Assembly: GCA_013360745.1 (NCBI GenBank)
Contig: JABWBA010000009.1
Location: 1 to 64,000, forward strand
DNA length: 64,000 nucleotides
Source: Chthonomonadales bacterium
GTDB taxonomy: Bacteria; Armatimonadota; Chthonomonadetes; Chthonomonadales; CAJBBX01
Reading direction: 5' to 3'
The notes under the pieces are model-generated. The model did not search any database. It saw only the letters and a program-made list of their open reading frames with translations, and was not told the origin of the DNA. The translations under genes and the position numbers were made by a program. Below, in pieces: positions 1-64,000 of the stretch; within the stretch, counting starts at the first letter, position 1, and each line of letters starts with the position of its first letter.

Positions 1-3
1 GTG

Positions 4-45
4 GCTGAGAGCTGAGAGCTGAGAGCTGAGAGCTGAGAGCTGAGA
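4..45. repeat. 7-bp tandem repeat, six copies
   Basis: Six perfect consecutive copies of GCTGAGA lie at 4-45, and two more copies stand at 102-115 beyond the adjacent palindrome. The array starts at the window edge, so its full length is unknown. No coding function is apparent. It reads like a simple-sequence expansion in an intergenic region. Confidence 0.9.
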
Positions 46-63
46 GGCAAGAGGCCCGTCGTC

Positions 64-91
64 GTAGGGGCAATTCATGAATTGCCCGTAC
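64..91. repeat. REP-like palindrome
   Basis: A perfect 20-bp palindrome at 68-87 (GGGCAATTCATGAATTGCCC) extends to 28 bp at 64-91 with one mismatched pair, having GTAG on the left and GTAC on the right. It sits between two patches of the 7-bp repeat. Its form resembles short dispersed intergenic palindromes of the GTAGGGGC...GCCCCTAC type known from several phyla. That it is dispersed in this genome is inference, since only one copy was noticed in the window. Confidence 0.7.
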
Positions 92-147
92 CGGCCCGGT
101 GGCTGAGAGCTGAGACCCGAGAGGGCGCGGGAGGGATAGGGAGGTAT

Positions 148-1056
148 ATGAGCGGTCAGCCTGAGAAGGAACCGGAAGGCAGTTTCGATCCCAAGCTCGT
201 GCAGCGGCTTCGGAGTAAGAAGGAAGCGGAGCGGAAGGCCGCGGAAGAGGAGCTTCGGCGGCTCGGTCCGGGTGCGGTCGACGAGCTGCTGAGGCTGCTC
301 GACAAGGAATCCGCCAACCGTCAGAGGCGGCGCAGGATGGGGTACGGGTTCCTCGTCCTGTGGCTGGTGTTTGTCGTCGGGATGGCCGCGCTGGACGGAG
401 GGAAGAACATCGGCTCCTTCACCGGTATGATCGGTTCGATGCTGGCCCTTTTCGCCGCAACACAGGCGCAGAAGGACGCCGCGAACGTACTGTCCCGATA
501 CGACGACATCCGAATCGTCGGCGCCCTGGCGGAAGCGCTCTCCTACGACGACAAGGGGCTGACCAAAACGGCCTCCGATGCCCTCATCCGACTTCTGCCA
601 AAGCTCCGCGCCTCCGACCATGCGCTCCTGTCGTCCGATCAACGGAGGCATCTGGACAAAGCCCTCGCGCAAGGAAAGAACAGGGAGCTCGCCATGGCGA
701 TTCTGGATGCGTATGAGCAGGTCGGTGATCGGACCTCCGTATCGCTGCTGGAGAAGATCGCGGCTGGAGAGGTGCGCGCCGTTCGTAATCAGGCGATCCG
801 GGAGAGAGCCGCGGAAGTCCTGCCGGCGGTGCGAAGCTGCGCGGAGCTGGTCTCTGCAGCTCAGACGTTGCTTCGTCCCACTGTAAACGCCGATGAGGAT
901 GTCCTCGTCCGACCGGCGGGCGGCCCGACCGATTACGACGATGAAACCCTGCTGCGCCCCGTCGAGCAGCCTGATGGGGCCGACCGCATCGATGCCGCGA
1001 CATCGAGGACTCCCGGGAATGGGAACGACGAGGCGGCTGCCACGCTTCGGGGGTAA
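148..1056 (+). CDS. membrane protein with HEAT-like alpha-helical repeats
   Basis: I do not recognise a named family. The 302-aa product has a charged helical N-terminus (1-60), one or two hydrophobic segments at about 65-105 and then HEAT-like helical pairs at about 115-235. The tail is Asp/Pro/Thr-rich and contains two similar TLLRP motifs, at about 241 and 268. The ATG at 148 was chosen over a TTG at 82 because GGGAGG lies at 139-144 and the TTG falls inside a palindrome. HEAT-type scaffolds bind proteins, so a membrane-tethered adaptor role is possible but is inference. The next gene follows after 75 bp on the same strand. Confidence 0.7.
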   Translation: MSGQPEKEPEGSFDPKLVQRLRSKKEAERKAAEEELRRLGPGAVDELLRLLDKESANRQRRRRMGYGFLVLWLVFVVGMAALDGGKNIGSFTGMIGSMLALFAATQAQKDAANVLSRYDDIRIVGALAEALSYDDKGLTKTASDALIRLLPKLRASDHALLSSDQRRHLDKALAQGKNRELAMAILDAYEQVGDRTSVSLLEKIAAGEVRAVRNQAIRERAAEVLPAVRSCAELVSAAQTLLRPTVNADEDVLVRPAGGPTDYDDETLLRPVEQPDGADRIDAATSRTPGNGNDEAAATLRG

Positions 1057-1131
1057 TCACACCATAATGGACATAACTGCCGAGCCAGAACCTCGCCGTC
1101 TGTCTTGTACGATCGTCAGGGAGAGAGAGCC

Positions 1132-2253
1132 GTGCTATTGGGAATCGTTGCCGCGTTAGGTCTTGCGTCCGTGGTCCACGGCTCGACGCCGCCCGGGCTG
1201 TATGTCACGAACGGCGTATTGATGCGCGCGGGCAAGCCGTACCGCGGCGTTGGGGTGAACTATTTCGATTGCTTCGCGCGCACCCTCAAGGATCCGGCGA
1301 ATCGCTCCTTCGATGCGGGGTTCGCGGACCTTGCCCGCCTGGGCATCCCGTTTGCCCGCTTCATGTGCGGCGGCTTCTGGCCGGTGGATATGGAGCTGTA
1401 TCGGACCGACAGGGCGGACTATTTCCGCAGGCTGGACAGGGTCGTTCGATCCGCCGAGAAGCGGGGGATCGGGCTGATCCCGTCGCTATTCTGGAATCCG
1501 TGCACGATCCCCGACCTCGTGGGCGAGCCGGTGGGATCGTGGGGCGACCCCTCGAGCAAAACCCACGCATTCATGCGCACCTACGTCAGGGAGGTTGTCA
1601 CCCGATACCGGCGCTCCCGGGCGATCTGGGGCTGGGAGTTCGGCAACGAATACAACCTCGGCGCTGACTTGCCGAACGCCCGCGAACATCGTCCGCCCGT
1701 CTGGCCGAACCTGGGCACCGCAACCTCGAGATCCGAGAAGGATGAGTTGAGCCATACGGCGATGCGAACGGCCATCCGGGGGTTCGCCCGCGAGGTCCGA
1801 AGGCACGATCCTTCGCGGATCATCGTCTCGGGCAACAGCATTCCCCGGTTGTCCGCGTGGCATCAGATGACGGAACTAAGCTGGACTCGCGATACCCCGG
1901 AGCAGTTTCAGGAGATGCTCATCGGCGACAGCCCCGATCCTGTGGACACTCTGAGCATCCACATGTACGAGCCGGAGGACATCGCCCGGTTGAGCAGCTG
2001 CATGCAGGCCGCTCGGAAGTCGGGTAAGCCGCTGTTCGTCGGCGAGTTCGGCGGGCATGGCGCCCGATCGCCCGAGGCGTTGGAGCGGATGATCCAGGCG
2101 CTCGAGACCAGCGGGGCGCCCCTCTCGGCGCTATGGGTCTTCGATTTCGCAGGTCAGGACGATACCTGGAATGTCACCCGCACGAACAGCCGGTCCTATC
2201 AGCTCGACGCGGTCGCTGAGTTCCAGCGTCGCCTCCGATCAAGCCGTCCTTGA
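1132..2253 (+). CDS. secreted GH5-like glycoside hydrolase (cellulase/mannanase fold)
   Basis: The 373-aa protein begins with a GTG preceded by GGGAGAGA (9 nt away), and its first 17 residues form a signal peptide ending in VVHG. The body has the plan of clan GH-A (beta/alpha)8 hydrolases. A WGWEFGNEYN motif supplies the likely acid/base Glu (about residue 173). LFVGEFGG near residue 304 supplies the likely nucleophile Glu. These are the two Glu positions expected of GH5 retaining enzymes. A substrate such as beta-mannan or beta-glucan is plausible but cannot be fixed here. The gene ends 15 bp from the convergent dehydrogenase gene. Confidence 0.8.
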   Translation: MLLGIVAALGLASVVHGSTPPGLYVTNGVLMRAGKPYRGVGVNYFDCFARTLKDPANRSFDAGFADLARLGIPFARFMCGGFWPVDMELYRTDRADYFRRLDRVVRSAEKRGIGLIPSLFWNPCTIPDLVGEPVGSWGDPSSKTHAFMRTYVREVVTRYRRSRAIWGWEFGNEYNLGADLPNAREHRPPVWPNLGTATSRSEKDELSHTAMRTAIRGFAREVRRHDPSRIIVSGNSIPRLSAWHQMTELSWTRDTPEQFQEMLIGDSPDPVDTLSIHMYEPEDIARLSSCMQAARKSGKPLFVGEFGGHGARSPEALERMIQALETSGAPLSALWVFDFAGQDDTWNVTRTNSRSYQLDAVAEFQRRLRSSRP

Positions 2254-2268
2254 ACCGCTCGGGATCGA

Positions 2269-3165
2269 TCAGGATTCCGTACCGGCGATGCCAGCGAGCG
2301 CTTCGTACACGCTGATGAGGGCCTGGGTCCCCTCGTCGCCCCGATCGCCCGCCTCGAGGGCGGCGTAGAGCTGATGCGCAAGGGCGGCTCCCGGGAGGGG
2401 CGCCGAGAGCTCCGATCCGGCCTGCATCACCAATCGGAGGTCCTTCTGCAGCAGCTTGACCATGAAGCCCGGCGCGAAATCGTGTTCGGCCATACGCGGC
2501 CCGAGCACGTTGATCGCCCAGCTTCCTGCGGCCCCTCCTCCAATGGCCTTGATCAGAGCGGCGGGGTCGAGACCCGCCTTCGTACCGAGTACGATCGCTT
2601 CGGCGGCCGCGATCATGTGGACGGCGACGGCGACTTGATTGCAGAGCTTGGTCATCTGACCCTGCCCATTGGGCCCGCAATGGACGATCGTCCGACCCAT
2701 CGCCTCGAGCACGGGGCGGGCCCGTTCGAGTACGGCGGCGTCTCCGCCCACCATGATCGACAGGGTTCCATCGACGGCCCCCTGGACCCCGCCGGAGACC
2801 GGCGCGTCGAGCATGGCCATTCCAAGTTCGAGAAGTTCCTGCGCCATCGCCCGTGTCGCACTCGCTGAGATCGTGCTCATGTCGATAAAGATCGTGTTCG
2901 GTTGGGCGCCCCCGGCGGCTCCGCTCGGTCCGAATAGAACCTGCTGGACATCCGGCGTATCGGAGACGATCGTGATGACAACTCCGGCCGAAGCGGCGCA
3001 AGCGGCCGGTGTATCGGCCCATGCGGCCCCAGCGTCCAGGAGGGGTTGCGCCCGGGCACGGGTCCGCGTATGGACCGTCACCCGGAATCCCGCGCGCAGC
3101 AGGTTGGCTGCCATGGGCGCTCCCATCAAGCCTGCGCCAATGAACCCGATTTCTGAGATGATCAT
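2269..3165 (-). CDS. NAD(P)-dependent beta-hydroxyacid dehydrogenase (HIBADH family)
   Basis: This 298-aa protein matches the 3-hydroxyisobutyrate / tartronate-semialdehyde reductase family in length and motifs. It has the Rossmann glycine motif GFIGAGLMG at 7-15 and the substrate-binding motif DAPVSGG at 120-126. The catalytic Lys173 is followed by Asn176 in GQMTKLCNQ. It would oxidise or reduce a short beta-hydroxyacid in the cytosol. The exact substrate (3-hydroxyisobutyrate, tartronate semialdehyde, succinic semialdehyde) is not decided by the sequence. GGAGG lies 5 nt before the ATG. It stands alone on the minus strand, convergent with the glycosidase gene. Confidence 0.9.
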   Translation of the reverse strand: MIISEIGFIGAGLMGAPMAANLLRAGFRVTVHTRTRARAQPLLDAGAAWADTPAACAASAGVVITIVSDTPDVQQVLFGPSGAAGGAQPNTIFIDMSTISASATRAMAQELLELGMAMLDAPVSGGVQGAVDGTLSIMVGGDAAVLERARPVLEAMGRTIVHCGPNGQGQMTKLCNQVAVAVHMIAAAEAIVLGTKAGLDPAALIKAIGGGAAGSWAINVLGPRMAEHDFAPGFMVKLLQKDLRLVMQAGSELSAPLPGAALAHQLYAALEAGDRGDEGTQALISVYEALAGIAGTES

Positions 3166-3297
3166 CCGATCCTCCGTAGGAACATGCAGCAGGGGCGTCG
3201 AACCGTGTTGCGCCCCGTTGCCCGTTCATGGGTTCGCCGGCCGCTGGGCCGGTTCCTTGCGATCCGAACGGCATAACGGGGGCTGACGAGGGGAACC

Positions 3298-3612
3298 ATG
3301 GCGATCAGTGAGATTCACGCAGGCATCTGCGGTTTCAATACAACAGTACAGGCAACGATGGAGGACGACGAGTGCGTCCTCACGATCACATCCGAATGTC
3401 CCGATATCCAGCGGCTGGCCGGTGCGCTGGACCGGGTGGATCCGCTTCAGGAAATCTCTGCGCGGCGCGGCCCGACGAAGATCATGGAAGTGTCCCGGGT
3501 CCATTGCCGCCATGCGGCGTGTCCCGTGCCATGCGGGATCGTCAAAGCCATGGAGGTGGCCGCCGGCCTCGCCCTGCCGGCCGATGCGACCATCAAGGTG
3601 CGCCGCGAATAA
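3298..3612 (+). CDS. small cysteine-rich conserved-looking protein
   Basis: The 104-aa protein has no signal peptide or membrane segment. It carries six cysteines at residues 11, 26, 34, 70, 75 and 79. The last three sit with His69 and His72 in an HCRHAACPVPC cluster suited to binding a metal or Fe-S centre. The pattern (an AGICGF start, an SECPDI motif and a C-terminal Cys cluster) looks like a conserved small family, but I cannot name it with confidence. GAGGGG precedes the ATG by 5 nt. It is divergent from the dehydrogenase gene and convergent with the SecD-like gene, 9 bp away. Confidence 0.75.
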   Translation: MAISEIHAGICGFNTTVQATMEDDECVLTITSECPDIQRLAGALDRVDPLQEISARRGPTKIMEVSRVHCRHAACPVPCGIVKAMEVAAGLALPADATIKVRRE

Positions 3613-3621
3613 GGGGCGAGG

Positions 3622-4323
3622 CTATCGCGTGCCTGACAGAGCTTTGGCCAGCCGCTCGGCGTCGGCCTTAACCCAGATCGGCTCGATGGTCAGCGACGCC
3701 GTGTCCATATGGCTCATTCGGGGGCACGTCAGGATGGCGCCGTCGAGGATGAACGCCAGACGCTCTTCGTCGTGCGTTCGCGAAAACTGCCAGTAGCGGG
3801 AGCGACCCTCGTCCGTCAGCTGCACGTGGACGCGATAGTATGTCGTATCGCGAAACGGCTCGTACGCGCTGTCCATCGTGGCGCCGCTGAAATGGCGGCC
3901 CGTCAGCACGATCGGGCATGTCGCCACGAGCTCCGGCACTTCGACGAGCTTGCCGCTCGTGGCGCGGTTGGCAACCGAGCTGGATGGTTGATAGCTGGCA
4001 CGCTCCTCGGCATCCCATTCGTCGGCGTCTTCTTCATCGACGGCGTCGTCGGGCCTGCGGACCTGCCAGGCATGGTTGGCCTCAATGGCGACGTACTTGC
4101 GCGGGCGGCCAGGGGCGTCTCGATCCAGCAGACCGATGACCGTAAGGCCCGAGGGGCTCGGTTTCAGCGCTGGCCAGCGGATCTGCTGCATTCGATAGAC
4201 CTTGACCGTCGTGTAGCCGTACCAGACGGCCGCAAGGGCAAGGAACCCTAGAATGAGTCGTACGGTACCCTTCTCACGGATCAATCGGAAACCTCCCGGC
4301 TTCCGGGGTGCATCCTCAGTCAT
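3622..4323 (-). CDS. stand-alone SecD/SecF P1-head-like membrane-anchored protein
   Basis: The 233-aa protein has a cytoplasmic stub, one transmembrane helix at about 21-40 and a C-terminal exported domain. The last 110 residues follow the SecD P1 head pattern: an LTG motif, a segment beginning VHVQLTDEG, then RLAFILDGAILTCPRM, and a final ADAERLAKAL stretch. Full SecD has six membrane helices, which are missing here, so this is not a translocase subunit but a protein that reuses its periplasmic head. The ATG at 4323 has GGAGGGG about 10 nt upstream and was chosen over a longer start at 4428. An acidic low-complexity stretch lies between helix and head. Confidence 0.7.
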   Translation of the reverse strand: MTEDAPRKPGGFRLIREKGTVRLILGFLALAAVWYGYTTVKVYRMQQIRWPALKPSPSGLTVIGLLDRDAPGRPRKYVAIEANHAWQVRRPDDAVDEEDADEWDAEERASYQPSSSVANRATSGKLVEVPELVATCPIVLTGRHFSGATMDSAYEPFRDTTYYRVHVQLTDEGRSRYWQFSRTHDEERLAFILDGAILTCPRMSHMDTASLTIEPIWVKADAERLAKALSGTR

Positions 4324-4483
4324 GCGAATATCGCCCCTCCATGGCGGCCGTGTCTGGCCGGCAGCTGATCGTAGTACGAGTCGATCTACCCGGGTTGTGC
4401 CGAACGCTGATCCGCTCCGCGGGGCCACGCGTACGGAATGGAGTATACTTACATCAGTAGGTCCGAAGGGACAATCTGCTGTG

Positions 4484-4497
4484 AAAAGGGGTGATCC
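4484..4497 (+). promoter_or_regulatory. rpsU ribosome-binding site with extended anti-16S match
   Basis: AAAAGGGGTGATCC matches the full complement of the 16S rRNA 3' end except for the missing A in GGAGG. It includes a GTG at 4491 that could also be read as a start. The match favours the downstream TTG at 4503 as the real start of ribosomal protein S21. Confidence 0.6.
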
Positions 4498-4502
4498 ATA
4501 GC

Positions 4503-4712
4503 TTGGTACAGGTGTACCTGAAGCCCGGTGAGGGCATCGACATCGCTTTGAAGCGCTTCAAGAAGACCGTGATGAACAGTGGTATTACCAAGGAAGCTCG
4601 GATGCATGAACGCTACGAGAAGCCGTCCGACCGACGTCGGCGCGAACTCAAGGCCAGCATCCGCAAGATCCAGCGCGCACGCGCCAAAGCGGCGGCCCGG
4701 GATCGCGGCTAA
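4503..4712 (+). CDS. rpsU: 30S ribosomal protein S21
   Basis: The 69-aa basic protein has the S21 layout: VQVYLKPGEGIDIALKRFKK, then a SGI turn, HERYEKPSDRRRR and a Lys/Arg/Ala-rich helix. It binds the 30S platform near the 16S 3' end and assists initiation. A start at TTG 4503 gives the normal S21 N-terminus, while GTG 4491 would add four residues and begin inside the Shine-Dalgarno match. A TATACT box at 4444-4449 may be the -10 element, but no -35 is visible. Two hairpins follow the stop codon. Confidence 0.93.
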   Translation: MVQVYLKPGEGIDIALKRFKKTVMNSGITKEARMHERYEKPSDRRRRELKASIRKIQRARAKAAARDRG

Positions 4713-4740
4713 GGTCCAGACGCCCGATCGCGATTGCTCC

Positions 4741-4805
4741 GGCGGCGTCTCTCGCCGCCAACCGTAAGGGACCGAGGACGGCTTCACCGCCGTCCTCCGG
4801 TTCTT
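4741..4805. terminator. tandem hairpins, likely bidirectional terminator
   Basis: A small hairpin (GGCGGC/GCCGCC at 4741-4759) is followed by a strong one pairing CCGAGGACGGC (4772-4782) with GCCGTCCTCCGG (4789-4800), and then TTCTT. It lies between rpsU (+) and tRNA-Leu (-) and can serve both strands. Confidence 0.75.
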
Positions 4806-4810
4806 GGGGA

Positions 4811-4893
4811 TGCCGGAGAAGGGAGTCGAACCCCCACGCGGTTGCCCGCGGGTGATTTTGAGTCACCTGTGTCTGCCATTCCACCACTCCGGC
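4811..4893 (-). tRNA. tRNA-Leu (anticodon CAA)
   Basis: The minus strand folds as a class II tRNA of 83 nt. The acceptor arms are GCCGGAG and CTCCGGC with discriminator A. The anticodon stem GGTGA/TCACC encloses the loop CTCAAAA, whose anticodon CAA reads UUG. The long variable arm is built on CCGCGGGCAACCGCG and the T-loop is GGTTCGACTCC. CCA is not encoded. It is transcribed from a strong promoter at 4907-4935, divergent from polA. Confidence 0.95.
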
Positions 4894-4906
4894 CAAACCA
4901 TCGTGG

Positions 4907-4935
4907 ATTATACGGATGCGGCGCAGCCGAGTCAA
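4907..4935 (-). promoter_or_regulatory. sigma70-type promoter of tRNA-Leu
   Basis: Reading the minus strand, TTGACT (4935-4930) and TATAAT (4912-4907) are separated by exactly 17 bp. Transcription would begin near 4900, about 7 nt before the tRNA 5' end. Confidence 0.88.
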
Positions 4936-4991
4936 CGCCCCGCCGATCCGTCGGGAAGGAAAACGGGCATCCCTCGACGAAATAACCGCTC

Positions 4992-7784
4992 ATGTCGCCC
5001 AGCGAATCCACACCCACCCTCATCATCGTCGATGGATACAGCTTTCTCTTTCGTGCTCATCACGCCCTGTCGCGAGTCGAGACGCTGTCGCAGGACGGCC
5101 AGCCGACCGGGGCGCTCTACGGTCTTGCCAGCATGCTTCTCCGGGTCTTGCACGAACGGCCCGATGCCGCCTATATCGCCTGGGATGCGCCCGGCCCGAC
5201 GTTTCGCCATGAGATTTTCACCGAATACAAGGCTCACCGACCACAAGTAGACCCGGATCTGGTATCGCAGTTCGAGCTGGCCCGGGAGATGGCCCGTACG
5301 CTTGGAATGGCTGCCGTAGAGCAACCGGGGCAGGAGGCCGACGACGTCATCGGCGCGCTGGCGCGGATCGGGCGCGAACAGAGCTACGAAGTCATCATCT
5401 ATACCGGTGATTCGGATTTGATGCAGCTGGTGCGCCCTGGCGTGACCGTCCGGATGATCTCTCGAGGCGTCAGCGATGTGCTCGACTACGATGCCGAGGC
5501 CGTGTTGGCGAAGTACGGGGTTCGGCCTGATCAGATTCCGGAACTCAAGGCCTTCGTCGGAGACGCGTCGGACAACATCCCCGGCGTGCCCGGAATCGGC
5601 AAGGTAACGGCGGCGCGCCTCCTGGGCTTGTGGGAAAGCCTCGACGGCGTCTATGCGCATGTTGAGGATCTGCCCGAGCGGACCGCCACCGACCGGAAGG
5701 TGAAAAGCGCACTGCAGGAGTTCGAGGATCAGGCCCGGCTTTCGTTACGCCTGGCTCAGATCCGATGCGACGCCCCTGTAGAGGATTCGGTCCGCCGCTA
5801 TCGCCCCACAGCCGAAACCTGGGATGCGGCGCGCGCCCTATTCGGCAGGCTCGGGTTCCGGAGTCTGATGAACCACCTGCCGGCGAACGACCCGGCGAAC
5901 GACCCGGCCAACCGGCCTTCCGTACCTGAGCCCGCACGGGAATACGGGCAGGCCCCAGCTGTCGTCGCGAAGCCGTCGGCCCCATCTGCTGAAGATCGCT
6001 CCCTTGCATGGACGATCCTCGCCACGCGCGATGAGCTGGACCAGGCCCTGCAGGAAGTCCGGAGCGCAGGGTATGCAGCTATTCGGCTCCATCTGGGTTC
6101 CGGCTCTGCCCTTGACGCCCGGTGGCTCGGACTCGCCTTCGCCGCCGATCCGTCGCGAGCCTGGTATGCCAGAGTTCGAGCCCGACACGAACAAGGCAGC
6201 CTGCTCGACGCGGCCGAGCCCGCCGGCTGGGCTGCCGAACCGGAGGACCTGACGGGGCTCCTGTGCGGCGACGATGTCCGGCGTATTGGCTATGCGATCA
6301 AGCCGGAGTGGATCGCCATGCACCGGGCCGGCTTGCGCCCGGGCTCCTACGAGTTCGATATCGCGCTCGCAGCCTATCTGCTGCAGCCCGGGAGCGCCGA
6401 CTACGGCCTTCCGGCCCTGATGGAGCGGTACCTTGGCCGTGCTACGGCCCCGGCGGACGACGCTGTTGAACGGTTGTGTCACGAAGCGGCCGCCGTCGCC
6501 GCACTGCGCGAGGCGCTCTCGGCTCGCTGCGAAGCGGACGGCGTGGCTCCTGTCCTGCGACAGATCGAGATGCCCCTTGTCCCGGTTCTCGCCGAAATGC
6601 AGATGCTCGGGGTTCGCGTGGATAAGGCATGGCTGGCGACTCTATCGGCCACCCTTGCGGCGCGCATGGACGAGGTGGCCGAAGCGATCTACACCCTCGC
6701 AGGTGAGCGCTTTACGATCGCATCGCCCCAGCAGCTTCAGCGGGTGCTGTTCGACAAGATGCAGCTGCCAGCGGGCCGCAAGACGAAAACGGGCCGGACA
6801 ACCTCGGCGGATCATCTGGAGACCCTGGCCGCCGAGCATCCCATCGCCGGTTTGATCCTGGAGTACCGCGAAGCGTCGAAGCTGAAGAGCACCTACGCCG
6901 ATTCCTTGCCGCGACTCGTGCGGTCGGATACGGGACGCGTGCATACGACTCTGTCGCAGACCGTGACCGCAACGGGGCGTCTGGCCTCCTCCGATCCCAA
7001 CCTGCAGAATATCCCGGTACGATCGGAAAGCGGCCGTCAGATCCGCCGCGCCTTCATTGCGCCGCCCGGCTCGGTTCTCTTGTCCTGTGACTATTCCCAG
7101 ATCGAACTCAGGGTGTTTGCCCATGTCACCGGCGATGCGGAGATGGTCCGCGCATTCAACGCCGACGAGGACATCCACACTGCCACCGCGATGCACGTGT
7201 TCGGTGTGGACGCGGACGCAGTGACGAGCGAAATGCGGCGGAGAGCCAAGACGGTCAACTTCGCGGTCATCTACGGGCAGAGCGCGTTCGGGCTCTCCCA
7301 GACTCTGGGCATCCCGATGGATGAGGCCCGTGGGTTCATCGCCGGCTATTTTCGGAAGTTCCCCGGGGTTGAGGCCTGGACGAAGGCCGTGATCGAAGAG
7401 GCCAGGACTCGTGGGTACGTCGAAACCCTGCTGGGGCGCCGTCGATATCTCCCGGATCTCCGGTCGTCCAACCGCAGCGTTCGCGAGGGGGCCGAGCGCG
7501 CAGCGGTCAATATGCCAATCCAGGGTACGGCAGCCGATATCATGAAACTGGCCATGCTCGCAGTCCAGAAGGACATCCATGAGCGCCGACGGCCCTGGGT
7601 CCTGGCGCTGCAAGTTCATGATGAACTCCTGCTCGAAGTCGCGGATGGGCATCTCTCCGACGCTGTCAGCCAGGTGACCTCCCGGATGAGCGGCGCGTAT
7701 CGCCTCAAGATTCCGCTGAACGTCGATGCCAAAGCAGGGAACAACTGGGCCGACCTCGAACGGGTATATCCGGTCGAACGTTGA
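4992..7784 (+). CDS. polA: DNA polymerase I
   Basis: The 930-aa protein fills in gaps and removes RNA primers during replication and repair. Residues 1-290 are the 5'-3' exonuclease/flap domain with QEADDVIG and YTGDSDLMQL motifs and a GVPGIGKVTA helix-hairpin-helix. A short NDPANDPAN linker follows. Residues 330-510 have the fold of the 3'-5' exonuclease, but the metal-binding DTET position reads RLHLGSGS, so proofreading is probably lost. Residues 540-930 are the polymerase, with motif A CDYSQIELR (near 700), motif B RRRAKTVNFAVIYG (near 750) and motif C HDE (near 876). No good Shine-Dalgarno is seen near the ATG. Confidence 0.97.
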   Translation: MSPSESTPTLIIVDGYSFLFRAHHALSRVETLSQDGQPTGALYGLASMLLRVLHERPDAAYIAWDAPGPTFRHEIFTEYKAHRPQVDPDLVSQFELAREMARTLGMAAVEQPGQEADDVIGALARIGREQSYEVIIYTGDSDLMQLVRPGVTVRMISRGVSDVLDYDAEAVLAKYGVRPDQIPELKAFVGDASDNIPGVPGIGKVTAARLLGLWESLDGVYAHVEDLPERTATDRKVKSALQEFEDQARLSLRLAQIRCDAPVEDSVRRYRPTAETWDAARALFGRLGFRSLMNHLPANDPANDPANRPSVPEPAREYGQAPAVVAKPSAPSAEDRSLAWTILATRDELDQALQEVRSAGYAAIRLHLGSGSALDARWLGLAFAADPSRAWYARVRARHEQGSLLDAAEPAGWAAEPEDLTGLLCGDDVRRIGYAIKPEWIAMHRAGLRPGSYEFDIALAAYLLQPGSADYGLPALMERYLGRATAPADDAVERLCHEAAAVAALREALSARCEADGVAPVLRQIEMPLVPVLAEMQMLGVRVDKAWLATLSATLAARMDEVAEAIYTLAGERFTIASPQQLQRVLFDKMQLPAGRKTKTGRTTSADHLETLAAEHPIAGLILEYREASKLKSTYADSLPRLVRSDTGRVHTTLSQTVTATGRLASSDPNLQNIPVRSESGRQIRRAFIAPPGSVLLSCDYSQIELRVFAHVTGDAEMVRAFNADEDIHTATAMHVFGVDADAVTSEMRRRAKTVNFAVIYGQSAFGLSQTLGIPMDEARGFIAGYFRKFPGVEAWTKAVIEEARTRGYVETLLGRRRYLPDLRSSNRSVREGAERAAVNMPIQGTAADIMKLAMLAVQKDIHERRRPWVLALQVHDELLLEVADGHLSDAVSQVTSRMSGAYRLKIPLNVDAKAGNNWADLERVYPVER

Positions 7785-7939
7785 TTTTTGCCGAAGATGC
7801 GCTAAGCTATATGGCTATCGAGCGATGCCGGTGCGCGGATTTCTCCCGCTCGCGGGTCTACACCGTTGCGGGATAACCGCCATGACTGACGATGGGTGCG
7901 CCGTTACCACAGGCTCACCGCAAGAGGAGATTGGGTCTC

Positions 7940-9385
7940 ATGTCCGAGGATAACCTGAGCCAGAGCAACGAGGAAACAACCGAACCGTCCGGCGCACCGG
8001 AACCGGTGACCGAGCCTGCGGTGGGCGACGGGCCAAGCGTCGGGGCTGTCGGAGACGCGCCGGAGCCAGCTGTATCGGTGAACACCGCCGAAGACGATGC
8101 GCCATCCGCCGCAGAAACGGTCGAGGAGAGCGCACCATCCGTATCCGTAACGGTGTCCGCCGCAGCCGATGAGGCCGGCTCTGGTGAAGAGCGGCTCGCA
8201 CAGCCGGAACCCACGCCGAGTGAGGCCGCCGCGGATTACGATCGGAGTTTCCCGCAGCTCGAAAAGGGCGAAGTCATCAAGGGCACCGTAGTCCACATCG
8301 ATCGCGAAGGGGTCCTCGTCGATGTCGGAGCAAAATCCGAAGGCATCATCCATCCCGATGAACTCTCACGCGATGTCGCGGCTGAGGCTGAGAGCGTGGT
8401 CAGTGTCGGTGAGAAGATCGATGTGCTCGTGCTGGAGGCGGAGAGCGCCGACGGCAGCCTGATCCTGAGCAAGAAGCGGGCCGATTTCGAGAAGGCATGG
8501 GATCGGGTCATCGAAGCCAAGGAAACTGGCAAGACGATCACCGCGATGGTGACCGAGCGCGTCAAAGGCGGCCTCGTCGTCGATCTGGGCATTCGTGGGT
8601 TCGTGCCGGCTTCGCACGTCGGCTCGGGCTCGCTCAAGACCAATCTCGATAAGTACGTCGGTGATACGCTTGACCTGAAGGTGATCGAAGTCGATCGGGA
8701 ACGGCGGAAGGTCGTCCTCTCCAATCGGGATGCCGATCACGCCCAAAGACAGAGCCGGCGACAGACGACCATTGCCAGCCTCGCGGTGGGCAAGACGCTG
8801 ACCGGGACTGTCCGTCGCCTGACAACGTATGGGGCTTTTGTGGATCTCGGCGGGATCGACGGGCTGCTCCATATCTCCGAGATGTCCTGGACCCGCATCA
8901 ACGATCCGTCCGACGTCTTGAAGGAAGGCGAGCAGATCGAAGTCCAGATACTCAAGCTCGATCTGGAGAACGGGCGGATCAGTCTCGGCCGCCGCCAAAT
9001 CCTCCCCGATCCGTGGAGCGAGATCGAGACCACCTATACGATCGGCGAACTCATCCAGGGAACCGTCGCACGGATCGTCCCGTTCGGAGTGTTTGTGCAG
9101 GTGAAGAGCGGGATCGAGGGGATTATCCCGAACTCCGAGCTCAGCTACCGCCGCGGCGTCAAGGCGTCCGATCTTGTTCATCCGGGCGCTGAGGTGGAAG
9201 TGAAGGTAATCGATGTCCGACCGGACGAGCGCAAGCTCACCCTCTCGCTCAAGCAGGCGCGGCAGGACGAGGAGATCCGGCGGGAGCGGAAGGCCGTCGA
9301 CGACTATCAGGGACGAGCGGATCGTGAGAGCCCCCGCTATACGATCGGCGATGCGGTCCGTCGTCAAGATGATAACGACGACTGA
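7940..9385 (+). CDS. rpsA: 30S ribosomal protein S1
   Basis: The 481-aa protein has an acidic, Ala/Pro/Ser-rich N-terminal tail of about 105 residues and then four S1 (OB-fold) RNA-binding domains at about 109-180, 196-263, 282-352 and 368-439. The third and fourth carry the best matches (GAFVDLGGIDGLLHISEMSW; GVFVQVKSGIEGIIP). Escherichia coli S1 has six domains, while four is common elsewhere. It helps the 30S subunit capture mRNA. The ATG at 7940 is preceded by GAGGAG with about 10 nt spacing. The long acidic tail without an RNA-binding motif is unusual. coaE follows directly. Confidence 0.93.
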   Translation: MSEDNLSQSNEETTEPSGAPEPVTEPAVGDGPSVGAVGDAPEPAVSVNTAEDDAPSAAETVEESAPSVSVTVSAAADEAGSGEERLAQPEPTPSEAAADYDRSFPQLEKGEVIKGTVVHIDREGVLVDVGAKSEGIIHPDELSRDVAAEAESVVSVGEKIDVLVLEAESADGSLILSKKRADFEKAWDRVIEAKETGKTITAMVTERVKGGLVVDLGIRGFVPASHVGSGSLKTNLDKYVGDTLDLKVIEVDRERRKVVLSNRDADHAQRQSRRQTTIASLAVGKTLTGTVRRLTTYGAFVDLGGIDGLLHISEMSWTRINDPSDVLKEGEQIEVQILKLDLENGRISLGRRQILPDPWSEIETTYTIGELIQGTVARIVPFGVFVQVKSGIEGIIPNSELSYRRGVKASDLVHPGAEVEVKVIDVRPDERKLTLSLKQARQDEEIRRERKAVDDYQGRADRESPRYTIGDAVRRQDDNDD

Positions 9386-9429
9386 CCCCGATCGATCCGG
9401 GGATAGGGAGCACGGCGGTTGTCATCGGG

Positions 9430-10008
9430 TTGACGGGCGGCATCGCGACCGGTAAGAGCCTGGTCGCCGATGCCTTCGCGGCACGAGGCGCCCAAGTCCT
9501 CAGCGCCGACGCGATTGCCCGCGATCTGACCGCGAACGGGCGCCCGCTTGCGTCCGAGATTCTTGGTGCGTTTGGTGACGATGTCCGTGCGCCCGATGGA
9601 TCGCTCGATCGCGCTATGCTGGCCCGGTGTATCTTTAGTGATGAAACGGCGCGAAAGAGACTGGAGAATCTGGTGCATCCGCCGGTCCTTATGCGTATTC
9701 GGGCCGAGATCGAGGCATTTCGAAACCGTTCGGAAGGAAGCCGGGTTCTGGTAGTAGAAATACCATTGCTGTACGAAGTTGGCATCGAGGACTGGTTCGA
9801 TCGGATCGTCGTCGTAGCCGCAGAGGAATCGGTGCAGGTTCGTCGTCTGCAGGATCGAGATGGGCTGCAGGAAACCGAAGCGCGACGTCGAATCGCTGTC
9901 CAATGGCCTCTGGCCGAGAAAGCGGATCGAGCCGACTTCGTGATCTGGAACTCAGGGCGTCCTGAGGATGTCGAATGGCAGGTGGACAGAGCCCTTGGGG
10001 CGATATAG
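9430..10008 (+). CDS. coaE: dephospho-CoA kinase (start codon unclear)
   Basis: This enzyme phosphorylates dephospho-CoA, the last step of coenzyme A synthesis. The P-loop GGIATGKS lies at the very start, followed by the lid region beginning HPPVLMRI and the motif VVEIPLLYEVG. The only standard start in frame is TTG 9430, yet family members carry a first strand just upstream. The in-frame DNA before the TTG reads V-V-I-G, which supplies that strand. GGGAG at 9406-9410 is 7-10 nt from GTT/GTC codons at 9418/9421 and 19 nt from the TTG. Translation may therefore begin at a non-standard codon, or the sequence holds an error. It follows rpsA by about 40 bp. Confidence 0.88.
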   Translation: MTGGIATGKSLVADAFAARGAQVLSADAIARDLTANGRPLASEILGAFGDDVRAPDGSLDRAMLARCIFSDETARKRLENLVHPPVLMRIRAEIEAFRNRSEGSRVLVVEIPLLYEVGIEDWFDRIVVVAAEESVQVRRLQDRDGLQETEARRRIAVQWPLAEKADRADFVIWNSGRPEDVEWQVDRALGAI

Positions 10009-10085
10009 CGACACCATCAATATGATCGATCGTAATGAGCGCGGAATCCTCGCCGTAAGCGTGGGCGGAGGATGTGCGCCGGTGC

Positions 10086-10114
10086 TTGCACAGCGAGTTC
10101 ACGTGTGCTATAAT
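10086..10114 (+). promoter_or_regulatory. strong sigma70-type promoter of the exported-protein block
   Basis: TTGCAC (10086-10091) and a perfect TATAAT (10109-10114) are 17 bp apart. Transcription would start near 10121, giving a leader of about 100 nt before the TTG start at 10223. An imperfect hairpin at 10046-10073 just upstream could end coaE transcription. Confidence 0.88.
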
Positions 10115-10222
10115 CGGCGCGGCAGAGCAGGGCGCTGTTCGGAGGCCGTCCGGCGTCGTTTCGTCTCCGAAGGCATCCCGTACCTGTTGAGTGCGCTCGC
10201 TAGCTAGGAGGTTAGACCCGTC

Positions 10223-13200
10223 TTGAATAGAGTGAGACTAACACACCTCTGCTCCATACTACTGGTCACTCCGATGCTCGCCACCCTCGGCTTGAGCGCC
10301 GCCAACGCACAGGGCGGAGGAGTATGGAATGGGCCCCGAGCACCGCGGGGCAAACCCTTCATCGGCTATACGGCCCCCATGCCGCCGGAGGTGCCCGCGA
10401 AACCCGTCAAGCAGACCCGAGCCGACACAACGAAGGGTACGGTGGATCTCACGCCGAACACCCCTCTCGTGCATGACGGGGCGCCCTTCTGGACCCAGGA
10501 CGAAGCGTATCTCTATTTCCATTCCACTCGAACCGATATCGCGGGTACGACGGCCGGCACACTCCGGCATATCTACCGAATGCCCGCTGGAGGCGGTGCG
10601 CCGATCGCCATCACGGGGCCCCTCTCAGCTGGCCGGCTGGGCGAAGCCTCCAATCAGTCAGAGCCTGCAGCCAATCCGGGCGGCAACAGGCTGGTCTATA
10701 TCGAGACGGCCGCTTCAGGCGCCGTCGATCTCGTCGAACTCGACCTCGCCACCCGGACCACGAAGTCGCTCGTGCGCAATAACGCTGACGGATTTAACTT
10801 CGTTGCGCTGAATGGCCCCGAATATGGCGTCTGGTCCGAACTCAATATCGCGGTCCTTTTTGCGGGACGCACGTCGGCCGCCGGGCCGTACAAGCTCTTC
10901 GCCGTCGATACCCAGTCGGGCCGAATACGGCAGATCACCACGGGTCTTTCGGATGATCGAAATCCGACGGTGAGCCCGGCGGTCGGAACCTCCCAGCTCC
11001 AGGCCATCATCGCGTTCGACTCCAACCGGGCCGACGCGTCCGGCGCATCGGCGAAGGCGACCAGGGACATCTGGGTCGTTCCGGCGGATCGGCCGGGCGT
11101 CCCTGCCACGCGGGTTACGGACTTTTCGGCAAACGGAGCCAGTTCGTCCAACATGCAGCCGTCGTGGAGCACGAATAAGACCGATACCAGCGGTTTCGTC
11201 AGCGGTGCGCAGCTGATCGCGTTCGCGTCCACTCGGTACGATACAGCCAACGACGGCCTCGCCAACGGCGTCAACGGCAACGGCACCCACGATATCTACT
11301 GGCTCAAGGCCGCGATCGGGCGCGATCCCAACGGCGGCGATTACTATACGGTCACGACGCCGGAGAGCCAGACCAATGCGGCCTACAAGCTGCCCACCGG
11401 CGATCCGCGCCACATCTACGACGACCAGTATCCGGTCTGGCCCCAGTTCATCGGCACCTATCGCGTCGCCTTTCAGTCGAACCGCACCGGGTACGATCCG
11501 GCCAATCAGGTCTCGACCCCGGCGGCTCCCACCGCAGCGACCCCGACGGATCTCTTCTCCTCGACGTTGCTCGATCTGAATGCGCCGACACTGGTTCGGT
11601 TCAATGAGATGTCCGGAGAGGTAGTGAACGTGGAGCCGCGGCTGGCTCAGGCCGGCAGTCCGGTCCGAATCACCGCCAGGTTGACCGACCTTGAGACGGG
11701 TATCCGGGACGTCTGGGTTCAGATCAAGAATCCGAACAGCAAGTACCAGTCGTCGGACGGCGTGGAGCACAAGGTCTACGCTTTCGCTGGCATGAATCTC
11801 GACGGTAACAACATCGCTCTGAATGTCCCCGTGGAATATGAACAGGAGCGGATCTTTATTGGCTCCAACCCGTCGGATCCCCAGGTCAACACCTACGCAA
11901 CGCCAACATACATCGCCAGCCTCGACGACTTCTGGGCATTCACGGGCGGCAGCAATGCGCCGGATCCGTCGTGGCTCAGGCTTCAGTTCGAATCTCGGGA
12001 CCCGGCTACCGGTGTGGAGACCTTCAGCGCAACGTGGACCACTCCGGTGAGTCCCAGCGACTACGTCATCGACGTCATCGCGTACGACAACGCCGTCGAT
12101 CCCTTCCAGGGAGGAGCGGTCAACTGGAAGATCTACGACAATATCTGGGGCTTCTCCACACAGCCGTTCCAGGCAGGCCATGGTCTTCTGTTTGTCAGTG
12201 ACTATGCCGCCGGCCAGAAGTTCTTCAGTTCCCGATTCGGCGAGGCTTCGCTTGTCAATGTGCTCCATACATTCTGGGGTACGGAAAGCTGGATGACTGA
12301 TATCGACGTTCGCCTGCTGCCCCGCACCTATCGCAATGGCGATACGATCGGGACACTGATCAACGTCCTTAACGCTCTCGGAGTCAAGTCATATGGGAGC
12401 ATCAGTCCCGGTGCGGATCCAAGCCTCTGGGACGGGACGGTCGTAGACGGTTTCAACGTCCCGATGACACAGCAGTACGACATATGGCGCACCCTCTGCC
12501 GTGGTCCCGTGCCCGACTCGGTCCTGATGCAGTACCTGCCGCACCTGACGCAGCAGCCGCCGGATGTGATCAACGGTGAAAAGGATCCGCGGCCGGTCAC
12601 GGTAGCCCCCCGAAGCGTCATCTGGCATTCGCCTTATAACGGCAACCTGTTCGTCGGGCCCGGCACGTTGATGGACCTCGCTACACAAACCCAGCTGCAC
12701 GGTTTCCTCCAGGCAGGCGGGCGCCTGCTCGTCAACGGACAGGACTTCGCCTGGGCCGCAACGCTGGACGGCGGAAGCCCGAATGCATTCCTGGGCTCAG
12801 ATCTGAAGGCTCAGTACGTTCGGGACAGCGCGGGCGGGACGATCTTCCGCAGCGCCGCCGGCGCCTTCCGCATGCAGTTCGGCATTTCCAGCGCGTATTC
12901 ACTCGCTGCAGCCGGGGCCTTCAACCCGATCTCACACGATCCATGGGAGGGCATTCCGGGGGCCTACCTGAGCAGTCGACACCGATACCCCGGCCCACCG
13001 GAGCCACCCGGTGACAATCATCCGATATCGGCGTCGAACAACTATCTGGCCGCCGGTGACGACATAAACAATCCGCGCGTGTACGCCAGTCCTGGGAACG
13101 CGTATCCGGATGTTGTCAACTCCCTGTCCGGCGGGATCCCCGCGCTGAGTTACGGCGGCGGCGGCACGGCCGTCCACTATGTACACGACACGGCCACGGG

Positions 13201-15820
13201 CAGCAGGCTCGTCTACAGCCCGATGGGTCTGGAGGGGTACTTCCCGGACTTCTGGGCGCCAGCCAATACACAGAATATCCTCGCCCTGAAGAACCGGAGA
13301 AGCGAGCTCCTCCATAACTTCGCCTGCTGGTCCCGGACCGGCACCATAACCGGAACCGTGCTGGATGTGGAGGGCGCCGGAGCCCCATTGCCCAACGTAC
13401 TCGTACGGCTCTCCAGCAGGCAGTCTGGCGGTCAGCCGGTAACCGCGTATACCGCTTTGACGGCGGAGAACGGCTCTTTCTTCGTCAACGGCGTCGAACC
13501 CGGCACGTATGAGATCACTGCCTCAAAGCCCGGCTTTACGATCCAGAAGCGTACCGGTGTTGTAGTCCACGGCGGAGCGCGAGACGATATTAGCTTCCGG
13601 ATGACCAAGGCTGAGCCCGCAGTGATCAAGGGCAAGGTTACGCGTACCGACGGGACCACACCGGTGGTCGGCGCTACGCTTACGCTAACCGATGTCCTGC
13701 CGCCCAACGCAACCTTCACCGGCGTCAGCGATGCGAACGGCGAATACACGATCACACGGGTGCCGTCTCAGACGAAGTACACCTTGACGTGCTCGGCGAC
13801 CGGCTACGGCGAAAGCATTCCCGTGGAATATGCAGTCCCCAACCCGAATGATCCGGTTCAGGGACAGCGGGACGCCCTTGTCGTGCCGGCCAAGGTCTAT
13901 GTCGGCTTCGACTTCCAGCTGAAGGCGGAGCAGGGCGGGGCCTCTGGTCGCGTGGTAGCGAAGGGGACAGGGCAGCCGATTGCAGGCGCCGTGGTAACCG
14001 CAACTCTCGGTTCCCGCAATGTCACCGCGACCACCGACGCAAATGGCAACTACAGCTTCAGCAAGGTCAGTACGCCGCCGAATGGCCTCGATCCCGGCGC
14101 ATGGGGCCTGGTGGCCGCTGCACCCGGTTATCAGCCAAATGTGGCGATTAGCGTCCTCGTTGAGAGCAATAAGACGGCAGTGGTTCCGCTGATTGAGCTT
14201 GAGACCGTACCTCCGGGGTCGGTGTCCGGACTGGTGACGCGCACCAGCGACGGCGCTGCGCTCAGCGGTGTCATGATCGAGATGCGTGATTCAGCCGGCA
14301 ACCTGGTCGGCTCAACGACGACTGGCGCGAGCGCCACTTCGAACGGCTACACGTATAACTTCAAGATCGAGAATGCGCCGGCCGGCGTTACCTACACGGT
14401 GACCGCCAGGTCCCAGGGCTTCACACCGACTCCCGAATCGCGACAGGCTGCAGTGCAGACGGGCGTTGAGACGCGAAACGTCAACTTCGCCATGGCGCCG
14501 CTGCATACCTTCCCTGCAACGTTGTCGCTCGTATCAGCGCCGTATGATTACAGCGCCACCGACGCGGGCGATCTCCTGAGCATCCCGGCCGGGGACAGGC
14601 TCAACGGAACCTTCCTGCTGGCTACCTGGGCTCTACGCAAGTACCAGTACTACCCGCAGCCGAGCGTGAAGTCCTTCCAGCTTGGCCGGGGCTACTTCAT
14701 CTCCTACAAGTCGAATATCCCGCTGAGTCGGGAGGGAGGCACCGCGGATACCTCTCGGCCATTCGATATACCGCTCGACATCGGCTGGAACCTTATCGGA
14801 AATCCGTTCAACATCGACCTTGATTGGACCAAGGTGATGGTGGTCGATGGCGGCGCGGTCAAGACCTTCAGCGAGGCGATCTCCTCAGGCGCAATCAGTT
14901 CCGCCCTGTATACCTATACGAGCGGCAGCTACATTCTCGACTATAAGATCGCGGCATGGAGAGGCTACTGGGTACGCGCCTACAGGAACATCATCCTGCG
15001 ACTCGATCCGGTGAACGGCCGATACGGACGAGGATCCGCGATCCCCGCCGGCAGGTCGGTGCTCCAGGGGCGTCAGGGCTGGGCAGCCAACCTTCGTGTC
15101 ACTGCGGGCGGCTATACCGACCCGGATAACCGGTTTGGACTCGCCGCAGGGGCCACGGACGGCCCGGATGCATTCAAGGTCGAAAAGCCGCCTGTGTTCG
15201 GCGACCGCTATGTCTATCTGAGTTTCGATCATCCTGACTGGGGTGACCGAGCCGGCAACTATGGCGTCGATGTCCGGGCTGCTTCCGTTAGGCCCCAGTC
15301 CTGGCGGTTCACCGTGGCTACAGCGGTTAACGCGACCACCGCCGTCATTAGCTGGCCGGATCTCGCAACCGTGGATCGCAAGGTTCGACTTACCATCATC
15401 GATGAAGCAACCGGCGTAGAGAGAGACATGCGATCCAACAGCAGCTATTCGTGGCAGGTGCCGGCGGGCGCCACCGAGCGCAAGTTCCGTATCGAGTCGG
15501 CGCCTCTGGACAGGAACGCGCTGCGGATCACCGATTTACGGATCGCTCAGGTGGGCAGAAGCGCCGTCAGCAATATCACCTTCGTGACGACGGCGGCCGC
15601 TAACGTTACCATCCGGATTATGGACGGTGGCGGGCGGCTTATCCGAGCGTTGTCTCCAGAAACATCGCGGGCAGCGGGTACACAGCAAGTAAAATGGGAT
15701 CAGAAGGACGGACGGGGCATCACGATGCCGGCTGGCGCTTACCAGGTCGAGGTACGGGCTCGTACACTGGACGGTAAGGAAACGACCAGAGCGGTAGCGA
15801 TGCTGATTGTGACGAGATAG
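10223..15820 (+). CDS. giant secreted protein: TolB-like propeller, carboxypeptidase-regulatory repeats, shared C-terminal region
   Basis: The 1865-aa protein starts at a TTG with AGGAGG about 11 nt upstream and has a signal peptide ending SAANAQ (about 30). Residues 85-430 resemble PD40/TolB propeller blades (FHSTR, FDSNR, FASTR and FQSNR motifs). An Ig-like domain follows near 455-560, and at about 650-880 there is a domain with a GGRLLVNGQDF motif. Four carboxypeptidase-regulatory-like beta domains occupy about 1040-1415. The C-terminus has three modules that recur downstream: a GWNLIG/GYWVRA module (about 1427-1597), a module holding EKPP (about 1620-1762) and a FlgD-like Ig domain (about 1763-1865) ending in VTR. 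Export is clear but the role is unknown. A surface or extracellular matrix component is inference. Confidence 0.85.
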   Translation: MNRVRLTHLCSILLVTPMLATLGLSAANAQGGGVWNGPRAPRGKPFIGYTAPMPPEVPAKPVKQTRADTTKGTVDLTPNTPLVHDGAPFWTQDEAYLYFHSTRTDIAGTTAGTLRHIYRMPAGGGAPIAITGPLSAGRLGEASNQSEPAANPGGNRLVYIETAASGAVDLVELDLATRTTKSLVRNNADGFNFVALNGPEYGVWSELNIAVLFAGRTSAAGPYKLFAVDTQSGRIRQITTGLSDDRNPTVSPAVGTSQLQAIIAFDSNRADASGASAKATRDIWVVPADRPGVPATRVTDFSANGASSSNMQPSWSTNKTDTSGFVSGAQLIAFASTRYDTANDGLANGVNGNGTHDIYWLKAAIGRDPNGGDYYTVTTPESQTNAAYKLPTGDPRHIYDDQYPVWPQFIGTYRVAFQSNRTGYDPANQVSTPAAPTAATPTDLFSSTLLDLNAPTLVRFNEMSGEVVNVEPRLAQAGSPVRITARLTDLETGIRDVWVQIKNPNSKYQSSDGVEHKVYAFAGMNLDGNNIALNVPVEYEQERIFIGSNPSDPQVNTYATPTYIASLDDFWAFTGGSNAPDPSWLRLQFESRDPATGVETFSATWTTPVSPSDYVIDVIAYDNAVDPFQGGAVNWKIYDNIWGFSTQPFQAGHGLLFVSDYAAGQKFFSSRFGEASLVNVLHTFWGTESWMTDIDVRLLPRTYRNGDTIGTLINVLNALGVKSYGSISPGADPSLWDGTVVDGFNVPMTQQYDIWRTLCRGPVPDSVLMQYLPHLTQQPPDVINGEKDPRPVTVAPRSVIWHSPYNGNLFVGPGTLMDLATQTQLHGFLQAGGRLLVNGQDFAWAATLDGGSPNAFLGSDLKAQYVRDSAGGTIFRSAAGAFRMQFGISSAYSLAAAGAFNPISHDPWEGIPGAYLSSRHRYPGPPEPPGDNHPISASNNYLAAGDDINNPRVYASPGNAYPDVVNSLSGGIPALSYGGGGTAVHYVHDTATGSRLVYSPMGLEGYFPDFWAPANTQNILALKNRRSELLHNFACWSRTGTITGTVLDVEGAGAPLPNVLVRLSSRQSGGQPVTAYTALTAENGSFFVNGVEPGTYEITASKPGFTIQKRTGVVVHGGARDDISFRMTKAEPAVIKGKVTRTDGTTPVVGATLTLTDVLPPNATFTGVSDANGEYTITRVPSQTKYTLTCSATGYGESIPVEYAVPNPNDPVQGQRDALVVPAKVYVGFDFQLKAEQGGASGRVVAKGTGQPIAGAVVTATLGSRNVTATTDANGNYSFSKVSTPPNGLDPGAWGLVAAAPGYQPNVAISVLVESNKTAVVPLIELETVPPGSVSGLVTRTSDGAALSGVMIEMRDSAGNLVGSTTTGASATSNGYTYNFKIENAPAGVTYTVTARSQGFTPTPESRQAAVQTGVETRNVNFAMAPLHTFPATLSLVSAPYDYSATDAGDLLSIPAGDRLNGTFLLATWALRKYQYYPQPSVKSFQLGRGYFISYKSNIPLSREGGTADTSRPFDIPLDIGWNLIGNPFNIDLDWTKVMVVDGGAVKTFSEAISSGAISSALYTYTSGSYILDYKIAAWRGYWVRAYRNIILRLDPVNGRYGRGSAIPAGRSVLQGRQGWAANLRVTAGGYTDPDNRFGLAAGATDGPDAFKVEKPPVFGDRYVYLSFDHPDWGDRAGNYGVDVRAASVRPQSWRFTVATAVNATTAVISWPDLATVDRKVRLTIIDEATGVERDMRSNSSYSWQVPAGATERKFRIESAPLDRNALRITDLRIAQVGRSAVSNITFVTTAAANVTIRIMDGGGRLIRALSPETSRAAGTQQVKWDQKDGRGITMPAGAYQVEVRARTLDGKETTRAVAMLIVTR

Positions 15821-15825
15821 GGAAC

Positions 15826-15859
15826 GGGCTTTGCAGGGCCCGATGGAACTGCAGAGCCC
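15826..15859 (+). terminator. hairpin after the first block gene
   Basis: GGGCTTTGCAG (15826-15836) pairs with CTGCAGAGCCC (15849-15859), with one G-T pair and a 12-nt loop. There is no T-tract, so it may be a weak terminator or an mRNA-stabilising hairpin. Confidence 0.4.
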
Positions 15860-15957
15860 ATGCGCAATACTAGCGAGGGGCGATAGGGACATATTGTGTT
15901 CGACACGATAGGACCTGCTCGCTGGAGGATCGCCAATAATGTGTTGCAGCGTTTCGT

Positions 15958-15982
15958 GCGCTAAGGGTTAAGCCGTTAGCGC
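15958..15982 (+). promoter_or_regulatory. inverted repeat just before the CsgG-like gene
   Basis: GCGCTAA (15958-15964) and TTAGCGC (15976-15982) form a perfect inverted repeat with an 11-nt centre, ending 15 bp before the Shine-Dalgarno of the gene at 16014. It could be a regulator-binding site or a leader hairpin. No convincing promoter was seen in the 193-bp spacer. Confidence 0.4.
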
Positions 15983-16013
15983 AGGGGATGTGATCCAGGG
16001 AGGAACTCTCAGA

Positions 16014-17924
16014 GTGAAACGGATCAGGAAGAGCAGGGCCGCGCGGTCCTTGAGCTGGTTGCTCACGGTCGCAATGATCGCACCGCTTGCCTGTCGACTT
16101 ATCGGGCCCGAGGCAGCCTATGCTCAGGCTCAGGTCAGCGGTGTACAGACGGTGATTGTGATCGACTTCGTCAACAAGCCGGGATACCTCGGTGAGGCTC
16201 TCGCTCGACGAGCCACCGACGCTGTCGCTGTGGAACTGGCGAACTCCGCGCGCTTTGAGGTTCTGAGGCGTGATGAGATTGAAAAACAGGCTGCCACGCT
16301 CGGTCTGAAGAAGCCGTACGATGACGTCGCTCAGACCAAGCTGGCCTCTGCCCTCGGAGCTACATCGGTAATCAGCGGTGAGATCAGCTTCGTCAGTCCC
16401 GTGCAGAATGCCAGTCCGAAGACCGTCGTTGCTGGCTTGAAGGTCAGGATGCGAGCCCCAGGTTCTCCGGAGCTCGTCAACGGAGCGGCGCAGGTCGGCG
16501 AGGCGAAGGCACGTCCTGGACAGAGTGACGATGAATCGCTGGCGCAGGAAGCCGTGGACAACGCAGCCGTCTTGAGTGTCAAGCAGATGCTCGCTACGAA
16601 TCTCACGGACGGCACCATCGTTAGCTCCGTCGGACCGCAGACCAGCCTCCAGATCCTGATCAATAGGGGCTCTCGAGACGGCGTGACTACGGGCATGCAA
16701 ATGCTTGTCACGCGGGAACGTCAGCGCGTTGGCAAGATCCAGATTACGAACGTATTCGCCACGGATTCTGAGGCAAAGGTCATCGAAAACACCCTGGGCG
16801 TTCGGCCAGAGGACAAGGTCCGAGCCGTATTTCCCGAGCCGGAGTTTCCAAAACTAGCCGGTATCAAGGGCATCAAGACCGGCAGGACAGCGCCGAAGGG
16901 CTCGGTTAGTTCTCTGGGCAAACTTCTCGTCGTACTGGCCGCTGGAGTGGTGATAGCAGCGGCAGTCATGGGCGGCAAGAACTCGAGTGTTACCGGCGTC
17001 GTTGCCGAAGCCGATGTCGAGGGCGTTACGCCTACCGTACGAATATCCTGGCGGGACAACTTCTGGGGCGCCACTACATTGGAGCATCAGATATGGCGGA
17101 ACCCGGATGCTCCGTTCAACTTCCAGGGCGAACCCATAGCCTCCAAGCAGTATGAACCACGCTATTCGGACAGGCCTGCTCCATACAGCTATTGGGATGG
17201 GACCAGGAGTTTCCTCCGCGCGCCGCTGCCGGGATCGGGCGGCGGCACCTCAGGCGAATCCGAGGCTGAGGTGGTCACACCCGAGGCTGGCGCGGTTCCG
17301 GGCTTCGTGATTGGTCAAACGTACACCTACCAGATCACCGGCGTGATCCGTCGACCGCTCGCGGTCGCCAATGATGGCGGTAGTGGCGGGGGCGGCGGGA
17401 ACAACAGCGCTGGCACGCAGGATGTAGGCACGGATCCCGTCTCCTCATCTCCTGTCACCCCAATCGCTCAGGCTGCGCTGGTCGCCCCGGAGAATATGTT
17501 CACCAACGTGGACCTCTCCCGATTTAATCCGACGTGGCTGAGCAGCTCAGGCGCAGATGTTTTTGTTGTCGAGGTGAGTACGGACAGGACGTTCAAAAAC
17601 CGTAATCTTATCCTGCAGCTCGGTACCGTCTATTCCACCGCTCCCCTTTCTACCGGTGTCACACAGGTCCTGCCTGGCGAGGTGGACCTGACGACCAATC
17701 CTGTGCTGCTTCGGGACGCTGTGTTTGCCAACTACGTCAACCGTGTCCCCGGTGCAACCAAACCGACACTGTACTGGCGTGTTGGCGGCAGGAACGATGC
17801 CGATCGGCCAGGACCGGTGCACTGGATCTCAAGGAACCATCAGGATCGGGATCGAACGTTCCGTTATGTCTACTCTGAAGTTAGGAGCTTCACGCCGGCC
17901 GAGATGCCGCCGCCACCCCCGTAG
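16014..17924 (+). CDS. CsgG/TolB-N-like exported protein with a central membrane segment
   Basis: The 636-aa protein starts at a GTG with GGGAGGA 9 nt upstream and has a basic signal peptide (1-38, ending AYAQ). Residues 42-185 show the CsgG/TolB N-terminal pattern: TVIVIDFVNKPG, then RFEVLRRDEIEKQ, and ALGATSVISGEISF. Residues 205-285 form a domain like the C-terminal domain of FlgT, with GSRDGVTTGMQMLV followed by VGKIQITNVF. A hydrophobic segment sits at about 301-323. The rest (fibronectin- or Ig-like, with a Gly-rich linker) ends in a run of prolines. Family members act at the outer membrane in export (CsgG) or flagellar assembly (FlgT). A similar smaller protein is encoded at 31011-31802. 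Confidence 0.75.
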   Translation: MKRIRKSRAARSLSWLLTVAMIAPLACRLIGPEAAYAQAQVSGVQTVIVIDFVNKPGYLGEALARRATDAVAVELANSARFEVLRRDEIEKQAATLGLKKPYDDVAQTKLASALGATSVISGEISFVSPVQNASPKTVVAGLKVRMRAPGSPELVNGAAQVGEAKARPGQSDDESLAQEAVDNAAVLSVKQMLATNLTDGTIVSSVGPQTSLQILINRGSRDGVTTGMQMLVTRERQRVGKIQITNVFATDSEAKVIENTLGVRPEDKVRAVFPEPEFPKLAGIKGIKTGRTAPKGSVSSLGKLLVVLAAGVVIAAAVMGGKNSSVTGVVAEADVEGVTPTVRISWRDNFWGATTLEHQIWRNPDAPFNFQGEPIASKQYEPRYSDRPAPYSYWDGTRSFLRAPLPGSGGGTSGESEAEVVTPEAGAVPGFVIGQTYTYQITGVIRRPLAVANDGGSGGGGGNNSAGTQDVGTDPVSSSPVTPIAQAALVAPENMFTNVDLSRFNPTWLSSSGADVFVVEVSTDRTFKNRNLILQLGTVYSTAPLSTGVTQVLPGEVDLTTNPVLLRDAVFANYVNRVPGATKPTLYWRVGGRNDADRPGPVHWISRNHQDRDRTFRYVYSEVRSFTPAEMPPPPP

Positions 17925-17950
17925 GAGGAAGGCTCGGTACGGTATAGGGA

Positions 17951-17982
17951 GGACGGCGCGAACATCTTCAGCTGCGCCGTCC
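17951..17982 (+). terminator. perfect 9-bp hairpin between block genes
   Basis: GGACGGCGC (17951-17959) pairs perfectly with GCGCCGTCC (17974-17982) around a 14-nt loop. There is no T-tract. It is one of several strong spacer hairpins in this block and may tune relative expression or protect mRNA ends. Confidence 0.45.
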
Positions 17983-18017
17983 ACCTTCGTCGGTATGCGT
18001 GAGAGGAGCTAGGAAGC

Positions 18018-21017
18018 ATGAGGATGTGGCTTCGACTGTTGACGGGCCTTGCGTTGGCCGGAGCGATGGTGTGCTTCGGTATCGGTACGCTTGCGCAGGC
18101 AGGCCAGAGGCCGACGTTCGTTTCGGGCGACGTCGTCGTATGGGCGAAAAGCGGAGTTTCGGCGGATACAGTCCGCGAGGCCGCCAATGGGGCTAACTGT
18201 GACCTGGTCCGAATGACGCTCATGCCGGACGTTTATCTGCTTCGGGTAAAGATGATCGGTACGCCGACCTCTCAGGATACGCTGAATGCCGTCGACGCAC
18301 TGGCCCGGCACGACGCCTTCCGCTGGGTCGGTCCGAACACGATCAAGTACCCGCTCGACACGACTCCCGATGATCCTAGGTACAGGGAGCAATGGCATCT
18401 ACCTCTCATGAACCTGCCGCAAGCCTGGGATATTCATAGGGGATCTCAGGATGTGGTTGTGGCGGTCATTGATACGGGTGTCGATACGACGCATCCCGAT
18501 TTACGAGACAGGCTGCTCCCCGGCTACAACAGCAGCGGTACGGGCTCGACGAACGACCCCACGGACACGAACGGTCACGGAACCCATGTCATCGGCATCA
18601 TCGGGGCAACGACCAACAACGGCCTGGGCGTGGCAGGGGTAACCTATGAGGGTGTTAAGGTTCTCCCGATCAAGGCCGGAGACGCGGGATTCACTCTGAC
18701 CGCGATCGTTGATGGTTTGACCTTCGCTGAGCGGCAGGGCGCCAATATCGTGAACCTGAGTCTCGGATCTCCAGCGCCCAGCGATACCCCACCGGCGCAG
18801 CTTCCGCCGGATGAAGCCAAAATCATGCAGATGGCCCGCAACGGCGTACTCTTCTCCATTGCGGCAGGAAACAGCTTCACTGACGGTAATCCTCCGTTTG
18901 CGCCCGCCTATCTTGCCCAGCTCGATGATCATATTATCTGCGTGGCGGCCTGCGATTCTAAGAAGAAACAGGCTCCCTACTCCGAGGCTCGTCCCTATAC
19001 AACAATCAGCGCACCCGGAGGGAATACGGGCGCAGGACAATCGGAAGGGGTGCTGAGCACCTACCTTACATCCGCAGGCGGCTACGCGTTCGAACAGGGC
19101 ACGTCGATGGCGGCTCCGAACGCCGCAGGCGTGATGGCGCTGGTGCTCAGCGCCGGGGCTGAGCCTGCTGAGATGAAGTCCGTTCTTACGACTACGGCGG
19201 ACCACTCCATGTTGACCACCGTACCGGATAATGCGTTCGGATACGGAGTGATCGACGCCTATGCCGCGCTCCTAAAGGCCGGCATCAGTGTGACGGTCCT
19301 GGAACCTGAAGGAACGGGCGGAAAGGCTTCCGCTGGCGGGATCGTACGAAATCCCGCACCGGTTGAGACCCTCGCCCCGGTCATCCGCGTCGCGGTCTCT
19401 CAGATCACCCCGGATAACCTCACGCTAACCCTGAACGGCCAGATTGTGACGGGATGGACGCTTGAGAACATCTCCCGTACGGTCAAAGACAACGCAGGGA
19501 ACGATGTGCCTGTTGTTTACGAAGCGGTTATCCGAGATAACGTGGTGCCAGCAGGACAGAACATCATTGATGTCTCAGGCGTCAAGCCCGGACCTCCTGA
19601 TCGGGTCGTTACGGATACGCGCAAGTTCATGGTCATCCCGCGGCAAATACCAGCTGGCCGATCCTTGATCTCGATCCCATACCGCGAGGACGGCGCCACA
19701 CCGGAGAGCTATTTCGGCACCACCTTCCGCCTAGCGCGCTGGCTCCCCCTCGAAGCTCGATATGCTGTCTACTCGCCGATGCTGGGCACGGATCCGGGAG
19801 CGTCGTTTACCCCGCCGGATACGGTCCCGCATCTCGACGGCTCGGCGGTGTCGGGCGTGCCTGTGGGCCTCGCTTTCTGGGCCGACCTGGAATCCCTTAA
19901 GCCCGTCCTGACCAAAGGCCAACCCCTTCCAACTCGGTCGTATGTGATCCCGTTGCGGGGCCGGGGTGGTCTCGGGGTTACGGTAAGCTGGAATATGATC
20001 GGTTGTCCGTTCCCGTACGACGTGCCCTTCAATGCGCTGCTCGTCGATACGCCCGAAGGCAGGATCACCATCGCCGCTGCCGTCAGCCGGGGCTATGTGC
20101 TGCCCAACCTCTATTCATATGATGGATCCACGGGATACACCTTCCGGACGCTGCCGGACGGCGCACTGCGCGCATGGGAAGGGCACTGGATGGGCGTTAC
20201 GAGCAGCGAGGATATCGCCCTTGTGGTGCCGCCGGTCAGGATAACACGCTCCAGGTCGCAGGGCGTAACCGCTCCGCGCGATGGCTGGAGGCTGCAGCTT
20301 CAGGCCTCTGGCTCCGGCCTTCAAGATACATTCAACTTTATCGGTGTTCAGGCCGGCGCCTCCAACGGTCAGGATCTGCTCGATGTGCCCAAACCACCGA
20401 TGATCTCTCCCTTTGTGAGTGTGGGTGTTGAAGCGGACTCGCAGGGGCGCTCCGTCCTTCTGGCCCAGGATATCCGCAGCTCAACCGGAGCCCAGACGTG
20501 GAAGGTCGCCCTGACGTCGGATACCCCGAACTCTGAGGTTACGCTCCGTTGGAACTCGGTGGGCTCCTGGCCTGCACGAACCCGCCTCCTCCTTACCGAT
20601 GCGGCGACGGGCCAAACGATTGATATGAGGACCCGATCCTCGATTACCTTCCAGTCCGGCAGCCAACCGGCGCCGCGGTCCCTGACGGTCTCGGCGAAGC
20701 CGATTAGCGCAACCGCCCTCCGCATCAGCAATGTCGCCGTCCGGACCAGCGGAACGCGCGGGGTTGGATCCGTGCAGGTAAGCTTTACGCTCAGCTCCAC
20801 CGCAGCGTATGAAGTGCGGGTTCTTGGGGTCGACGGTCGACCTGTGGGAGTGGTCTCATCCAGGGCTGCCGCAACCGGCGATGTTCAACTTGTTTGGATT
20901 GGTAAGGATAACGCTGGCAGAAACGTGCCAGCTGGAACGTATCTCGTGCAGATCCGGGCCATCGACGACGATGGAGATGTTGTTAGGGTAATCCAGCCGT
21001 TTTCGCTGGTGCGCTGA
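18018..21017 (+). CDS. secreted subtilisin-like (S8) serine protease with the shared C-terminal region
   Basis: The 999-aa protein has a signal peptide (1-29), a prodomain-like segment (30-115) and an S8 catalytic domain (about 120-420). The triad is Asp152 in VIDTGVD, His187 in NGHGTH and Ser363 in GTSMAAP. The oxyanion Asn lies in AAGNS. Residues about 545-735 are the GYW-type module, about 755-890 the KPP module, and about 892-999 a FlgD-like Ig domain ending SLVR. This is the same C-terminal architecture as in the genes at 10223, 21094 and 23817. It is probably active outside the cytoplasm. Maturation of the co-encoded exported proteins is an attractive role but is inference. Confidence 0.93.
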   Translation: MRMWLRLLTGLALAGAMVCFGIGTLAQAGQRPTFVSGDVVVWAKSGVSADTVREAANGANCDLVRMTLMPDVYLLRVKMIGTPTSQDTLNAVDALARHDAFRWVGPNTIKYPLDTTPDDPRYREQWHLPLMNLPQAWDIHRGSQDVVVAVIDTGVDTTHPDLRDRLLPGYNSSGTGSTNDPTDTNGHGTHVIGIIGATTNNGLGVAGVTYEGVKVLPIKAGDAGFTLTAIVDGLTFAERQGANIVNLSLGSPAPSDTPPAQLPPDEAKIMQMARNGVLFSIAAGNSFTDGNPPFAPAYLAQLDDHIICVAACDSKKKQAPYSEARPYTTISAPGGNTGAGQSEGVLSTYLTSAGGYAFEQGTSMAAPNAAGVMALVLSAGAEPAEMKSVLTTTADHSMLTTVPDNAFGYGVIDAYAALLKAGISVTVLEPEGTGGKASAGGIVRNPAPVETLAPVIRVAVSQITPDNLTLTLNGQIVTGWTLENISRTVKDNAGNDVPVVYEAVIRDNVVPAGQNIIDVSGVKPGPPDRVVTDTRKFMVIPRQIPAGRSLISIPYREDGATPESYFGTTFRLARWLPLEARYAVYSPMLGTDPGASFTPPDTVPHLDGSAVSGVPVGLAFWADLESLKPVLTKGQPLPTRSYVIPLRGRGGLGVTVSWNMIGCPFPYDVPFNALLVDTPEGRITIAAAVSRGYVLPNLYSYDGSTGYTFRTLPDGALRAWEGHWMGVTSSEDIALVVPPVRITRSRSQGVTAPRDGWRLQLQASGSGLQDTFNFIGVQAGASNGQDLLDVPKPPMISPFVSVGVEADSQGRSVLLAQDIRSSTGAQTWKVALTSDTPNSEVTLRWNSVGSWPARTRLLLTDAATGQTIDMRTRSSITFQSGSQPAPRSLTVSAKPISATALRISNVAVRTSGTRGVGSVQVSFTLSSTAAYEVRVLGVDGRPVGVVSSRAAATGDVQLVWIGKDNAGRNVPAGTYLVQIRAIDDDGDVVRVIQPFSLVR

Positions 21018-21093
21018 CATGGATTTGGACGGCTCGATGAACTGTGCAGCAGTAGGCGTGCCGCGGTCGGTGCGCATACGGGAGGAACGACGA

Positions 21094-23766
21094 ATGATCT
21101 GGCTCGGACCGCGAAGCAGACGGCACGGCTTGCTCGTCGCCTGCGTGGCCGCGATTGGCATGGTCTGTGTTAGTGCGCAGACCGCCTGGTCGCAAACGCT
21201 CGTGTCCATACAGAACGGCAAGCTGATCGCTACGGTGGGCGAGGCCGAAGATCTGAACAGCGTGAACGTCGCTGGCCGCTTCGGGATCACCGAAGCCAGC
21301 GCCACGGGCGGGGTTCTCCTTCAGCTCCCACGCTCATCCAGCCTCAACCAGCTCGGCAGCTACGTGACTGTGCGGATCGACGGCGGAACCCCATTTCTTC
21401 AGGATGGCACCGTCGCCGAGGGCGTCCCGGGATGGGATATCGCCTGGGGCTACGAGGATACACCGGACACGGATATCACCGGCGAGTGGGTACAGGCGCC
21501 GACCGCGATCAGCCCGACCAGGCTCGTCGCTAAGTGGCGGACCATTCCCGATGCCGCGGCTGATCCCCGCATACCGGAGATCCATGTCAACCTTGATATG
21601 CGCATCGTGTATGACATGGTGCTCTATAAGTTCACGGTGATCAATCTGGATACTTCGGCGCATACGGTAGGCCTTAGGTTCGCTCAGGATTTCGCCGTTC
21701 CGAACACCACGGATGGACCGATCCTCACGCCTAAAACGCCGCAGATTACGCACGAAACGTCCCTGATCAGCAGCTTGATCCCGGATTACTGGCGGTCCGC
21801 AGGTACGGAGGGAACTAGCACCGTTGGGGCCCATGTCCGAAACTCAGGAATGTCCAACTACCCGACGAATCCAGATCGACTTATCTTCGGCCTTACGGAT
21901 CGCGTCACCGGTCCGCTGTGGGATTTCACCCCCAATAGCGGCACCAGCCTCCTCGGACCGACCGCGGATGCGTCTGCCGCGCTCTATTTCAACCCGGTCC
22001 AGCTTGCTACGGGGCAATCCCGGGTGTTCTCGACGATCCTGGGCGCCGCCGGTTCCAGCTACGAGTTTGGTGATCGCATCGCCGCGGGCCTCGAAGGCCC
22101 GGTATCACTCAAGTACGATCCCAGTAAGCCCGAGGCACAGCGACTCCAGCCGAGTCCGTTCAGGGTGACGGCGTTTCTTCATAATATGAACACCATCAAC
22201 TTGAGTAACGTCCGGGCTGTCCTTTCCCTTCCTTCGGGATTGTCGCTGGACGCGGGTGAAAACCCTGTTAAGATGGCCACGTCCGTCGGTGTCGACGGTG
22301 AAGCGACCTTCACGTGGAATGTGGTACCGACAGGCGCGGCCTCGGGTCGACTGACCTATTCCGTAGCGCTCAGCGCCGATCCCGGTGGCCAGGGTGTGAG
22401 CGTGGCGCGCGATATCGATATTCCCTCCCTGCCTTCGCAACCGTTCGGCGCCGGATGGCAGATGGTATCGTTCCCCTATGTGCTTGATGACCGTACACCT
22501 GCTGGGGCGATCAACCTCGATCCTGCGATGTACGATCTGGTCCGATGGAACCCGACTGCAGCCCGGTACCAGGCCGTGCAGTATCTCAATCCTGGGGAAG
22601 GGTACTGGCTCCGGCTTCCAGAAGGTCGGACGGTAACGCTTGCGAACGCACAGCCGGTCAACGTTCCCGGCGGTGATTTCGAGCTGAATTTAACCACAGG
22701 CTGGACTCAGATCGCGAACCCCTTCCTCCTGCCGATTCGATGGGGTGATCTCAGAGTCCTGAACCTCGATCGGAATGACCGGGACTATCTCGTCCCGCTC
22801 AGTGTCGCCGAGGCATCTAGCTTTGAGCGGCGATGGATCTCCCCGACGATCTTCCGCTATGACGTTCAGGCGGGCATGTATAAGTTCGATCAGGACTTCG
22901 GTACGGAGATGAAGCCCTTCGTCGGCTACTGGGTCCACGCTCTGAAACCGAACCTCGTTCTCGTGATCTCGAAGCCCTCGGGACGCGCGGCTTCGGTGGC
23001 GGCCACGCGAGGCGCTGATGTCAAAGGCGGTTGGAAACTTCGCCTCAACGTGACGGACGGAACGACACAGGATGGATGGAACTTTATCGGCGTTGGTCGC
23101 GATGCAAAAGATGGCGTCGATCAACACGATGTGATGAAGCCTCCGACCGTTGCCGATAGCGTCAATCTCGCGATCCTCGGCCTGGGGCAGGGCATCGCGC
23201 CTGAGCGTCTTGCCCAGGATATACGCTCGGCGAGCCCGACTGCCAAGAGGTGGCAGATCTCTGTCAGCAGCGCGACGCCGAACGCCGATCTGACGCTAAC
23301 GTGGCCGGACATCAGTACCCTGCCGCGAACCTATGAGCTGTACATCAGCGATGGCTCCAACCCCGCTCGCCAGGCCATGCGCACGACCTCGTCGCTGCGG
23401 ATCAACACGGGCCCTGCAGGCACAAGGATGATTACCCTCGACGCTGAACCCCGGGCGGCCGCAGGCGCCTTCCGGATCACTAGCTGGAACGTCCTTCCGA
23501 CGAAGAGCCATGGCAGCGCCACGATTAGCGTTTCAGCATCGCAGACCGCTACCCTATCCATTCGTGTCCTTGGGCCTGGCGGCGCCATGGTCCGCCGGTT
23601 AACCGGACGGGCTGGCGGCCTGGGACAGACGAGTGAAGTCACCTGGGACCAGCGCGATTCCCGGGGTATAGCCGTGCCGGCGGGAGCCTATACGGTTGAG
23701 ATCAAGGCGACGTCTACGGACGGCCAGAGCGCCCGTGTGGTCGCTCCGCTCGTGGTGACGCGCTGA
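21094..23766 (+). CDS. secreted protein of unknown function with the shared C-terminal region
   Basis: The 890-aa protein was started at ATG 21094, which has GGAGG 8 nt upstream and yields a signal peptide ending TAWSQ. An ATG at 21019 would add a non-signal leader. Residues 30-440 are all-beta with no family I can name; the early part reads like a sugar-binding or Ig-type sandwich. Residues 449-630 are the GYW module (GYWLRL and GYWVHA halves), about 644-785 the KPP module (MKPP) and about 789-890 the FlgD-like Ig domain ending VVTR. It lies 76 bp after the protease gene and probably shares its transcript. Confidence 0.8.
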   Translation: MIWLGPRSRRHGLLVACVAAIGMVCVSAQTAWSQTLVSIQNGKLIATVGEAEDLNSVNVAGRFGITEASATGGVLLQLPRSSSLNQLGSYVTVRIDGGTPFLQDGTVAEGVPGWDIAWGYEDTPDTDITGEWVQAPTAISPTRLVAKWRTIPDAAADPRIPEIHVNLDMRIVYDMVLYKFTVINLDTSAHTVGLRFAQDFAVPNTTDGPILTPKTPQITHETSLISSLIPDYWRSAGTEGTSTVGAHVRNSGMSNYPTNPDRLIFGLTDRVTGPLWDFTPNSGTSLLGPTADASAALYFNPVQLATGQSRVFSTILGAAGSSYEFGDRIAAGLEGPVSLKYDPSKPEAQRLQPSPFRVTAFLHNMNTINLSNVRAVLSLPSGLSLDAGENPVKMATSVGVDGEATFTWNVVPTGAASGRLTYSVALSADPGGQGVSVARDIDIPSLPSQPFGAGWQMVSFPYVLDDRTPAGAINLDPAMYDLVRWNPTAARYQAVQYLNPGEGYWLRLPEGRTVTLANAQPVNVPGGDFELNLTTGWTQIANPFLLPIRWGDLRVLNLDRNDRDYLVPLSVAEASSFERRWISPTIFRYDVQAGMYKFDQDFGTEMKPFVGYWVHALKPNLVLVISKPSGRAASVAATRGADVKGGWKLRLNVTDGTTQDGWNFIGVGRDAKDGVDQHDVMKPPTVADSVNLAILGLGQGIAPERLAQDIRSASPTAKRWQISVSSATPNADLTLTWPDISTLPRTYELYISDGSNPARQAMRTTSSLRINTGPAGTRMITLDAEPRAAAGAFRITSWNVLPTKSHGSATISVSASQTATLSIRVLGPGGAMVRRLTGRAGGLGQTSEVTWDQRDSRGIAVPAGAYTVEIKATSTDGQSARVVAPLVVTR

Positions 23767-23816
23767 TGACGGCCTCAACTCTATCAGCGGCCTCGCAAGA
23801 GTTCAGGGGGAAGCAA

Positions 23817-26800
23817 ATGAGATCCTTTCGCGGAGTGATGAGGTGGCTCATCGCTGCCACTCTGCTCGGCGTATACCTCGCCCGCCCGGCAGTGGCGGCG
23901 CCGACATTATCGGCGGAGTGTTTCGCCGTCCGTCAGAACGATACCACCGAGGCGGGTACGGAGCAGACATGGTTCGCCTTTCGGGCCGTTGTGGCCCCGA
24001 GCGGTGATACTGCGGCCCTGGTGGGCAGGCCAACTCTCCATCTTGGTGTTCAGTTCGTAGATGAAGCGAACGGCATCGTCGTCTCCCGTCGTCAGATCAC
24101 GATGGAGCGGGATCGCACCCGTTCAAGCTTCGGGCGCGATACCTTCTGGATTGCGTTCGTACGCGGTATGGACATCCCCAGCACGGCCTCGGGTTCGCAG
24201 GTGCCCCCTACCGGCGTAGGGCGCCCGGTGAGTTCGACATGGGTAGTCGAGGCCTGGGAGACCGACGGTACCAACACGACGATGTCGGCCAGCGACCAGC
24301 TCAACCTTCAGGTATATCCGTCGATACGAGATCTTGATTCGCCCTACTGGGCCGTCCATATGGTTCCCGTTGACGCCAATGGCAATCCCGATAACGCTCC
24401 GGGCCCTGGCCAGAATGGCAACGGTCTTCGAGTCGATCCAGAAGACGCGACGCGGCCGAATGACGGAGGCGGATCTCACCGCTATACATGGAGGGTTAAT
24501 GTCCGCACCTATGGCGGATTGCCCCCTGCCCTATTCCAGCGCCAGAATACGTTCGATTACTCGATGTTCTGGTTCGCATCCCAGAGCCGGTACGATGCGC
24601 TCCGAAGCGGTGTCCTCCTTCACCTGGTGGATCCCACCGGAACCGTACGCGTATTCCCGATGACCAGCCCGGACGTGGATCCGGCAGCGACCTATCCAAC
24701 CGAAGGCTCGTTTCTCCACCCGGTCGCCAACCCGGCCCTGGCCAGCGGCACGGTCTATACCTACACCATGGAACCGACGGAGTTCTGGCCCGTAGGCAGC
24801 GCGATTTTCTTCGGCGGCGACCTCCAAAGCATGGTCCCGCAGTTCACCGTCCCGGACGGGATCCCCGTGATCCCGCTTGGCGGCGATATCGGCGAGAGCT
24901 TCGTCGGGCGCCCCTACGCCAACGTCTACGCCTCGTTCAACGAGCTGGATTCGACGATACTCTATGCGGCGTTCATGTCGCCGCCGCCGCCCATGCCGAT
25001 CTACAGCACTGGCGTAGGCGGCCGCGCAGGCCAGTGGGGTTACTATATTCGGTCCTCCATCGACTTCAGACCGGATCCTGCGGTAGGCAACGATACCAAC
25101 GTCGATAACTTCATCGCCAACTCGACAGGCACTCCGCCGAACCGTCAGTGGACCGAATACCGGGATAACTGGGGGCAGACCCCCATCCGATACCGCCGGC
25201 TTCAGGATAGCGACGATCCGGACCCGAGAAACGTCGACGCGGAAACGCCCTACGTTCACCCGTATGTCACTCCGATCCTCGTCGACGGACATTGGAGCGA
25301 CGATCTGCTCGAGAACCGCAACCTCCAAAAGCCGCCGAACTATCTGCTGGGTATTGAACCCTGGCCGCCATACGACGATCCGGCGATGAGCTTAGCGTCC
25401 AATGCGCGCCGGTCCAGGGTCACGAACAAGACCAGGGTACGGTTCCAGGTTCGGGTGGTTCATGTACCCAAAGGCGACGTCTCCGGCCCGCTTTCCGTCC
25501 GCGTCTGGATCGGCAACCGAAACGACGGCTCGATGCGCCCCTACATGATGCAGGTCGCTCCGAACCAGGGGGCGGTCAATGACGCCCAGGGCGTCCTTTA
25601 TTACTATGATGCCGTGCTCGGCCCCGGCAACGAAGGTCGTAACGCCATATACTTTGAGGCGGACGACGGCGTCAACCGAGCGATCTGGCCGCGCCGACCG
25701 GCGGATGATCCCCAGGGGATTGCCTTGCCGAATCGGAGCGATGCAGCGTTCTTTGGCTCGGTTACCCAGGTCGGCAAGAACTATATGATGGAACCGTGGG
25801 TTAACCATCGTCCCGAGCTCCTCAACGGAAGGGTTACCCCGACATCAGGCGTCGTTGGCACATCGTTTACCTACGAAGTCCTCTATCGTGACGCAGATAA
25901 CGATCCCCCGACCGATGCCTGGGTGATCCTCAATAACAAGCCGGAGCACTGGCGTTATCGGATGACCGAGGCGCCGGAGGATGCCGGCAACAGCTACGCG
26001 CAGGGCCGACGCTACAGGCTGGTCCTCAATCAGCTCCCAGGCGTGCCGCTGAACAAGTACAACTTCTACTTCCAGTTCCGTGATAACTGGGCGACCTCGA
26101 ATCGGCCGATCCGCCGGGAGTTCGGCGAGTGGACCACCTTCCCGCAGGGCGACGACAGCGGTAATCCGAGCAACGTCATCGAGGGGCCGACGATCATCGC
26201 CAACAGCGCCCCCGAACTGAGAGAGGTCAGCATCTCCGCCAGCGATACGGCGTTGAACTCGGCAACCAAGTACGACTTCTTCGTTCGGTATCGCGACGTC
26301 GATAACAATGCGCCTAACAGCGTGAAACTGTTCGTGGAACTCTACGATTCCGCGACGGGAGCACGGCTGACTACGGATCCTGGAACCTCGTTGGTCCCGG
26401 CGGAAAGCGGCACGAACTACGCCTCTGGCGTCCAGCACCATCTGCCCGCGCCGATCCGCCTCTCGCCGGCGCCCCTTGGTCAGGAGTATCGCTATCGCTT
26501 TACGACCAGCGACGGCGTCAACAACTCCAATCTAGTCTCTGTCGGCACCGGCTCCAGCTCGCTGACGCTCAACACCGCTCGAGTGCTGCGCCGCGTGGCC
26601 CCGAATGTGTACGACGATCCTTCGGGGACCCGAGCATGGGCTGCGGATACGACGTTGTTCGTTTGGAGGACGGATACCGGCGGCAACACCGTGCTTCTCG
26701 CACCCGGTGAGTTTAGCGTTGATGCGCCGAACGGCAGGCTTACGATCCCGGGAGCTTCGGATACCGATGTAATCCGAGCCTCCTACCGATACGAACAGAC

Positions 26801-29800
26801 CGTTGGACCGACAGTCAATGAAAATGTCGTACCGGTCCTGACTCTGCCCGATGCCTATGATAAGCCGCTGAACTACAAGACCATCTCTCAGACGGTGGGC
26901 GATACTTCGACCGCCTTCGCTTTCGCTATCCTGTACACCGATGCAGATAACCAGCCGCCGGTACTGGATGACGGCGTTACTGAGGGCGTCTATCTGGTCG
27001 TCGACAATACCAACAAGATCCCGCTGTCCCGCGATCCTAATACGCCCACTCCGGTGGACTACAGGACGCGAATACGGTACATCGGCTCCACAACCCTCCC
27101 GATCGGCCACCACGTCTACCACATCGAAGCAACGGACGGCGCTGGCGTATCCCGACGGCCGCTCGTTTCGGCGGACGTGGATGGTAATGGCGATCCGATT
27201 CCAGCGGATCTACCGGTCAGCGTCAACAGCGCCGGCACTCTCACGAACCTGCTCATCGAACCGTTCCCGAAGGGACGCAGTAATCAGCTCTACCAGTTCA
27301 CCGTCACCTACACCAGCCCTGATGACCGCGCTCCGGAAGATAGCGGCAGGGGCCCGATTGAACTCTGGGTTCGAGATACGACCGGCGGCGCCTACACCTA
27401 TGTCGTAATGTCCGCGATTGACCCGATTACGCCGGGCGCCTATGCTGCCGGCGTCCGATTCCGAGCCCAGCTCACCGCACCTGCGGCGCCGCTTCAACCG
27501 GGTACCCACACGGTGACGGTCGGCTTCCAGAATGATCGCTCCCAGAGCTACGTTCCGTTCACGGATCTGCTGGTCAACGATAAGCCGGTGCTGAGTGCGC
27601 CGACGGTGACTCCGAACCCCGCAACGGCGGCCCAGGACGTGGTCTTCACCGTCCGATACACCGACTCGATGCTGGGTGACGCTCCCACTCGGATGGAACT
27701 GCAGATCGATCGAAAGCCGGTGACGAGCCTGCCGGTCTCGACCCCGTCGGCCCCAACCGCTGATGACTATAAAGCGGGCGTAACCTACACATGGACCATT
27801 CCGGGTGTCGATATCGGCGTCGGCAATCACCTGTATCAGTTCCTCGCAGCGGACGATGTGGAAGATGCCGATCCTGTACCTCCAACGCCGGACTCGTTCA
27901 CGATCAACGGCGCTGGCGTGATGACGCTGTCGGACGGGAAGGTAACCCCGACGACGGGCAATCAGGCCAACACCTATGTCTATAGCGTCAAGTACACGCA
28001 CAGCGACAACATCGCGCCCTATCGGATCGAAGTGATCGTCGATCCCGAGACTGGCGCCGTCGCCCACACCCTGCATCCAACGGGAACGGCTCCGTTCAAC
28101 TACGCGGCCGGAGTGACCTTCGAGAGTGATCCGATCCAACTCCCGCCCGGCATGCACACATTCCGGTTCGAGGCGCAGGATCGGGTCCAGACGGTCCAGC
28201 ATCCTGTCGCGCCTGCAGTCCTGGACGGCCCGAAGGTCAACTTCCCGCCGGAGCTCAGCAACGTTCAAGTCACGCGGAACACCCTGCCCGAGATCCATAC
28301 CGTCGGCGCAGGCAACGCCCTGACGCCGCCACTGGTGGGAACGCTGAACGACAGCTACACGTTCAAGATCACCTATAAGGACGTCGATCAGAACAACCCG
28401 ACGGCTCCCGAAGCCGATCACTACGTGCGGCTCGTCATCGACGGGCAACCCCCGATCACCATGGCAGCGCAGGGGACCGATTATGCGAACGGCGTTGTCT
28501 ATTCCGCTACAGTCTCGAACCTGACACCCGGCGACAAGACGTTCCGGTTCGAGGCCTTCGATGGCCCGGGCGCGATGGGCGACACGGTGCATTATCCTGG
28601 ACCGGGTCTCTGGATTTCAGGACTGTCCATCAAGAACGTGCCCGAGGTCACCGTCCCGGGTCCGGCCGACCCCGCGACGAACGATCATTCTCTGACGCCG
28701 CTGGCCGGCATCCGATCGACCGTCTACCAGTATCGAGTTCGGTATCGGCACCTCGACAATACCGCGCCGACCTCGCTCGACCTCGTGATCGATCCCGGGC
28801 AGCCGGGTGAGAAGCGTGTGCCGCTCACCCCGCAATCGGCAGGCCCGTACGACTATACGACTGGCGTCCTGTATGGATATAACACGTCGGCCAATGAGCT
28901 AACGGTCGGCGCCCATACCTACAGATTCGAATATAACGATGGACTGACCGACGGCGTCGTCGGCAGCTTCAACGGCCCGACGGTGTCGAATGCGCTGCTC
29001 AGCCTGACGGCTCCCGTGAGCGGTACGCTTTCACCGCTATCGGGTCCGCCATCGGTCGACTTCACCTACCAGGCGCTCTACACGAACGCCGATAACAACC
29101 CGCCGAGCTATGTCCGCGTCGTTATCGACGGCACTGCCCACGATATGACGAAGGCGACGACGAGCACCGACTATCGAATCGGCGTTCTCTATGAGCTGAA
29201 GTACCGCTTCCCGAGGGATTCCCAGCAGAGGACCCATGGCTACCACTTCGAGGCCAGGGATACGGTCGAGCCCACGGTAGTTCGTTATCCGACTTCTGGC
29301 GAGACCTCCGGTCCGACCCTCAATACCGCGTTCTTCGTCATCACCGGCATCTCCCAGCCGCCCTCGACCGCGGGCTCGCCCATCGTCGTCGGCGGGACGG
29401 TTACCGTAGCCGGGCGACTGGATACAAACGCACCGATCGGAGCGCAATCCATTCCGGTTCAGCTCGTACGGCCGGATGGAAGCGGCGTCAATGAAAGTGC
29501 GACGACGGCTGCGGACGGTTCGCTGGCCTTCACCTCGTCGACGATCCTGGATCAAACCGGCGACTGGAAGGTTAAGCTCAGCTGGTCCGGTCAGCCCGGA
29601 GTGTATGACTCGACCTCCGCTGAGCAGACCTTCAAGGTGGTCGGCGCAGAGGTATCTCTGACGAAGGGCGTTCTCGATCTCATCGCTCTACCGGTCGTAC
29701 CCGTGACGCCCGATCCAAGCATCACCTTCAATCCGGTGCGCGCCAACGGCACGGCGGCGCCGATCTCGAGCCTCGACCTGGTAACGTGGGCTCCGACGAT

Positions 29801-30947
29801 GCCGCCGACTGGAAAGTACACGTCGCTCAACTACGACGCGAACTTCCCGGGTGCGATCGGCGGCCGCGGTTATTGGACCCTCCCGACGGAAACGGTGAAG
29901 CTCAATCCGAGGGGCAAGCTCTGGAACCAGTCTCAGGCCTACACCATAGGGGTAGCGGCAGGCTGGAACCTGATCGGCTCCGTCTTCACCCGCAACATCG
30001 ATCTGTCGACCGTGAAGGTCCGGTATCAGGGCAACATCATGAGCCTTGCCGCCGCGTCCGCGGTTCTCAAGCCCTACGCCTGGGGCTATGATAAGACGAC
30101 GGGAAGCTATACCCTTATCCAGGCTGGCGGCGTCCTTCAGCCGGGTCGCGGCTACTGGGTACGCGCTATCGAGCCGTGCGAGATCATTCTGGATCCCGCA
30201 GCAGTGCCAGCAGGACCGCTCGGTCGTGATGCCGACCTCACGTACAATGCGCTTCAAGTAACGGCGCGGGTCGGCAATCGGTTGGATCGGGATAACTTCC
30301 TGCCGATCGGATCCAATATCACTCGCGCAGTGGCCGAGAAACCGCCGTATCTAGGCGAACATGCGGTCATCGTTCCGCTGGCATCGTCCGAGGTCGCCGC
30401 GAGCGTCCCGACGAGGGCTGGTCAGCAGGTGCTGGGCTTCGAGGCTCAGACCAATGTCCCGAACGCCGATATCACCATCGGCTTCCCGAATCTGGCGACC
30501 CTTGGCCGCCGATACGAGGCAACATTGATCGACATCTCGACAAAGACAACGAGAGCGCTGGCGTCGTCATCGGGTTATGTATATAACTCGGGTCCGAACG
30601 CCGCTCCGCGCCGGTTCGCCGTTGTCATCCGCACCGTGACCGCTAACAGCCGGCTCGTGATTACGGATGTGCGCAGCGCCGGTCGCTCTGCCGGGACGAT
30701 GACCTTTAGCTACACCCTCTCCGGAACGGCCTCGGTGCGAGCCCAGATCGTTTCCGGCGCGGGAACGCTGGTTCGAGATCTCGTTCAAGGCCGATCCGCG
30801 GCCGAGGGTTCTAACTCGGTCGTCTGGGACGGTCGCGATCGCAAAGGCATCGCGGTACCCAGCGGCACCTATCTTCTCAAGCTCACCGCGACCGACGGGG
30901 AAGGCCGGGCGGCAACAGCCGTCTTGCCCGTAACCGTAGTCCGCTAG
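23817..30947 (+). CDS. giant exported repeat protein with nine Ig/cadherin-like modules and the shared C-terminal region
   Basis: The 2376-aa protein starts at ATG 23817 (AGGGGGAAG 8 nt upstream) with a signal peptide ending PAVAA. A further ATG at 23766 overlaps the previous stop codon by one base and may allow coupling. Residues about 30-660 are all-beta. Residues about 666-1840 hold nine modules of 110-140 aa, each with a YxDxDNxxP-type motif (YRDADNDPP, YTDADNQPP, YTNADNNPP and variants), which could bind calcium. An Ig-like domain (about 1841-1941) precedes the GYW module (1944-2131), the KPP module (2139-2274) and the FlgD-like domain (2275-2376) ending TVVR. It is probably a long surface fibre or adhesin, by inference from the repeat plan. 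Confidence 0.85.
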   Translation: MRSFRGVMRWLIAATLLGVYLARPAVAAPTLSAECFAVRQNDTTEAGTEQTWFAFRAVVAPSGDTAALVGRPTLHLGVQFVDEANGIVVSRRQITMERDRTRSSFGRDTFWIAFVRGMDIPSTASGSQVPPTGVGRPVSSTWVVEAWETDGTNTTMSASDQLNLQVYPSIRDLDSPYWAVHMVPVDANGNPDNAPGPGQNGNGLRVDPEDATRPNDGGGSHRYTWRVNVRTYGGLPPALFQRQNTFDYSMFWFASQSRYDALRSGVLLHLVDPTGTVRVFPMTSPDVDPAATYPTEGSFLHPVANPALASGTVYTYTMEPTEFWPVGSAIFFGGDLQSMVPQFTVPDGIPVIPLGGDIGESFVGRPYANVYASFNELDSTILYAAFMSPPPPMPIYSTGVGGRAGQWGYYIRSSIDFRPDPAVGNDTNVDNFIANSTGTPPNRQWTEYRDNWGQTPIRYRRLQDSDDPDPRNVDAETPYVHPYVTPILVDGHWSDDLLENRNLQKPPNYLLGIEPWPPYDDPAMSLASNARRSRVTNKTRVRFQVRVVHVPKGDVSGPLSVRVWIGNRNDGSMRPYMMQVAPNQGAVNDAQGVLYYYDAVLGPGNEGRNAIYFEADDGVNRAIWPRRPADDPQGIALPNRSDAAFFGSVTQVGKNYMMEPWVNHRPELLNGRVTPTSGVVGTSFTYEVLYRDADNDPPTDAWVILNNKPEHWRYRMTEAPEDAGNSYAQGRRYRLVLNQLPGVPLNKYNFYFQFRDNWATSNRPIRREFGEWTTFPQGDDSGNPSNVIEGPTIIANSAPELREVSISASDTALNSATKYDFFVRYRDVDNNAPNSVKLFVELYDSATGARLTTDPGTSLVPAESGTNYASGVQHHLPAPIRLSPAPLGQEYRYRFTTSDGVNNSNLVSVGTGSSSLTLNTARVLRRVAPNVYDDPSGTRAWAADTTLFVWRTDTGGNTVLLAPGEFSVDAPNGRLTIPGASDTDVIRASYRYEQTVGPTVNENVVPVLTLPDAYDKPLNYKTISQTVGDTSTAFAFAILYTDADNQPPVLDDGVTEGVYLVVDNTNKIPLSRDPNTPTPVDYRTRIRYIGSTTLPIGHHVYHIEATDGAGVSRRPLVSADVDGNGDPIPADLPVSVNSAGTLTNLLIEPFPKGRSNQLYQFTVTYTSPDDRAPEDSGRGPIELWVRDTTGGAYTYVVMSAIDPITPGAYAAGVRFRAQLTAPAAPLQPGTHTVTVGFQNDRSQSYVPFTDLLVNDKPVLSAPTVTPNPATAAQDVVFTVRYTDSMLGDAPTRMELQIDRKPVTSLPVSTPSAPTADDYKAGVTYTWTIPGVDIGVGNHLYQFLAADDVEDADPVPPTPDSFTINGAGVMTLSDGKVTPTTGNQANTYVYSVKYTHSDNIAPYRIEVIVDPETGAVAHTLHPTGTAPFNYAAGVTFESDPIQLPPGMHTFRFEAQDRVQTVQHPVAPAVLDGPKVNFPPELSNVQVTRNTLPEIHTVGAGNALTPPLVGTLNDSYTFKITYKDVDQNNPTAPEADHYVRLVIDGQPPITMAAQGTDYANGVVYSATVSNLTPGDKTFRFEAFDGPGAMGDTVHYPGPGLWISGLSIKNVPEVTVPGPADPATNDHSLTPLAGIRSTVYQYRVRYRHLDNTAPTSLDLVIDPGQPGEKRVPLTPQSAGPYDYTTGVLYGYNTSANELTVGAHTYRFEYNDGLTDGVVGSFNGPTVSNALLSLTAPVSGTLSPLSGPPSVDFTYQALYTNADNNPPSYVRVVIDGTAHDMTKATTSTDYRIGVLYELKYRFPRDSQQRTHGYHFEARDTVEPTVVRYPTSGETSGPTLNTAFFVITGISQPPSTAGSPIVVGGTVTVAGRLDTNAPIGAQSIPVQLVRPDGSGVNESATTAADGSLAFTSSTILDQTGDWKVKLSWSGQPGVYDSTSAEQTFKVVGAEVSLTKGVLDLIALPVVPVTPDPSITFNPVRANGTAAPISSLDLVTWAPTMPPTGKYTSLNYDANFPGAIGGRGYWTLPTETVKLNPRGKLWNQSQAYTIGVAAGWNLIGSVFTRNIDLSTVKVRYQGNIMSLAAASAVLKPYAWGYDKTTGSYTLIQAGGVLQPGRGYWVRAIEPCEIILDPAAVPAGPLGRDADLTYNALQVTARVGNRLDRDNFLPIGSNITRAVAEKPPYLGEHAVIVPLASSEVAASVPTRAGQQVLGFEAQTNVPNADITIGFPNLATLGRRYEATLIDISTKTTRALASSSGYVYNSGPNAAPRRFAVVIRTVTANSRLVITDVRSAGRSAGTMTFSYTLSGTASVRAQIVSGAGTLVRDLVQGRSAAEGSNSVVWDGRDRKGIAVPSGTYLLKLTATDGEGRAATAVLPVTVVR

Positions 30948-30960
30948 ACAAGCAAGGACG

Positions 30961-30985
30961 CAGGGCGGCCTCCTGTGCCGCCCTG
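30961..30985 (+). terminator. perfect 9-bp hairpin after the giant repeat gene
   Basis: CAGGGCGGC (30961-30969) pairs perfectly with GCCGCCCTG (30977-30985) around a 7-nt loop, 13 bp after the stop codon. It is followed by TATCCTAT rather than a T-tract, so termination would be partial at best. Confidence 0.5.
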
Positions 30986-31010
30986 TATCCTATGGAGGGA
31001 TCCCTCATTG

Positions 31011-31802
31011 ATGAGTAGCAACCGCATCTACGTCGGAGCGCTGAAAGGCCTCCTCGCGGCGGGTCTCCTTCTTCTAGTCACGCTCAACGGCGCCCTCGCG
31101 GCTCCGGCTGGCGCCGGCTCGAAGAACCTGGGTCATGTTCTAAAGAAGACGTTACTGCTCTTCCCGTTTGACGTGGATAGCGCAGCAGCGCCGAACTCCG
31201 TGGAGCTCTCCAACTTGCTGACCGAAGCTGCCGCCTCCAGGCTCATCGCCTCGAATAACTACTCGGTGACGACGTTCTACCGTGCGTGGCCTCCCGTGGC
31301 GCGCTTGCACAACGACCAGCAAGTAAGTGAAGCGGACGTGATCGCCCCGTTCGCAGAGGACAATCGCAAGTCCACGAAGATCGCGAAGCTCGTTGGCTAT
31401 GAGACGGTATGCTTGGGATCGGTGGACGACTATACGTACAACCAGAGCGACCATCAGGTCAACCTGACCGTTAGCGCCAGGATCATCGTGGTCGAGACGG
31501 GGCAGGTTCTCAAGAATGTAACCCTATCGGCAAACAGCGTTCGCGGTAGCGCGAAGTCGACTGAGGAAGAGCTCAACCTCGACGCAGCCCGTCAGGCCAT
31601 GGAGAAGATCATGGTCCAACTCGCGCCCCTCGGCACGGTTCCAGTCACCATCGAACCCACCAAATCGCCGGCCAAACGGAAAGGGAGCGGTGATTGGGTC
31701 TGGGGATTGCTCGCCATCGTTGGACTCGGCATCGGCCTCTCCAGCGGCGGCGGCGGCGGCGGCGGCGGCGGGATCGACAGTCCTCCCCCTCCTCCGAGAT
31801 AA
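31011..31802 (+). CDS. small CsgG/TolB-N-like exported protein with C-terminal membrane segment
   Basis: The 263-aa protein starts at ATG 31011 (GGAGGGA 10 nt upstream) and has a signal peptide (about 1-31). Residues 45-200 resemble the CsgG/TolB N-terminal fold: LLLFPFDVDS, AAASRLIASNNYSVTTFYR, VGYETVCLGSVDDYTY and ARIIVVETGQVL. A hydrophobic segment at about 222-240 (WVWGLLAIVGLGIGL) leads into ten glycines and a proline tail. It is a smaller relative of the protein at 16014, which also pairs this domain with a hydrophobic segment and a Gly-rich stretch. The barrel-protein gene begins 18 bp downstream. Confidence 0.72.
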   Translation: MSSNRIYVGALKGLLAAGLLLLVTLNGALAAPAGAGSKNLGHVLKKTLLLFPFDVDSAAAPNSVELSNLLTEAAASRLIASNNYSVTTFYRAWPPVARLHNDQQVSEADVIAPFAEDNRKSTKIAKLVGYETVCLGSVDDYTYNQSDHQVNLTVSARIIVVETGQVLKNVTLSANSVRGSAKSTEEELNLDAARQAMEKIMVQLAPLGTVPVTIEPTKSPAKRKGSGDWVWGLLAIVGLGIGLSSGGGGGGGGGIDSPPPPPR

Positions 31803-31820
31803 GGTGGTTCGTTACGGCTG

Positions 31821-33896
31821 ATGCCTTTGGGCAGGCCAGCGGTACCGATGCTGTTTCGATTCAACGGGATGTCCTTTGCGCATAACCGAGCGCAGGGGCA
31901 TCCCGCTCGTTTTGGATCGGTCTGCCGCAGCCTTGCGATCCTCTGGGCGATCGCTTCGATGCTGCCGGGAGCCGTCTACGCTGCGGGCCCTCCGACCATC
32001 GTCTTGTCCACTTCCCGGTACGCCGCCCTGAGCGACGGCCGGGATAGTCTGGAGATCATTGCAGAGGTGCGCGATGGCTCGGGACGGTTCGTACCGGATG
32101 GCACCGTAGTAACCTTCTCGACGAATCTCGGTCTGTTTGCCGATGCAGGCGGCAGCGCTCGCGCGGAGACCCGTTCAGGTACAGCGCGGATTCGGATATC
32201 CAGTCAGCAGAAGGGCGCGGCCACCCTCACCGCGAGCGTCACGGGCGGCGGATTTCAGAGGATGGAAGTCCTCTTTACCGACGACCCGGCAGACACCATC
32301 GAAGGAAACGCCTATGTCTCTGTGGAGTCCAGCGGGACGCTGATCTACGCTGCGGCGGAACGGACCATCGAGGCCATCGCCCGAATCGCCAAGGAAGGTG
32401 AGGCCGCATCGGATGTGAGGCTGACTTATCGAAACCTCGAAATCCGGGCGGAACGCCTGCAAATCGACTGCAGCGCCAATGTAGTGCGCGCGTCCGGCTC
32501 CGTACGGGCGACGATCGTTAAGAAGGGGTTGCGGTGCGCCCGATTGTACTATAACCTTCTGACCGGCAAGGCGTACGCCATCGTGGAGAAGGACCGGACA
32601 CTGGAGCCAGTAACCATCGCGGGCAGGGATCTTGCCGAAACCGCTGCCGAACAGGGCGTCGCCCCCAAGTACTTCGAGATGGCCGATCTAGCCGAAGCAA
32701 AACTGATCATCGCGGCGCACCACATACGGTTGTTCCCCGGCGACAAGCTCCAGTTTCGGCGTCCGCGGTTCTACGACGGCGGCGATCATCTCTTCACACT
32801 GGCCTACTACAGCCTGTCGCTCTACTCGACCCAGCTCTTCACGGATCAGCTGTTGACGCTCGGAACCGAAGGGGTCGGAGTCGATCTCCCCCTCTACTAC
32901 GACCTGACGCCAGTCTCCAAGGGGCTGGTACGGGTCCGCTACGGCGAGCGATATGGCAGCGCCTATGCGATTCGGCCCGGGTTTGCGCTCGATGTCCTCC
33001 AGTCGTATGCGCAGACGCCCCGCTCCGGGCGCTACTCCGGCGAGTATGGCTTCACCGGCCTGACTCGAAGCGACTGGGGCTTCCGGTGGACCCATAGCCA
33101 GGAGTTCGGAACGGATACGCTGACCTCGCTGCACTTCGATCTTCCCCAACATCGGAGCGTTTTCGGCTCGGGCAACATCAGCCACCGGCTGGGCAACTTT
33201 CGACTTGGACTCAGCGGCTCCGCGCATACCACCCTCACAGGCCCAACCGCGGTCGGATCCTATGCATCCGCCTACCTTGAGACCAGGCCTGCAAAGATCA
33301 AGGGTACCCCGGCCATGATCGCGGTCGGAGGCACCGCGACGACGACACGCACTTCGTCTGCCGCCAGTCGGACCTATACTCTGAGCGAAGGGCTGCAGGT
33401 GCGGATGTTCACCCCATCGATCCAGATCAATCGAGCCACCTCGCTCACGACCGCTCTGACCGTGGGCCACCTGTGGAACAACACCGGCACTTCGGGCTCC
33501 ACAACATATGCGACGATCGGCGCTACGCGCAGCCTCGGGGGCAGCAGCGCTCTGAACCTCGCGTATGACTACGTCCACCTGCCCGTTGCGAGCGTGGACG
33601 GCTCCCATCGCGTCAGCCTGAGCCTCGGAACCACGGAGTCCCGATGGGGATTGTATCTCTACAACACCTACATGCTGGATACGCAGGCGTTGAGCTTCAT
33701 CGGTGATCTGCAGTTCACACTTGCGCCGCGGTGGAGGTTCGGAATATCAGCATCGGTGCAGGAGTATGTGGCCGGCGGCGGCTATTCGGAGCTGATCTTC
33801 GGTCTCGCGCGGAATATCGGCGGGCGGGACATCGTGCTCTCCTACTCGACCTACCTCCGTAAGGTCATGTTGAACCTCGAGGCGGCCCACTTCTAG
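31821..33896 (+). CDS. Ig (Big_1)-OstA/LptD-like outer-membrane beta-barrel protein
   Basis: The 691-aa product (from ATG 31821; ATG 31869 is possible) has a signal-like segment ending AVYAAG (about 55). Residues 58-150 form a Big_1/invasin-type Ig domain (a DGTVVTFSTNLG motif, then KGAATLTASV). Residues about 155-270 resemble the OstA/LptA-like jellyroll of LptD (LEIRAERLQIDCS, then VVRASGSVRA). The remainder is rich in alternating hydrophobic strands and ends in Phe, as outer-membrane barrels do. LptD inserts lipopolysaccharide, but Big_1 domains are not part of it, so a dedicated export barrel or a divergent LptD are both possible. It is the last gene of the block. Confidence 0.7.
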   Translation: MPLGRPAVPMLFRFNGMSFAHNRAQGHPARFGSVCRSLAILWAIASMLPGAVYAAGPPTIVLSTSRYAALSDGRDSLEIIAEVRDGSGRFVPDGTVVTFSTNLGLFADAGGSARAETRSGTARIRISSQQKGAATLTASVTGGGFQRMEVLFTDDPADTIEGNAYVSVESSGTLIYAAAERTIEAIARIAKEGEAASDVRLTYRNLEIRAERLQIDCSANVVRASGSVRATIVKKGLRCARLYYNLLTGKAYAIVEKDRTLEPVTIAGRDLAETAAEQGVAPKYFEMADLAEAKLIIAAHHIRLFPGDKLQFRRPRFYDGGDHLFTLAYYSLSLYSTQLFTDQLLTLGTEGVGVDLPLYYDLTPVSKGLVRVRYGERYGSAYAIRPGFALDVLQSYAQTPRSGRYSGEYGFTGLTRSDWGFRWTHSQEFGTDTLTSLHFDLPQHRSVFGSGNISHRLGNFRLGLSGSAHTTLTGPTAVGSYASAYLETRPAKIKGTPAMIAVGGTATTTRTSSAASRTYTLSEGLQVRMFTPSIQINRATSLTTALTVGHLWNNTGTSGSTTYATIGATRSLGGSSALNLAYDYVHLPVASVDGSHRVSLSLGTTESRWGLYLYNTYMLDTQALSFIGDLQFTLAPRWRFGISASVQEYVAGGGYSELIFGLARNIGGRDIVLSYSTYLRKVMLNLEAAHF

Positions 33897-33970
33897 ACCA
33901 GTGCGCGGCTGGGCAGGGAACCTGCGCTGGGCAAGCCGCCGTGCTCGCTGGACTGCAGGATGGCGATGCC

Positions 33971-35593
33971 TCAGCGGAGCATCGCCAGCAATGCAGCTGA
34001 CCACACGATGAGAGCAAGCATCACCGAGGCGCCGCAACCCGACGAAGACGATGGCCCCTGCGATCGAACGCGCACGAGTGGAGGGGGCCGGCGGCGCCGG
34101 ACAGTCGGGCGGGTCGAGGGATGGAGGGCCGCGCGGCAGTTCCAGCAGATCGCGTCGCCGATCGGGTTTTCCTTGAAGCAGTTCGGGCAGGGCACTCGGT
34201 ACCACGATTGGACAAGCAGTACGCTGCATCCCTCACAGGCGTATACATCGTCCGTGTATCCGGTGCGGCATTTTGGGCACCACCGGTTATAGGCGATCGG
34301 CGGCGTGGAGGAGGACGCTGGAGCCTGTACGATGGCGTCGGGCTCAGGGACAGGGATGTCGGCGCCGCTCTCGGAGCCTTGCAGGGGTTCGAGGCCCATC
34401 GTCGTCGGAGCATCCATGGGCGGGAGGGGCGTACTCGGAACGGTCGGTTCCGGCAGACGTTCCACCACGCCGCTGTGGAGATCGTAGAAGGCTCCGATGA
34501 CCCGGCCTTCCGCCGAAGAATCGCCGAGGTGCGTACTGATCATCGCTCGCACCGCTTCCACGGTGTGGACGACATGGCGTTTGCCCGCATTATCCCAGTG
34601 TGAACCGGACATGCCCTCGGTCGCGCGGACCGCGGGAAGGATGGACGGCACGATCGCGCTCATCGCCGACGAGCTCGAGATCTCGCTCAGCGCAGCCTGG
34701 ACCGCAGCGCAACCGGAATGCCCCAGGATCACGACGACGGGCGGAGCGAGCTGTTCGAACGCGAACAGGAGGGTCGCCCGTGAAGCGACGTCCAGCACAT
34801 GACCGGCGACCCGGATCACGAACAGGTCGCCGATACCCTGATCAAAGACGATCTCCGGAGGCACGCGAGCGTCGGAACAGCCGACGACGAGGGCGATCGG
34901 GCTCTGGCCCGCCTCTACGGCCTCCAGTCTCGACTTCCCGCTATGGGGATGGAGGGGCCGAGCCTCCACGAAACGACGGTTCCCATCCTCAAGGCGCCGC
35001 CATGCGTCGTCGGCGTCCACAGGCGGGAGATCCAGGTGCAGATCAGGGGTTGGAGCGGCGACGGCATCGGGGTGCGCTGGATCGTGGACCGGGAGGTACT
35101 CCGGGAGGCTCGGCCGCCCATCGACCGATAGGGGCCCGGGTGGGGGTACAGGAGCAGGCGCGGGCGCGGGTACTGGAGCAGGGGCGGGCGCGGGTACTGG
35201 AGCAGGGGCGGGTGGAGGTACCGGAGCAGGCGCGGGTGGGGGTACCGGAGCAGGGGCGGGTGCGACCACGGGCGTCGATTTCCCTTCGATCCACACGCCG
35301 CCGCACGCGGGACAGCGCGCAGCCACGGTGCGCTCGGAAGGCGCCTCCGTCGGCTGCAGCACCGAACCGACACAATCCGGACACGGCTTCGACAAGCCTT
35401 CGAAAGCGCCGATCGCAGCTGCGACCGGTTGCGATGCGATCATCTGATCGAACGCTTCGATGTCCTCCGGAGAGGTGAACGCGCCTGTCCCCTCCGGCAT
35501 CCATATCCCACCGCAGCTGAGGCAGGACAACAGCGTCCGTCCCCGCCATTCATAGGGCTGAAGAAAAAGACGGCATATCGGGCAGGACTTCAT
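33971..35593 (-). CDS. beta-carbonic anhydrase fused to zinc ribbons and a C-terminal membrane anchor
   Basis: The 540-aa protein begins with two TFIIB-like zinc ribbons (Cys4/7/24/27 and Cys71/74/94/97, both with a CGG(I/V)W signature). Next come a Pro/Ala linker of about 45 residues (111-155) and a beta-carbonic anhydrase (about 190-380) with zinc ligands Cys239, Asp241 (CSDAR), His292 and Cys295 (GHSGC). Then there are two more ribbons (Cys439/442/453/456; Cys469/472/483/486) and a final hydrophobic helix (about 524-539). The catalytic residues are intact, so CO2 hydration is likely. Ordinary beta-carbonic anhydrases are about 200-230 aa, so the added modules point to a scaffolded or regulated role. 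The ATG at 35593 starts exactly at the first ribbon. Confidence 0.9.
   Translation of the reverse strand: MKSCPICRLFLQPYEWRGRTLLSCLSCGGIWMPEGTGAFTSPEDIEAFDQMIASQPVAAAIGAFEGLSKPCPDCVGSVLQPTEAPSERTVAARCPACGGVWIEGKSTPVVAPAPAPVPPPAPAPVPPPAPAPVPAPAPAPVPAPAPAPVPPPGPLSVDGRPSLPEYLPVHDPAHPDAVAAPTPDLHLDLPPVDADDAWRRLEDGNRRFVEARPLHPHSGKSRLEAVEAGQSPIALVVGCSDARVPPEIVFDQGIGDLFVIRVAGHVLDVASRATLLFAFEQLAPPVVVILGHSGCAAVQAALSEISSSSAMSAIVPSILPAVRATEGMSGSHWDNAGKRHVVHTVEAVRAMISTHLGDSSAEGRVIGAFYDLHSGVVERLPEPTVPSTPLPPMDAPTTMGLEPLQGSESGADIPVPEPDAIVQAPASSSTPPIAYNRWCPKCRTGYTDDVYACEGCSVLLVQSWYRVPCPNCFKENPIGDAICWNCRAALHPSTRPTVRRRRPPPLVRVRSQGPSSSSGCGASVMLALIVWSAALLAMLR
35138..35257. repeat. 24-bp minisatellite, five copies, inside the carbonic anhydrase gene
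   Basis: Five head-to-tail 24-bp units fill 35138-35257. Units 2 and 3 are identical and the others differ by a few bases. Each encodes an eight-residue APAPVPxP unit of the linker. The in-frame unit length allows copy-number change without frameshift. Confidence 0.9.
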
Positions 35594-35652
35594 CGCTCCA
35601 TCAATCCGAGGTCGGTGTTCGACATCGCACCGTCCAGTTCCTCCAAGCGCCG

Positions 35653-37614
35653 CTACCAGTTGATCGGATAGGCGCTGATGCCCGTGAAACAGCCCAGGGC
35701 GGTGGTGAGCCCGCCCGCGAGGAAGTCTCCGACGATGACGCCATGGAAGAACGGCAGCGACTGACGGTACAGGCGGATGCCCCCGTACCTCAGGACGATG
35801 ATCTTCAACACCCAGGCAATGAAGAAGGGAAGCCAGATCTGGTTCATCGTCGGCGTGTTGGCGATCGCGTAGCCGACCGGATGGAAGGCCCACCATGTGA
35901 ACTGGGATCGCAGCAGGAGGAGCGCCGTCGTGATGAGGAATCCTCCTCCGATCGCCACGGCGCCCGCGACGTCGGTCCTGAGCGGCGTAGCGAGGGAGTC
36001 TCGGAGCTGATCGAAGGGCTGCCTGCCCATGTACGTGCGCCAGGGGTCCGTACGGGCGCCGGCGCCGTAGTGGTACCAGACCATCAGCGCGATGGCGAAG
36101 GAGATGACGATGCCGAGGATGATGGCCAGGATCAACGCTCCCGTCAGCCGGCGTTTGGACACCCCGAGCGCATCGGCCATCTTATAGGCGTCCGATTGGT
36201 TCGGCATTGAGAGACAGCGGAGGTCGAAGCTCGCGATTGCGTTGCGGAGATAGGCGAGGACGGTCAGATCGGCCGGGGTGTACACGGCGGTGCCGAACGT
36301 GGTCGTCATAAGCCTGTAGGCATCGACATCGGGGCCGAATAGCCATGCATTCCCGGTTTCGGCTCGGATACGCGCCGCCGCGATCAGATAGAGGAACGAG
36401 ATCGATAGGGCTGCCACAGCCACCGCGGGACGCATGCCGGCGGCCACGCACCAGGCGACCAGCGAGGCCAGACAGAACAGGAGCCCGAGGAATGCCCACC
36501 GGTACGACATGGGCTCATCCCGATCCTCGAGGCCGCCGGGGCGGGAACGGGACCGCGACCACGCGATGCTCCACACCTCGGCGAGGTAGCCCCGGGATAG
36601 CCACAGACCGAAGATCGTCAGGGCGAGAAACGCGCCGGCGCCCTGATGCCCGATGAACGGCCAGCTGCTCTGACCGCCGCCCGTCGCTCCGGCCGAGATG
36701 CCGCTCGCCGAGCCGAAGACCGCTTCGCCCTTGGCGACCAGCCAGAAGAACCAGCAGCTGAAGGTCATGTCGACCGACAGTAGATAGGCGATGCCGATGA
36801 CGAACGGATAGAAGGAGATCGGCGTATAGCCGATGGCATTCCACGGCGGCGTCGCCATTATCTGCCCGAGGTCCGGCTGATCCGCCATGCGGGTCGGAAT
36901 GTAGGGCACCGTCGGCACGTTCAGATGCACCGTATTCATGACGTCTATGCAGAACGGGAGCGCGAAGCCGAGCCAGAGAAGCCGGTTGGTGAGGAAGCCG
37001 GTCTGATCCCGGATCATCTCGATGGGGACCGCCGTGGTCGGGAAGGTGAGCCGCTCCCGATCGATCCACTGCCGTCGGAGGATCGCGACGATGCAGAGCG
37101 TCGCGAGCGCCACCAGGATCATGAACCCAGTCCACGCGGTGATCTGGGCTCTCCAGGCGGCCCACGGAACCGGGGCGTTGCCCGCGTAGAAACCGAGGAG
37201 CGCGTCAGGGTCCTTCAGGGCGATCCAGTTCTTGATATACGGATGGAAGAGCGAAGCCCATCCGTTGCTGTTGTTGGCGTAATAGAAGGCCGCTGTGATG
37301 GTCGGAACGATGAAGTGCAGGCCGCCCGAGGAGGAGATAACGGTAGCGACAGTCATCATCACGTAGATCACAAGGAGCTCGGCCCTGGAGAAGGCCAGAG
37401 GCCGCAGAAACCGGGTGAGGAGGATGTTGACGACGATCAGCGCAAAGAGTACGTTGAAGGCTCCGATCGGGATGCTCGTTCCGGCGAGAGCGGTGTGTCC
37501 CCGTCCGCCCAGCACGAGCTCGGCCCAATGGAGCCAGAGGTCGACGAGCGCGGTCAGCCCGATGCCGAGCAGGACCGCTCGAAGCGTTATCCCGCGAACG
37601 GCATCGCTCCTCAC
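35653..37614 (-). CDS. polytopic membrane protein, DUF6785/6784-like
   Basis: The 653-aa protein has about 14 hydrophobic segments and opens with GITLRAVLLGIGLTALVDLW followed by HWAELVLGG. I recognise this as the DUF6785-type family seen in Armatimonadota and Planctomycetota. Its length and helix count resemble oligopeptide-type or OPT transporters, but no substrate is known. The GTG at 37614 overlaps the previous stop codon (GTGA), implying translational coupling, and no separate Shine-Dalgarno is seen. The carbonic anhydrase gene begins 59 bp downstream on the same strand. Confidence 0.75.
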   Translation of the reverse strand: MRSDAVRGITLRAVLLGIGLTALVDLWLHWAELVLGGRGHTALAGTSIPIGAFNVLFALIVVNILLTRFLRPLAFSRAELLVIYVMMTVATVISSSGGLHFIVPTITAAFYYANNSNGWASLFHPYIKNWIALKDPDALLGFYAGNAPVPWAAWRAQITAWTGFMILVALATLCIVAILRRQWIDRERLTFPTTAVPIEMIRDQTGFLTNRLLWLGFALPFCIDVMNTVHLNVPTVPYIPTRMADQPDLGQIMATPPWNAIGYTPISFYPFVIGIAYLLSVDMTFSCWFFWLVAKGEAVFGSASGISAGATGGGQSSWPFIGHQGAGAFLALTIFGLWLSRGYLAEVWSIAWSRSRSRPGGLEDRDEPMSYRWAFLGLLFCLASLVAWCVAAGMRPAVAVAALSISFLYLIAAARIRAETGNAWLFGPDVDAYRLMTTTFGTAVYTPADLTVLAYLRNAIASFDLRCLSMPNQSDAYKMADALGVSKRRLTGALILAIILGIVISFAIALMVWYHYGAGARTDPWRTYMGRQPFDQLRDSLATPLRTDVAGAVAIGGGFLITTALLLLRSQFTWWAFHPVGYAIANTPTMNQIWLPFFIAWVLKIIVLRYGGIRLYRQSLPFFHGVIVGDFLAGGLTTALGCFTGISAYPINW

Positions 37615-38240
37615 GGGGTTGCGACTCGGATTGAGACGATCCGGTCGCCCTTCAGGCGTACGATGGCGACGCATCGTCGCGGCGGCTCTGATGCCGGGCT
37701 GGATTCGGAGTCCGTGGTCATCCGCCAGATCCGTTCGTCGCCGTAGATCTCCGGCTCTGGCAAATCGGCCGTCGCGGAGTCCAGATTCTTACGAGATGCG
37801 CCCGGAACCAGTGCGCCCATCCAGCCGAGCTGTCGGACGAGGCCGCGGATCCGCGGGTACGGTCGGTCCTTGTCTCGCGTCTGACCGTTCGATGCGACGA
37901 GCGACACCGTTCGAACCGTCCTCTGGGCGTCAAACGCGGGCGGGCGGAGGATCGTCAGGAGACATTCGGCGGCGGTCCACTCCCATATCAGGCCGGTGCG
38001 ATTCTCGATCTCCTGCGGCCGACCCAGTCTGGCCTCGACGGTTCGCAGGCTGTCGACCCCAACCTGAATGCCCGCGATCCTGGCGATTCGGGGCGCCTTG
38101 AGCGGGATCGGCGACCGTGCCTGCGCGCCCGGGAGGAGGGCGTATGTCAGCGCTATCGCCGCCGCTGCGGCGGCTGGTCGGATAAGGCGGGTAAGATAGG
38201 TTCCCGCCCTGAAAAGCGTGAATCCCTCAGGAGCAACATT
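37611..38240 (-). CDS. exported protein of unknown function, start unresolved
   Basis: The reading frame stays open from well upstream, but the plausible gene begins near 38240, opposite the start of the MFS gene. From there it encodes about 209 aa, with a basic stretch and an Ala-rich hydrophobic segment ending PGAQA that looks like a signal peptide. A domain follows with IAGIQVGVDSLRTVEARLG, which is reminiscent of SmpA/OmlA-type or copper-amine-oxidase-adjacent small folds. No ATG, GTG or TTG is found in frame near the signal peptide, so the true start is unknown. Its stop codon overlaps the start of the DUF6785-like gene by four bases, so the two are probably co-translated. Confidence 0.55.
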   Translation of the reverse strand, partial: NVAPEGFTLFRAGTYLTRLIRPAAAAAAIALTYALLPGAQARSPIPLKAPRIARIAGIQVGVDSLRTVEARLGRPQEIENRTGLIWEWTAAECLLTILRPPAFDAQRTVRTVSLVASNGQTRDKDRPYPRIRGLVRQLGWMGALVPGASRKNLDSATADLPEPEIYGDERIWRMTTDSESSPASEPPRRCVAIVRLKGDRIVSIRVATP

Positions 38241-38243
38241 TCG

Positions 38244-39401
38244 TTGTCGCGTACGATGCGTGACTGGTGGCTGTTTGGCGCTGCCACCTTTTGTTATGCC
38301 TTTGGCTTCGCCGTCTACAACGGCCTCTTTCAGAACTTCTTCCGCGAGGCCATGCGGGGCACGCCCGATCAGCTCGGTATCCTCGAATCGCTCCGAGAGG
38401 TGCCCGGACTGATGACGGCCTTCACGGCAGGCCTTCTGATCACGATATCGGAGACACGGATCGGGAGCCTCGCGCTGATCAGCGCGGCTCTTGGCATCGC
38501 AGCCACCGGCTACGCCGGCAGCTACTGGCCGCTCGTAGCGGTTACGGTCTTCTGGTCGGTCGGTATGCACCTGTGGCTCTCGCTATCACCCGGGATTACG
38601 CTGTCTCTGGCTGAAGGCAAGGAGGGCGGCAGACACCTCGGGCGGATGGCGGGACTCAGCGCGATCGCCGTTCTCGTCGGACTCGGGTTGACGCGGTTCG
38701 CCAAACCGTACCTATCCTATCCTTTGCTCTTCGCGGCGGCGGGCGTTCTCATCTTCGTTGCCGGCGTCTGCGCCTCCTTTTTATCGCGCCGAACGAGCAA
38801 GACTGCAGTATCCCGAATCCTCTACAGGCGTGAATACGGCATGTTCTACTGGCTGACGTTCCTCGAGGGTTGTCGACGGCAGATCTTCACCACCTTTGCG
38901 CCCTTCGTCCTCATTCTGGTCTATAAGACCAGCGTCGAGACGATGTTGACGCTCGCACTCGCCAACGCCGTGATCTCGACCTTTGCGGCCCCCTCCATCG
39001 GTCGATGGATCGATCGGTTGGGCGAGCGTCGCATGCTCACCCTCTATTACAGCGCCCTGGTCGTGATCTTCGGCGGCTACGCGCTGATCCCGAACGTCCA
39101 TGTGCTCTACATATTCTACATTGTTGATAATCTGCTGTTCGCCTGCTCCATCGGTTTGACGACCTACCTCCACGGGATCATCCGCGACGGCGAAATGACC
39201 GCAACCCTGACCATGGGCACGACGATGAACCACATCGCGGCGGTCATCGTCCCGGTAACCGGCGGCCTGCTGTGGCGGACTCTGGGCGATTTCCGAATAC
39301 CGTTCTGGATCGGCGTCGGCGTGCTCCTCCTGTCGATCGTCTCGGCTCGGCGTTTGCCCGGTCTGCCGATCGCCCGCTCCGAAGCGGTTCCGGCAGCCTG
39401 A
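38244..39401 (+). CDS. MFS transporter
   Basis: The 385-aa protein has about 12 hydrophobic segments in two halves split near residue 190, the major facilitator layout. The conserved loop-like GRWIDRLGERRM lies in the second half. No drug- or sugar-specific motif identifies the substrate. TTG 38244 was chosen because AGGAG ends 10 nt upstream, while the in-frame ATG at 38256 is 22 nt away. It is divergent from the unresolved gene at 37611-38240, with almost no spacer, so any promoter must lie within that gene's N-terminal region. Confidence 0.85.
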   Translation: MSRTMRDWWLFGAATFCYAFGFAVYNGLFQNFFREAMRGTPDQLGILESLREVPGLMTAFTAGLLITISETRIGSLALISAALGIAATGYAGSYWPLVAVTVFWSVGMHLWLSLSPGITLSLAEGKEGGRHLGRMAGLSAIAVLVGLGLTRFAKPYLSYPLLFAAAGVLIFVAGVCASFLSRRTSKTAVSRILYRREYGMFYWLTFLEGCRRQIFTTFAPFVLILVYKTSVETMLTLALANAVISTFAAPSIGRWIDRLGERRMLTLYYSALVVIFGGYALIPNVHVLYIFYIVDNLLFACSIGLTTYLHGIIRDGEMTATLTMGTTMNHIAAVIVPVTGGLLWRTLGDFRIPFWIGVGVLLLSIVSARRLPGLPIARSEAVPAA

Positions 39402-39462
39402 CAGCCGCGGCGCTCCGCTCGGGACCCTGGCTGCGCCGTTCGGACGGAGACGATCGAACCCG

Positions 39463-39861
39463 CTACGGGCGAACGCCCAGCGACGCCGGAAGCCAGCGCG
39501 CCGCGGCGGCGCCCAGATACACGGCTCCGAGACCGAGCGCGACGCTGCTCACCATATAGGCGATCGCGCTCTGGTGTCGACCGTTCGCCAGCATCTGCAG
39601 CGTCTCATACCCGAACGCGGAGAACGTCGTATACGCCCCGAGGAAGCCCACGGCAATGAGGAGCCGGCCGTGCTCATGCCACGCATACCGGATCATCAAC
39701 GTGGCGAACACGCCCAGCGCGAACGATCCGGTCACGTTGATGACGAATGTCCCGACAGGATAGTCGCCGCCCCAACGGAGGTGGGCCCAGAGGCCGAGGA
39801 GGTAACGGGCGTTCGCGCCCAGAAAGCCGCCCATACCGACCATCATGCATCGCATCCACAT
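39463..39861 (-). CDS. crcB: fluoride ion channel/exporter CrcB (Fluc)
   Basis: The 132-aa four-helix protein has the Fluc family motifs GGFLGANARYLLG, a GTFVINVTGSFALG stretch (the pore Asn and Thr) and GFLGAYTTFSAFGYE. It forms dual-topology dimers that let fluoride leave the cell. The start was placed at ATG 39861; further ATGs at 39855, 39846 and 39843 make the exact residue uncertain. AGGAGG lies about 14 nt upstream. I looked for a fluoride riboswitch in the upstream 180 bp and saw no convincing one. Confidence 0.92.
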   Translation of the reverse strand: MWMRCMMVGMGGFLGANARYLLGLWAHLRWGGDYPVGTFVINVTGSFALGVFATLMIRYAWHEHGRLLIAVGFLGAYTTFSAFGYETLQMLANGRHQSAIAYMVSSVALGLGAVYLGAAAARWLPASLGVRP

Positions 39862-40009
39862 CTGCTGTCTTCGCTGCCTCCTGTTCGCGCAGAGACGTCC
39901 GCTGGCGGCAGTCCATGCCCGGCATCGCTCGTCATGCGGGATGATACCCTGTATATGGATCGGGGCGCACAATCGTGTTCGCGGCCTTCGACGATCTACC
40001 GTTTCCGGC

Positions 40010-40038
40010 TTGAGTTGGCGTTCGCGGTACGGTATAAC
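40010..40038 (+). promoter_or_regulatory. sigma70-type promoter of a leaderless operon
   Basis: TTGAGT (40010-40015) and TATAAC (40033-40038) are 17 bp apart. Transcription would start near 40045, two to four bases before the ATG at 40048, which has no Shine-Dalgarno. The mRNA would be essentially leaderless. Confidence 0.75.
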
Positions 40039-40047
40039 ACTGGTAGC

Positions 40048-41076
40048 ATGTCAGCCACCTCCAGAGAGATCGTGCAGCAGACCCTTGCCTTCCAGAACCC
40101 GGCCCGAGCGCCCCGCCACCTCTGGCTCCTCCCCTGGGCTGAGGAACGCTACGCCGAAGAGATCCAGGCGCTGCGCGAGGAGTTTCCCGGCGATATCCAC
40201 GGCGTTGGAGGGCACCATCGCACCCTCCCACCGACACGAGGCCATTCGACCGAGATTGGGGAATACACGGACGAATGGGGCTGCACCTTTATCAACATCC
40301 AGAAAGGCGTGATCGGGGAGGTCAAGGATCCGCTCATCAAGGATTGGGAGGCGGACGCGCAGCGCGCCCACATTCCGCGGGAGTGGCTTACCATCGATCG
40401 TGATGCCGTCAACCGGCACTGCGCGGCGACGGATCGCTATACGATGGCAGGCGCCTGCCCGAGGCCCTTTGAGCAGCTCCAGTTCCTGCGGGGCACCGAA
40501 GCCCTGTACATGGACCTCGTCGATCCCTCACCGGCGTTCCGACGTTTTCTGGCCCAGATGCACGCCTTCTACTGCGAACTCCTCGAGGTCTGGGCAGCGA
40601 CCGACGTCGACTCGATGATGTTCATGGACGATTGGGGCTCGCAGAACTCGCTGCTGATCCGACCGGCGCTCTGGCGCGAGTACTTCAAGCCCCTGTACCG
40701 GGATTACATTCAGATCGCACACGGATCCGGTAAGGCCATGTTCATGCATTCGGACGGCCACACCCTGGCCATCTATCCCGACATGATCGAACTCGGGCTG
40801 GACGCCTTCAACACCCAGCTCTTCTGCATGGGGGTGGAGAACCTCGAGCCGTTCGCGGGCAAGATCACCTTCTGGGGCGAGATCGACCGTCAGGGCCTGC
40901 TGCCCCACGCCACCACCGACGAAATCGATCAGGCGGTTCGGCAGGTGCATCGTTCCCTGTGGCGCGATGGGGGCTGCATCGCCCAGTGTGAGTTCGGTCC
41001 CGGGGCCCGACCGGAGAACGTTCGTCAGGTCTTTGCCACCTGGGATGAGGTGACGAACCGGGATTCGCGCCGCTGA
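40048..41076 (+). CDS. uroporphyrinogen decarboxylase-like (UroD/MtaA family) protein
   Basis: The 342-aa protein belongs to the UroD-fold superfamily, with a DDWGSQNSLLI motif, HSDGHTLAIYPDMIELG, and FWGEIDRQGLLPHATTDEI near the end. The true heme enzyme is more conserved at its N-terminus. Members found next to carbohydrate-type genes, as here, are of unknown substrate and may be methyltransferase-like. The reading frame is open upstream, but ATG 40048 fits both the promoter position and the start of homology. It is the first gene of a three-gene operon with a DUF4091-like protein and a flavoprotein. A second UroD-like gene lies at 48472. Confidence 0.8.
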   Translation: MSATSREIVQQTLAFQNPARAPRHLWLLPWAEERYAEEIQALREEFPGDIHGVGGHHRTLPPTRGHSTEIGEYTDEWGCTFINIQKGVIGEVKDPLIKDWEADAQRAHIPREWLTIDRDAVNRHCAATDRYTMAGACPRPFEQLQFLRGTEALYMDLVDPSPAFRRFLAQMHAFYCELLEVWAATDVDSMMFMDDWGSQNSLLIRPALWREYFKPLYRDYIQIAHGSGKAMFMHSDGHTLAIYPDMIELGLDAFNTQLFCMGVENLEPFAGKITFWGEIDRQGLLPHATTDEIDQAVRQVHRSLWRDGGCIAQCEFGPGARPENVRQVFATWDEVTNRDSRR

Positions 41077-41090
41077 AAGGACGCTGACCG

Positions 41091-42698
41091 TTGAAGCACG
41101 GCATCTCCGCCTGGATCGAAGGATCTCGGACCCGCATCTACCCTGCGACGCTGCCGAATGGGTCGATACTGGACCGCGCGCGTTCGGTCGCACTACCCCG
41201 CAACGGCTTCGCCTCCTGCCAGCTCGGCGTTCGGAATGAGACCGACCGGCCCATTCGGGTGGAGGTCGAAGCGGCCGCGCCGCCGCAGCTTCAGGCGCAC
41301 GTGCGTCGGATCGGCTATGTCACCGTGGCGCATCACAGCACGGATACGCCCATGTCCTTCCTCGAAGGCCTCGGTTCCGTGCCCGGGCTGGTGCCGGATC
41401 CGCTGTTTCCCGAGCCATCTGCGCTGATCGGGCCGTATGAGACGGTGGGATTCTGGATCACCGTGGATGCCGCTCATGACGCGCCGGTCGGCGAATCCCC
41501 GATCCGACTGAAGGTGCGCGCCGACGGGCATGATGCCCGGGCGTTCACGCTCGAAGCCCGGGTCTCGGAGATCGTCTCCGACAGCCTCGCCGACTTTCCC
41601 GCCACCCACTGGTTCTACGCCGACGCTCTGTGCGACTACTACGATGTTCCGCCCTGCACGCCCCGGTTCTGGACCATCGTCGAACCGTACATGAGGAACC
41701 TGAGCCGGCACCTGTCGACATGCCGCTACGTGCCGCTGTTTACGCCCCCGACCGACGGGGTCAAACGTCCAACACAGCTGCTCCGCGTAGGGGCCGACGG
41801 CGCGGGCCGCTGGTCGTTCGACTTCACGGATGTGGCCCGATGGGTTCAGCTGGCGCGCGATACCGGCGCCCGGTTCTTCGAGTGGACCCATCTGTTCTCC
41901 CAATGGGGCGTTGAGCGGGCGCTTCGGATCTACCGCTCCAACGAGGACGAGACCTCCCTCCTCTGGCCGCCCGAGACCCCTGCGACCTCGCCGGTCTACC
42001 GCTCGTTTCTGGAGCAGTTCCTGCCCCGCTTCCGCGAGTTCCTCGAGGAGCAGGGGCTCACGACCGTCTCCTTGTTCCATGTCTCCGATGAGCCGGGCGC
42101 AGAGCATGTCGACAACTACCGCGCGGCCCGGGAGATGCTGCGCGAGCTCGCTCCGTGGATGAAGGTTGCCGACGCCCTGAGCCATGTGGAGTTCGCCCAG
42201 ATGGGCCTGACCGATATCCCGATTGTCAGCATCGGAGCCGCCGAAGCCTTCCGGGATGCCGGGATTCCGGCCTGGGCCTATTTCTGCTGCGGTCCGCGTG
42301 GCTCGTACCTGAACCGACTGCTCGATACGCCCCTGGCGCGGATCGCCATGGCAGGTCGACTGCTGCATCGACACGGGGCTCAGGGCTTTCTGCACTGGGG
42401 CTATAACTACTGGTACAAGTCCCAGAGCCGGATGCTGCTCGATCCGTTCGTCGATCAGGCGGGGGCCGCGTGGCCGGGCTGGCCTCCCGGCGATCCGTTC
42501 GTCGTCTACCCGGGCCAGGATGGCCCGCTCGATTCCATTCGGTGGGAGGTCTGGGCCGAAGCGATGCAGGAGCTCGCCCTGCTCCGAGCGCTCGGGATCG
42601 AGCCGGACCATCCGGGTCTCGCCTCCATGCGGGGGTACGGCGACTTCGATTCGCACGGGCAACCCGATCTACTCTCACCGATCTTCACAGACCGTTGA
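41091..42698 (+). CDS. DUF4091-like putative glycoside hydrolase
   Basis: The 535-aa protein has no signal peptide. An N-terminal beta-sandwich (about 1-165) leads into a TIM-barrel-like region with a conserved-looking core: FFEWTHLFSQWG, SLFHVSDEPG and an HWGYNYWYKSQ stretch. This pattern fits DUF4091, a domain related to glycoside hydrolases. Glu or Asp of VSDEPG is a candidate catalytic acid. Start TTG 41091 has AAAGGA 9 nt upstream. It lies 14 bp after the UroD-like gene and overlaps the next by four bases (TTGA). A carbohydrate-processing role is inferred from family and neighbours. Confidence 0.75.
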   Translation: MKHGISAWIEGSRTRIYPATLPNGSILDRARSVALPRNGFASCQLGVRNETDRPIRVEVEAAAPPQLQAHVRRIGYVTVAHHSTDTPMSFLEGLGSVPGLVPDPLFPEPSALIGPYETVGFWITVDAAHDAPVGESPIRLKVRADGHDARAFTLEARVSEIVSDSLADFPATHWFYADALCDYYDVPPCTPRFWTIVEPYMRNLSRHLSTCRYVPLFTPPTDGVKRPTQLLRVGADGAGRWSFDFTDVARWVQLARDTGARFFEWTHLFSQWGVERALRIYRSNEDETSLLWPPETPATSPVYRSFLEQFLPRFREFLEEQGLTTVSLFHVSDEPGAEHVDNYRAAREMLRELAPWMKVADALSHVEFAQMGLTDIPIVSIGAAEAFRDAGIPAWAYFCCGPRGSYLNRLLDTPLARIAMAGRLLHRHGAQGFLHWGYNYWYKSQSRMLLDPFVDQAGAAWPGWPPGDPFVVYPGQDGPLDSIRWEVWAEAMQELALLRALGIEPDHPGLASMRGYGDFDSHGQPDLLSPIFTDR

Positions 42699-44026
42699 GC
42701 CATCGCGCGCGGGTCATCGTCGTCGGAGGCGGTCCGGCGGGGCTGCTCGCCGCAGGCTCAGCCGCCGAGGCGGGGGCAAGCGTGGTCCTGCTGGAGCGTG
42801 GCCCGAAGATGGGGCGCAAGCTCCGGATGACCGGCAAGGGGCGCTGCAACATCACGAACGCGACCGACGTCGAGGGCTTCGTGCGGGCCTTTGCGCCGAA
42901 CGGCCGATTTCTTTACGGCCCCTTCGCCCGTTTCTTTCGGGACGATACGCTGGCCCTGTTCGAGCGGCTCGGTGTGCACGTCAAAGGCGAGCGGGGCGGC
43001 CGGATCTTCCCCCTGTCGGACTCCGCACTCGAAGTAGCGGCCGCTCTGGAGCGATGGGTGCGGGACGTGGGCGTCGACGTCCGCCTCAACACGCGCGTCA
43101 AAGGCATCCTCTCTGCCGATGGACGCCTTCAAGGGGTAAGCCTGTACCATGGCTCGATGGACGGTGCGGCGGCGATCATCGCCACCGGAGGCCTATCCTA
43201 TCCCGGCACCGGCAGCTCCGGGGACGGGTACGCCGTGGCCGAATCGGTCGGGCACAGCATCGTGCCGACCCGGCCGGCCCTTGCCCCGCTCCTCGCCGAC
43301 GACCGCTGGCCCGGCACACTGTCGGGCCTCGCCCTGCGAAACGTCCGGGCCAGCCTGGCGGACCGCGCGACCGGCAAGGCCGTCGCGTCGGAGTTCGGCG
43401 AGATGCTGTTCACCCATACCGGCGTCTCCGGGCCGATCATCCTGTCCCTCAGCCGGGTCTACACGCGTCAGTCGGGTCCGCTGGATCTCCGGATCGATCT
43501 CAAGCCCGCCGTCAGCGCCGAGGAGTTGACGGCCCGGTTCATCCGGGAGTTCGTCGGCGCGGGGACGTTCGGCGTCTATCTGCGCCAGCTGATGCCGAAA
43601 AGCCTGGCGCCGATCGTCGCGGATCTGAGCGGCGTGCCGGCGGATCGTCCGTTGAGCGCGATCAGAGCCTCGGAGCGCTCGGCGCTGGTCCATACGTTGA
43701 AAAATCTGCCCATCACGCTTCGCGGGCTCGCGCCGATCGAACAGGCGATCGTCACATCAGGGGGAGTGAAGCTCGAGGAGATCGATCCCCGGACGCTCAT
43801 GTCCCGCCGCGTCGACGGGCTGTATTTCGCAGGTGAAGTGCTGGACCTGGACGCGATGACCGGCGGCTACAACCTCCAGGCTGCGTTCTCGACCGGCTAT
43901 GTCGCCGGCGTGTCGGCCGCAGCGAGGGCAGCCGCACTCACCGACGGCCCCGAGCAGCCGTTCCGCTCGGTCCGATCGACGCCCGACCCGGCGCCCGAGC
44001 TCAATGGAGTGCGCAGTCGAGGTTGA
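42695..44026 (+). CDS. HI0933-family FAD-dependent oxidoreductase
   Basis: The 443-aa protein starts at a TTG overlapping the previous stop codon. Its N-terminal Rossmann motif is VIVVGGGPAGLLAAG, followed by GPKMGRKLRMTGKGRCNITN, the signature of the HI0933/YhiN family. ATGGLSYPGTGSSGDGY and FTHTGVSGP also fit. The C-terminal VTSGGVKLEEIDPRTLMS and GGYNLQAAFSTG close the FAD site. Members reduce or desaturate bile acids or act in unknown redox steps, so the substrate here is not known. The stop codon overlaps the convergent lipoprotein gene by 26 bp. Confidence 0.88.
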   Translation: MSHRARVIVVGGGPAGLLAAGSAAEAGASVVLLERGPKMGRKLRMTGKGRCNITNATDVEGFVRAFAPNGRFLYGPFARFFRDDTLALFERLGVHVKGERGGRIFPLSDSALEVAAALERWVRDVGVDVRLNTRVKGILSADGRLQGVSLYHGSMDGAAAIIATGGLSYPGTGSSGDGYAVAESVGHSIVPTRPALAPLLADDRWPGTLSGLALRNVRASLADRATGKAVASEFGEMLFTHTGVSGPIILSLSRVYTRQSGPLDLRIDLKPAVSAEELTARFIREFVGAGTFGVYLRQLMPKSLAPIVADLSGVPADRPLSAIRASERSALVHTLKNLPITLRGLAPIEQAIVTSGGVKLEEIDPRTLMSRRVDGLYFAGEVLDLDAMTGGYNLQAAFSTGYVAGVSAAARAAALTDGPEQPFRSVRSTPDPAPELNGVRSRG

Positions 44027-44417
44027 AGGACCCTGCCGGCGTCCCGTGTTCCGTTTTTTGCGCGAGCACTCCCACGAGGCGCTGCGTATCCGACAGGGCG
44101 AGGTCCCCTTCACCGCTGACGGTTCGCGTGGGGTACACGATCAGCAGCCGGCACCGCCTCATCGTGTTGACCGTCCCGAAGAACGTGCCCTTAGCTGAGG
44201 TTGCGCTATCGACAAAAGTCCCCGCTATGCGCCCGTCGTAGCTGATGCTCAACTCCACATCGCCGGTTTGCGAATCGGCGAGCTCAACCATGAGATACGT
44301 CCCCGTATACGAACCCTCGAGCCCCGAGCTCACGCCGACGTGCGTGCCGCTGCCGCAGCCCGCAAGCGCAGCGATGCCGAGGGCAGCGACCATCCATACT
44401 GATGCGCGATACCGCAT
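44001..44417 (-). CDS. small lipoprotein of unknown function
   Basis: The 138-aa protein has a lipoprotein signal peptide ending in LAGC, so Cys is acylated after cleavage. The mature part is all-beta with repeated ELSISYDGRIAGTFVD-type and SGEGDLALSDTQRLVG-type strands. This resembles small secreted sandwich proteins of unknown role. ATG 44417 was preferred over ATG 44423 because GGAGG lies 8 nt from it and only 2 nt from the other. Its 3' end overlaps the flavoprotein gene on the opposite strand. Confidence 0.75.
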   Translation of the reverse strand: MRYRASVWMVAALGIAALAGCGSGTHVGVSSGLEGSYTGTYLMVELADSQTGDVELSISYDGRIAGTFVDSATSAKGTFFGTVNTMRRCRLLIVYPTRTVSGEGDLALSDTQRLVGVLAQKTEHGTPAGSFNLDCALH

Positions 44418-44503
44418 CCGCATAGCCTCCTGAGATATGCCCCATTGTACAATATCATGGCGAGCAGATCCACGCCGGAGTCACCGGCAGCGGCGAGGAC
44501 TGC

Positions 44504-44845
44504 CTATGATGACGAATCGGTCCGAAGGTGTTCCAGCCACGCTTGCGGGCCCCGACCGTCGATGGGGAGCGCTTCGTATGGCCCGTTCCGGATGCTGGCA
44601 GGCAGATCCCTCCATTCAACCACATCCACTCGCATCGGAAGATCCGATTCACGCAAGTCATCCTTCAGGAGCGCGAGAGTCAGAAGCGGCAACGCCGAGT
44701 CCGCTACGATGGCAAGGTCCAGGTCTGACCAGGGCTTCGGACGCCCGGACACGCGCGATCCGAAGGCCCGAACCTCGAGGCCGGGCACATGGCGGTTGAG
44801 AATCGACCGAACGATGCAAAGGTGCTCCGGCGCCAGCGCGATCAT
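44504..44845 (-). CDS. mntA: MntA-like nucleotidyltransferase antitoxin
   Basis: The 113-aa protein is a minimal nucleotidyltransferase with the GSX10DXD motif (Gly29, Ser30, Asp41, Asp43) and a third candidate Asp in the RVDVVEW motif. In type VII toxin-antitoxin pairs this enzyme adenylylates the Tyr of the partner HepT. The ATG overlaps the stop codon of the upstream hepT gene by four bases (ATGA), so the two are co-translated. An upstream ATG in the frame would give a much longer protein that overlaps hepT entirely and was rejected. Confidence 0.87.
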   Translation of the reverse strand: MIALAPEHLCIVRSILNRHVPGLEVRAFGSRVSGRPKPWSDLDLAIVADSALPLLTLALLKDDLRESDLPMRVDVVEWRDLPASIRNGPYEALPIDGRGPQAWLEHLRTDSSS

Positions 44846-45243
44846 GGGCGTTCGACCCGCGACAGCGCATGCTCCAGCATGGCCGCATCGGTGATGAACG
44901 CGCCTGCGGCGGATCGTACCAGCGCGGCCTTCGCCGCATCGTACGTATGAGCTGTGAGGTTGCGAAGCTCCCGATACTGCATCCATGGCTCGACGGAGCC
45001 AAGGAAGCCTCGCTCGGCCCCCGCTCGGATCAGCTCCCGGAATGAGAGTCGATCCCACTCGTCGGGCGACGCGGCATCCATCTCGAGTCTCCGCCGAAGC
45101 ATCTTCCAGCAGAGCTCATAGGTGTATTCGAAGCGCTGGATGACGGCGTCGCGCAGCTCCTCATCGTCCGGTGCGTCTTCCGACCGGGCGTAGGCGCGGC
45201 GCAGGCTTGCGAGCGCAGACTGAAGAGGCGTCAAGTCCAGCAT
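44842..45243 (-). CDS. hepT: HepT-like HEPN toxin / nucleotidyltransferase substrate-binding protein
   Basis: The 133-aa all-helical protein carries the HEPN RX4HXY motif (Arg94, His99, Tyr101 in RNLTAHTY), the RNase site and the Tyr that a partner MntA modifies. Its opening LQSALASLRRAY and FEYTYELCWKMLRRRL helices match the HI0074/NTase_sub_bind branch. Start ATG 45243 has AGGAGG about 11 nt upstream. Together with mntA this forms a complete HepT/MntA module with all key residues present. Whether it is an active toxin or a housekeeping pair is not decidable from sequence. Confidence 0.87.
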   Translation of the reverse strand: MLDLTPLQSALASLRRAYARSEDAPDDEELRDAVIQRFEYTYELCWKMLRRRLEMDAASPDEWDRLSFRELIRAGAERGFLGSVEPWMQYRELRNLTAHTYDAAKAALVRSAAGAFITDAAMLEHALSRVERP

Positions 45244-45272
45244 CGGTCCCGTTCCTCCTGTGCGGCATCCCG

Positions 45273-45300
45273 AGTGTACCACGTCCCGCAGACGGGATAA
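45273..45300 (-). promoter_or_regulatory. possible promoter of hepT-mntA
   Basis: On the minus strand a TACACT box (45278-45273) follows TTATCC (45300-45295) with a 16-bp spacer. This would give a leader of about 20 nt. The -35 match is poor, so this is tentative. Confidence 0.35.
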
Positions 45301-45387
45301 GCGCACGGGCCGACGATGTCGGTGTGCCCTTCGGAGCTCGCGGCCGCGGCGACCGCCGAATGGGGCAGTGGCGGGAGGACGTCCGCC

Positions 45388-46554
45388 TCAGAAGTGATCG
45401 TTCATCCACATTAATGGGCCGCTCAGGAACTCCCGGAACGCGTGCAGCGCCTCCGGCCTCCGCACCGTGAGGCGGTCGTTCGCGACCAGGAGATCGATCG
45501 ACGGGGAGCCGTAATAGGCCTGGGAGAAGGTCTGGATATCCATCTCCAGGTCCGGTTCCTCGCCCCAGGCCCGGACGGCTGCAGAGCCGGCTCCGAACTC
45601 GACCCTGAGCGGGGCTTCGTTCCAGGGGGCGATCGCATCGCGGATCCGCAGGCTGAAGGATCCTTCGGCGCCTGCGGCAGGCGTCCACTGACCGAGCGCG
45701 GCCCCGACGTCGACAACCCGCCCCTGCGTCACGGGTGCAATCTTCGTCTCGAGGGCGTGATGGCACAGGTCCATCCATAGGCCGTCGTCCTCCGGCCCCG
45801 ACCAGGCGAACCGTCGTGTCTGCATGTTCATACGCCGGAGCAGGCCGAGGAGGCCCTGACGAGCGGACGGGTGGAGGGCGATGAACTCATCGATATCGAT
45901 GCATTCGTCGCTCCCGCCGACGAACGTAACATACCCTTCGATGCCGCTCTCGCCGTCGTAGACGAACGTGTAGGCGTGTCGCTCAGCCGATCCATCCAGC
46001 AGCTTCGACCAGAGCTTCGCGTCCCGATCGAGCATGCCCCGATACCTCCGGCTGTAGTTCGTGTATGCCTCGATCATGCCCGCACGATCCGATTCGTCCG
46101 CATGGCGACAGCGGTCCGTATGCTCCGAGCGTTTCAGCGCCTGAGAAGCGACGCCGTACCGCCGCTCTATACCGATCCATTCCCAGCCCAGCTGCCTGTA
46201 GAACTCGTAGCTGAACGGAAACAGAGTCGAGATGCACTGTCCCGCCTCCTTCATGTGCTCGAGCGCCCGGATCATCAACATGCGGACGTAGCCCCGGCCT
46301 CGAGCTGCCGGCATGCAGGCAACGCCGGCTATCCCGCCCATCGGCAGGACCACCGACGGTCCCATGATCGATGCGAACGACAGGATCACCACCTGCGCCT
46401 GGTAGCCCCGCTCATCCCAGAGGCCGTAGATGACGTGTTCCGGCTCGTTCGGGTCCTCGGTCCAGGGCGCACGCCGTCGGCCATGGACGAACGCCATGGA
46501 GCCGAGGTAGTTGGCCAAATCCCGCTCATGCTTCTCGACGATGCGTATTTCCAA
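45388..46554 (-). CDS. Eis-family GNAT acetyltransferase
   Basis: The 388-aa protein follows the Eis plan. An N-terminal GNAT domain holds the acetyl-CoA loop (PAARGRGYVRMLM). A second GNAT-like domain spans about 150-290. A C-terminal SCP2-like sterol-carrier fold ends in the carboxylate (GPLMWMNDHF) that serves as general base in Eis enzymes. Eis enzymes acetylate aminoglycosides and other amines, though environmental members have unknown substrates. Start TTG 46554 has AGGGGG 6 nt upstream. It lies 143 bp downstream of hepT on the same strand. Confidence 0.83.
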   Translation of the reverse strand: MEIRIVEKHERDLANYLGSMAFVHGRRRAPWTEDPNEPEHVIYGLWDERGYQAQVVILSFASIMGPSVVLPMGGIAGVACMPAARGRGYVRMLMIRALEHMKEAGQCISTLFPFSYEFYRQLGWEWIGIERRYGVASQALKRSEHTDRCRHADESDRAGMIEAYTNYSRRYRGMLDRDAKLWSKLLDGSAERHAYTFVYDGESGIEGYVTFVGGSDECIDIDEFIALHPSARQGLLGLLRRMNMQTRRFAWSGPEDDGLWMDLCHHALETKIAPVTQGRVVDVGAALGQWTPAAGAEGSFSLRIRDAIAPWNEAPLRVEFGAGSAAVRAWGEEPDLEMDIQTFSQAYYGSPSIDLLVANDRLTVRRPEALHAFREFLSGPLMWMNDHF

Positions 46555-46675
46555 AGGAACCCCCTTCGGGCAGGTATCAAGCCCTGCCCGATCGAATACG
46601 AAATCCTAGCACAGGACTCCCCGAGGCGGGATCACCACCGGGGGGCGTATTGTCGGCAGCTACAGGAGGTAACGT

Positions 46676-48361
46676 ATGTTCGGAACCGTACGGGGCGCAC
46701 GGTTGAAGAGCGCTCTCATCACACTGCTCGGCGCTGGCCTGCTCCTACTGTGGGGCGCGGGATGCGGAAGTCTGCGCCCCGTCACCGCGCACATCCCCGT
46801 ATCGGACGCGCGGCGCATGGCCGTGCTCGACGCTATTCAGGCGAAGTTCGCGTCACAGGCCGGTACGGATCTCGACGCTCAGAACCGTGAGCTCGCGGCG
46901 TTCATGCGGACCTTTCGCGAGATCGAAGACAGCGGGGTGTCCGACGACTCCTGCGTCTGGGGGCGCTTCACCGATGGACGATCGCTGATCGTCGTCAACC
47001 ATCGATCCTCCACACTGCGCTCGGCGGCGCTTCCGCGGCCTTCGATCACCCGCGCCAGCGGCCTGCCCGCAGGAATCCGAGTTCAACTGCTGGATACGAT
47101 GGGATCCAACTACGCCCATCCAACGGAGGCAATCAAAGGACCCCTGAGGGACAGCGGCTTTACGGTCATCGGCGAAGGGGGCGGAGGCGCCTCCGTCGAT
47201 AACCTCAAGTCCCCTGGCGAGACCGGCATCCTTTACATGGACGCCCACGGCGGCAAGGGCAAATCGCGAACCAAAGAGCGGTTCTACTCCATCTGGACCG
47301 ACACGCACGTCACCGAAGCGAACGAGGCGGCGTACAAAGAGGATCTCGATGCGCACCGGCTCGTCTACATGACAGCAAACGCCAGCGGGAGCACAGTGGA
47401 AACGCGCTATGCGTTCACCGCCGACTTCGTCCGTCAGTACATGCACCTGAGTCCCAATACGCTCGTATTCATCAACGCTTGCAGCAGCTACGACGACACC
47501 ATGCGACAGGCCTTTCTCGCGGCGGGCGCCGGGATCTACTTCGGATGGACACAGCCAGTCGACGACAGATCCGCCTACGGAGCCGCGATCTTCCTGTTCG
47601 ATCGCCTGCTCGGCATCAACGCCGTAGAGCCGACGGATAACCCGACCCGGCCGCCCATGACCATGGCGGAAGTCGTCGACGCGATGGCCGGAACGACCTA
47701 CGCGGTCACCCACTTGCCGTTCGACCACTCCGAGGGAGTGTGGGGCCCCAAATCCGACGCGTTCTTGAAGGGGGACACCGGCTCGGGAGATCTGACCGTT
47801 ATCACGCCCAGCATTCGCTCCATTCAAGTCGACAAAGAGGAGATGACGGCGACGCTCAAGGGTCATTTCGGCTCCAGGCGGGGGACCGTCGATGCCAACG
47901 GAACGAGGAAAGCGCCGGGAGACGAGTTGACCGTGACGAGTTGGACTTCGACTGAGATCACCGTCGAGATCGAGTCGGATACGACATCCGTCATCGTCCG
48001 CTCCGACGGCCGGTCCAGCAATCGGAGGCTGCTGCCCAGCGAGAACTATGTCCTGAGCGGAGCGGATGGCGGAGGGTTCGGCGTCGACGATAACCTGCGC
48101 GTTTGGTGGAACAGCGATCTGATCTTCGAGGATCCCCGAGGCGCCTATGCCGGTTACAGGGGGCCATTTCGTATCCCGGGCAAGAAGGGGGACACGATCC
48201 GCATCGAAGTGCAGGACTGGTACGGGTACTACGCCGGCTACTCATCGATCTATCTGACGACCCCGGCGGGCGACGTCCTCCTGCTCGAACCCGGGATCAA
48301 CAAGGCGACCCCACCCGGCAACCATAATATCGTTCTGAACAAGACGTATGTTCTCCCCTGA
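46676..48361 (+). CDS. lipoprotein with a caspase/gingipain-like His-Cys pair
   Basis: The 561-aa protein has a lipoprotein-type signal ending GAGC (Cys30). Residues about 135-320 have a caspase-like layout. A hydrophobic strand runs into a His (GILYMDAHGG, His191) and another runs into a Cys (NTLVFINACSS, Cys269), the catalytic dyad spacing of CHAT and C25-like peptidases. An IPT/Ig-like domain follows at about 375-440. A last beta domain (about 450-561) may be a binding module. It is a candidate surface or periplasmic protease. The perfect AGGAGGT leader sequence precedes ATG 46676 by 7 nt. The nearest neighbours are unrelated to it. Confidence 0.65.
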   Translation: MFGTVRGARLKSALITLLGAGLLLLWGAGCGSLRPVTAHIPVSDARRMAVLDAIQAKFASQAGTDLDAQNRELAAFMRTFREIEDSGVSDDSCVWGRFTDGRSLIVVNHRSSTLRSAALPRPSITRASGLPAGIRVQLLDTMGSNYAHPTEAIKGPLRDSGFTVIGEGGGGASVDNLKSPGETGILYMDAHGGKGKSRTKERFYSIWTDTHVTEANEAAYKEDLDAHRLVYMTANASGSTVETRYAFTADFVRQYMHLSPNTLVFINACSSYDDTMRQAFLAAGAGIYFGWTQPVDDRSAYGAAIFLFDRLLGINAVEPTDNPTRPPMTMAEVVDAMAGTTYAVTHLPFDHSEGVWGPKSDAFLKGDTGSGDLTVITPSIRSIQVDKEEMTATLKGHFGSRRGTVDANGTRKAPGDELTVTSWTSTEITVEIESDTTSVIVRSDGRSSNRRLLPSENYVLSGADGGGFGVDDNLRVWWNSDLIFEDPRGAYAGYRGPFRIPGKKGDTIRIEVQDWYGYYAGYSSIYLTTPAGDVLLLEPGINKATPPGNHNIVLNKTYVLP

Positions 48362-48471
48362 GGCCGAGGGTCCATGAGGAAGGGCGCGGCCTGGGATTCG
48401 AGGCGATCGATTTCGAGCGGGACGAGCAGAGGGGATCGGGCCGCGGTCGAGAACGGGGAAGGGAGCATGAA

Positions 48472-49557
48472 GTGACGGAACGGGAACGGTTCCATGCGTG
48501 CCTCCGCTATGAGGCGGTGGACGTCGTGCCGCACTGGACGTGGGGCGGATGGCCCGAAACCATCGAGCGCTGGATGGGCGAGGGGTACCGGCCGGAGGTC
48601 GACGACGTGCGGCAGGGGGCGTCGCCGGTGCACTGGATCGGGCACTGGTTCTTCCCCCATCCCCCGTTCGAGCATCAGGTGCTGGAGGAGGACGAGAAGC
48701 ATGTCCTGTACGTGAACCATGAGGGGATCCTCATGCGGGAGCGAAAGGATAACCCGCACAGCTCCATGCCCCAGTTCGTCAAGTTTCCGGTGACCAATCG
48801 GGAGGAGTTTCGGGCGTTCTGGGCGGAGCGGATGCGCCCGGACCCGGCGCAGCGGATCGGGCCCGAATGGCAGGCCACGCTTCGGCATTTACGGGAGTCC
48901 GAGATCCCGATCGTGATCATCTCCGATCGCTGGGGAGGGTTCTTCGGTCCGATCCGCAATCTCGTCGGCGTCGAAGCCCTCTGCATGCTCTTCTACGACG
49001 ATCCGGCGTTCATCGAGGAGATGATGGACGCCGACGCGGACTTTATCATCGGGATGATGGATCGGATCCTCGGAGAAGGGCCGATCGACGCGTTCGCCTT
49101 CTGGGAGGACATGGCCTTCAAGACCGGGCCGCTCCTGACGCCCGGTCTGGCCCGCAAGTTCATGCTTCCGCGGTACCGGCGTGTCGTCGATTTCCTCCGA
49201 TCGCGCGGGGTCGAGTGGATCGGGGTGGACAGCGATGGCCAGATCGGCTCCCTGATACCAACATGGATCGACGCTGGTCTGAACTTTGTGTACCCGTTCG
49301 AGGTTCAGGCTGGGATGGATGTGCTCGCCGTACGTAAGCAATATGGCAGGGACCTGCGCTTGATCGGCGGAGTCGATAAGCGCTCCCTCACCGGTGGGCC
49401 GCCGGCGATCGAGACGGAGCTAGCCCGAGTCCGCCCTCTGATCGATGATGGGGGATACATACCGATGCTCGATCACTCGTGTCCGCCCGACATATCCTGG
49501 GACAACTACCGCTACTACATGCGGCGGCTTCGACAGGTGTGCGGCGCGGATGCATGA
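48472..49557 (+). CDS. uroporphyrinogen decarboxylase-like (UroD family) protein
   Basis: The 361-aa protein opens with TERERFHACLRYEAVDVVPHW, the standard start of UroD-like proteins of Armatimonadota and Planctomycetota. It continues with FAFWEDMAFKTGPLLTPGL and a final metal-binding-like segment (GIDKRSLTGG-type, read here as GGVDKRSL). HSCPPDISWDNYRYYM closes the protein. The substrate is unknown and a role in heme synthesis is unlikely. GTG 48472 has GGGAG 7 nt upstream. It is distantly related to the product at 40048. The next gene begins 16 bp after it. Confidence 0.8.
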   Translation: MTERERFHACLRYEAVDVVPHWTWGGWPETIERWMGEGYRPEVDDVRQGASPVHWIGHWFFPHPPFEHQVLEEDEKHVLYVNHEGILMRERKDNPHSSMPQFVKFPVTNREEFRAFWAERMRPDPAQRIGPEWQATLRHLRESEIPIVIISDRWGGFFGPIRNLVGVEALCMLFYDDPAFIEEMMDADADFIIGMMDRILGEGPIDAFAFWEDMAFKTGPLLTPGLARKFMLPRYRRVVDFLRSRGVEWIGVDSDGQIGSLIPTWIDAGLNFVYPFEVQAGMDVLAVRKQYGRDLRLIGGVDKRSLTGGPPAIETELARVRPLIDDGGYIPMLDHSCPPDISWDNYRYYMRRLRQVCGADA

Positions 49558-49573
49558 ACAAAGGAGTCGACCT

Positions 49574-50362
49574 ATGAAACGACCATGGCTCGCAGCGGCG
49601 GCCTTGCTGCTGGGATCGGTCGCCTATGCACAGCCGGGCGCCGGACGCCCGGGCCGCCCCGGCGGCGGCGGCTTTGGAGGTCCCGGCGGCGGGATGCGCA
49701 TGCCCGGCATGCGGATGATGAACAGAGACGTTACCCTATCCCAGGTGCCTCTGCCGACGCTGAAGGCGGCGTTGAAACTCAACGCAGCTCAGGAGAAAAA
49801 GATCGACGGGATCCGAACCCGGGCTCGAGAGGGGATGCGATCCCTCTTCCAGATGCCGCGTCCGGGTGCGCGACCGGACCCGAAGGCGATGGAAGCGACG
49901 ATGAAGAAGATGGAGGCCGCCGGCAAGAAGTCGGACGCCGATATCAAAGCCGTCCTGACCCCCGCTCAGCGCAAACAGGTGCCGGGTCTGCTGAAGGAAG
50001 CCGAAGCGCTCCGCGGTTCGGGCCTGCCGATCGGCGTTGCCGGCGGGCTCAAACTCACTGCGGAACAGGTCGGCAAGCTCAGCGCCATCGGGAAGAAAAG
50101 GAGCGACGCCTCGGCCAAGCTGTTCCAGGGCAACGGCGACCCGCGAGCGGCTTTCGAAAAGATGGGCAAGCTGCGCGATGCCGCTCGGAAGCAGGCGATG
50201 GGCGTGCTGAACGCCAAGCAGAAGGCGGCGGTGGAGAAATGGGAGAAGGACAACCCGCGCGGCGGCTTCGGCATGGGCGGCCCGGGCGGTCGCATGGGCG
50301 CACCCGGCGGCATGGGCGCTCCCGGTCCGATGGCTCGTCCCGGTGGCGGACGGGGTCGCTAA
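49574..50362 (+). CDS. secreted Gly-rich, LTxxQ-motif (Spy/CpxP-like) protein
   Basis: The 262-aa product starts at ATG 49574 (AAGGAG 8 nt upstream) with a signal peptide ending AYAQ. Gly/Pro/Arg/Met-rich tracts flank both ends. The helical centre has LTxxQ-type motifs (KLNAAQEKKID, LTPAQRKQV, KLTAEQVGKL), as in Spy-like periplasmic chaperones, where they form a cradle. The high Met and Arg content of the tails might bind metal or nucleic acid, but this is inference. Its 3' end overlaps the next gene by 20 bp. Confidence 0.7.
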   Translation: MKRPWLAAAALLLGSVAYAQPGAGRPGRPGGGGFGGPGGGMRMPGMRMMNRDVTLSQVPLPTLKAALKLNAAQEKKIDGIRTRAREGMRSLFQMPRPGARPDPKAMEATMKKMEAAGKKSDADIKAVLTPAQRKQVPGLLKEAEALRGSGLPIGVAGGLKLTAEQVGKLSAIGKKRSDASAKLFQGNGDPRAAFEKMGKLRDAARKQAMGVLNAKQKAAVEKWEKDNPRGGFGMGGPGGRMGAPGGMGAPGPMARPGGGRGR

Positions 50363-52088
50363 AGCGCTTCGTCGCACCGTCATCCGATCAAGAAGCGTGA
50401 TTGCGGGCGCCCTCGGGATCATCTTCCTTGGGGCGCTCGCGATCCCGTCTGAGGCGCGTCCGCCGCTCCGACCGAACGGCGGCGAGAGGCCGATGATCGT
50501 GGATGCGCGAGCGTTCGGTGTCGTGGGGGACGGAGTCGCGGACGACGGCCCCTCCATCGCGCGCATGGTCGCCGCCGCGCAAAGGGCGACGCCGGTTACG
50601 CTCCGATTTCCGGGCCGTCGGACGTACCGGGTCGCTTCGGCTCCGAATCGGTACATCTTCGACCTGCACGGCTCGAACGACCTCACCCTCGACGGGGGAG
50701 GATCGACCTTTGAGATCGCGCCGAACCTCCGGCTGATCCGTCTGACCGACTGCTCCCGCGTGACGGTACGGCGGCTGAAGGTGGACTTCCGGCCGCTCCC
50801 GTTCGTCGATGGCATCGTCGAGCGGGTTGATGGGCAGGCCGGGAGGATTATGGTCCGTGTTCCGCGCGAGGAGTGGAGTCGTCCGATCGGAGGCCCGACC
50901 CATGAGGACGGCGAGCAGGCCTACTTCGGGATGCTCTGGGGGGACGGCGCCTACGGCTCGATCTCGCGGCACTGCTGGATCGATCAGATCGAGGCGGGCT
51001 CGGAACCGGGCGAGGTGGTGGTCCGGCCAACGCCGGAGTTCCGCGAATATCCCGGTCTCATTCCAGGGCGATGGAAGATCAGCCTGCCCGTCCCGGGAAT
51101 CGCCCATCGCTATGGTCCTGGGGCGTGCGTGGTGGTTCGGGATTGCCGCGATGTCCGTATGCGCGACCTCGAGGTATGGTCGGCGCCCTGGATGGCGTTC
51201 GAGGTGATCACCAACGATGGGGCCCTGGTGTTCGATCGCGTCCACGTTCGGCCCAAACCCGGGACCGGGCGGCTCATGTCCTCGTGGCGAGACGGGTTCC
51301 ATGTCAAGGGCAATCGGGCATCGCTTACGTGGGAGGGCTGTATCCTGGAGGGGATGAACGATGACGCGTTCAACATCTCAACCCATGCGAGCCGCGTGAG
51401 CGAGGTCCTGCCCGACGGGAGCGTCGCCGTAGACCAGCGCTATCCGCTCGGCTATGTGCGCTGGCGGCCCGGGGATCTCCTCGTCGCCGTCGATCCCGAC
51501 TCCCGCAAGCTCCGCGGCTCCTCCCGGGTATCGGTGGTCGAGGAGGGGAACGCGCCTGCGCCGATCCAGGGCGAGCCCGCGGCGCCCGGGGTCACCGTGC
51601 GACTGGCCGTGCCGATCACCGGCATGCGCGCGGGAGATATCGTCTGGAGCGCTGAAGCGGCGAATCCGCACACGGCGCTGCGCCGTTGTCGCATCCGTCA
51701 GAGCTGCCGGCTTCAATCGCCCGTCACGCTGGAGGAATGCGACGTGATCGGCCTGCTGTGGTTCTACGCCGATCCGCTCGAAGGGCCATATCCCGGGCCG
51801 GTGACCGTACGGCGCTGCACACTGCGACGGGGCAGAGGCAATCATGAGAACGTCGTGGTCTGCTCCGGTGGCAGCACGACCGGCGCTCCGGACGGGACCG
51901 CGCCGCCGCGAGCCTTGCATGACTTCCGCTTCACGGAGAACCGGATCTACGGCGGCTTCATCGTCGAAGGCGTGGAGAGGGTAACCCTGCGAGGGAACCG
52001 TTTCCTCGAGGCCGGGGCTTCAGTCACTCTCCACGACAACGTCGATCTCATCGACAGGGATCAGCGCCCTTCGTCCGCCCGTCGGTAG
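50343..52088 (+). CDS. exported right-handed beta-helix protein (pectate-lyase-like, GH110-like core)
   Basis: The 581-aa protein begins with a positively charged signal peptide (1-38, ending PSEA). FGVVGDGVADDGPSIARM is the signature of pectate-lyase-type beta-helix enzymes. Residues 80-560 consist of short parallel strands. The SWRDGFHVKGNRASLTWEG motif and the GMNDDAFNIS motif resemble alpha-1,3-galactosidases of family GH110, where paired Asp are catalytic. A glycan-cleaving role is therefore plausible. GTG 50343 overlaps the previous gene, while GTG 50397 would remove the basic n-region of the signal peptide. Confidence 0.75.
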   Translation: MADGVAKALRRTVIRSRSVIAGALGIIFLGALAIPSEARPPLRPNGGERPMIVDARAFGVVGDGVADDGPSIARMVAAAQRATPVTLRFPGRRTYRVASAPNRYIFDLHGSNDLTLDGGGSTFEIAPNLRLIRLTDCSRVTVRRLKVDFRPLPFVDGIVERVDGQAGRIMVRVPREEWSRPIGGPTHEDGEQAYFGMLWGDGAYGSISRHCWIDQIEAGSEPGEVVVRPTPEFREYPGLIPGRWKISLPVPGIAHRYGPGACVVVRDCRDVRMRDLEVWSAPWMAFEVITNDGALVFDRVHVRPKPGTGRLMSSWRDGFHVKGNRASLTWEGCILEGMNDDAFNISTHASRVSEVLPDGSVAVDQRYPLGYVRWRPGDLLVAVDPDSRKLRGSSRVSVVEEGNAPAPIQGEPAAPGVTVRLAVPITGMRAGDIVWSAEAANPHTALRRCRIRQSCRLQSPVTLEECDVIGLLWFYADPLEGPYPGPVTVRRCTLRRGRGNHENVVVCSGGSTTGAPDGTAPPRALHDFRFTENRIYGGFIVEGVERVTLRGNRFLEAGASVTLHDNVDLIDRDQRPSSARR

Positions 52089-52118
52089 CCCTGTCGGTTC
52101 CGAAGTCGCGAACAGGGC

Positions 52119-52149
52119 TTGACATCGCATCGCTCCCCGAGGGTATAGT
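52119..52149 (+). promoter_or_regulatory. glnA promoter
   Basis: A consensus TTGACA (52119-52124) is followed by TATAGT (52144-52149) with a 19-bp spacer. The expected start is about 52156, leaving a leader of about 245 nt before glnA. Confidence 0.65.
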
Positions 52150-52155
52150 GTCCTG

Positions 52156-52278
52156 TGGCATGCTCAGGGACTGGTTCTTTGGGCTCCACGATGCGACAAC
52201 AGCGCGGCCACAAGGATGTGGCGGCTTGATCGAAGAACGCTCCCGGTGAGCCCTTACAGGGCTGCAGGAGCGTTTTTT
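52156..52278 (+). ncRNA. structured glnA leader with intrinsic terminator (candidate attenuator or small RNA)
   Basis: A perfect hairpin GCCACA/TGTGGC (52207-52222, loop AGGA) is followed by a terminator. AACGCTCC (52236-52243) pairs with GGAGCGTT (52267-52274) around an inner AGCCC/GGGCT stem, and TTTTTT ends at 52278. Upstream GTTCTT (52174-52179) can pair with AAGAAC (52233-52238), and GGGCTC (52181-52186) with GAGCCC (52248-52253), both exclusive of the terminator. This is the layout of a transcription attenuator. The effector is unknown; glutamine or ammonium status is inference. The remaining 120 bp to glnA hold no gene. A separate small RNA ending at this terminator is also possible. 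Confidence 0.6.
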
Positions 52279-52401
52279 GCTGGTCCGGAAGGGAGCCGCT
52301 GAGCCGATACCACACCGCTCCTGTGCGCCTTCCCTCCGAAGCGACGAGCGTCGATACGACTCGACTCACTACTGCACCGAGCGCAAAGGAGATCCTTTAC
52401 G

Positions 52402-53817
52402 ATGACGTCCAAAGAAGTCCTTGATCTGACGATCCAGAACGAGGTCCGCATCGTCGATGTGCGATTCGTCGACCTGCCGGGCACCTGGCAGCACTTCTCC
52501 ATGCCAACTTCAGCTTTCACCGAAGAGACCTTCGAGGACGGTATCGGCTTCGACGGCTCGTCGATCCGGGGGTTTCAGAAGATCAACGAGTCGGATATGC
52601 TGTTGATACCCGACCCGGATACGGCCTTCATGGACCCGTTCACCGAAGAGACGCAGATGAACATCATCTGCAACATCGAGGACCCGATCACCCGAGAGCG
52701 TTACACGCGGGACCCTCGCTGGGTCGCAAAAAAGGCGGAGGCCTATCTGCAGTCGTCGGGAATCGCCGATACTGCCTACTTCGGGCCTGAGGCCGAGTTC
52801 TACATCTTCGGGGATATCCGCTACGATTCGACACCCCATTCCGGCTACTACTTTATCGACAGCGACGAAGGGATCTGGAACTCGGGCCGAGACGAACGCC
52901 CGAACCTCGGCTACAAGGTGCGGTACAAAGGGGGATACTTCCCCGTGCCTCCGACGGATACCCTGCACGACCTCCGGACGGAGATGATGCTGACGCTCAT
53001 CGAGGCCGGTATCGAAAGCGAGGTTCATCATCACGAAGTAGGGACGGCCGGTCAGAGCGAGATCGATGTCAAGTTCGGGCCGCTCGTGCGGACGGCTGAC
53101 AACCTGATGAAGTTCAAGTACATCATCAAGAACGTCGCCCGGCAGAACGGCTATACGGTGACGTTCATGCCCAAGCCCCTCTATCAGGACAACGGATCGG
53201 GCATGCACTGTCATCAATCACTCTGGAAGGACGGCGCCAACCTGTTCTTCGACGAGCGGGCCTATGCCGGATTATCGGAAACGGCGATCTACTACATCGG
53301 CGGGCTCCTGAAGCACGCGCCGGCGATCCTCGCCTTCGCGGCCCCTTCGACGAACTCCTACCGACGGCTCGTCCCTGGCTATGAGGCCCCCATCAACCTG
53401 ATCTATTCGCAGCGCAACCGATCTGCGTGCATCCGGATCCCCATGTACTCCCGGTCGCCGCGCGCGAAGCGGATCGAGTTCCGTGCGCCCGATCCAATGG
53501 CGAACCCGTATCTCGCCTTCTCGGCGATGCTCATGGCGGGGCTGGACGGCATCGATAACCGGATCCTGCCGCCGGATCCGATCGATAAGGACCTGTACGA
53601 GATGGAGCCCGAGGAGCGCCACGGCATCAAGATGACTCCGGCGTCCCTGGGCGAGGCGCTGGATGCGCTGGAGGCGGACCACGACTTCCTGCTCAAGGGA
53701 GATGTCTTCACGCCGGACCTGATCGCCGAGTACATCGGCTACAAGCGTACGCACGAAGTCGATGCCGTTGCTCTGCGCCCCCATCCTCACGAGTTTCATC
53801 TCTACTACGACGCCTGA
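52402..53817 (+). CDS. glnA: glutamine synthetase type I
   Basis: The 471-aa enzyme condenses ammonium and glutamate to glutamine using ATP. Family motifs include [17 protein letters not shown] and the metal-ligand region [43 protein letters not shown] and the [15 protein letters not shown] motif follow. The segment [12 protein letters not shown] places Tyr399 at the adenylylation site of the GSI-beta subtype, so covalent control by GlnE is expected (no glnE or glnB is in the window). AAAGGAGATCC precedes the ATG by 8 nt, and the leader is structured. A strong hairpin follows the stop codon. Confidence 0.97.
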
Positions 53818-53835
53818 TCCAGCCGTCGGGCTGTT

Positions 53836-53871
53836 CGAAGGCGCTTCACGGCACGGTCTGGAGCGCCTTCG
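53836..53871 (+). terminator. glnA terminator hairpin
   Basis: CGAAGGCGCT (53836-53845) pairs perfectly with AGCGCCTTCG (53862-53871) around a 16-nt loop, 19 bp after the glnA stop codon. There is no T-tract. Beyond it, up to about 54000, I see no gene. Confidence 0.6.
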
Positions 53872-54006
53872 GAGCCCTGCCACGTCGAGCCTCCTCCTCG
53901 ATCCGTCCTCTGGAGGATTCTGCACGGCCTGAGACGAACCCTATGTCTGATCGCAACGCCGTCGCGTGGGCCGAACCAGACCGGCTTGCGGCGAAAGGGT
54001 ATCGTC

Positions 54007-56217
54007 TTGCTGGATGCAGCAGCATCGCCCGTGCGTCCCTACGGGCTGATCGCGGTGTTTACCCTGATGGTCGGCGGGATTGTCGCCGGCGCTGCCTATT
54101 TTCACGACCGCCAGGCGGAATCCCTTCGGGCCGGACGGAGACTGGTCATCAACGGTACCACTTCGCTGCATGCGGCCCAGGTCTCCGATTGGCTGTCGGC
54201 GCGCATTCAGGAGACCGAACGCGCGGCCCGAGTCGGTAAACGCCTGCTCCGTTCCGACGGTAAACGGTCGAACCCGGCGTTCGGGGGCTCCGATCCCGAT
54301 GGCGCATGGCTTCTTGCGGTTCTGCTCCCGCTCGATGGCCGTTCCTTGCATATCGTCGATGCGTCCGGCGCCGTCCGCCTCCATCTCCATTCGGGGCCCT
54401 GCGACGCCGAGCTGGCCATGCGGCATGTGCGATTCGACCGATCGCAGCGAGATACGACGGTCGTTGCCGACGGAAACTCGACAGGATTCGTTCTTACCAT
54501 CGTCGCACCGATCCGAGCGGCCGGCGCTGATGGAGCCGCAGCCGGCTATGCGGTTGCGGAGATCGATGCAGCGCCGACGATAGAACGCTTTGCGCGAGTA
54601 TGGACATCGCCGAGTCGGAGCTGGGAGACGCTGCTAATCCAGCCGGAGGCGGGGCGGATGGTGCGCCTGAAAGCTCCTGGGGCGCCGCCCAGAACCGTGC
54701 GCCAGCAGGCGATCCCGCTCAACGACGCTGTGATAGCCCAGGCGTTGGACGGCCGCATCGGCCATCTGTTTGGCGCCAACGACCGGGGGCGGGTGTGGAA
54801 TGCGGAGATCATGGGGGTCCCACCTGTCGGATGGCTGATCATCGGCCGTGAGGGGCGTGAGGAGGTCGACAGGATCCTCCAACCGTTTCTCATTCCGAGG
54901 GCTGCGGCGCTCGCGTCCGTGGTCAGTTTCGCCTATCTGGCGCTCTACGGGCTATGGCGCGCCCGGGACGCGAGGCAGGTGCGGCGATCTCTCGAACAGG
55001 AGCGGACACTCTCCGCGTCGCAGGCGCTCTTCAGGACGATTATCGACACGGTGCCGCTCCGTATCTTCTGGAAAGACCGAGACTCCCGGTATCTCGGCGC
55101 GAATACCGGTTTCGCTGAAGACGCCGGTATCTCGACTCCGGACGAGCTCGCAGGATTGACCGATGATGATCTGCCATGGAGCGCCTCTGCCGATGCGTTC
55201 CGGGCCGATGATCAGACGGTAATCGAGACGGGAAAGCCGCTGTTTCGATCCGGGGAGCTTGCCAATCTGGACGGGAAAGGCGATCGGCTGATGCGTACCA
55301 GAAAAGCGCCGTTGAAGGACGGAGACGGGCGGGTTATCGGGGTCCTTGGCGTCTACGAGGATATCACCGACGAAGCGCGAGCGCGAGATGCGCTGGACAC
55401 CGCACGGGCCGAGCTGGAACAACGGAACCGGTCGCTGTCGGAGCTGCTCTATGTGACGTCGCACGATCTGCGCTCACCGCTCGTGACCGTCCAGGGATTC
55501 ACCTCGGAGATCATTGCGCTGGTCGAGGACTTAATGATGAACCTGAAAGGAACCGATCTCGGGCCGGAGCGGGAGAAGGCCGTACAGCGGATCACCGGCG
55601 CCGAGCTTCCGAAGGCGGTGCGCTATGTTCTGGACGGTGTTCAGGCCCTGGACCGTATGATGACGGGCATTCAGGATCTGGCCCGCCTGGACCGACAGGA
55701 GTACGCAGCGGAGCCGATCGATATGGATCGCATCGTTCGGGATGTGATCGATGCGATGAGCAGCGAGATCGAAAGGGCCGGCGCCAGGGTCGATCTGGGC
55801 GGAGTGCCTCCCTGTCGCGGCGACTCGGCCCAGATCCAGCAGGTTTTTCGCAATCTGCTGTCGAACGCAGTGAAGTACAGAGCCGCCCAACGGCCCTGCC
55901 AGATCACGATCACAGGTGAACTGCGCGATGGCGGCAGCGCGTATTGTGTCGAGGACAACGGCATTGGGATCGCCCAGACGCAGCTGGACAGGATCTTTCA
56001 GATGTTCCATCGTGCAGCGCCGGACCACGCCCCGGGCGATGGCCTCGGTCTGGCCAGCGTGCGGATGGTGGTCGAGAAGCACGGCGGGCGTTGCTGGGCG
56101 GAATCGGAACCAGAGAAGGGATCTCGCTTCTGGTTCTGGCTGCCGAGCGTAAAGCCAGGCGTCGACCATGGAAAGGCGAGCCATGAACGCTCTCGAAACG
56201 ACAATCCTGATCGCTGA
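54007..56217 (+). CDS. membrane PAS-domain sensor histidine kinase
   Basis: The 736-aa protein has a first transmembrane helix (about 10-30), a periplasmic sensor region (about 35-295) and a second helix (about 300-325). A PAS domain (about 345-450) follows, with the WKDRDSRYLGAN motif. The HisKA box has phospho-acceptor His486 (SHDLRSPL), and the HATPase domain carries FRNLLSNAVKY, EDNGIGI and GDGLGLASVRMVVEKHGG. It should autophosphorylate in response to an unknown signal. TTG 54007 has AAAGGG 7 nt upstream and was preferred over TTG 53986. The response regulator gene overlaps its end by 35 bp. Confidence 0.9.
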   Translation: MLDAAASPVRPYGLIAVFTLMVGGIVAGAAYFHDRQAESLRAGRRLVINGTTSLHAAQVSDWLSARIQETERAARVGKRLLRSDGKRSNPAFGGSDPDGAWLLAVLLPLDGRSLHIVDASGAVRLHLHSGPCDAELAMRHVRFDRSQRDTTVVADGNSTGFVLTIVAPIRAAGADGAAAGYAVAEIDAAPTIERFARVWTSPSRSWETLLIQPEAGRMVRLKAPGAPPRTVRQQAIPLNDAVIAQALDGRIGHLFGANDRGRVWNAEIMGVPPVGWLIIGREGREEVDRILQPFLIPRAAALASVVSFAYLALYGLWRARDARQVRRSLEQERTLSASQALFRTIIDTVPLRIFWKDRDSRYLGANTGFAEDAGISTPDELAGLTDDDLPWSASADAFRADDQTVIETGKPLFRSGELANLDGKGDRLMRTRKAPLKDGDGRVIGVLGVYEDITDEARARDALDTARAELEQRNRSLSELLYVTSHDLRSPLVTVQGFTSEIIALVEDLMMNLKGTDLGPEREKAVQRITGAELPKAVRYVLDGVQALDRMMTGIQDLARLDRQEYAAEPIDMDRIVRDVIDAMSSEIERAGARVDLGGVPPCRGDSAQIQQVFRNLLSNAVKYRAAQRPCQITITGELRDGGSAYCVEDNGIGIAQTQLDRIFQMFHRAAPDHAPGDGLGLASVRMVVEKHGGRCWAESEPEKGSRFWFWLPSVKPGVDHGKASHERSRNDNPDR

Positions 56218-56629
56218 GGACGACGACGCCCACGCGGAGTTGATCAGCGCCAACCTCGTGCGCGCGGGCCTTTCGAACACCATCGTTCGATTTCGCGATG
56301 GCGAAGAGCTCCTCGCCTATCTCACAGGACCGGAGTTGAGTTCGGGTTCCTACCTGGTTCTCATGGATATCCGCATGCCCCGTATCGACGGATACGAAGC
56401 GCTGCAGAGGATGAAGGCATCCGATCGCCTTCGGAGGATCCCCGTGATCATGGTCACGACGACGAACGATCGGAGCGAAATCGAGCGCTGTCATGATCTT
56501 GGGTGCAGCAGCTATATCACCAAGCCGGTCGATTATGCGAAGTTCGTTGAGGCGATCAGGATCCTGGGCCTGTTCCTGGCTGTGGTTGAGGCGCCTGTGG
56601 TGGAGACCTCGGCGGGCATCGAACGGTGA
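56183..56629 (+). CDS. single-domain CheY-like response regulator
   Basis: The 148-aa protein is one receiver domain: an acidic cluster AEDDD at 11-15, the phospho-acceptor Asp62 in LMDIRMP, the Thr switch in VTTTND and Lys114 in YITKPVD. It has no DNA-binding output and resembles Rcp1-type regulators that pair with PAS-containing kinases. ATG 56183 (AAAGG 7 nt upstream) was chosen over ATG 56168. The overlap with the kinase gene suggests the two act together. Downstream targets are not in the window. Confidence 0.9.
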   Translation: MNALETTILIAEDDDAHAELISANLVRAGLSNTIVRFRDGEELLAYLTGPELSSGSYLVLMDIRMPRIDGYEALQRMKASDRLRRIPVIMVTTTNDRSEIERCHDLGCSSYITKPVDYAKFVEAIRILGLFLAVVEAPVVETSAGIER

Positions 56630-56693
56630 CCGCGTAACCCACAGGTTCCTATCGAGCCGTGCTCCCGGCCTCCGGTACTGCACGCGTATCCGC

Positions 56694-57401
56694 TCACGGC
56701 GTGAAGAGCGCCTCACGCGGAAAGAGGTCGTAATCATGTACGCCCGGGTCGGCGCACCACCGACCGACGCTGTCCGTGCGCACCGGTATGCGGGCCAGAG
56801 GCATGCCGAGAAAGGCCTCAAGGCGCGTCAGGGTGGACTCCTGATGCAGGATAAACTCCTCAAATCGAACGTCGATACACCTCAGGGGACGCGGAGTCAC
56901 CCGCATCAGCTCGTACTGATAGCGCCAGCTGATCGCTCGCCGCAGCCGCAGATCCTCCACCATCTCAGCCGGCGCGCCGAACTCGGCGAGGTTATCCGTC
57001 AGATGGGCGCCGAGGATGCTGTCGCGGGGATCGCGCGACCAGTAGATGTAGTGCGCTTCCGGGAATAGGCGCACGATCCAGGGGAGGACAAGGGTGGTTT
57101 CGGGCAGCTTCCACCCGCGACGCGGGGCATCACTGGCCATCACGGAACAGAGGAACGACTCGACGAGACGGATGAACGCCGGGTCGATCGGGCCTTCCAG
57201 CACGCGCGAGAAGTCCCAATCCAGACCGCCTCTATGGGATACATACCGGCCGAACACGCGGCAGGCTTCGTACATGTCATCGGGCGGGAGCAGATCGCCC
57301 GATTCGTTCAGGCGATCCCCCATGAAGACCCCGGAGGCGCTGAGCGTATGGGACATCGCGCGTGTGCCGCCGTGCCCCCGTCCGATCACGGTGATCAGCA
57401 T
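56694..57401 (-). CDS. PAPS-dependent sulfotransferase
   Basis: The 235-aa protein has the two PAPS-binding elements of sulfotransferases. The 5'-phosphosulfate-binding motif is GRGHGGTRAM at the N-terminus. The 3'-phosphate-binding element is WSRDPRDSI near residue 125. It would transfer sulfate from PAPS to a hydroxyl or amine of a glycan or small molecule. The acceptor is unknown. Its ATG overlaps the stop codon of the cysN-cysC fusion by 7 bp, so it is co-translated with the PAPS-making enzymes, strong support for a sulfate-donor role. Confidence 0.88.
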   Translation of the reverse strand: MLITVIGRGHGGTRAMSHTLSASGVFMGDRLNESGDLLPPDDMYEACRVFGRYVSHRGGLDWDFSRVLEGPIDPAFIRLVESFLCSVMASDAPRRGWKLPETTLVLPWIVRLFPEAHYIYWSRDPRDSILGAHLTDNLAEFGAPAEMVEDLRLRRAISWRYQYELMRVTPRPLRCIDVRFEEFILHQESTLTRLEAFLGMPLARIPVRTDSVGRWCADPGVHDYDLFPREALFTP

Positions 57402-59356
57402 GGTGCGTTCGGATCCTCCTCGACTTCGGGTGCGATATAACCGTTCTCCGTTAGGAACCTCATGAGCGTCGCGGTAAGCTCGGCCACGGCGCTGCGGTCG
57501 GTGGCCAACCGGAGATCGGGTTCCAGCGGCGGCTCGTAGGGCGCCGAGACGCCCGTGAACTCCGGAATGAGACCCGCGCGGGCTTTGGCGTAATGGCCCT
57601 TGGGGTCCCGTTGCTCGCAGACCTCGCGCGGCGCGTCGACGAAGACCTCGGCGAACCGTTCGCTGCCGATGATCTGCCGCGCGTTCTCCCGGTCCGCCGC
57701 ATAGGGCGAAATGAAGGATGCGATCACGATCAGTCCTGCGTCGTTGAACAGGGCCGCCACTTCGGCGGCGCGTCGGATATTCTCCGCCCGATCCTCCGGG
57801 GAGAACCCCAGATCGCGGTTGAGACCGTAGCGAAGCGTATCGCCGTCAAGGACCACGCAGGCGTTGCCCGCGGCGATCAGCGTTTCCTCCAGCGCGGCGG
57901 CCAGTGTGGACTTGCCGGAGCCGCTGAGCCCCGTACACCAGAGGGTGATCGGCTTCTGTCCGAACAGGCGCTGCCGCATGGCGTTCGTGACCCGGCCTTG
58001 ATGACGAACGAGATGGGTTGCCTCTCCGCGGCGCGGCGCGGCGCCTTCGATCAGGCCGGCGCCGGCCGTCTGATGGGTGCCGGGGTCGATCAGGATGAAA
58101 CTGCCCGTCTGGCGGTTATCGGCATAGGGATCGGCGTAGATCGGCTGGAGCGCTCTGATTCGCACCTTGCCGATATCGTTCATCTCCAGCGTTCTGGCGT
58201 CTTCGGGCTCCAGCGTGGTCGGGCAGATCCGGTGGAGTACTTCCGTTGCCCGGGCTCGGAGCGTGCGCGTGCCGTGTTTCATCAGATAGGTGATGTCCGT
58301 GTCCAGAGCCGCATCGTCCATCCAGATGACCGTAGCGATGAACTCGGTAAGCTCCAGAGGCGGATCGTCGGGCGAGGCGAGCAGGTGGCCACGCCCGATA
58401 TCGATATCGTCCGCTACCGTCAGGGTCACCGCCTCCGGGGCCGAGGCCGCATCGGTTTCGCCTCGCGGCGTGAGGATGCTGGTTACCCGCGTAATCCGGC
58501 CAGAGGGATGGACGCCGACCGGATCACCGATCCGTACGGATCCTGAAGCGAGGGCTCCCGAATAGCCTCGATACGTTGAGTCGGGGCGCTGGACATACTG
58601 TACCGCCATGCGGAATGGGCCATCGAGGTCGGGCCGCTCGATCGGGACGGTCTCCAGATACTCCAGAAGAGATGGACCCGAGTACCACGGAGCCTGCGAT
58701 CCTCGCTCGACGATGTTATCGCCGCGGAGGGCGCTGACGGGGATGAACACGGGCTGCAGGGATAGGGTAGACAGGTAGTCGCCATAGATAGATCGGAGCT
58801 CCTCATAACGCTCGCGGGACCAATCGACCAGGTCCATCTTGTTCACGGCTACTGCGATACTTCTGAGGCCGATCAGGGCGATCACGAAGGCATGCCGCCT
58901 CGACTGGAGGGTGATCCCCCGCTGGGCGTCGAGCAGGATCACGGCGGCGTCGGCGGTGGAAGCCGCAGTCACCATATTCCTCGTGTATTGCTCGTGGCCG
59001 GGAGCATCGGCGATGATGAACCGCCGGCGCGGCGTGGCGAAGGGCCGATAGGCGACATCAATGGTGATCTTCTGCTCCCGTTCGGCACGCAGGCCGTCGG
59101 TCAGGAGGGCTAGATCGGTCTCGGCATTCCCGATGCGTCGCGAGGCTTCCTCGGCGGCGAGCAGCTGATCGCGGAACACCGCGCGGCAGTCATGAAGGAG
59201 GCGGCCGATGAGCGTCGACTTGCCGTCGTCGACGCTGCCCGCCGTGGTGAACCGCAGCAACGGCGCGCGCTCGAACGCGGCGACGGGATCCTCCAGCGCC
59301 TCGCGATCGCCCGCGATCGATCGGTCATCACCGTTGAGAGCCGCGCCCTGGAGCAC
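57395..59356 (-). CDS. cysNC: bifunctional sulfate adenylyltransferase large subunit / APS kinase (CysN-CysC fusion)
   Basis: The 653-aa protein joins a GTPase subunit of ATP sulfurylase (about 1-435: P-loop GSVDDGKST, DAPGHEQYTRNM and the NKMDLVDW motif) to APS kinase (about 445-653: P-loop GLSGSGKST, DGDTLRYGLNRDLGFS, and FISPYAADR with the active-site Ser). It turns sulfate plus ATP into PAPS together with CysD. The GTG start follows the cysD stop codon with no gap. The fusion is the NodQ-type arrangement, used where PAPS serves sulfation as well as assimilation. Confidence 0.95.
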   Translation of the reverse strand: MLQGAALNGDDRSIAGDREALEDPVAAFERAPLLRFTTAGSVDDGKSTLIGRLLHDCRAVFRDQLLAAEEASRRIGNAETDLALLTDGLRAEREQKITIDVAYRPFATPRRRFIIADAPGHEQYTRNMVTAASTADAAVILLDAQRGITLQSRRHAFVIALIGLRSIAVAVNKMDLVDWSRERYEELRSIYGDYLSTLSLQPVFIPVSALRGDNIVERGSQAPWYSGPSLLEYLETVPIERPDLDGPFRMAVQYVQRPDSTYRGYSGALASGSVRIGDPVGVHPSGRITRVTSILTPRGETDAASAPEAVTLTVADDIDIGRGHLLASPDDPPLELTEFIATVIWMDDAALDTDITYLMKHGTRTLRARATEVLHRICPTTLEPEDARTLEMNDIGKVRIRALQPIYADPYADNRQTGSFILIDPGTHQTAGAGLIEGAAPRRGEATHLVRHQGRVTNAMRQRLFGQKPITLWCTGLSGSGKSTLAAALEETLIAAGNACVVLDGDTLRYGLNRDLGFSPEDRAENIRRAAEVAALFNDAGLIVIASFISPYAADRENARQIIGSERFAEVFVDAPREVCEQRDPKGHYAKARAGLIPEFTGVSAPYEPPLEPDLRLATDRSAVAELTATLMRFLTENGYIAPEVEEDPNAPC

Positions 59357-60304
59357 CTAGAAATACCCTTCGCGCTTCTTTTGTTCCATCGAGGCGTCCT
59401 GGTCATGATCGATGACCCGGGTGGTACGCTCGGATTCCTTCACCTGAAGCAGCTCTTCGATGATCTCATCGACGGTGCGCGCTGATGATCGGATAACGCC
59501 GGTACACGGATGACAGCCCAGCGTTCGGCAGCGGCACAGGACCCGCTTTGGCGTTTCCCCATCTCTCAGGCGAGTGCCCGGATACACCGGGATCAACTGC
59601 CCGTGGCGCTCGACGACGGGCCGTTCCTCTGCGAAGTACAGGGGAACAACCGGGATGGCCTCACGCCGAATGTAGAGCCAGACATCGAGCTCGGTCCAGT
59701 TGGACAGCGGGAAGACGCGGATGCTCTCGCCCGGGCGGATACAGCCGTTATAGAGGTTCCATAGCTCCGGCCGCTGGTTCCTCGGGTCCCATTGCCCTTC
59801 CGCATCGCGAAACGAATAGACCCGTTCCTTGGCTCTCGACCTCTCCTCCTCGCGTCGTGCCCCACCGAAGGCCGCATCATAGCCCCCTTCTCGAAGTGCG
59901 TCGACCAGCGCCCTGGTTTTGAGCCGTGCGCAGCAGAGAACGGTTCCCTGGTCCCAGGGGTTGGTCCCTTCCGCGATCGCCCGTTCGTTACGGTGGACGA
60001 TCAGGTCGACGCCGACTTCGCGGCATCGCCGGTCTCGGAAGGCGGTCATCTCAGGAAACTTGAAGCCGGTGTCCACGTGCAGGAATGGGAACGGAATCCT
60101 GCCCGGCGCGAAGGCTTTCTGGGCGAGGCGGAGCATCACGGAGGAATCCTTGCCGATCGAATAGAGCATCACCGGCCGGCGAAACTCCGCCGCGACCTCC
60201 CGGAGGATATGGATGCCCTCGGCCTCCAGCGCGTCCAGCGTCGTCCGTTCGGGACGGGTGGCCCCAGCCGTGGGCGGTCTCGAGGCTGTGTTAGAGATGA
60301 CCAT
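59357..60304 (-). CDS. cysD: sulfate adenylyltransferase small subunit
   Basis: The 315-aa protein (from ATG 60304; ATG 60319 is also possible) is the ATP pyrophosphatase subunit that forms APS from sulfate and ATP. Motifs: the PP-loop region [28 protein letters not shown] and an [17 protein letters not shown] stretch. [10 protein letters not shown] and the C-terminal KKREGYF are also family hallmarks. It is the first gene of cysD-cysNC-sulfotransferase, divergent from an AraC-type regulator whose spacer carries tandem 21-bp repeats. GAGG lies about 10 nt before ATG 60304. Confidence 0.95.
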
Positions 60305-60380
60305 GGATGATGACCTCATGGACGATAAGGAACACTCTCGTTACTCTTATCCTACGCCCCTTCGACGTCGAAATGGATGC

Positions 60381-60422
60381 ATAATCCCGCCATATTTCAG
60401 CATTATTCCGCCATAATGCTCC
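60381..60422. promoter_or_regulatory. two tandem 21-bp sites in the cysD-araC spacer
   Basis: The 21-mers at 60381-60401 and 60402-60422 agree at 15 of 21 positions and share CCGCCATA (60387-60394 and 60408-60415). Two direct half-sites two helical turns apart are typical targets of AraC-family dimers. The second overlaps a possible -10 box (CATAAT at 60412-60417). Autoregulation and control of cysD are inference. A 12-bp palindrome TTCGACGTCGAA lies beside them at 60361-60372. Confidence 0.6.
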
Positions 60423-60424
60423 TG

Positions 60425-61309
60425 ATGAACGAGGATAGGACGCCAGCGATCCTTCGCCGTGCGGATCATTTCTATGGAGATTTCCCGCTCGCCCTGAGCC
60501 GTATCCATTCCCACGCCGACTGCAGCCCACACACTCACGAGTTCGGCGAACTGGTCATCGTCCTTCGTGGCCGTGGCCTGCACATCACCGAGTACGATTC
60601 ATGGCCCATCGGCGCCGGCGATGTCTTCGTCCTCCAGGGACGTCATGTCCATGGCTATGTCAACACCTCACAGCTGGACCTCGTCAACATCATGTTCGTG
60701 TCCGACGAACTCGATATGCGGGAGCCGGAGATCGCCCAGCTTCCCGGGTTCCACGTCCTGTTCACGCTCGAGCCGAGAGTGCGCCGGAGGCACCGCTTTC
60801 GCAGCCGCCTGTGCCTCGACGCGGGCCAGCTCCACTCGGTGAACGGTCTGATCGATCGGCTGGAGCGGGAGCTCTGCGCGCGGCCGATCGGATGGAGGCG
60901 TAGCGCTCGCGCGTGCTTCACTCTGATCGTCACCGAGCTCAGTCGCCAGTACAGTCGAGTCGATACGCCGGCGGCTGCGGCACTGCGGCAGCTTGGCGAA
61001 GCATTGAGCTATATCGAGGCGAATCTGCGCGAAGCGCCGACTGCAGCGGATATCGCGATGGCCGGCAAGATGTCGCCCCGGACGCTGACGAGAGCTTTTC
61101 ATGCTGCGCTGGCCTGCAGCCCCATCGAATATGTCGTTCGGCTGCGAATCACCCGGGCAATGGAGCTCCTGAGGTCGACTGCGGAGCCGGTGGCCGAGAT
61201 CGCCTATCGCCTTGGGTATCGGGACGGCAGCTACTTTTCGCGCCAGTTTCGCGAGCGTGCGGGTCTGAGCCCATCGGAATATCGGAAAGCGTCCCGTCCG
61301 CCGAGCTGA
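60425..61309 (+). CDS. AraC-family transcriptional regulator with cupin sensor domain
   Basis: The 294-aa protein has an N-terminal cupin (about 10-130; SHADCSPHTHEFGELVIVLRG, then DVFVLQGRHVHGY) that would bind a small ligand, and a C-terminal double HTH (about 195-294). The second HTH ends with IAYRLGYRDGSYFSRQFRERAGLSPSEYRK. The start is uncertain: ATGs at 60377, 60416 and 60425 are in frame. 60425 was chosen because earlier ones place the repeats inside the gene and a -10 box (CATAAT) ends at 60417, which would make this a leaderless message. It probably controls the divergent sulfation operon. Confidence 0.9.
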   Translation: MNEDRTPAILRRADHFYGDFPLALSRIHSHADCSPHTHEFGELVIVLRGRGLHITEYDSWPIGAGDVFVLQGRHVHGYVNTSQLDLVNIMFVSDELDMREPEIAQLPGFHVLFTLEPRVRRRHRFRSRLCLDAGQLHSVNGLIDRLERELCARPIGWRRSARACFTLIVTELSRQYSRVDTPAAAALRQLGEALSYIEANLREAPTAADIAMAGKMSPRTLTRAFHAALACSPIEYVVRLRITRAMELLRSTAEPVAEIAYRLGYRDGSYFSRQFRERAGLSPSEYRKASRPPS

Positions 61310-61331
61310 GCCTCGCAGGGCGAAGGAGCGA

Positions 61332-62528
61332 TCAGAACGTCGGCCGGAGCGGTAGGTCGCCGGGGCCGTCGGCGCTCATGCGGCTCTCCTTGTAGGGTGC
61401 GCCTCCGTCGTCCTTCCCGTTGGGTCCGACGCTGTACAGGCGATACGAGCCGCCCATCCCCTTGTAGATGAGGGGGGCGCCTGAGAAGGGATCGCTCAAC
61501 ATCGCCGGTTCCGCCAGGCCCTTGAGCGTGGCTGGATAGCGTCCGGTTCGCTCATGCACCAACTCAGCGGCAAGCGCAGCATACAGGATTCTCATACGTG
61601 CAACGATGTAGGCATGGCGTACGACGTGCGTAGCCAGAGCCCGCGGTTCAAGGGATTCGTCCGCAAGGATTCCTTCCATCTCGGTCGGCGGGGCGGGCGG
61701 GGTCACCTGTAAAGGTAGTTTCGCGGCCTCCTCCGCCCATTTCGCCAGGTACGTGTCGAGGGCGTCATAGGCCGGTCGCTTGGGCTTTAGCAGGAACTGC
61801 CATTCGTAGTCTGCGCGGGGAATGTTCAGCCGGAATATGCGGACGGCGCCGGGCTTGACGAGCTCCGAGAACTGTTCCAGACGGCTCACTCGTTCCGTTC
61901 GAAAGATGGACGCAAGTGGGGTTGTCTGCCGGTCCAGCTTCTCGATTGAGGCCATCAGCGTGCGACAATCCTCAGCGCTGAACCTGCGCAGGATATCGGG
62001 CGCGGCTTCGAACAGGGGTACGAAACTCAGGTATCCGGTCGTGAGTTGCAGCGTGGCTCCATCGCGCATCACGCCGGCCGCGAAGCACAACCCAGCGTTG
62101 AGGGTTTGTGCGGCTTCTGTCGGTTTGGAACGGGCCTGGCTCCGGGCCGCGATCGCGGTCAGTCGAGTGACGCTTGGGAAGGCCAGGGCGGAGACGAAAC
62201 GGACACCGGGGCGAAGCTCCGTTACGGCGGATGGGTGTCCTGCGAGCTGCTTCAGCGCGCTCAGCGCCTCGGCGTTTGCTTGGAGGACCCGTGACACCTC
62301 GTTGCCGGATGTCTTTCGGCTCCGGTCGAGGGCGGTCAGCTGGTCGGGTTCGCGAATGCGCTGGACAAGACCAACGTACTGGTCGTAGACGTTGCCTGCG
62401 GGCAGGGTTCGCGTCTGGACCGGAGGCGCCGGCACACGGTTTCGGTTCCAGACATATGCTCCGGCGCCCAGCCATACTGCCAGGAGGGCGGCTAGAAGGC
62501 CGCCCCCAACCCGCCTACCACAGTTCAT
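61332..62528 (-). CDS. membrane-anchored protein of unknown function
   Basis: The 398-aa protein has one N-terminal transmembrane helix (about 9-27) and an exported helical body. Its C-terminus reads DPFSGAPLIYKGMGGSYRLY and then SVGPNGKDDGG. That ending recurs in Planctomycetota and Armatimonadota proteins, often near pilin-like genes. No catalytic motif is visible. It is the third gene of an apparent operon, 16 bp after the 61-aa protein gene and downstream of the pseudopilin. A role in a pilin-type export machine is inferred from position only. Confidence 0.75.
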   Translation of the reverse strand: MNCGRRVGGGLLAALLAVWLGAGAYVWNRNRVPAPPVQTRTLPAGNVYDQYVGLVQRIREPDQLTALDRSRKTSGNEVSRVLQANAEALSALKQLAGHPSAVTELRPGVRFVSALAFPSVTRLTAIAARSQARSKPTEAAQTLNAGLCFAAGVMRDGATLQLTTGYLSFVPLFEAAPDILRRFSAEDCRTLMASIEKLDRQTTPLASIFRTERVSRLEQFSELVKPGAVRIFRLNIPRADYEWQFLLKPKRPAYDALDTYLAKWAEEAAKLPLQVTPPAPPTEMEGILADESLEPRALATHVVRHAYIVARMRILYAALAAELVHERTGRYPATLKGLAEPAMLSDPFSGAPLIYKGMGGSYRLYSVGPNGKDDGGAPYKESRMSADGPGDLPLRPTF

Positions 62529-62544
62529 CCGTAGTTGGGTCTTT

Positions 62545-62730
62545 CTACTTCTCTTCGAACATCTGGTAGGTCTTAGAGCCTGGTCTGGCCAGATTCCGTT
62601 CCTTGCCCTCGACCATCTTCACCTTGTAGTTCCGCTTTTCGATGGTATAGGCGGTAACGCGCCAGAGCAAGGCCACAGCCGCGAGGGCAAAGATGATAAT
62701 GTGCCACGGTTTGACGGCGCCACTCTTCAT
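62545..62730 (-). CDS. 61-aa single-pass membrane protein
   Basis: The small protein has a hydrophobic helix at about 10-25 followed by a basic, charged tail (KRNYKVKMVEGKERN). No family is recognised. ATG 62730 was chosen because GAGGTGG lies 5-6 nt upstream, while the GTG three codons earlier overlaps that site. It lies between the pseudopilin and the 398-aa protein in one transcript direction with short spacers (81 and 16 bp). Confidence 0.65.
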   Translation of the reverse strand: MKSGAVKPWHIIIFALAAVALLWRVTAYTIEKRNYKVKMVEGKERNLARPGSKTYQMFEEK

Positions 62731-62811
62731 AAAGACCACCTCTGACGGCGGCCGGACGACCCCGCGAACCGTGAATACAGGGTCGTCCGACCGTCCGGTA
62801 TTGTCAAGTCG

Positions 62812-63651
62812 TCAGTCGGCGTAACGGGTCCACTGAGCGGGCGTGGACTGGCGCAGGGCCTTCATATGCCCATCCGCGAAGATGGCGTTGAACGTGCCCG
62901 TGTGTCGCTTGCCCACGCGACCGTGCTTCACGCCGTTGATGAAGCAGCCGCTGGCGCTGGTATCGCCCCGGGTCGTCACCGTAACGTCCGTATCGCGAGG
63001 ATAACGGAAGAGGGCGGCGGTGCTGGAGGCGGTCGCTGAGGTGCCGCAGTCCGGTGCGCCGTCGACGGCGACGAAGGTGTTGGCCGGCTCTTCGACTTCG
63101 GCATCCGCAGCGCCCATGTCCATCGTCGTATCGCCCAGCGCAGTGTCGTATTCTGAGCGAGCAACGATGCCGTGGTAGCAGGCGAGACCGGTCGGGTCAC
63201 TGCACCAGATGGGATCGTCGTTATAGGCTTCGTTCAGCAGATATCCCATCGACCAGGGGCGAGCAGTCGTGCCCAGCGGAGGATCGCCCCACATCGCGAT
63301 GACCGGGGCGCAGCCAGCCCGTCCGCCGTCCCGGACAAAACGACGCTCTGGAACGCTTGGACAGGCGAACAACTGGACGTTCTTAACATAGGGATGGATG
63401 AGATCAGCCCAGATAAACATGGGACACGAACCCCATGTATTCGGATACGAGTACGAGCCGACGTTCTGCTCGTCGAAGTCCTGGGCATACATCCGGAACG
63501 CGAGGCCGAGCTGCTTGCCATTGCTCAAGCACGAGATCGCTCGGGCTTTCTCGCGGGCCTGCGCGAACACAGGGAAGAGGATCGCTGCCAGAATCGCAAT
63601 GATGGCGATCACTACAAGCAGCTCGATGAGGGTAAAGCCAGTACGCTTCAT
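62812..63651 (-). CDS. type II secretion-like pseudopilin (DUF1559-like), Armatimonadota type
   Basis: The 279-aa protein starts with a class III signal ([20 protein letters not shown]), processed before Phe by a prepilin peptidase. It is followed by [19 protein letters not shown], the pattern of Armatimonadota pseudopilins. The C-terminus has the H-x-G-x-DG-like motif (NGVKHG and FADGHMKAL). The exported head is rich in Cys, Gly and Tyr. Such proteins form pseudopili or act in substrate capture, and many copies per genome are usual. AAGGAG precedes the ATG by 8 nt. It is the first gene of a three-gene minus-strand operon. Confidence 0.92.
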
Positions 63652-63932
63652 GCCTTGCCACTCCTTGTCACCGTCTTGGCGCTTATAGGATGGTATGGAC
63701 GAATGTCCGGATGGCCGCAGGGGCTGATCAAGATCAGGGCATTCCTGGATCGGCTCAGGCGCGAACGAACACCACCATCTCTGACATTACTCTAACCCGG
63801 AAATCCCTTTTCGTCAATACATTTCGATGAGAATGACTGCCGAATATTGGACCGTTCGCATGGCAGATGACGATTCGAAAGGGTGCATCGGGCCGGTGTA
63901 CGGACGAAGATGGGCTATCAATCAGGAAGACA

Positions 63933-63962
63933 GGCTGCGCACTGAGCATTCAGCGCGCAGCC
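63933..63962 (-). terminator. hairpin in the non-coding right end
   Basis: GGCTGCGC (63933-63940) pairs perfectly with GCGCAGCC (63955-63962) around a 14-nt loop. On the minus strand it is followed by a T-rich stretch, so it could end a gene lying beyond the window. The rest of 63652-64000 holds no gene I can support, only a possible TATAAG box upstream of the pseudopilin. Confidence 0.45.
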
Positions 63963-64000
63963 CGTCCGTGAGGCCTGACTCCGTTCGTCGCTCCGTATGG

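What the first reader, a model, noticed from the sequence alone, without database searches (positions are those of the whole stretch)
10223..30947. Four large exported proteins share a three-part C-terminal region ending in Arg
The products at 10223, 18018, 21094 and 23817 differ completely at their N-termini: propeller plus carboxypeptidase-regulatory repeats, S8 protease, all-beta, and nine Ig-like repeats. All four end with the same order of modules. First comes a duplicated GWNLIG/GYW module of about 180 aa, then a module containing a KPP motif, then a FlgD-like Ig domain. Final residues are VTR, LVR, VTR and VVR. The pattern recalls C-terminal sorting domains of the type IX system, yet the modules differ and no PorU/GldK/SprA-like genes are seen here. 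A C-terminal sorting signal for an undescribed Armatimonadota export system is the simplest reading.
Basis: partly seen in the sequence, partly recalled or inferred. Interest (0 to 1): 0.8.

Follow-up and report, generated by a model that had tools for sequence, protein, structure and literature searches.

The report
Shared C-terminal tail on exported proteins
Four neighbouring exported proteins of this Armatimonadota bacterium end in the same three-part, arginine-ended tail, found at the extreme C-terminus of many otherwise unrelated exported proteins across the phylum; [quoted passage not shown]

Summary
Four exported proteins share a homologous ~440-aa tail (pairwise BLASTP E 1e-24 to 1e-41): a duplicated GWNLIG/GYW module, a KPP module and a FlgD-type Ig domain ending in Arg. 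The genome has exactly five such tails; 274 of 291 Armatimonadota genomes have matches. In 145 distinct FlgD-ended tail proteins the match always lies within 15 aa of the C-terminus, and 139 end in Arg (background 16%). Carriers include S8, M6 and M23 peptidases, beta-helices, propellers and a phosphodiesterase; genomes hold from one or two matches to dozens. The FlgD domain is profile-homologous to C-terminal domains of phyla that have SprA. Yet no Armatimonadota genome has SprA above cut-off (0/291; nine of ten FlgD-tail genomes of other phyla do), nor PorV (0/13 against 5/5). Most likely it is a C-terminal sorting or retention tag that works like a T9SS CTD but is read by unidentified machinery. 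Secretion is untested. The co-encoded CsgG-like and barrel genes are syntenic across the phylum, but they persist in genomes without tails, and several families end their proteins in the GWNLIG or KPP module alone. A plain accessory Ig module remains a serious rival.

The parts
10223..15820 (+). Protein A (1865 aa): exported, propeller-like repeats and 4 CarboxypepD_reg stretches, then the tail
   Evidence: ORF and Pfam; orthologues in other families
14489..15817 (+). Tail of A: GWNLIG/GYW module 14489-15007, KPP module 15074-15505, FlgD-type Ig 15512-15817, ends VTR
15990..17924 (+). csgG644: CsgG/LpoB-like N-terminal domain, a TM stretch, fn3-like part (644 aa); syntenic across the phylum, also in tail-less genomes
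18018..21017 (+). Protein B (999 aa): S8 (subtilase) protease plus tail, ends LVR
   Evidence: Pfam PF00082 E 8e-50
19641..21014 (+). Tail of B: modules 19641-20231, 20280-20702, 20709-21014
21019..23766 (+). Protein C (915 aa; ATG 21094 likely start): all-beta N-terminal part plus tail; the tail protein found beside csgG644 and barrel in the minimal f15 block
22429..23763 (+). Tail of C: modules 22429-22974, 23026-23451, 23461-23763; AlphaFold2 mean pLDDT 88.5, all-beta, three modules
23766..30947 (+). Protein D (2393 aa; ATG 23817 likely start): nine Ig-like repeats plus tail, ends VVR
29652..30944 (+). Tail of D: modules 29652-30194, 30237-30635, 30642-30944
30975..31802 (+). csgG275: second CsgG/LptE-like alpha/beta protein with C-terminal TM and Gly/Pro-rich end
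   Evidence: weak LptE 18.9 bits, below cut-off; syntenic
31821..33896 (+). barrel691: invasin-type Ig (Big_1), a weak LptA/OstA-like stretch, predicted outer-membrane beta-barrel ending in Phe; candidate partner, unproven
   Evidence: Big_1 35.9 bits; PDB invasin E 1.6e-16 and weak LptA/YhbN E 0.29; AlphaFold2 model poor, pLDDT 56.6
9430..10008 (+). coaE, with rpsA (7892-9385) and polA (4992-7784): conserved housekeeping genes that flank the block in other families

Best explanation
The tail is a C-terminal sorting or surface-retention tag. Proteins cross the inner membrane with an N-terminal Sec signal. The folded terminal FlgD-type Ig domain, whose last strand ends in Arg, with or without the two upstream modules, then marks them for delivery across or retention at the outer membrane. 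It works like a T9SS C-terminal domain but without SprA or PorV, so the translocon must be another, unidentified protein. The block's barrel691 with its CsgG-like partners is the only positional candidate. Shown: homology, strict C-terminal position, terminal Arg, cargo diversity, lineage-specific expansion, distant homology to CTDs of SprA-bearing phyla, absence of SprA and PorV. Inferred: Sec signal of the carriers, sorting function, identity of the machinery, any cleavage.
For: 145 distinct FlgD-ended tail proteins: matches all within 15 aa of the C-terminus, 139 end in Arg, against 16% of 252 other ORFs. Unrelated cargo: S8, M6 and M23 peptidases, beta-helix/NosD, NHL and PD40 propellers, HYR repeats, phosphodiesterase. 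Matches per genome range from 1-2 to 44 and 63; in G275 many proteins carry the FlgD domain alone. 274/291 genomes have matches. Profile-profile homology to CTDs of other phyla, 99.3%, E 7e-21, nearly all from genomes that have SprA. The PorU C-terminal domain is found by fold and weakly by sequence. SprA 0/291, PorV 0/13. Known analogy: type B T9SS substrates are genetically linked to their barrel shuttle (PMC12618676), as the tail genes are to barrel691 here.
Against: csgG644 and barrel persist in tail-less genomes. Families f9, f31, f32, f34 and f35 end proteins in the GWNLIG or KPP module without FlgD or Arg. The f15 genome G076 has a single FlgD_ig match, which is not how a general tag looks. 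No translocon is identified and nothing is experimental. Ig-like modules are common at termini of surface proteins.
Confidence: 0.45

Rival explanations
1. The tail is a set of ordinary accessory beta-sandwich modules (stability, oligomerisation, glycan or matrix binding) that spread by domain shuffling. The carriers leave by another route, for example type II secretion, and the tail has no sorting role.
For: Fold search returns generic Ig/fn3 modules of enzymes and adhesins. The modules are separable: FlgD alone in G275, GWNLIG module alone in G222. Fimbriimonas ginsengisoli is reported to encode type II secretion genes (PMC4072686).
Against: Accessory modules are rarely confined to the exact C-terminus or fixed in their last residue; here every one of 145 matches lies within 15 aa of the end and 96% end in Arg.
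Confidence: 0.33
2. The tail is an assembly module of one fixed cell-surface complex encoded at the rpsA-coaE locus. Proteins A to D bind each other or barrel691 through their tails; copies elsewhere are paralogues of that complex.
For: Synteny of csgG644, B, C, csgG275 and barrel across many families. The minimal f15 form is csgG644, C and barrel. 38 of 55 complete carriers in the first loci sampled are C or B orthologues.
Against: Dozens of dispersed carriers with unrelated domains in G246, G275 and G007.
Confidence: 0.14
3. A true but very divergent type IX system, with SprA, PorV and PorU beyond the reach of the profiles.
For: Weak SprA-model matches in 195/291 genomes, the best ones a ~95-aa stretch in ~850-1000 aa putative barrels. 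Weak PorV-like match beside the block in G246. C25 peptidases in 2 of 13 genomes.
Against: 0/291 genomes over the SprA cut-off, while nine of ten FlgD-tail genomes of other phyla pass the same search. The SprA-like stretch covers about 4% of the model. PorV 0/13. GldK/L/M/N was not searched, so this rests on three components.
Confidence: 0.06

Closest known systems
T9SS type A C-terminal domain (TIGR04183 / PF18962)
   Same: Extreme C-terminal Ig-like domain on diverse exported proteins; conserved C-terminal end; distant sequence homology; PorU among fold matches
   Different: No SprA or PorV in the phylum. Window tails do not match TIGR04183. No PNPF start, which most of the aligned CTDs of other phyla have. 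Usually preceded by two extra modules.
T9SS type B CTD with PorP/SprF shuttle (TIGR04131 / PF13585)
   Same: Long C-terminal region, and carrier genes linked to an outer-membrane barrel gene (PMC12618676)
   Different: Only chance-level PF13585 matches in 2 of 27 relatives. barrel691 has no NCBIfam match at E<=1 and resembles an invasin-Ig plus LptA-like barrel.
FlgD Ig-like domain (PF13860), flagellar hook assembly protein FlgD
   Same: Terminal module passes the Pfam cut-off; FlgD structures are the best PDB sequence matches, E 2e-10
   Different: Sits at the end of large exported proteins rather than in the hook cap protein.
Intimin/invasin Ig domain plus LptA/LptD-like proteins (for barrel691)
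   Same: Big_1 matches invasin, E 1.6e-16; short LptA-like stretch, E 0.29
   Different: No LptD or invasin barrel match. The phylum has other proteins that match LptD_N.

Membership tests
T9SS type A sorting domain (TIGR04183) | Profile match over the curated cut-off (23 bits) | tested here: not met
   No match for the window proteins at E<=1. 10 of 27 tails of the alignment match weakly, best E 4.4e-6; L043 scores 22.9.
T9SS type A sorting domain (TIGR04183) | Located at the extreme C-terminus | tested here: met
   145/145 within 15 aa
T9SS type A sorting domain (TIGR04183) | Ig-like beta-sandwich fold with conserved C-terminal strand (PMC11285876) | tested here: met
   AlphaFold2 all-beta model, pLDDT 88.5; PorU 6za2 among matches, but generic Ig folds too; terminal Arg
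T9SS type A sorting domain (TIGR04183) | Genome encodes the T9SS translocon SprA | tested here: not met
   0/291 over cut-off; positive controls 9 of 10 FlgD-tail genomes of other phyla
T9SS type A sorting domain (TIGR04183) | Genome encodes PorV shuttle and PorU sortase | tested here: not met
   PorV 0/13 over cut-off; C25 peptidase 2/13, none in the window's genome
T9SS type A sorting domain (TIGR04183) | GldK/L/M/N motor and ring | not tested
T9SS type A sorting domain (TIGR04183) | Drives secretion, with CTD-dependent translocation | not testable with these tools
   Needs a genetic system
T9SS type B sorting domain (PF13585 / TIGR04131) | Profile match | tested here: not met
   PF13585 in 2 of 27 members, best E 0.16; TIGR04131 not listed
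FlgD Ig-like domain (PF13860) | Profile match over the gathering score | tested here: met
   All four window tails 31.9-43.6 bits against 27; all 27 relatives match at E<=1
   Nearly all tail genomes tested have the barrel (G002 does not), but nine tail-less genomes have it too

The most novel reading that the evidence does not exclude
Armatimonadota have an undescribed outer-membrane protein-sorting system, independent of SprA, that recognises a FlgD-type C-terminal Ig domain ending in Arg and uses the conserved CsgG-like plus invasin-Ig/LptA-like barrel genes of the rpsA-coaE locus as translocon or anchor, with the tailed S8 protease as a possible processing enzyme.
Probability: 0.22. Interest if true: 0.85.

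Novelty: new variant of a known kind. Interest (0 to 1): 0.62.

Why it matters
A recent review states that T9SS CTD proteins are restricted to Bacteroidota and that, with few exceptions, their distribution strictly follows the T9SS core genes (PMC10202324). Here a nearly phylum-wide family of CTD-like tails lies in genomes without SprA or PorV. Either a second machine reads the same kind of signal, or the signal-like domain has another role; both make the origin of CTD-based sorting testable. It also gives a handle on exported proteins in a little-studied phylum.

Tried and rejected
Direct membership in TIGR04183: window proteins do not match. Hidden T9SS: SprA, PorV and C25 searches. The weak SprA-like 95-aa hits were read in L067-L069 and are in ~800-1000 aa putative barrels, not SprA. 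Structure of barrel691: model too poor to search (pLDDT 56.6). barrel691 as the phylum's only LptD-like protein: rejected, since most genomes sampled have other proteins matching LptD_N. Viral fold library: mostly generic beta-rich phage proteins. Exclusive dependence of the block on tails: rejected by tail-less genomes that keep csgG644 and barrel. Literature: no paper found on T9SS or a CTD system in Armatimonadota.

Full report
Observation. Six-frame ORFs and Pfam confirm the four proteins. Pairs of full-length proteins align significantly by BLASTP only through the shared C-terminal region, E 1e-24 to 1e-41; the 4-way alignment has 40 invariant columns. Order of modules: a duplicated GWNLIG/GYW module (about 173-197 aa), a KPP module (about 133-144 aa), a FlgD-type Ig domain (about 101 aa) ending in Arg. 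AlphaFold2 on 27 tails gives an all-beta model with mean pLDDT 88.5. The genome (3.3 Mb, 127 contigs, 97% complete) has exactly five tails, four here and a fifth at C81:10667-14035, 1122 aa, ending VITR.

Spread. Named relatives come from Armatimonadota MAGs including Chthonomonas. Of 291 genomes in the phylum 274 match at E<=1e-5 (186 of 194 good-quality ones); some families match only through the first module. That search scored only the best five candidates per genome. Full scoring shows from 2 matches (G076, G099) to 44 (G275) and 63 (G246), the last figures including split matches.

Position. I fetched tail loci from many families and called ORFs. Of 145 distinct ORFs whose match reaches the FlgD end, all matches stop within 15 aa of the C-terminus and 139 end in Arg; 15.9% of 252 other ORFs over 250 aa in the first set of loci end in Arg. 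The sequences are related and were taken mostly from the best matches, so the binomial value is not a probability, but the contrast is very large. Forty-six of 55 complete carriers have a clearly hydrophobic N-terminal stretch under a crude test; several of the rest look like mis-started ORFs. No signal-peptide predictor was available.

Cargo. In G275 and G246 the parts before the tail include S8, M6 and M23 peptidases, beta-helix/NosD, NHL and PD40 propellers, HYR repeats and a phosphodiesterase. In G275 most fetched carriers have only the FlgD domain.

Relation to type IX secretion. The FlgD part is profile-homologous (99.3%, E 7e-21) to C-terminal domains from Eisenbacteria, KSB1, Krumholzibacteriia, WOR-3, TA06, a Verrucomicrobia and a Bacteroidetes MAG, which mostly also end in Arg or Lys. 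Nine of the ten such genomes tested have SprA over its cut-off (the Verrucomicrobia MAG does not). In Armatimonadota SprA is 0/291 over cut-off, PorV 0/13 against 5/5 controls, C25/PorU-type peptidase 2/13 against 5/5. TIGR04183 does not match the window proteins and grazes its cut-off in relatives. T9SS CTDs are Ig-like, with a C-terminal motif needed for function (PMC11285876), and their distribution is said to follow the T9SS core (PMC10202324).

The block. rpsA, coaE, [A], csgG644, B, C, [D], csgG275, barrel691 is syntenic across families f1, f2, f7, f16, f19, f37, f41, f42 and others, with losses; f15 keeps csgG644, C and barrel. In f22, f23 and genus g82, csgG644 and barrel are adjacent with no tail protein, and the genomes of these groups that were searched have no FlgD_ig match at all. 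So the pair has a function that does not need tails, and co-occurrence does not single it out as the machine. Families f9, f31, f32, f34 and f35 carry block proteins or dispersed proteins that end in the GWNLIG module alone or in the KPP module; of 27 distinct proteins whose match stops in the first module, 26 stop within 34 aa of the end, and a terminal Arg is not the rule there.

Mechanism. Best supported: a C-terminal sorting or retention tag read by non-T9SS machinery (0.45). The main rival is an accessory module without sorting role (0.33); then a fixed complex (0.14) and a cryptic T9SS (0.06). What is shown is anatomy and distribution; export, recognition and processing are inference. 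The co-encoded tailed S8 protease B could be a processing enzyme, by analogy with PorU, which itself carries an uncleaved CTD (PMC11285876); this is speculation.

Verdict. A real, nearly phylum-wide, T9SS-CTD-like C-terminal tail in a phylum without SprA or PorV. New variant of a known kind; categorically new only if separate machinery is proven.

Noticed in passing
L011 (G000:C81) 10667-14035, minus strand: Fifth tail protein of the same genome, 1122 aa, ending VITR, followed by a CarboxypepD_reg-like lipoprotein gene; similar pairs occur in G253 (L082) and G183 (L086).
   Followed up: partly
L067-L069; L076 8040-10682: 195 of 291 Armatimonadota genomes have weak SprA-model matches, the best ones ~95 aa (model 593-690) in ~850-1000 aa putative outer-membrane barrels with a 'GPYYLxxxxIVPxSExVxVDGxxxxxGxDYxIDYxxGxIxF' motif; in G191 such a gene stands where barrel691 stands elsewhere, beside a tail gene.
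   Followed up: partly
window 31821-33896: barrel691 combines an invasin-type Ig domain, a weak LptA/OstA-like stretch and a putative outer-membrane barrel; it was found in 25 of 30 genomes tested across the phylum.
   Followed up: partly
G246:C22:86613-87326 (L146): A 297-aa ORF directly downstream of the barrel gene has a weak PorV-family match (32 bits, E 2e-7).
   Followed up: no
L096, L152-L161 (G222): Family f32 carries many proteins that end in the GWNLIG module alone, most within 4 aa of the stop; a possible second C-terminal element.
   Followed up: partly
L071 13871-16547: In G183 the C orthologue is split into two ORFs (621 and 274 aa), an apparent frameshift.
   Followed up: no
window 33971-35896, minus strand: A 641-aa ORF joins a carbonic anhydrase domain with zinc-ribbon domains on both sides, an unusual combination.
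   Followed up: no
L050 (Verrucomicrobia MAG, G291): FlgD-type C-terminal domains, two of three ending in VR, in a genome with no SprA match; may be a second phylum of the same kind, or an incomplete genome.
   Followed up: no
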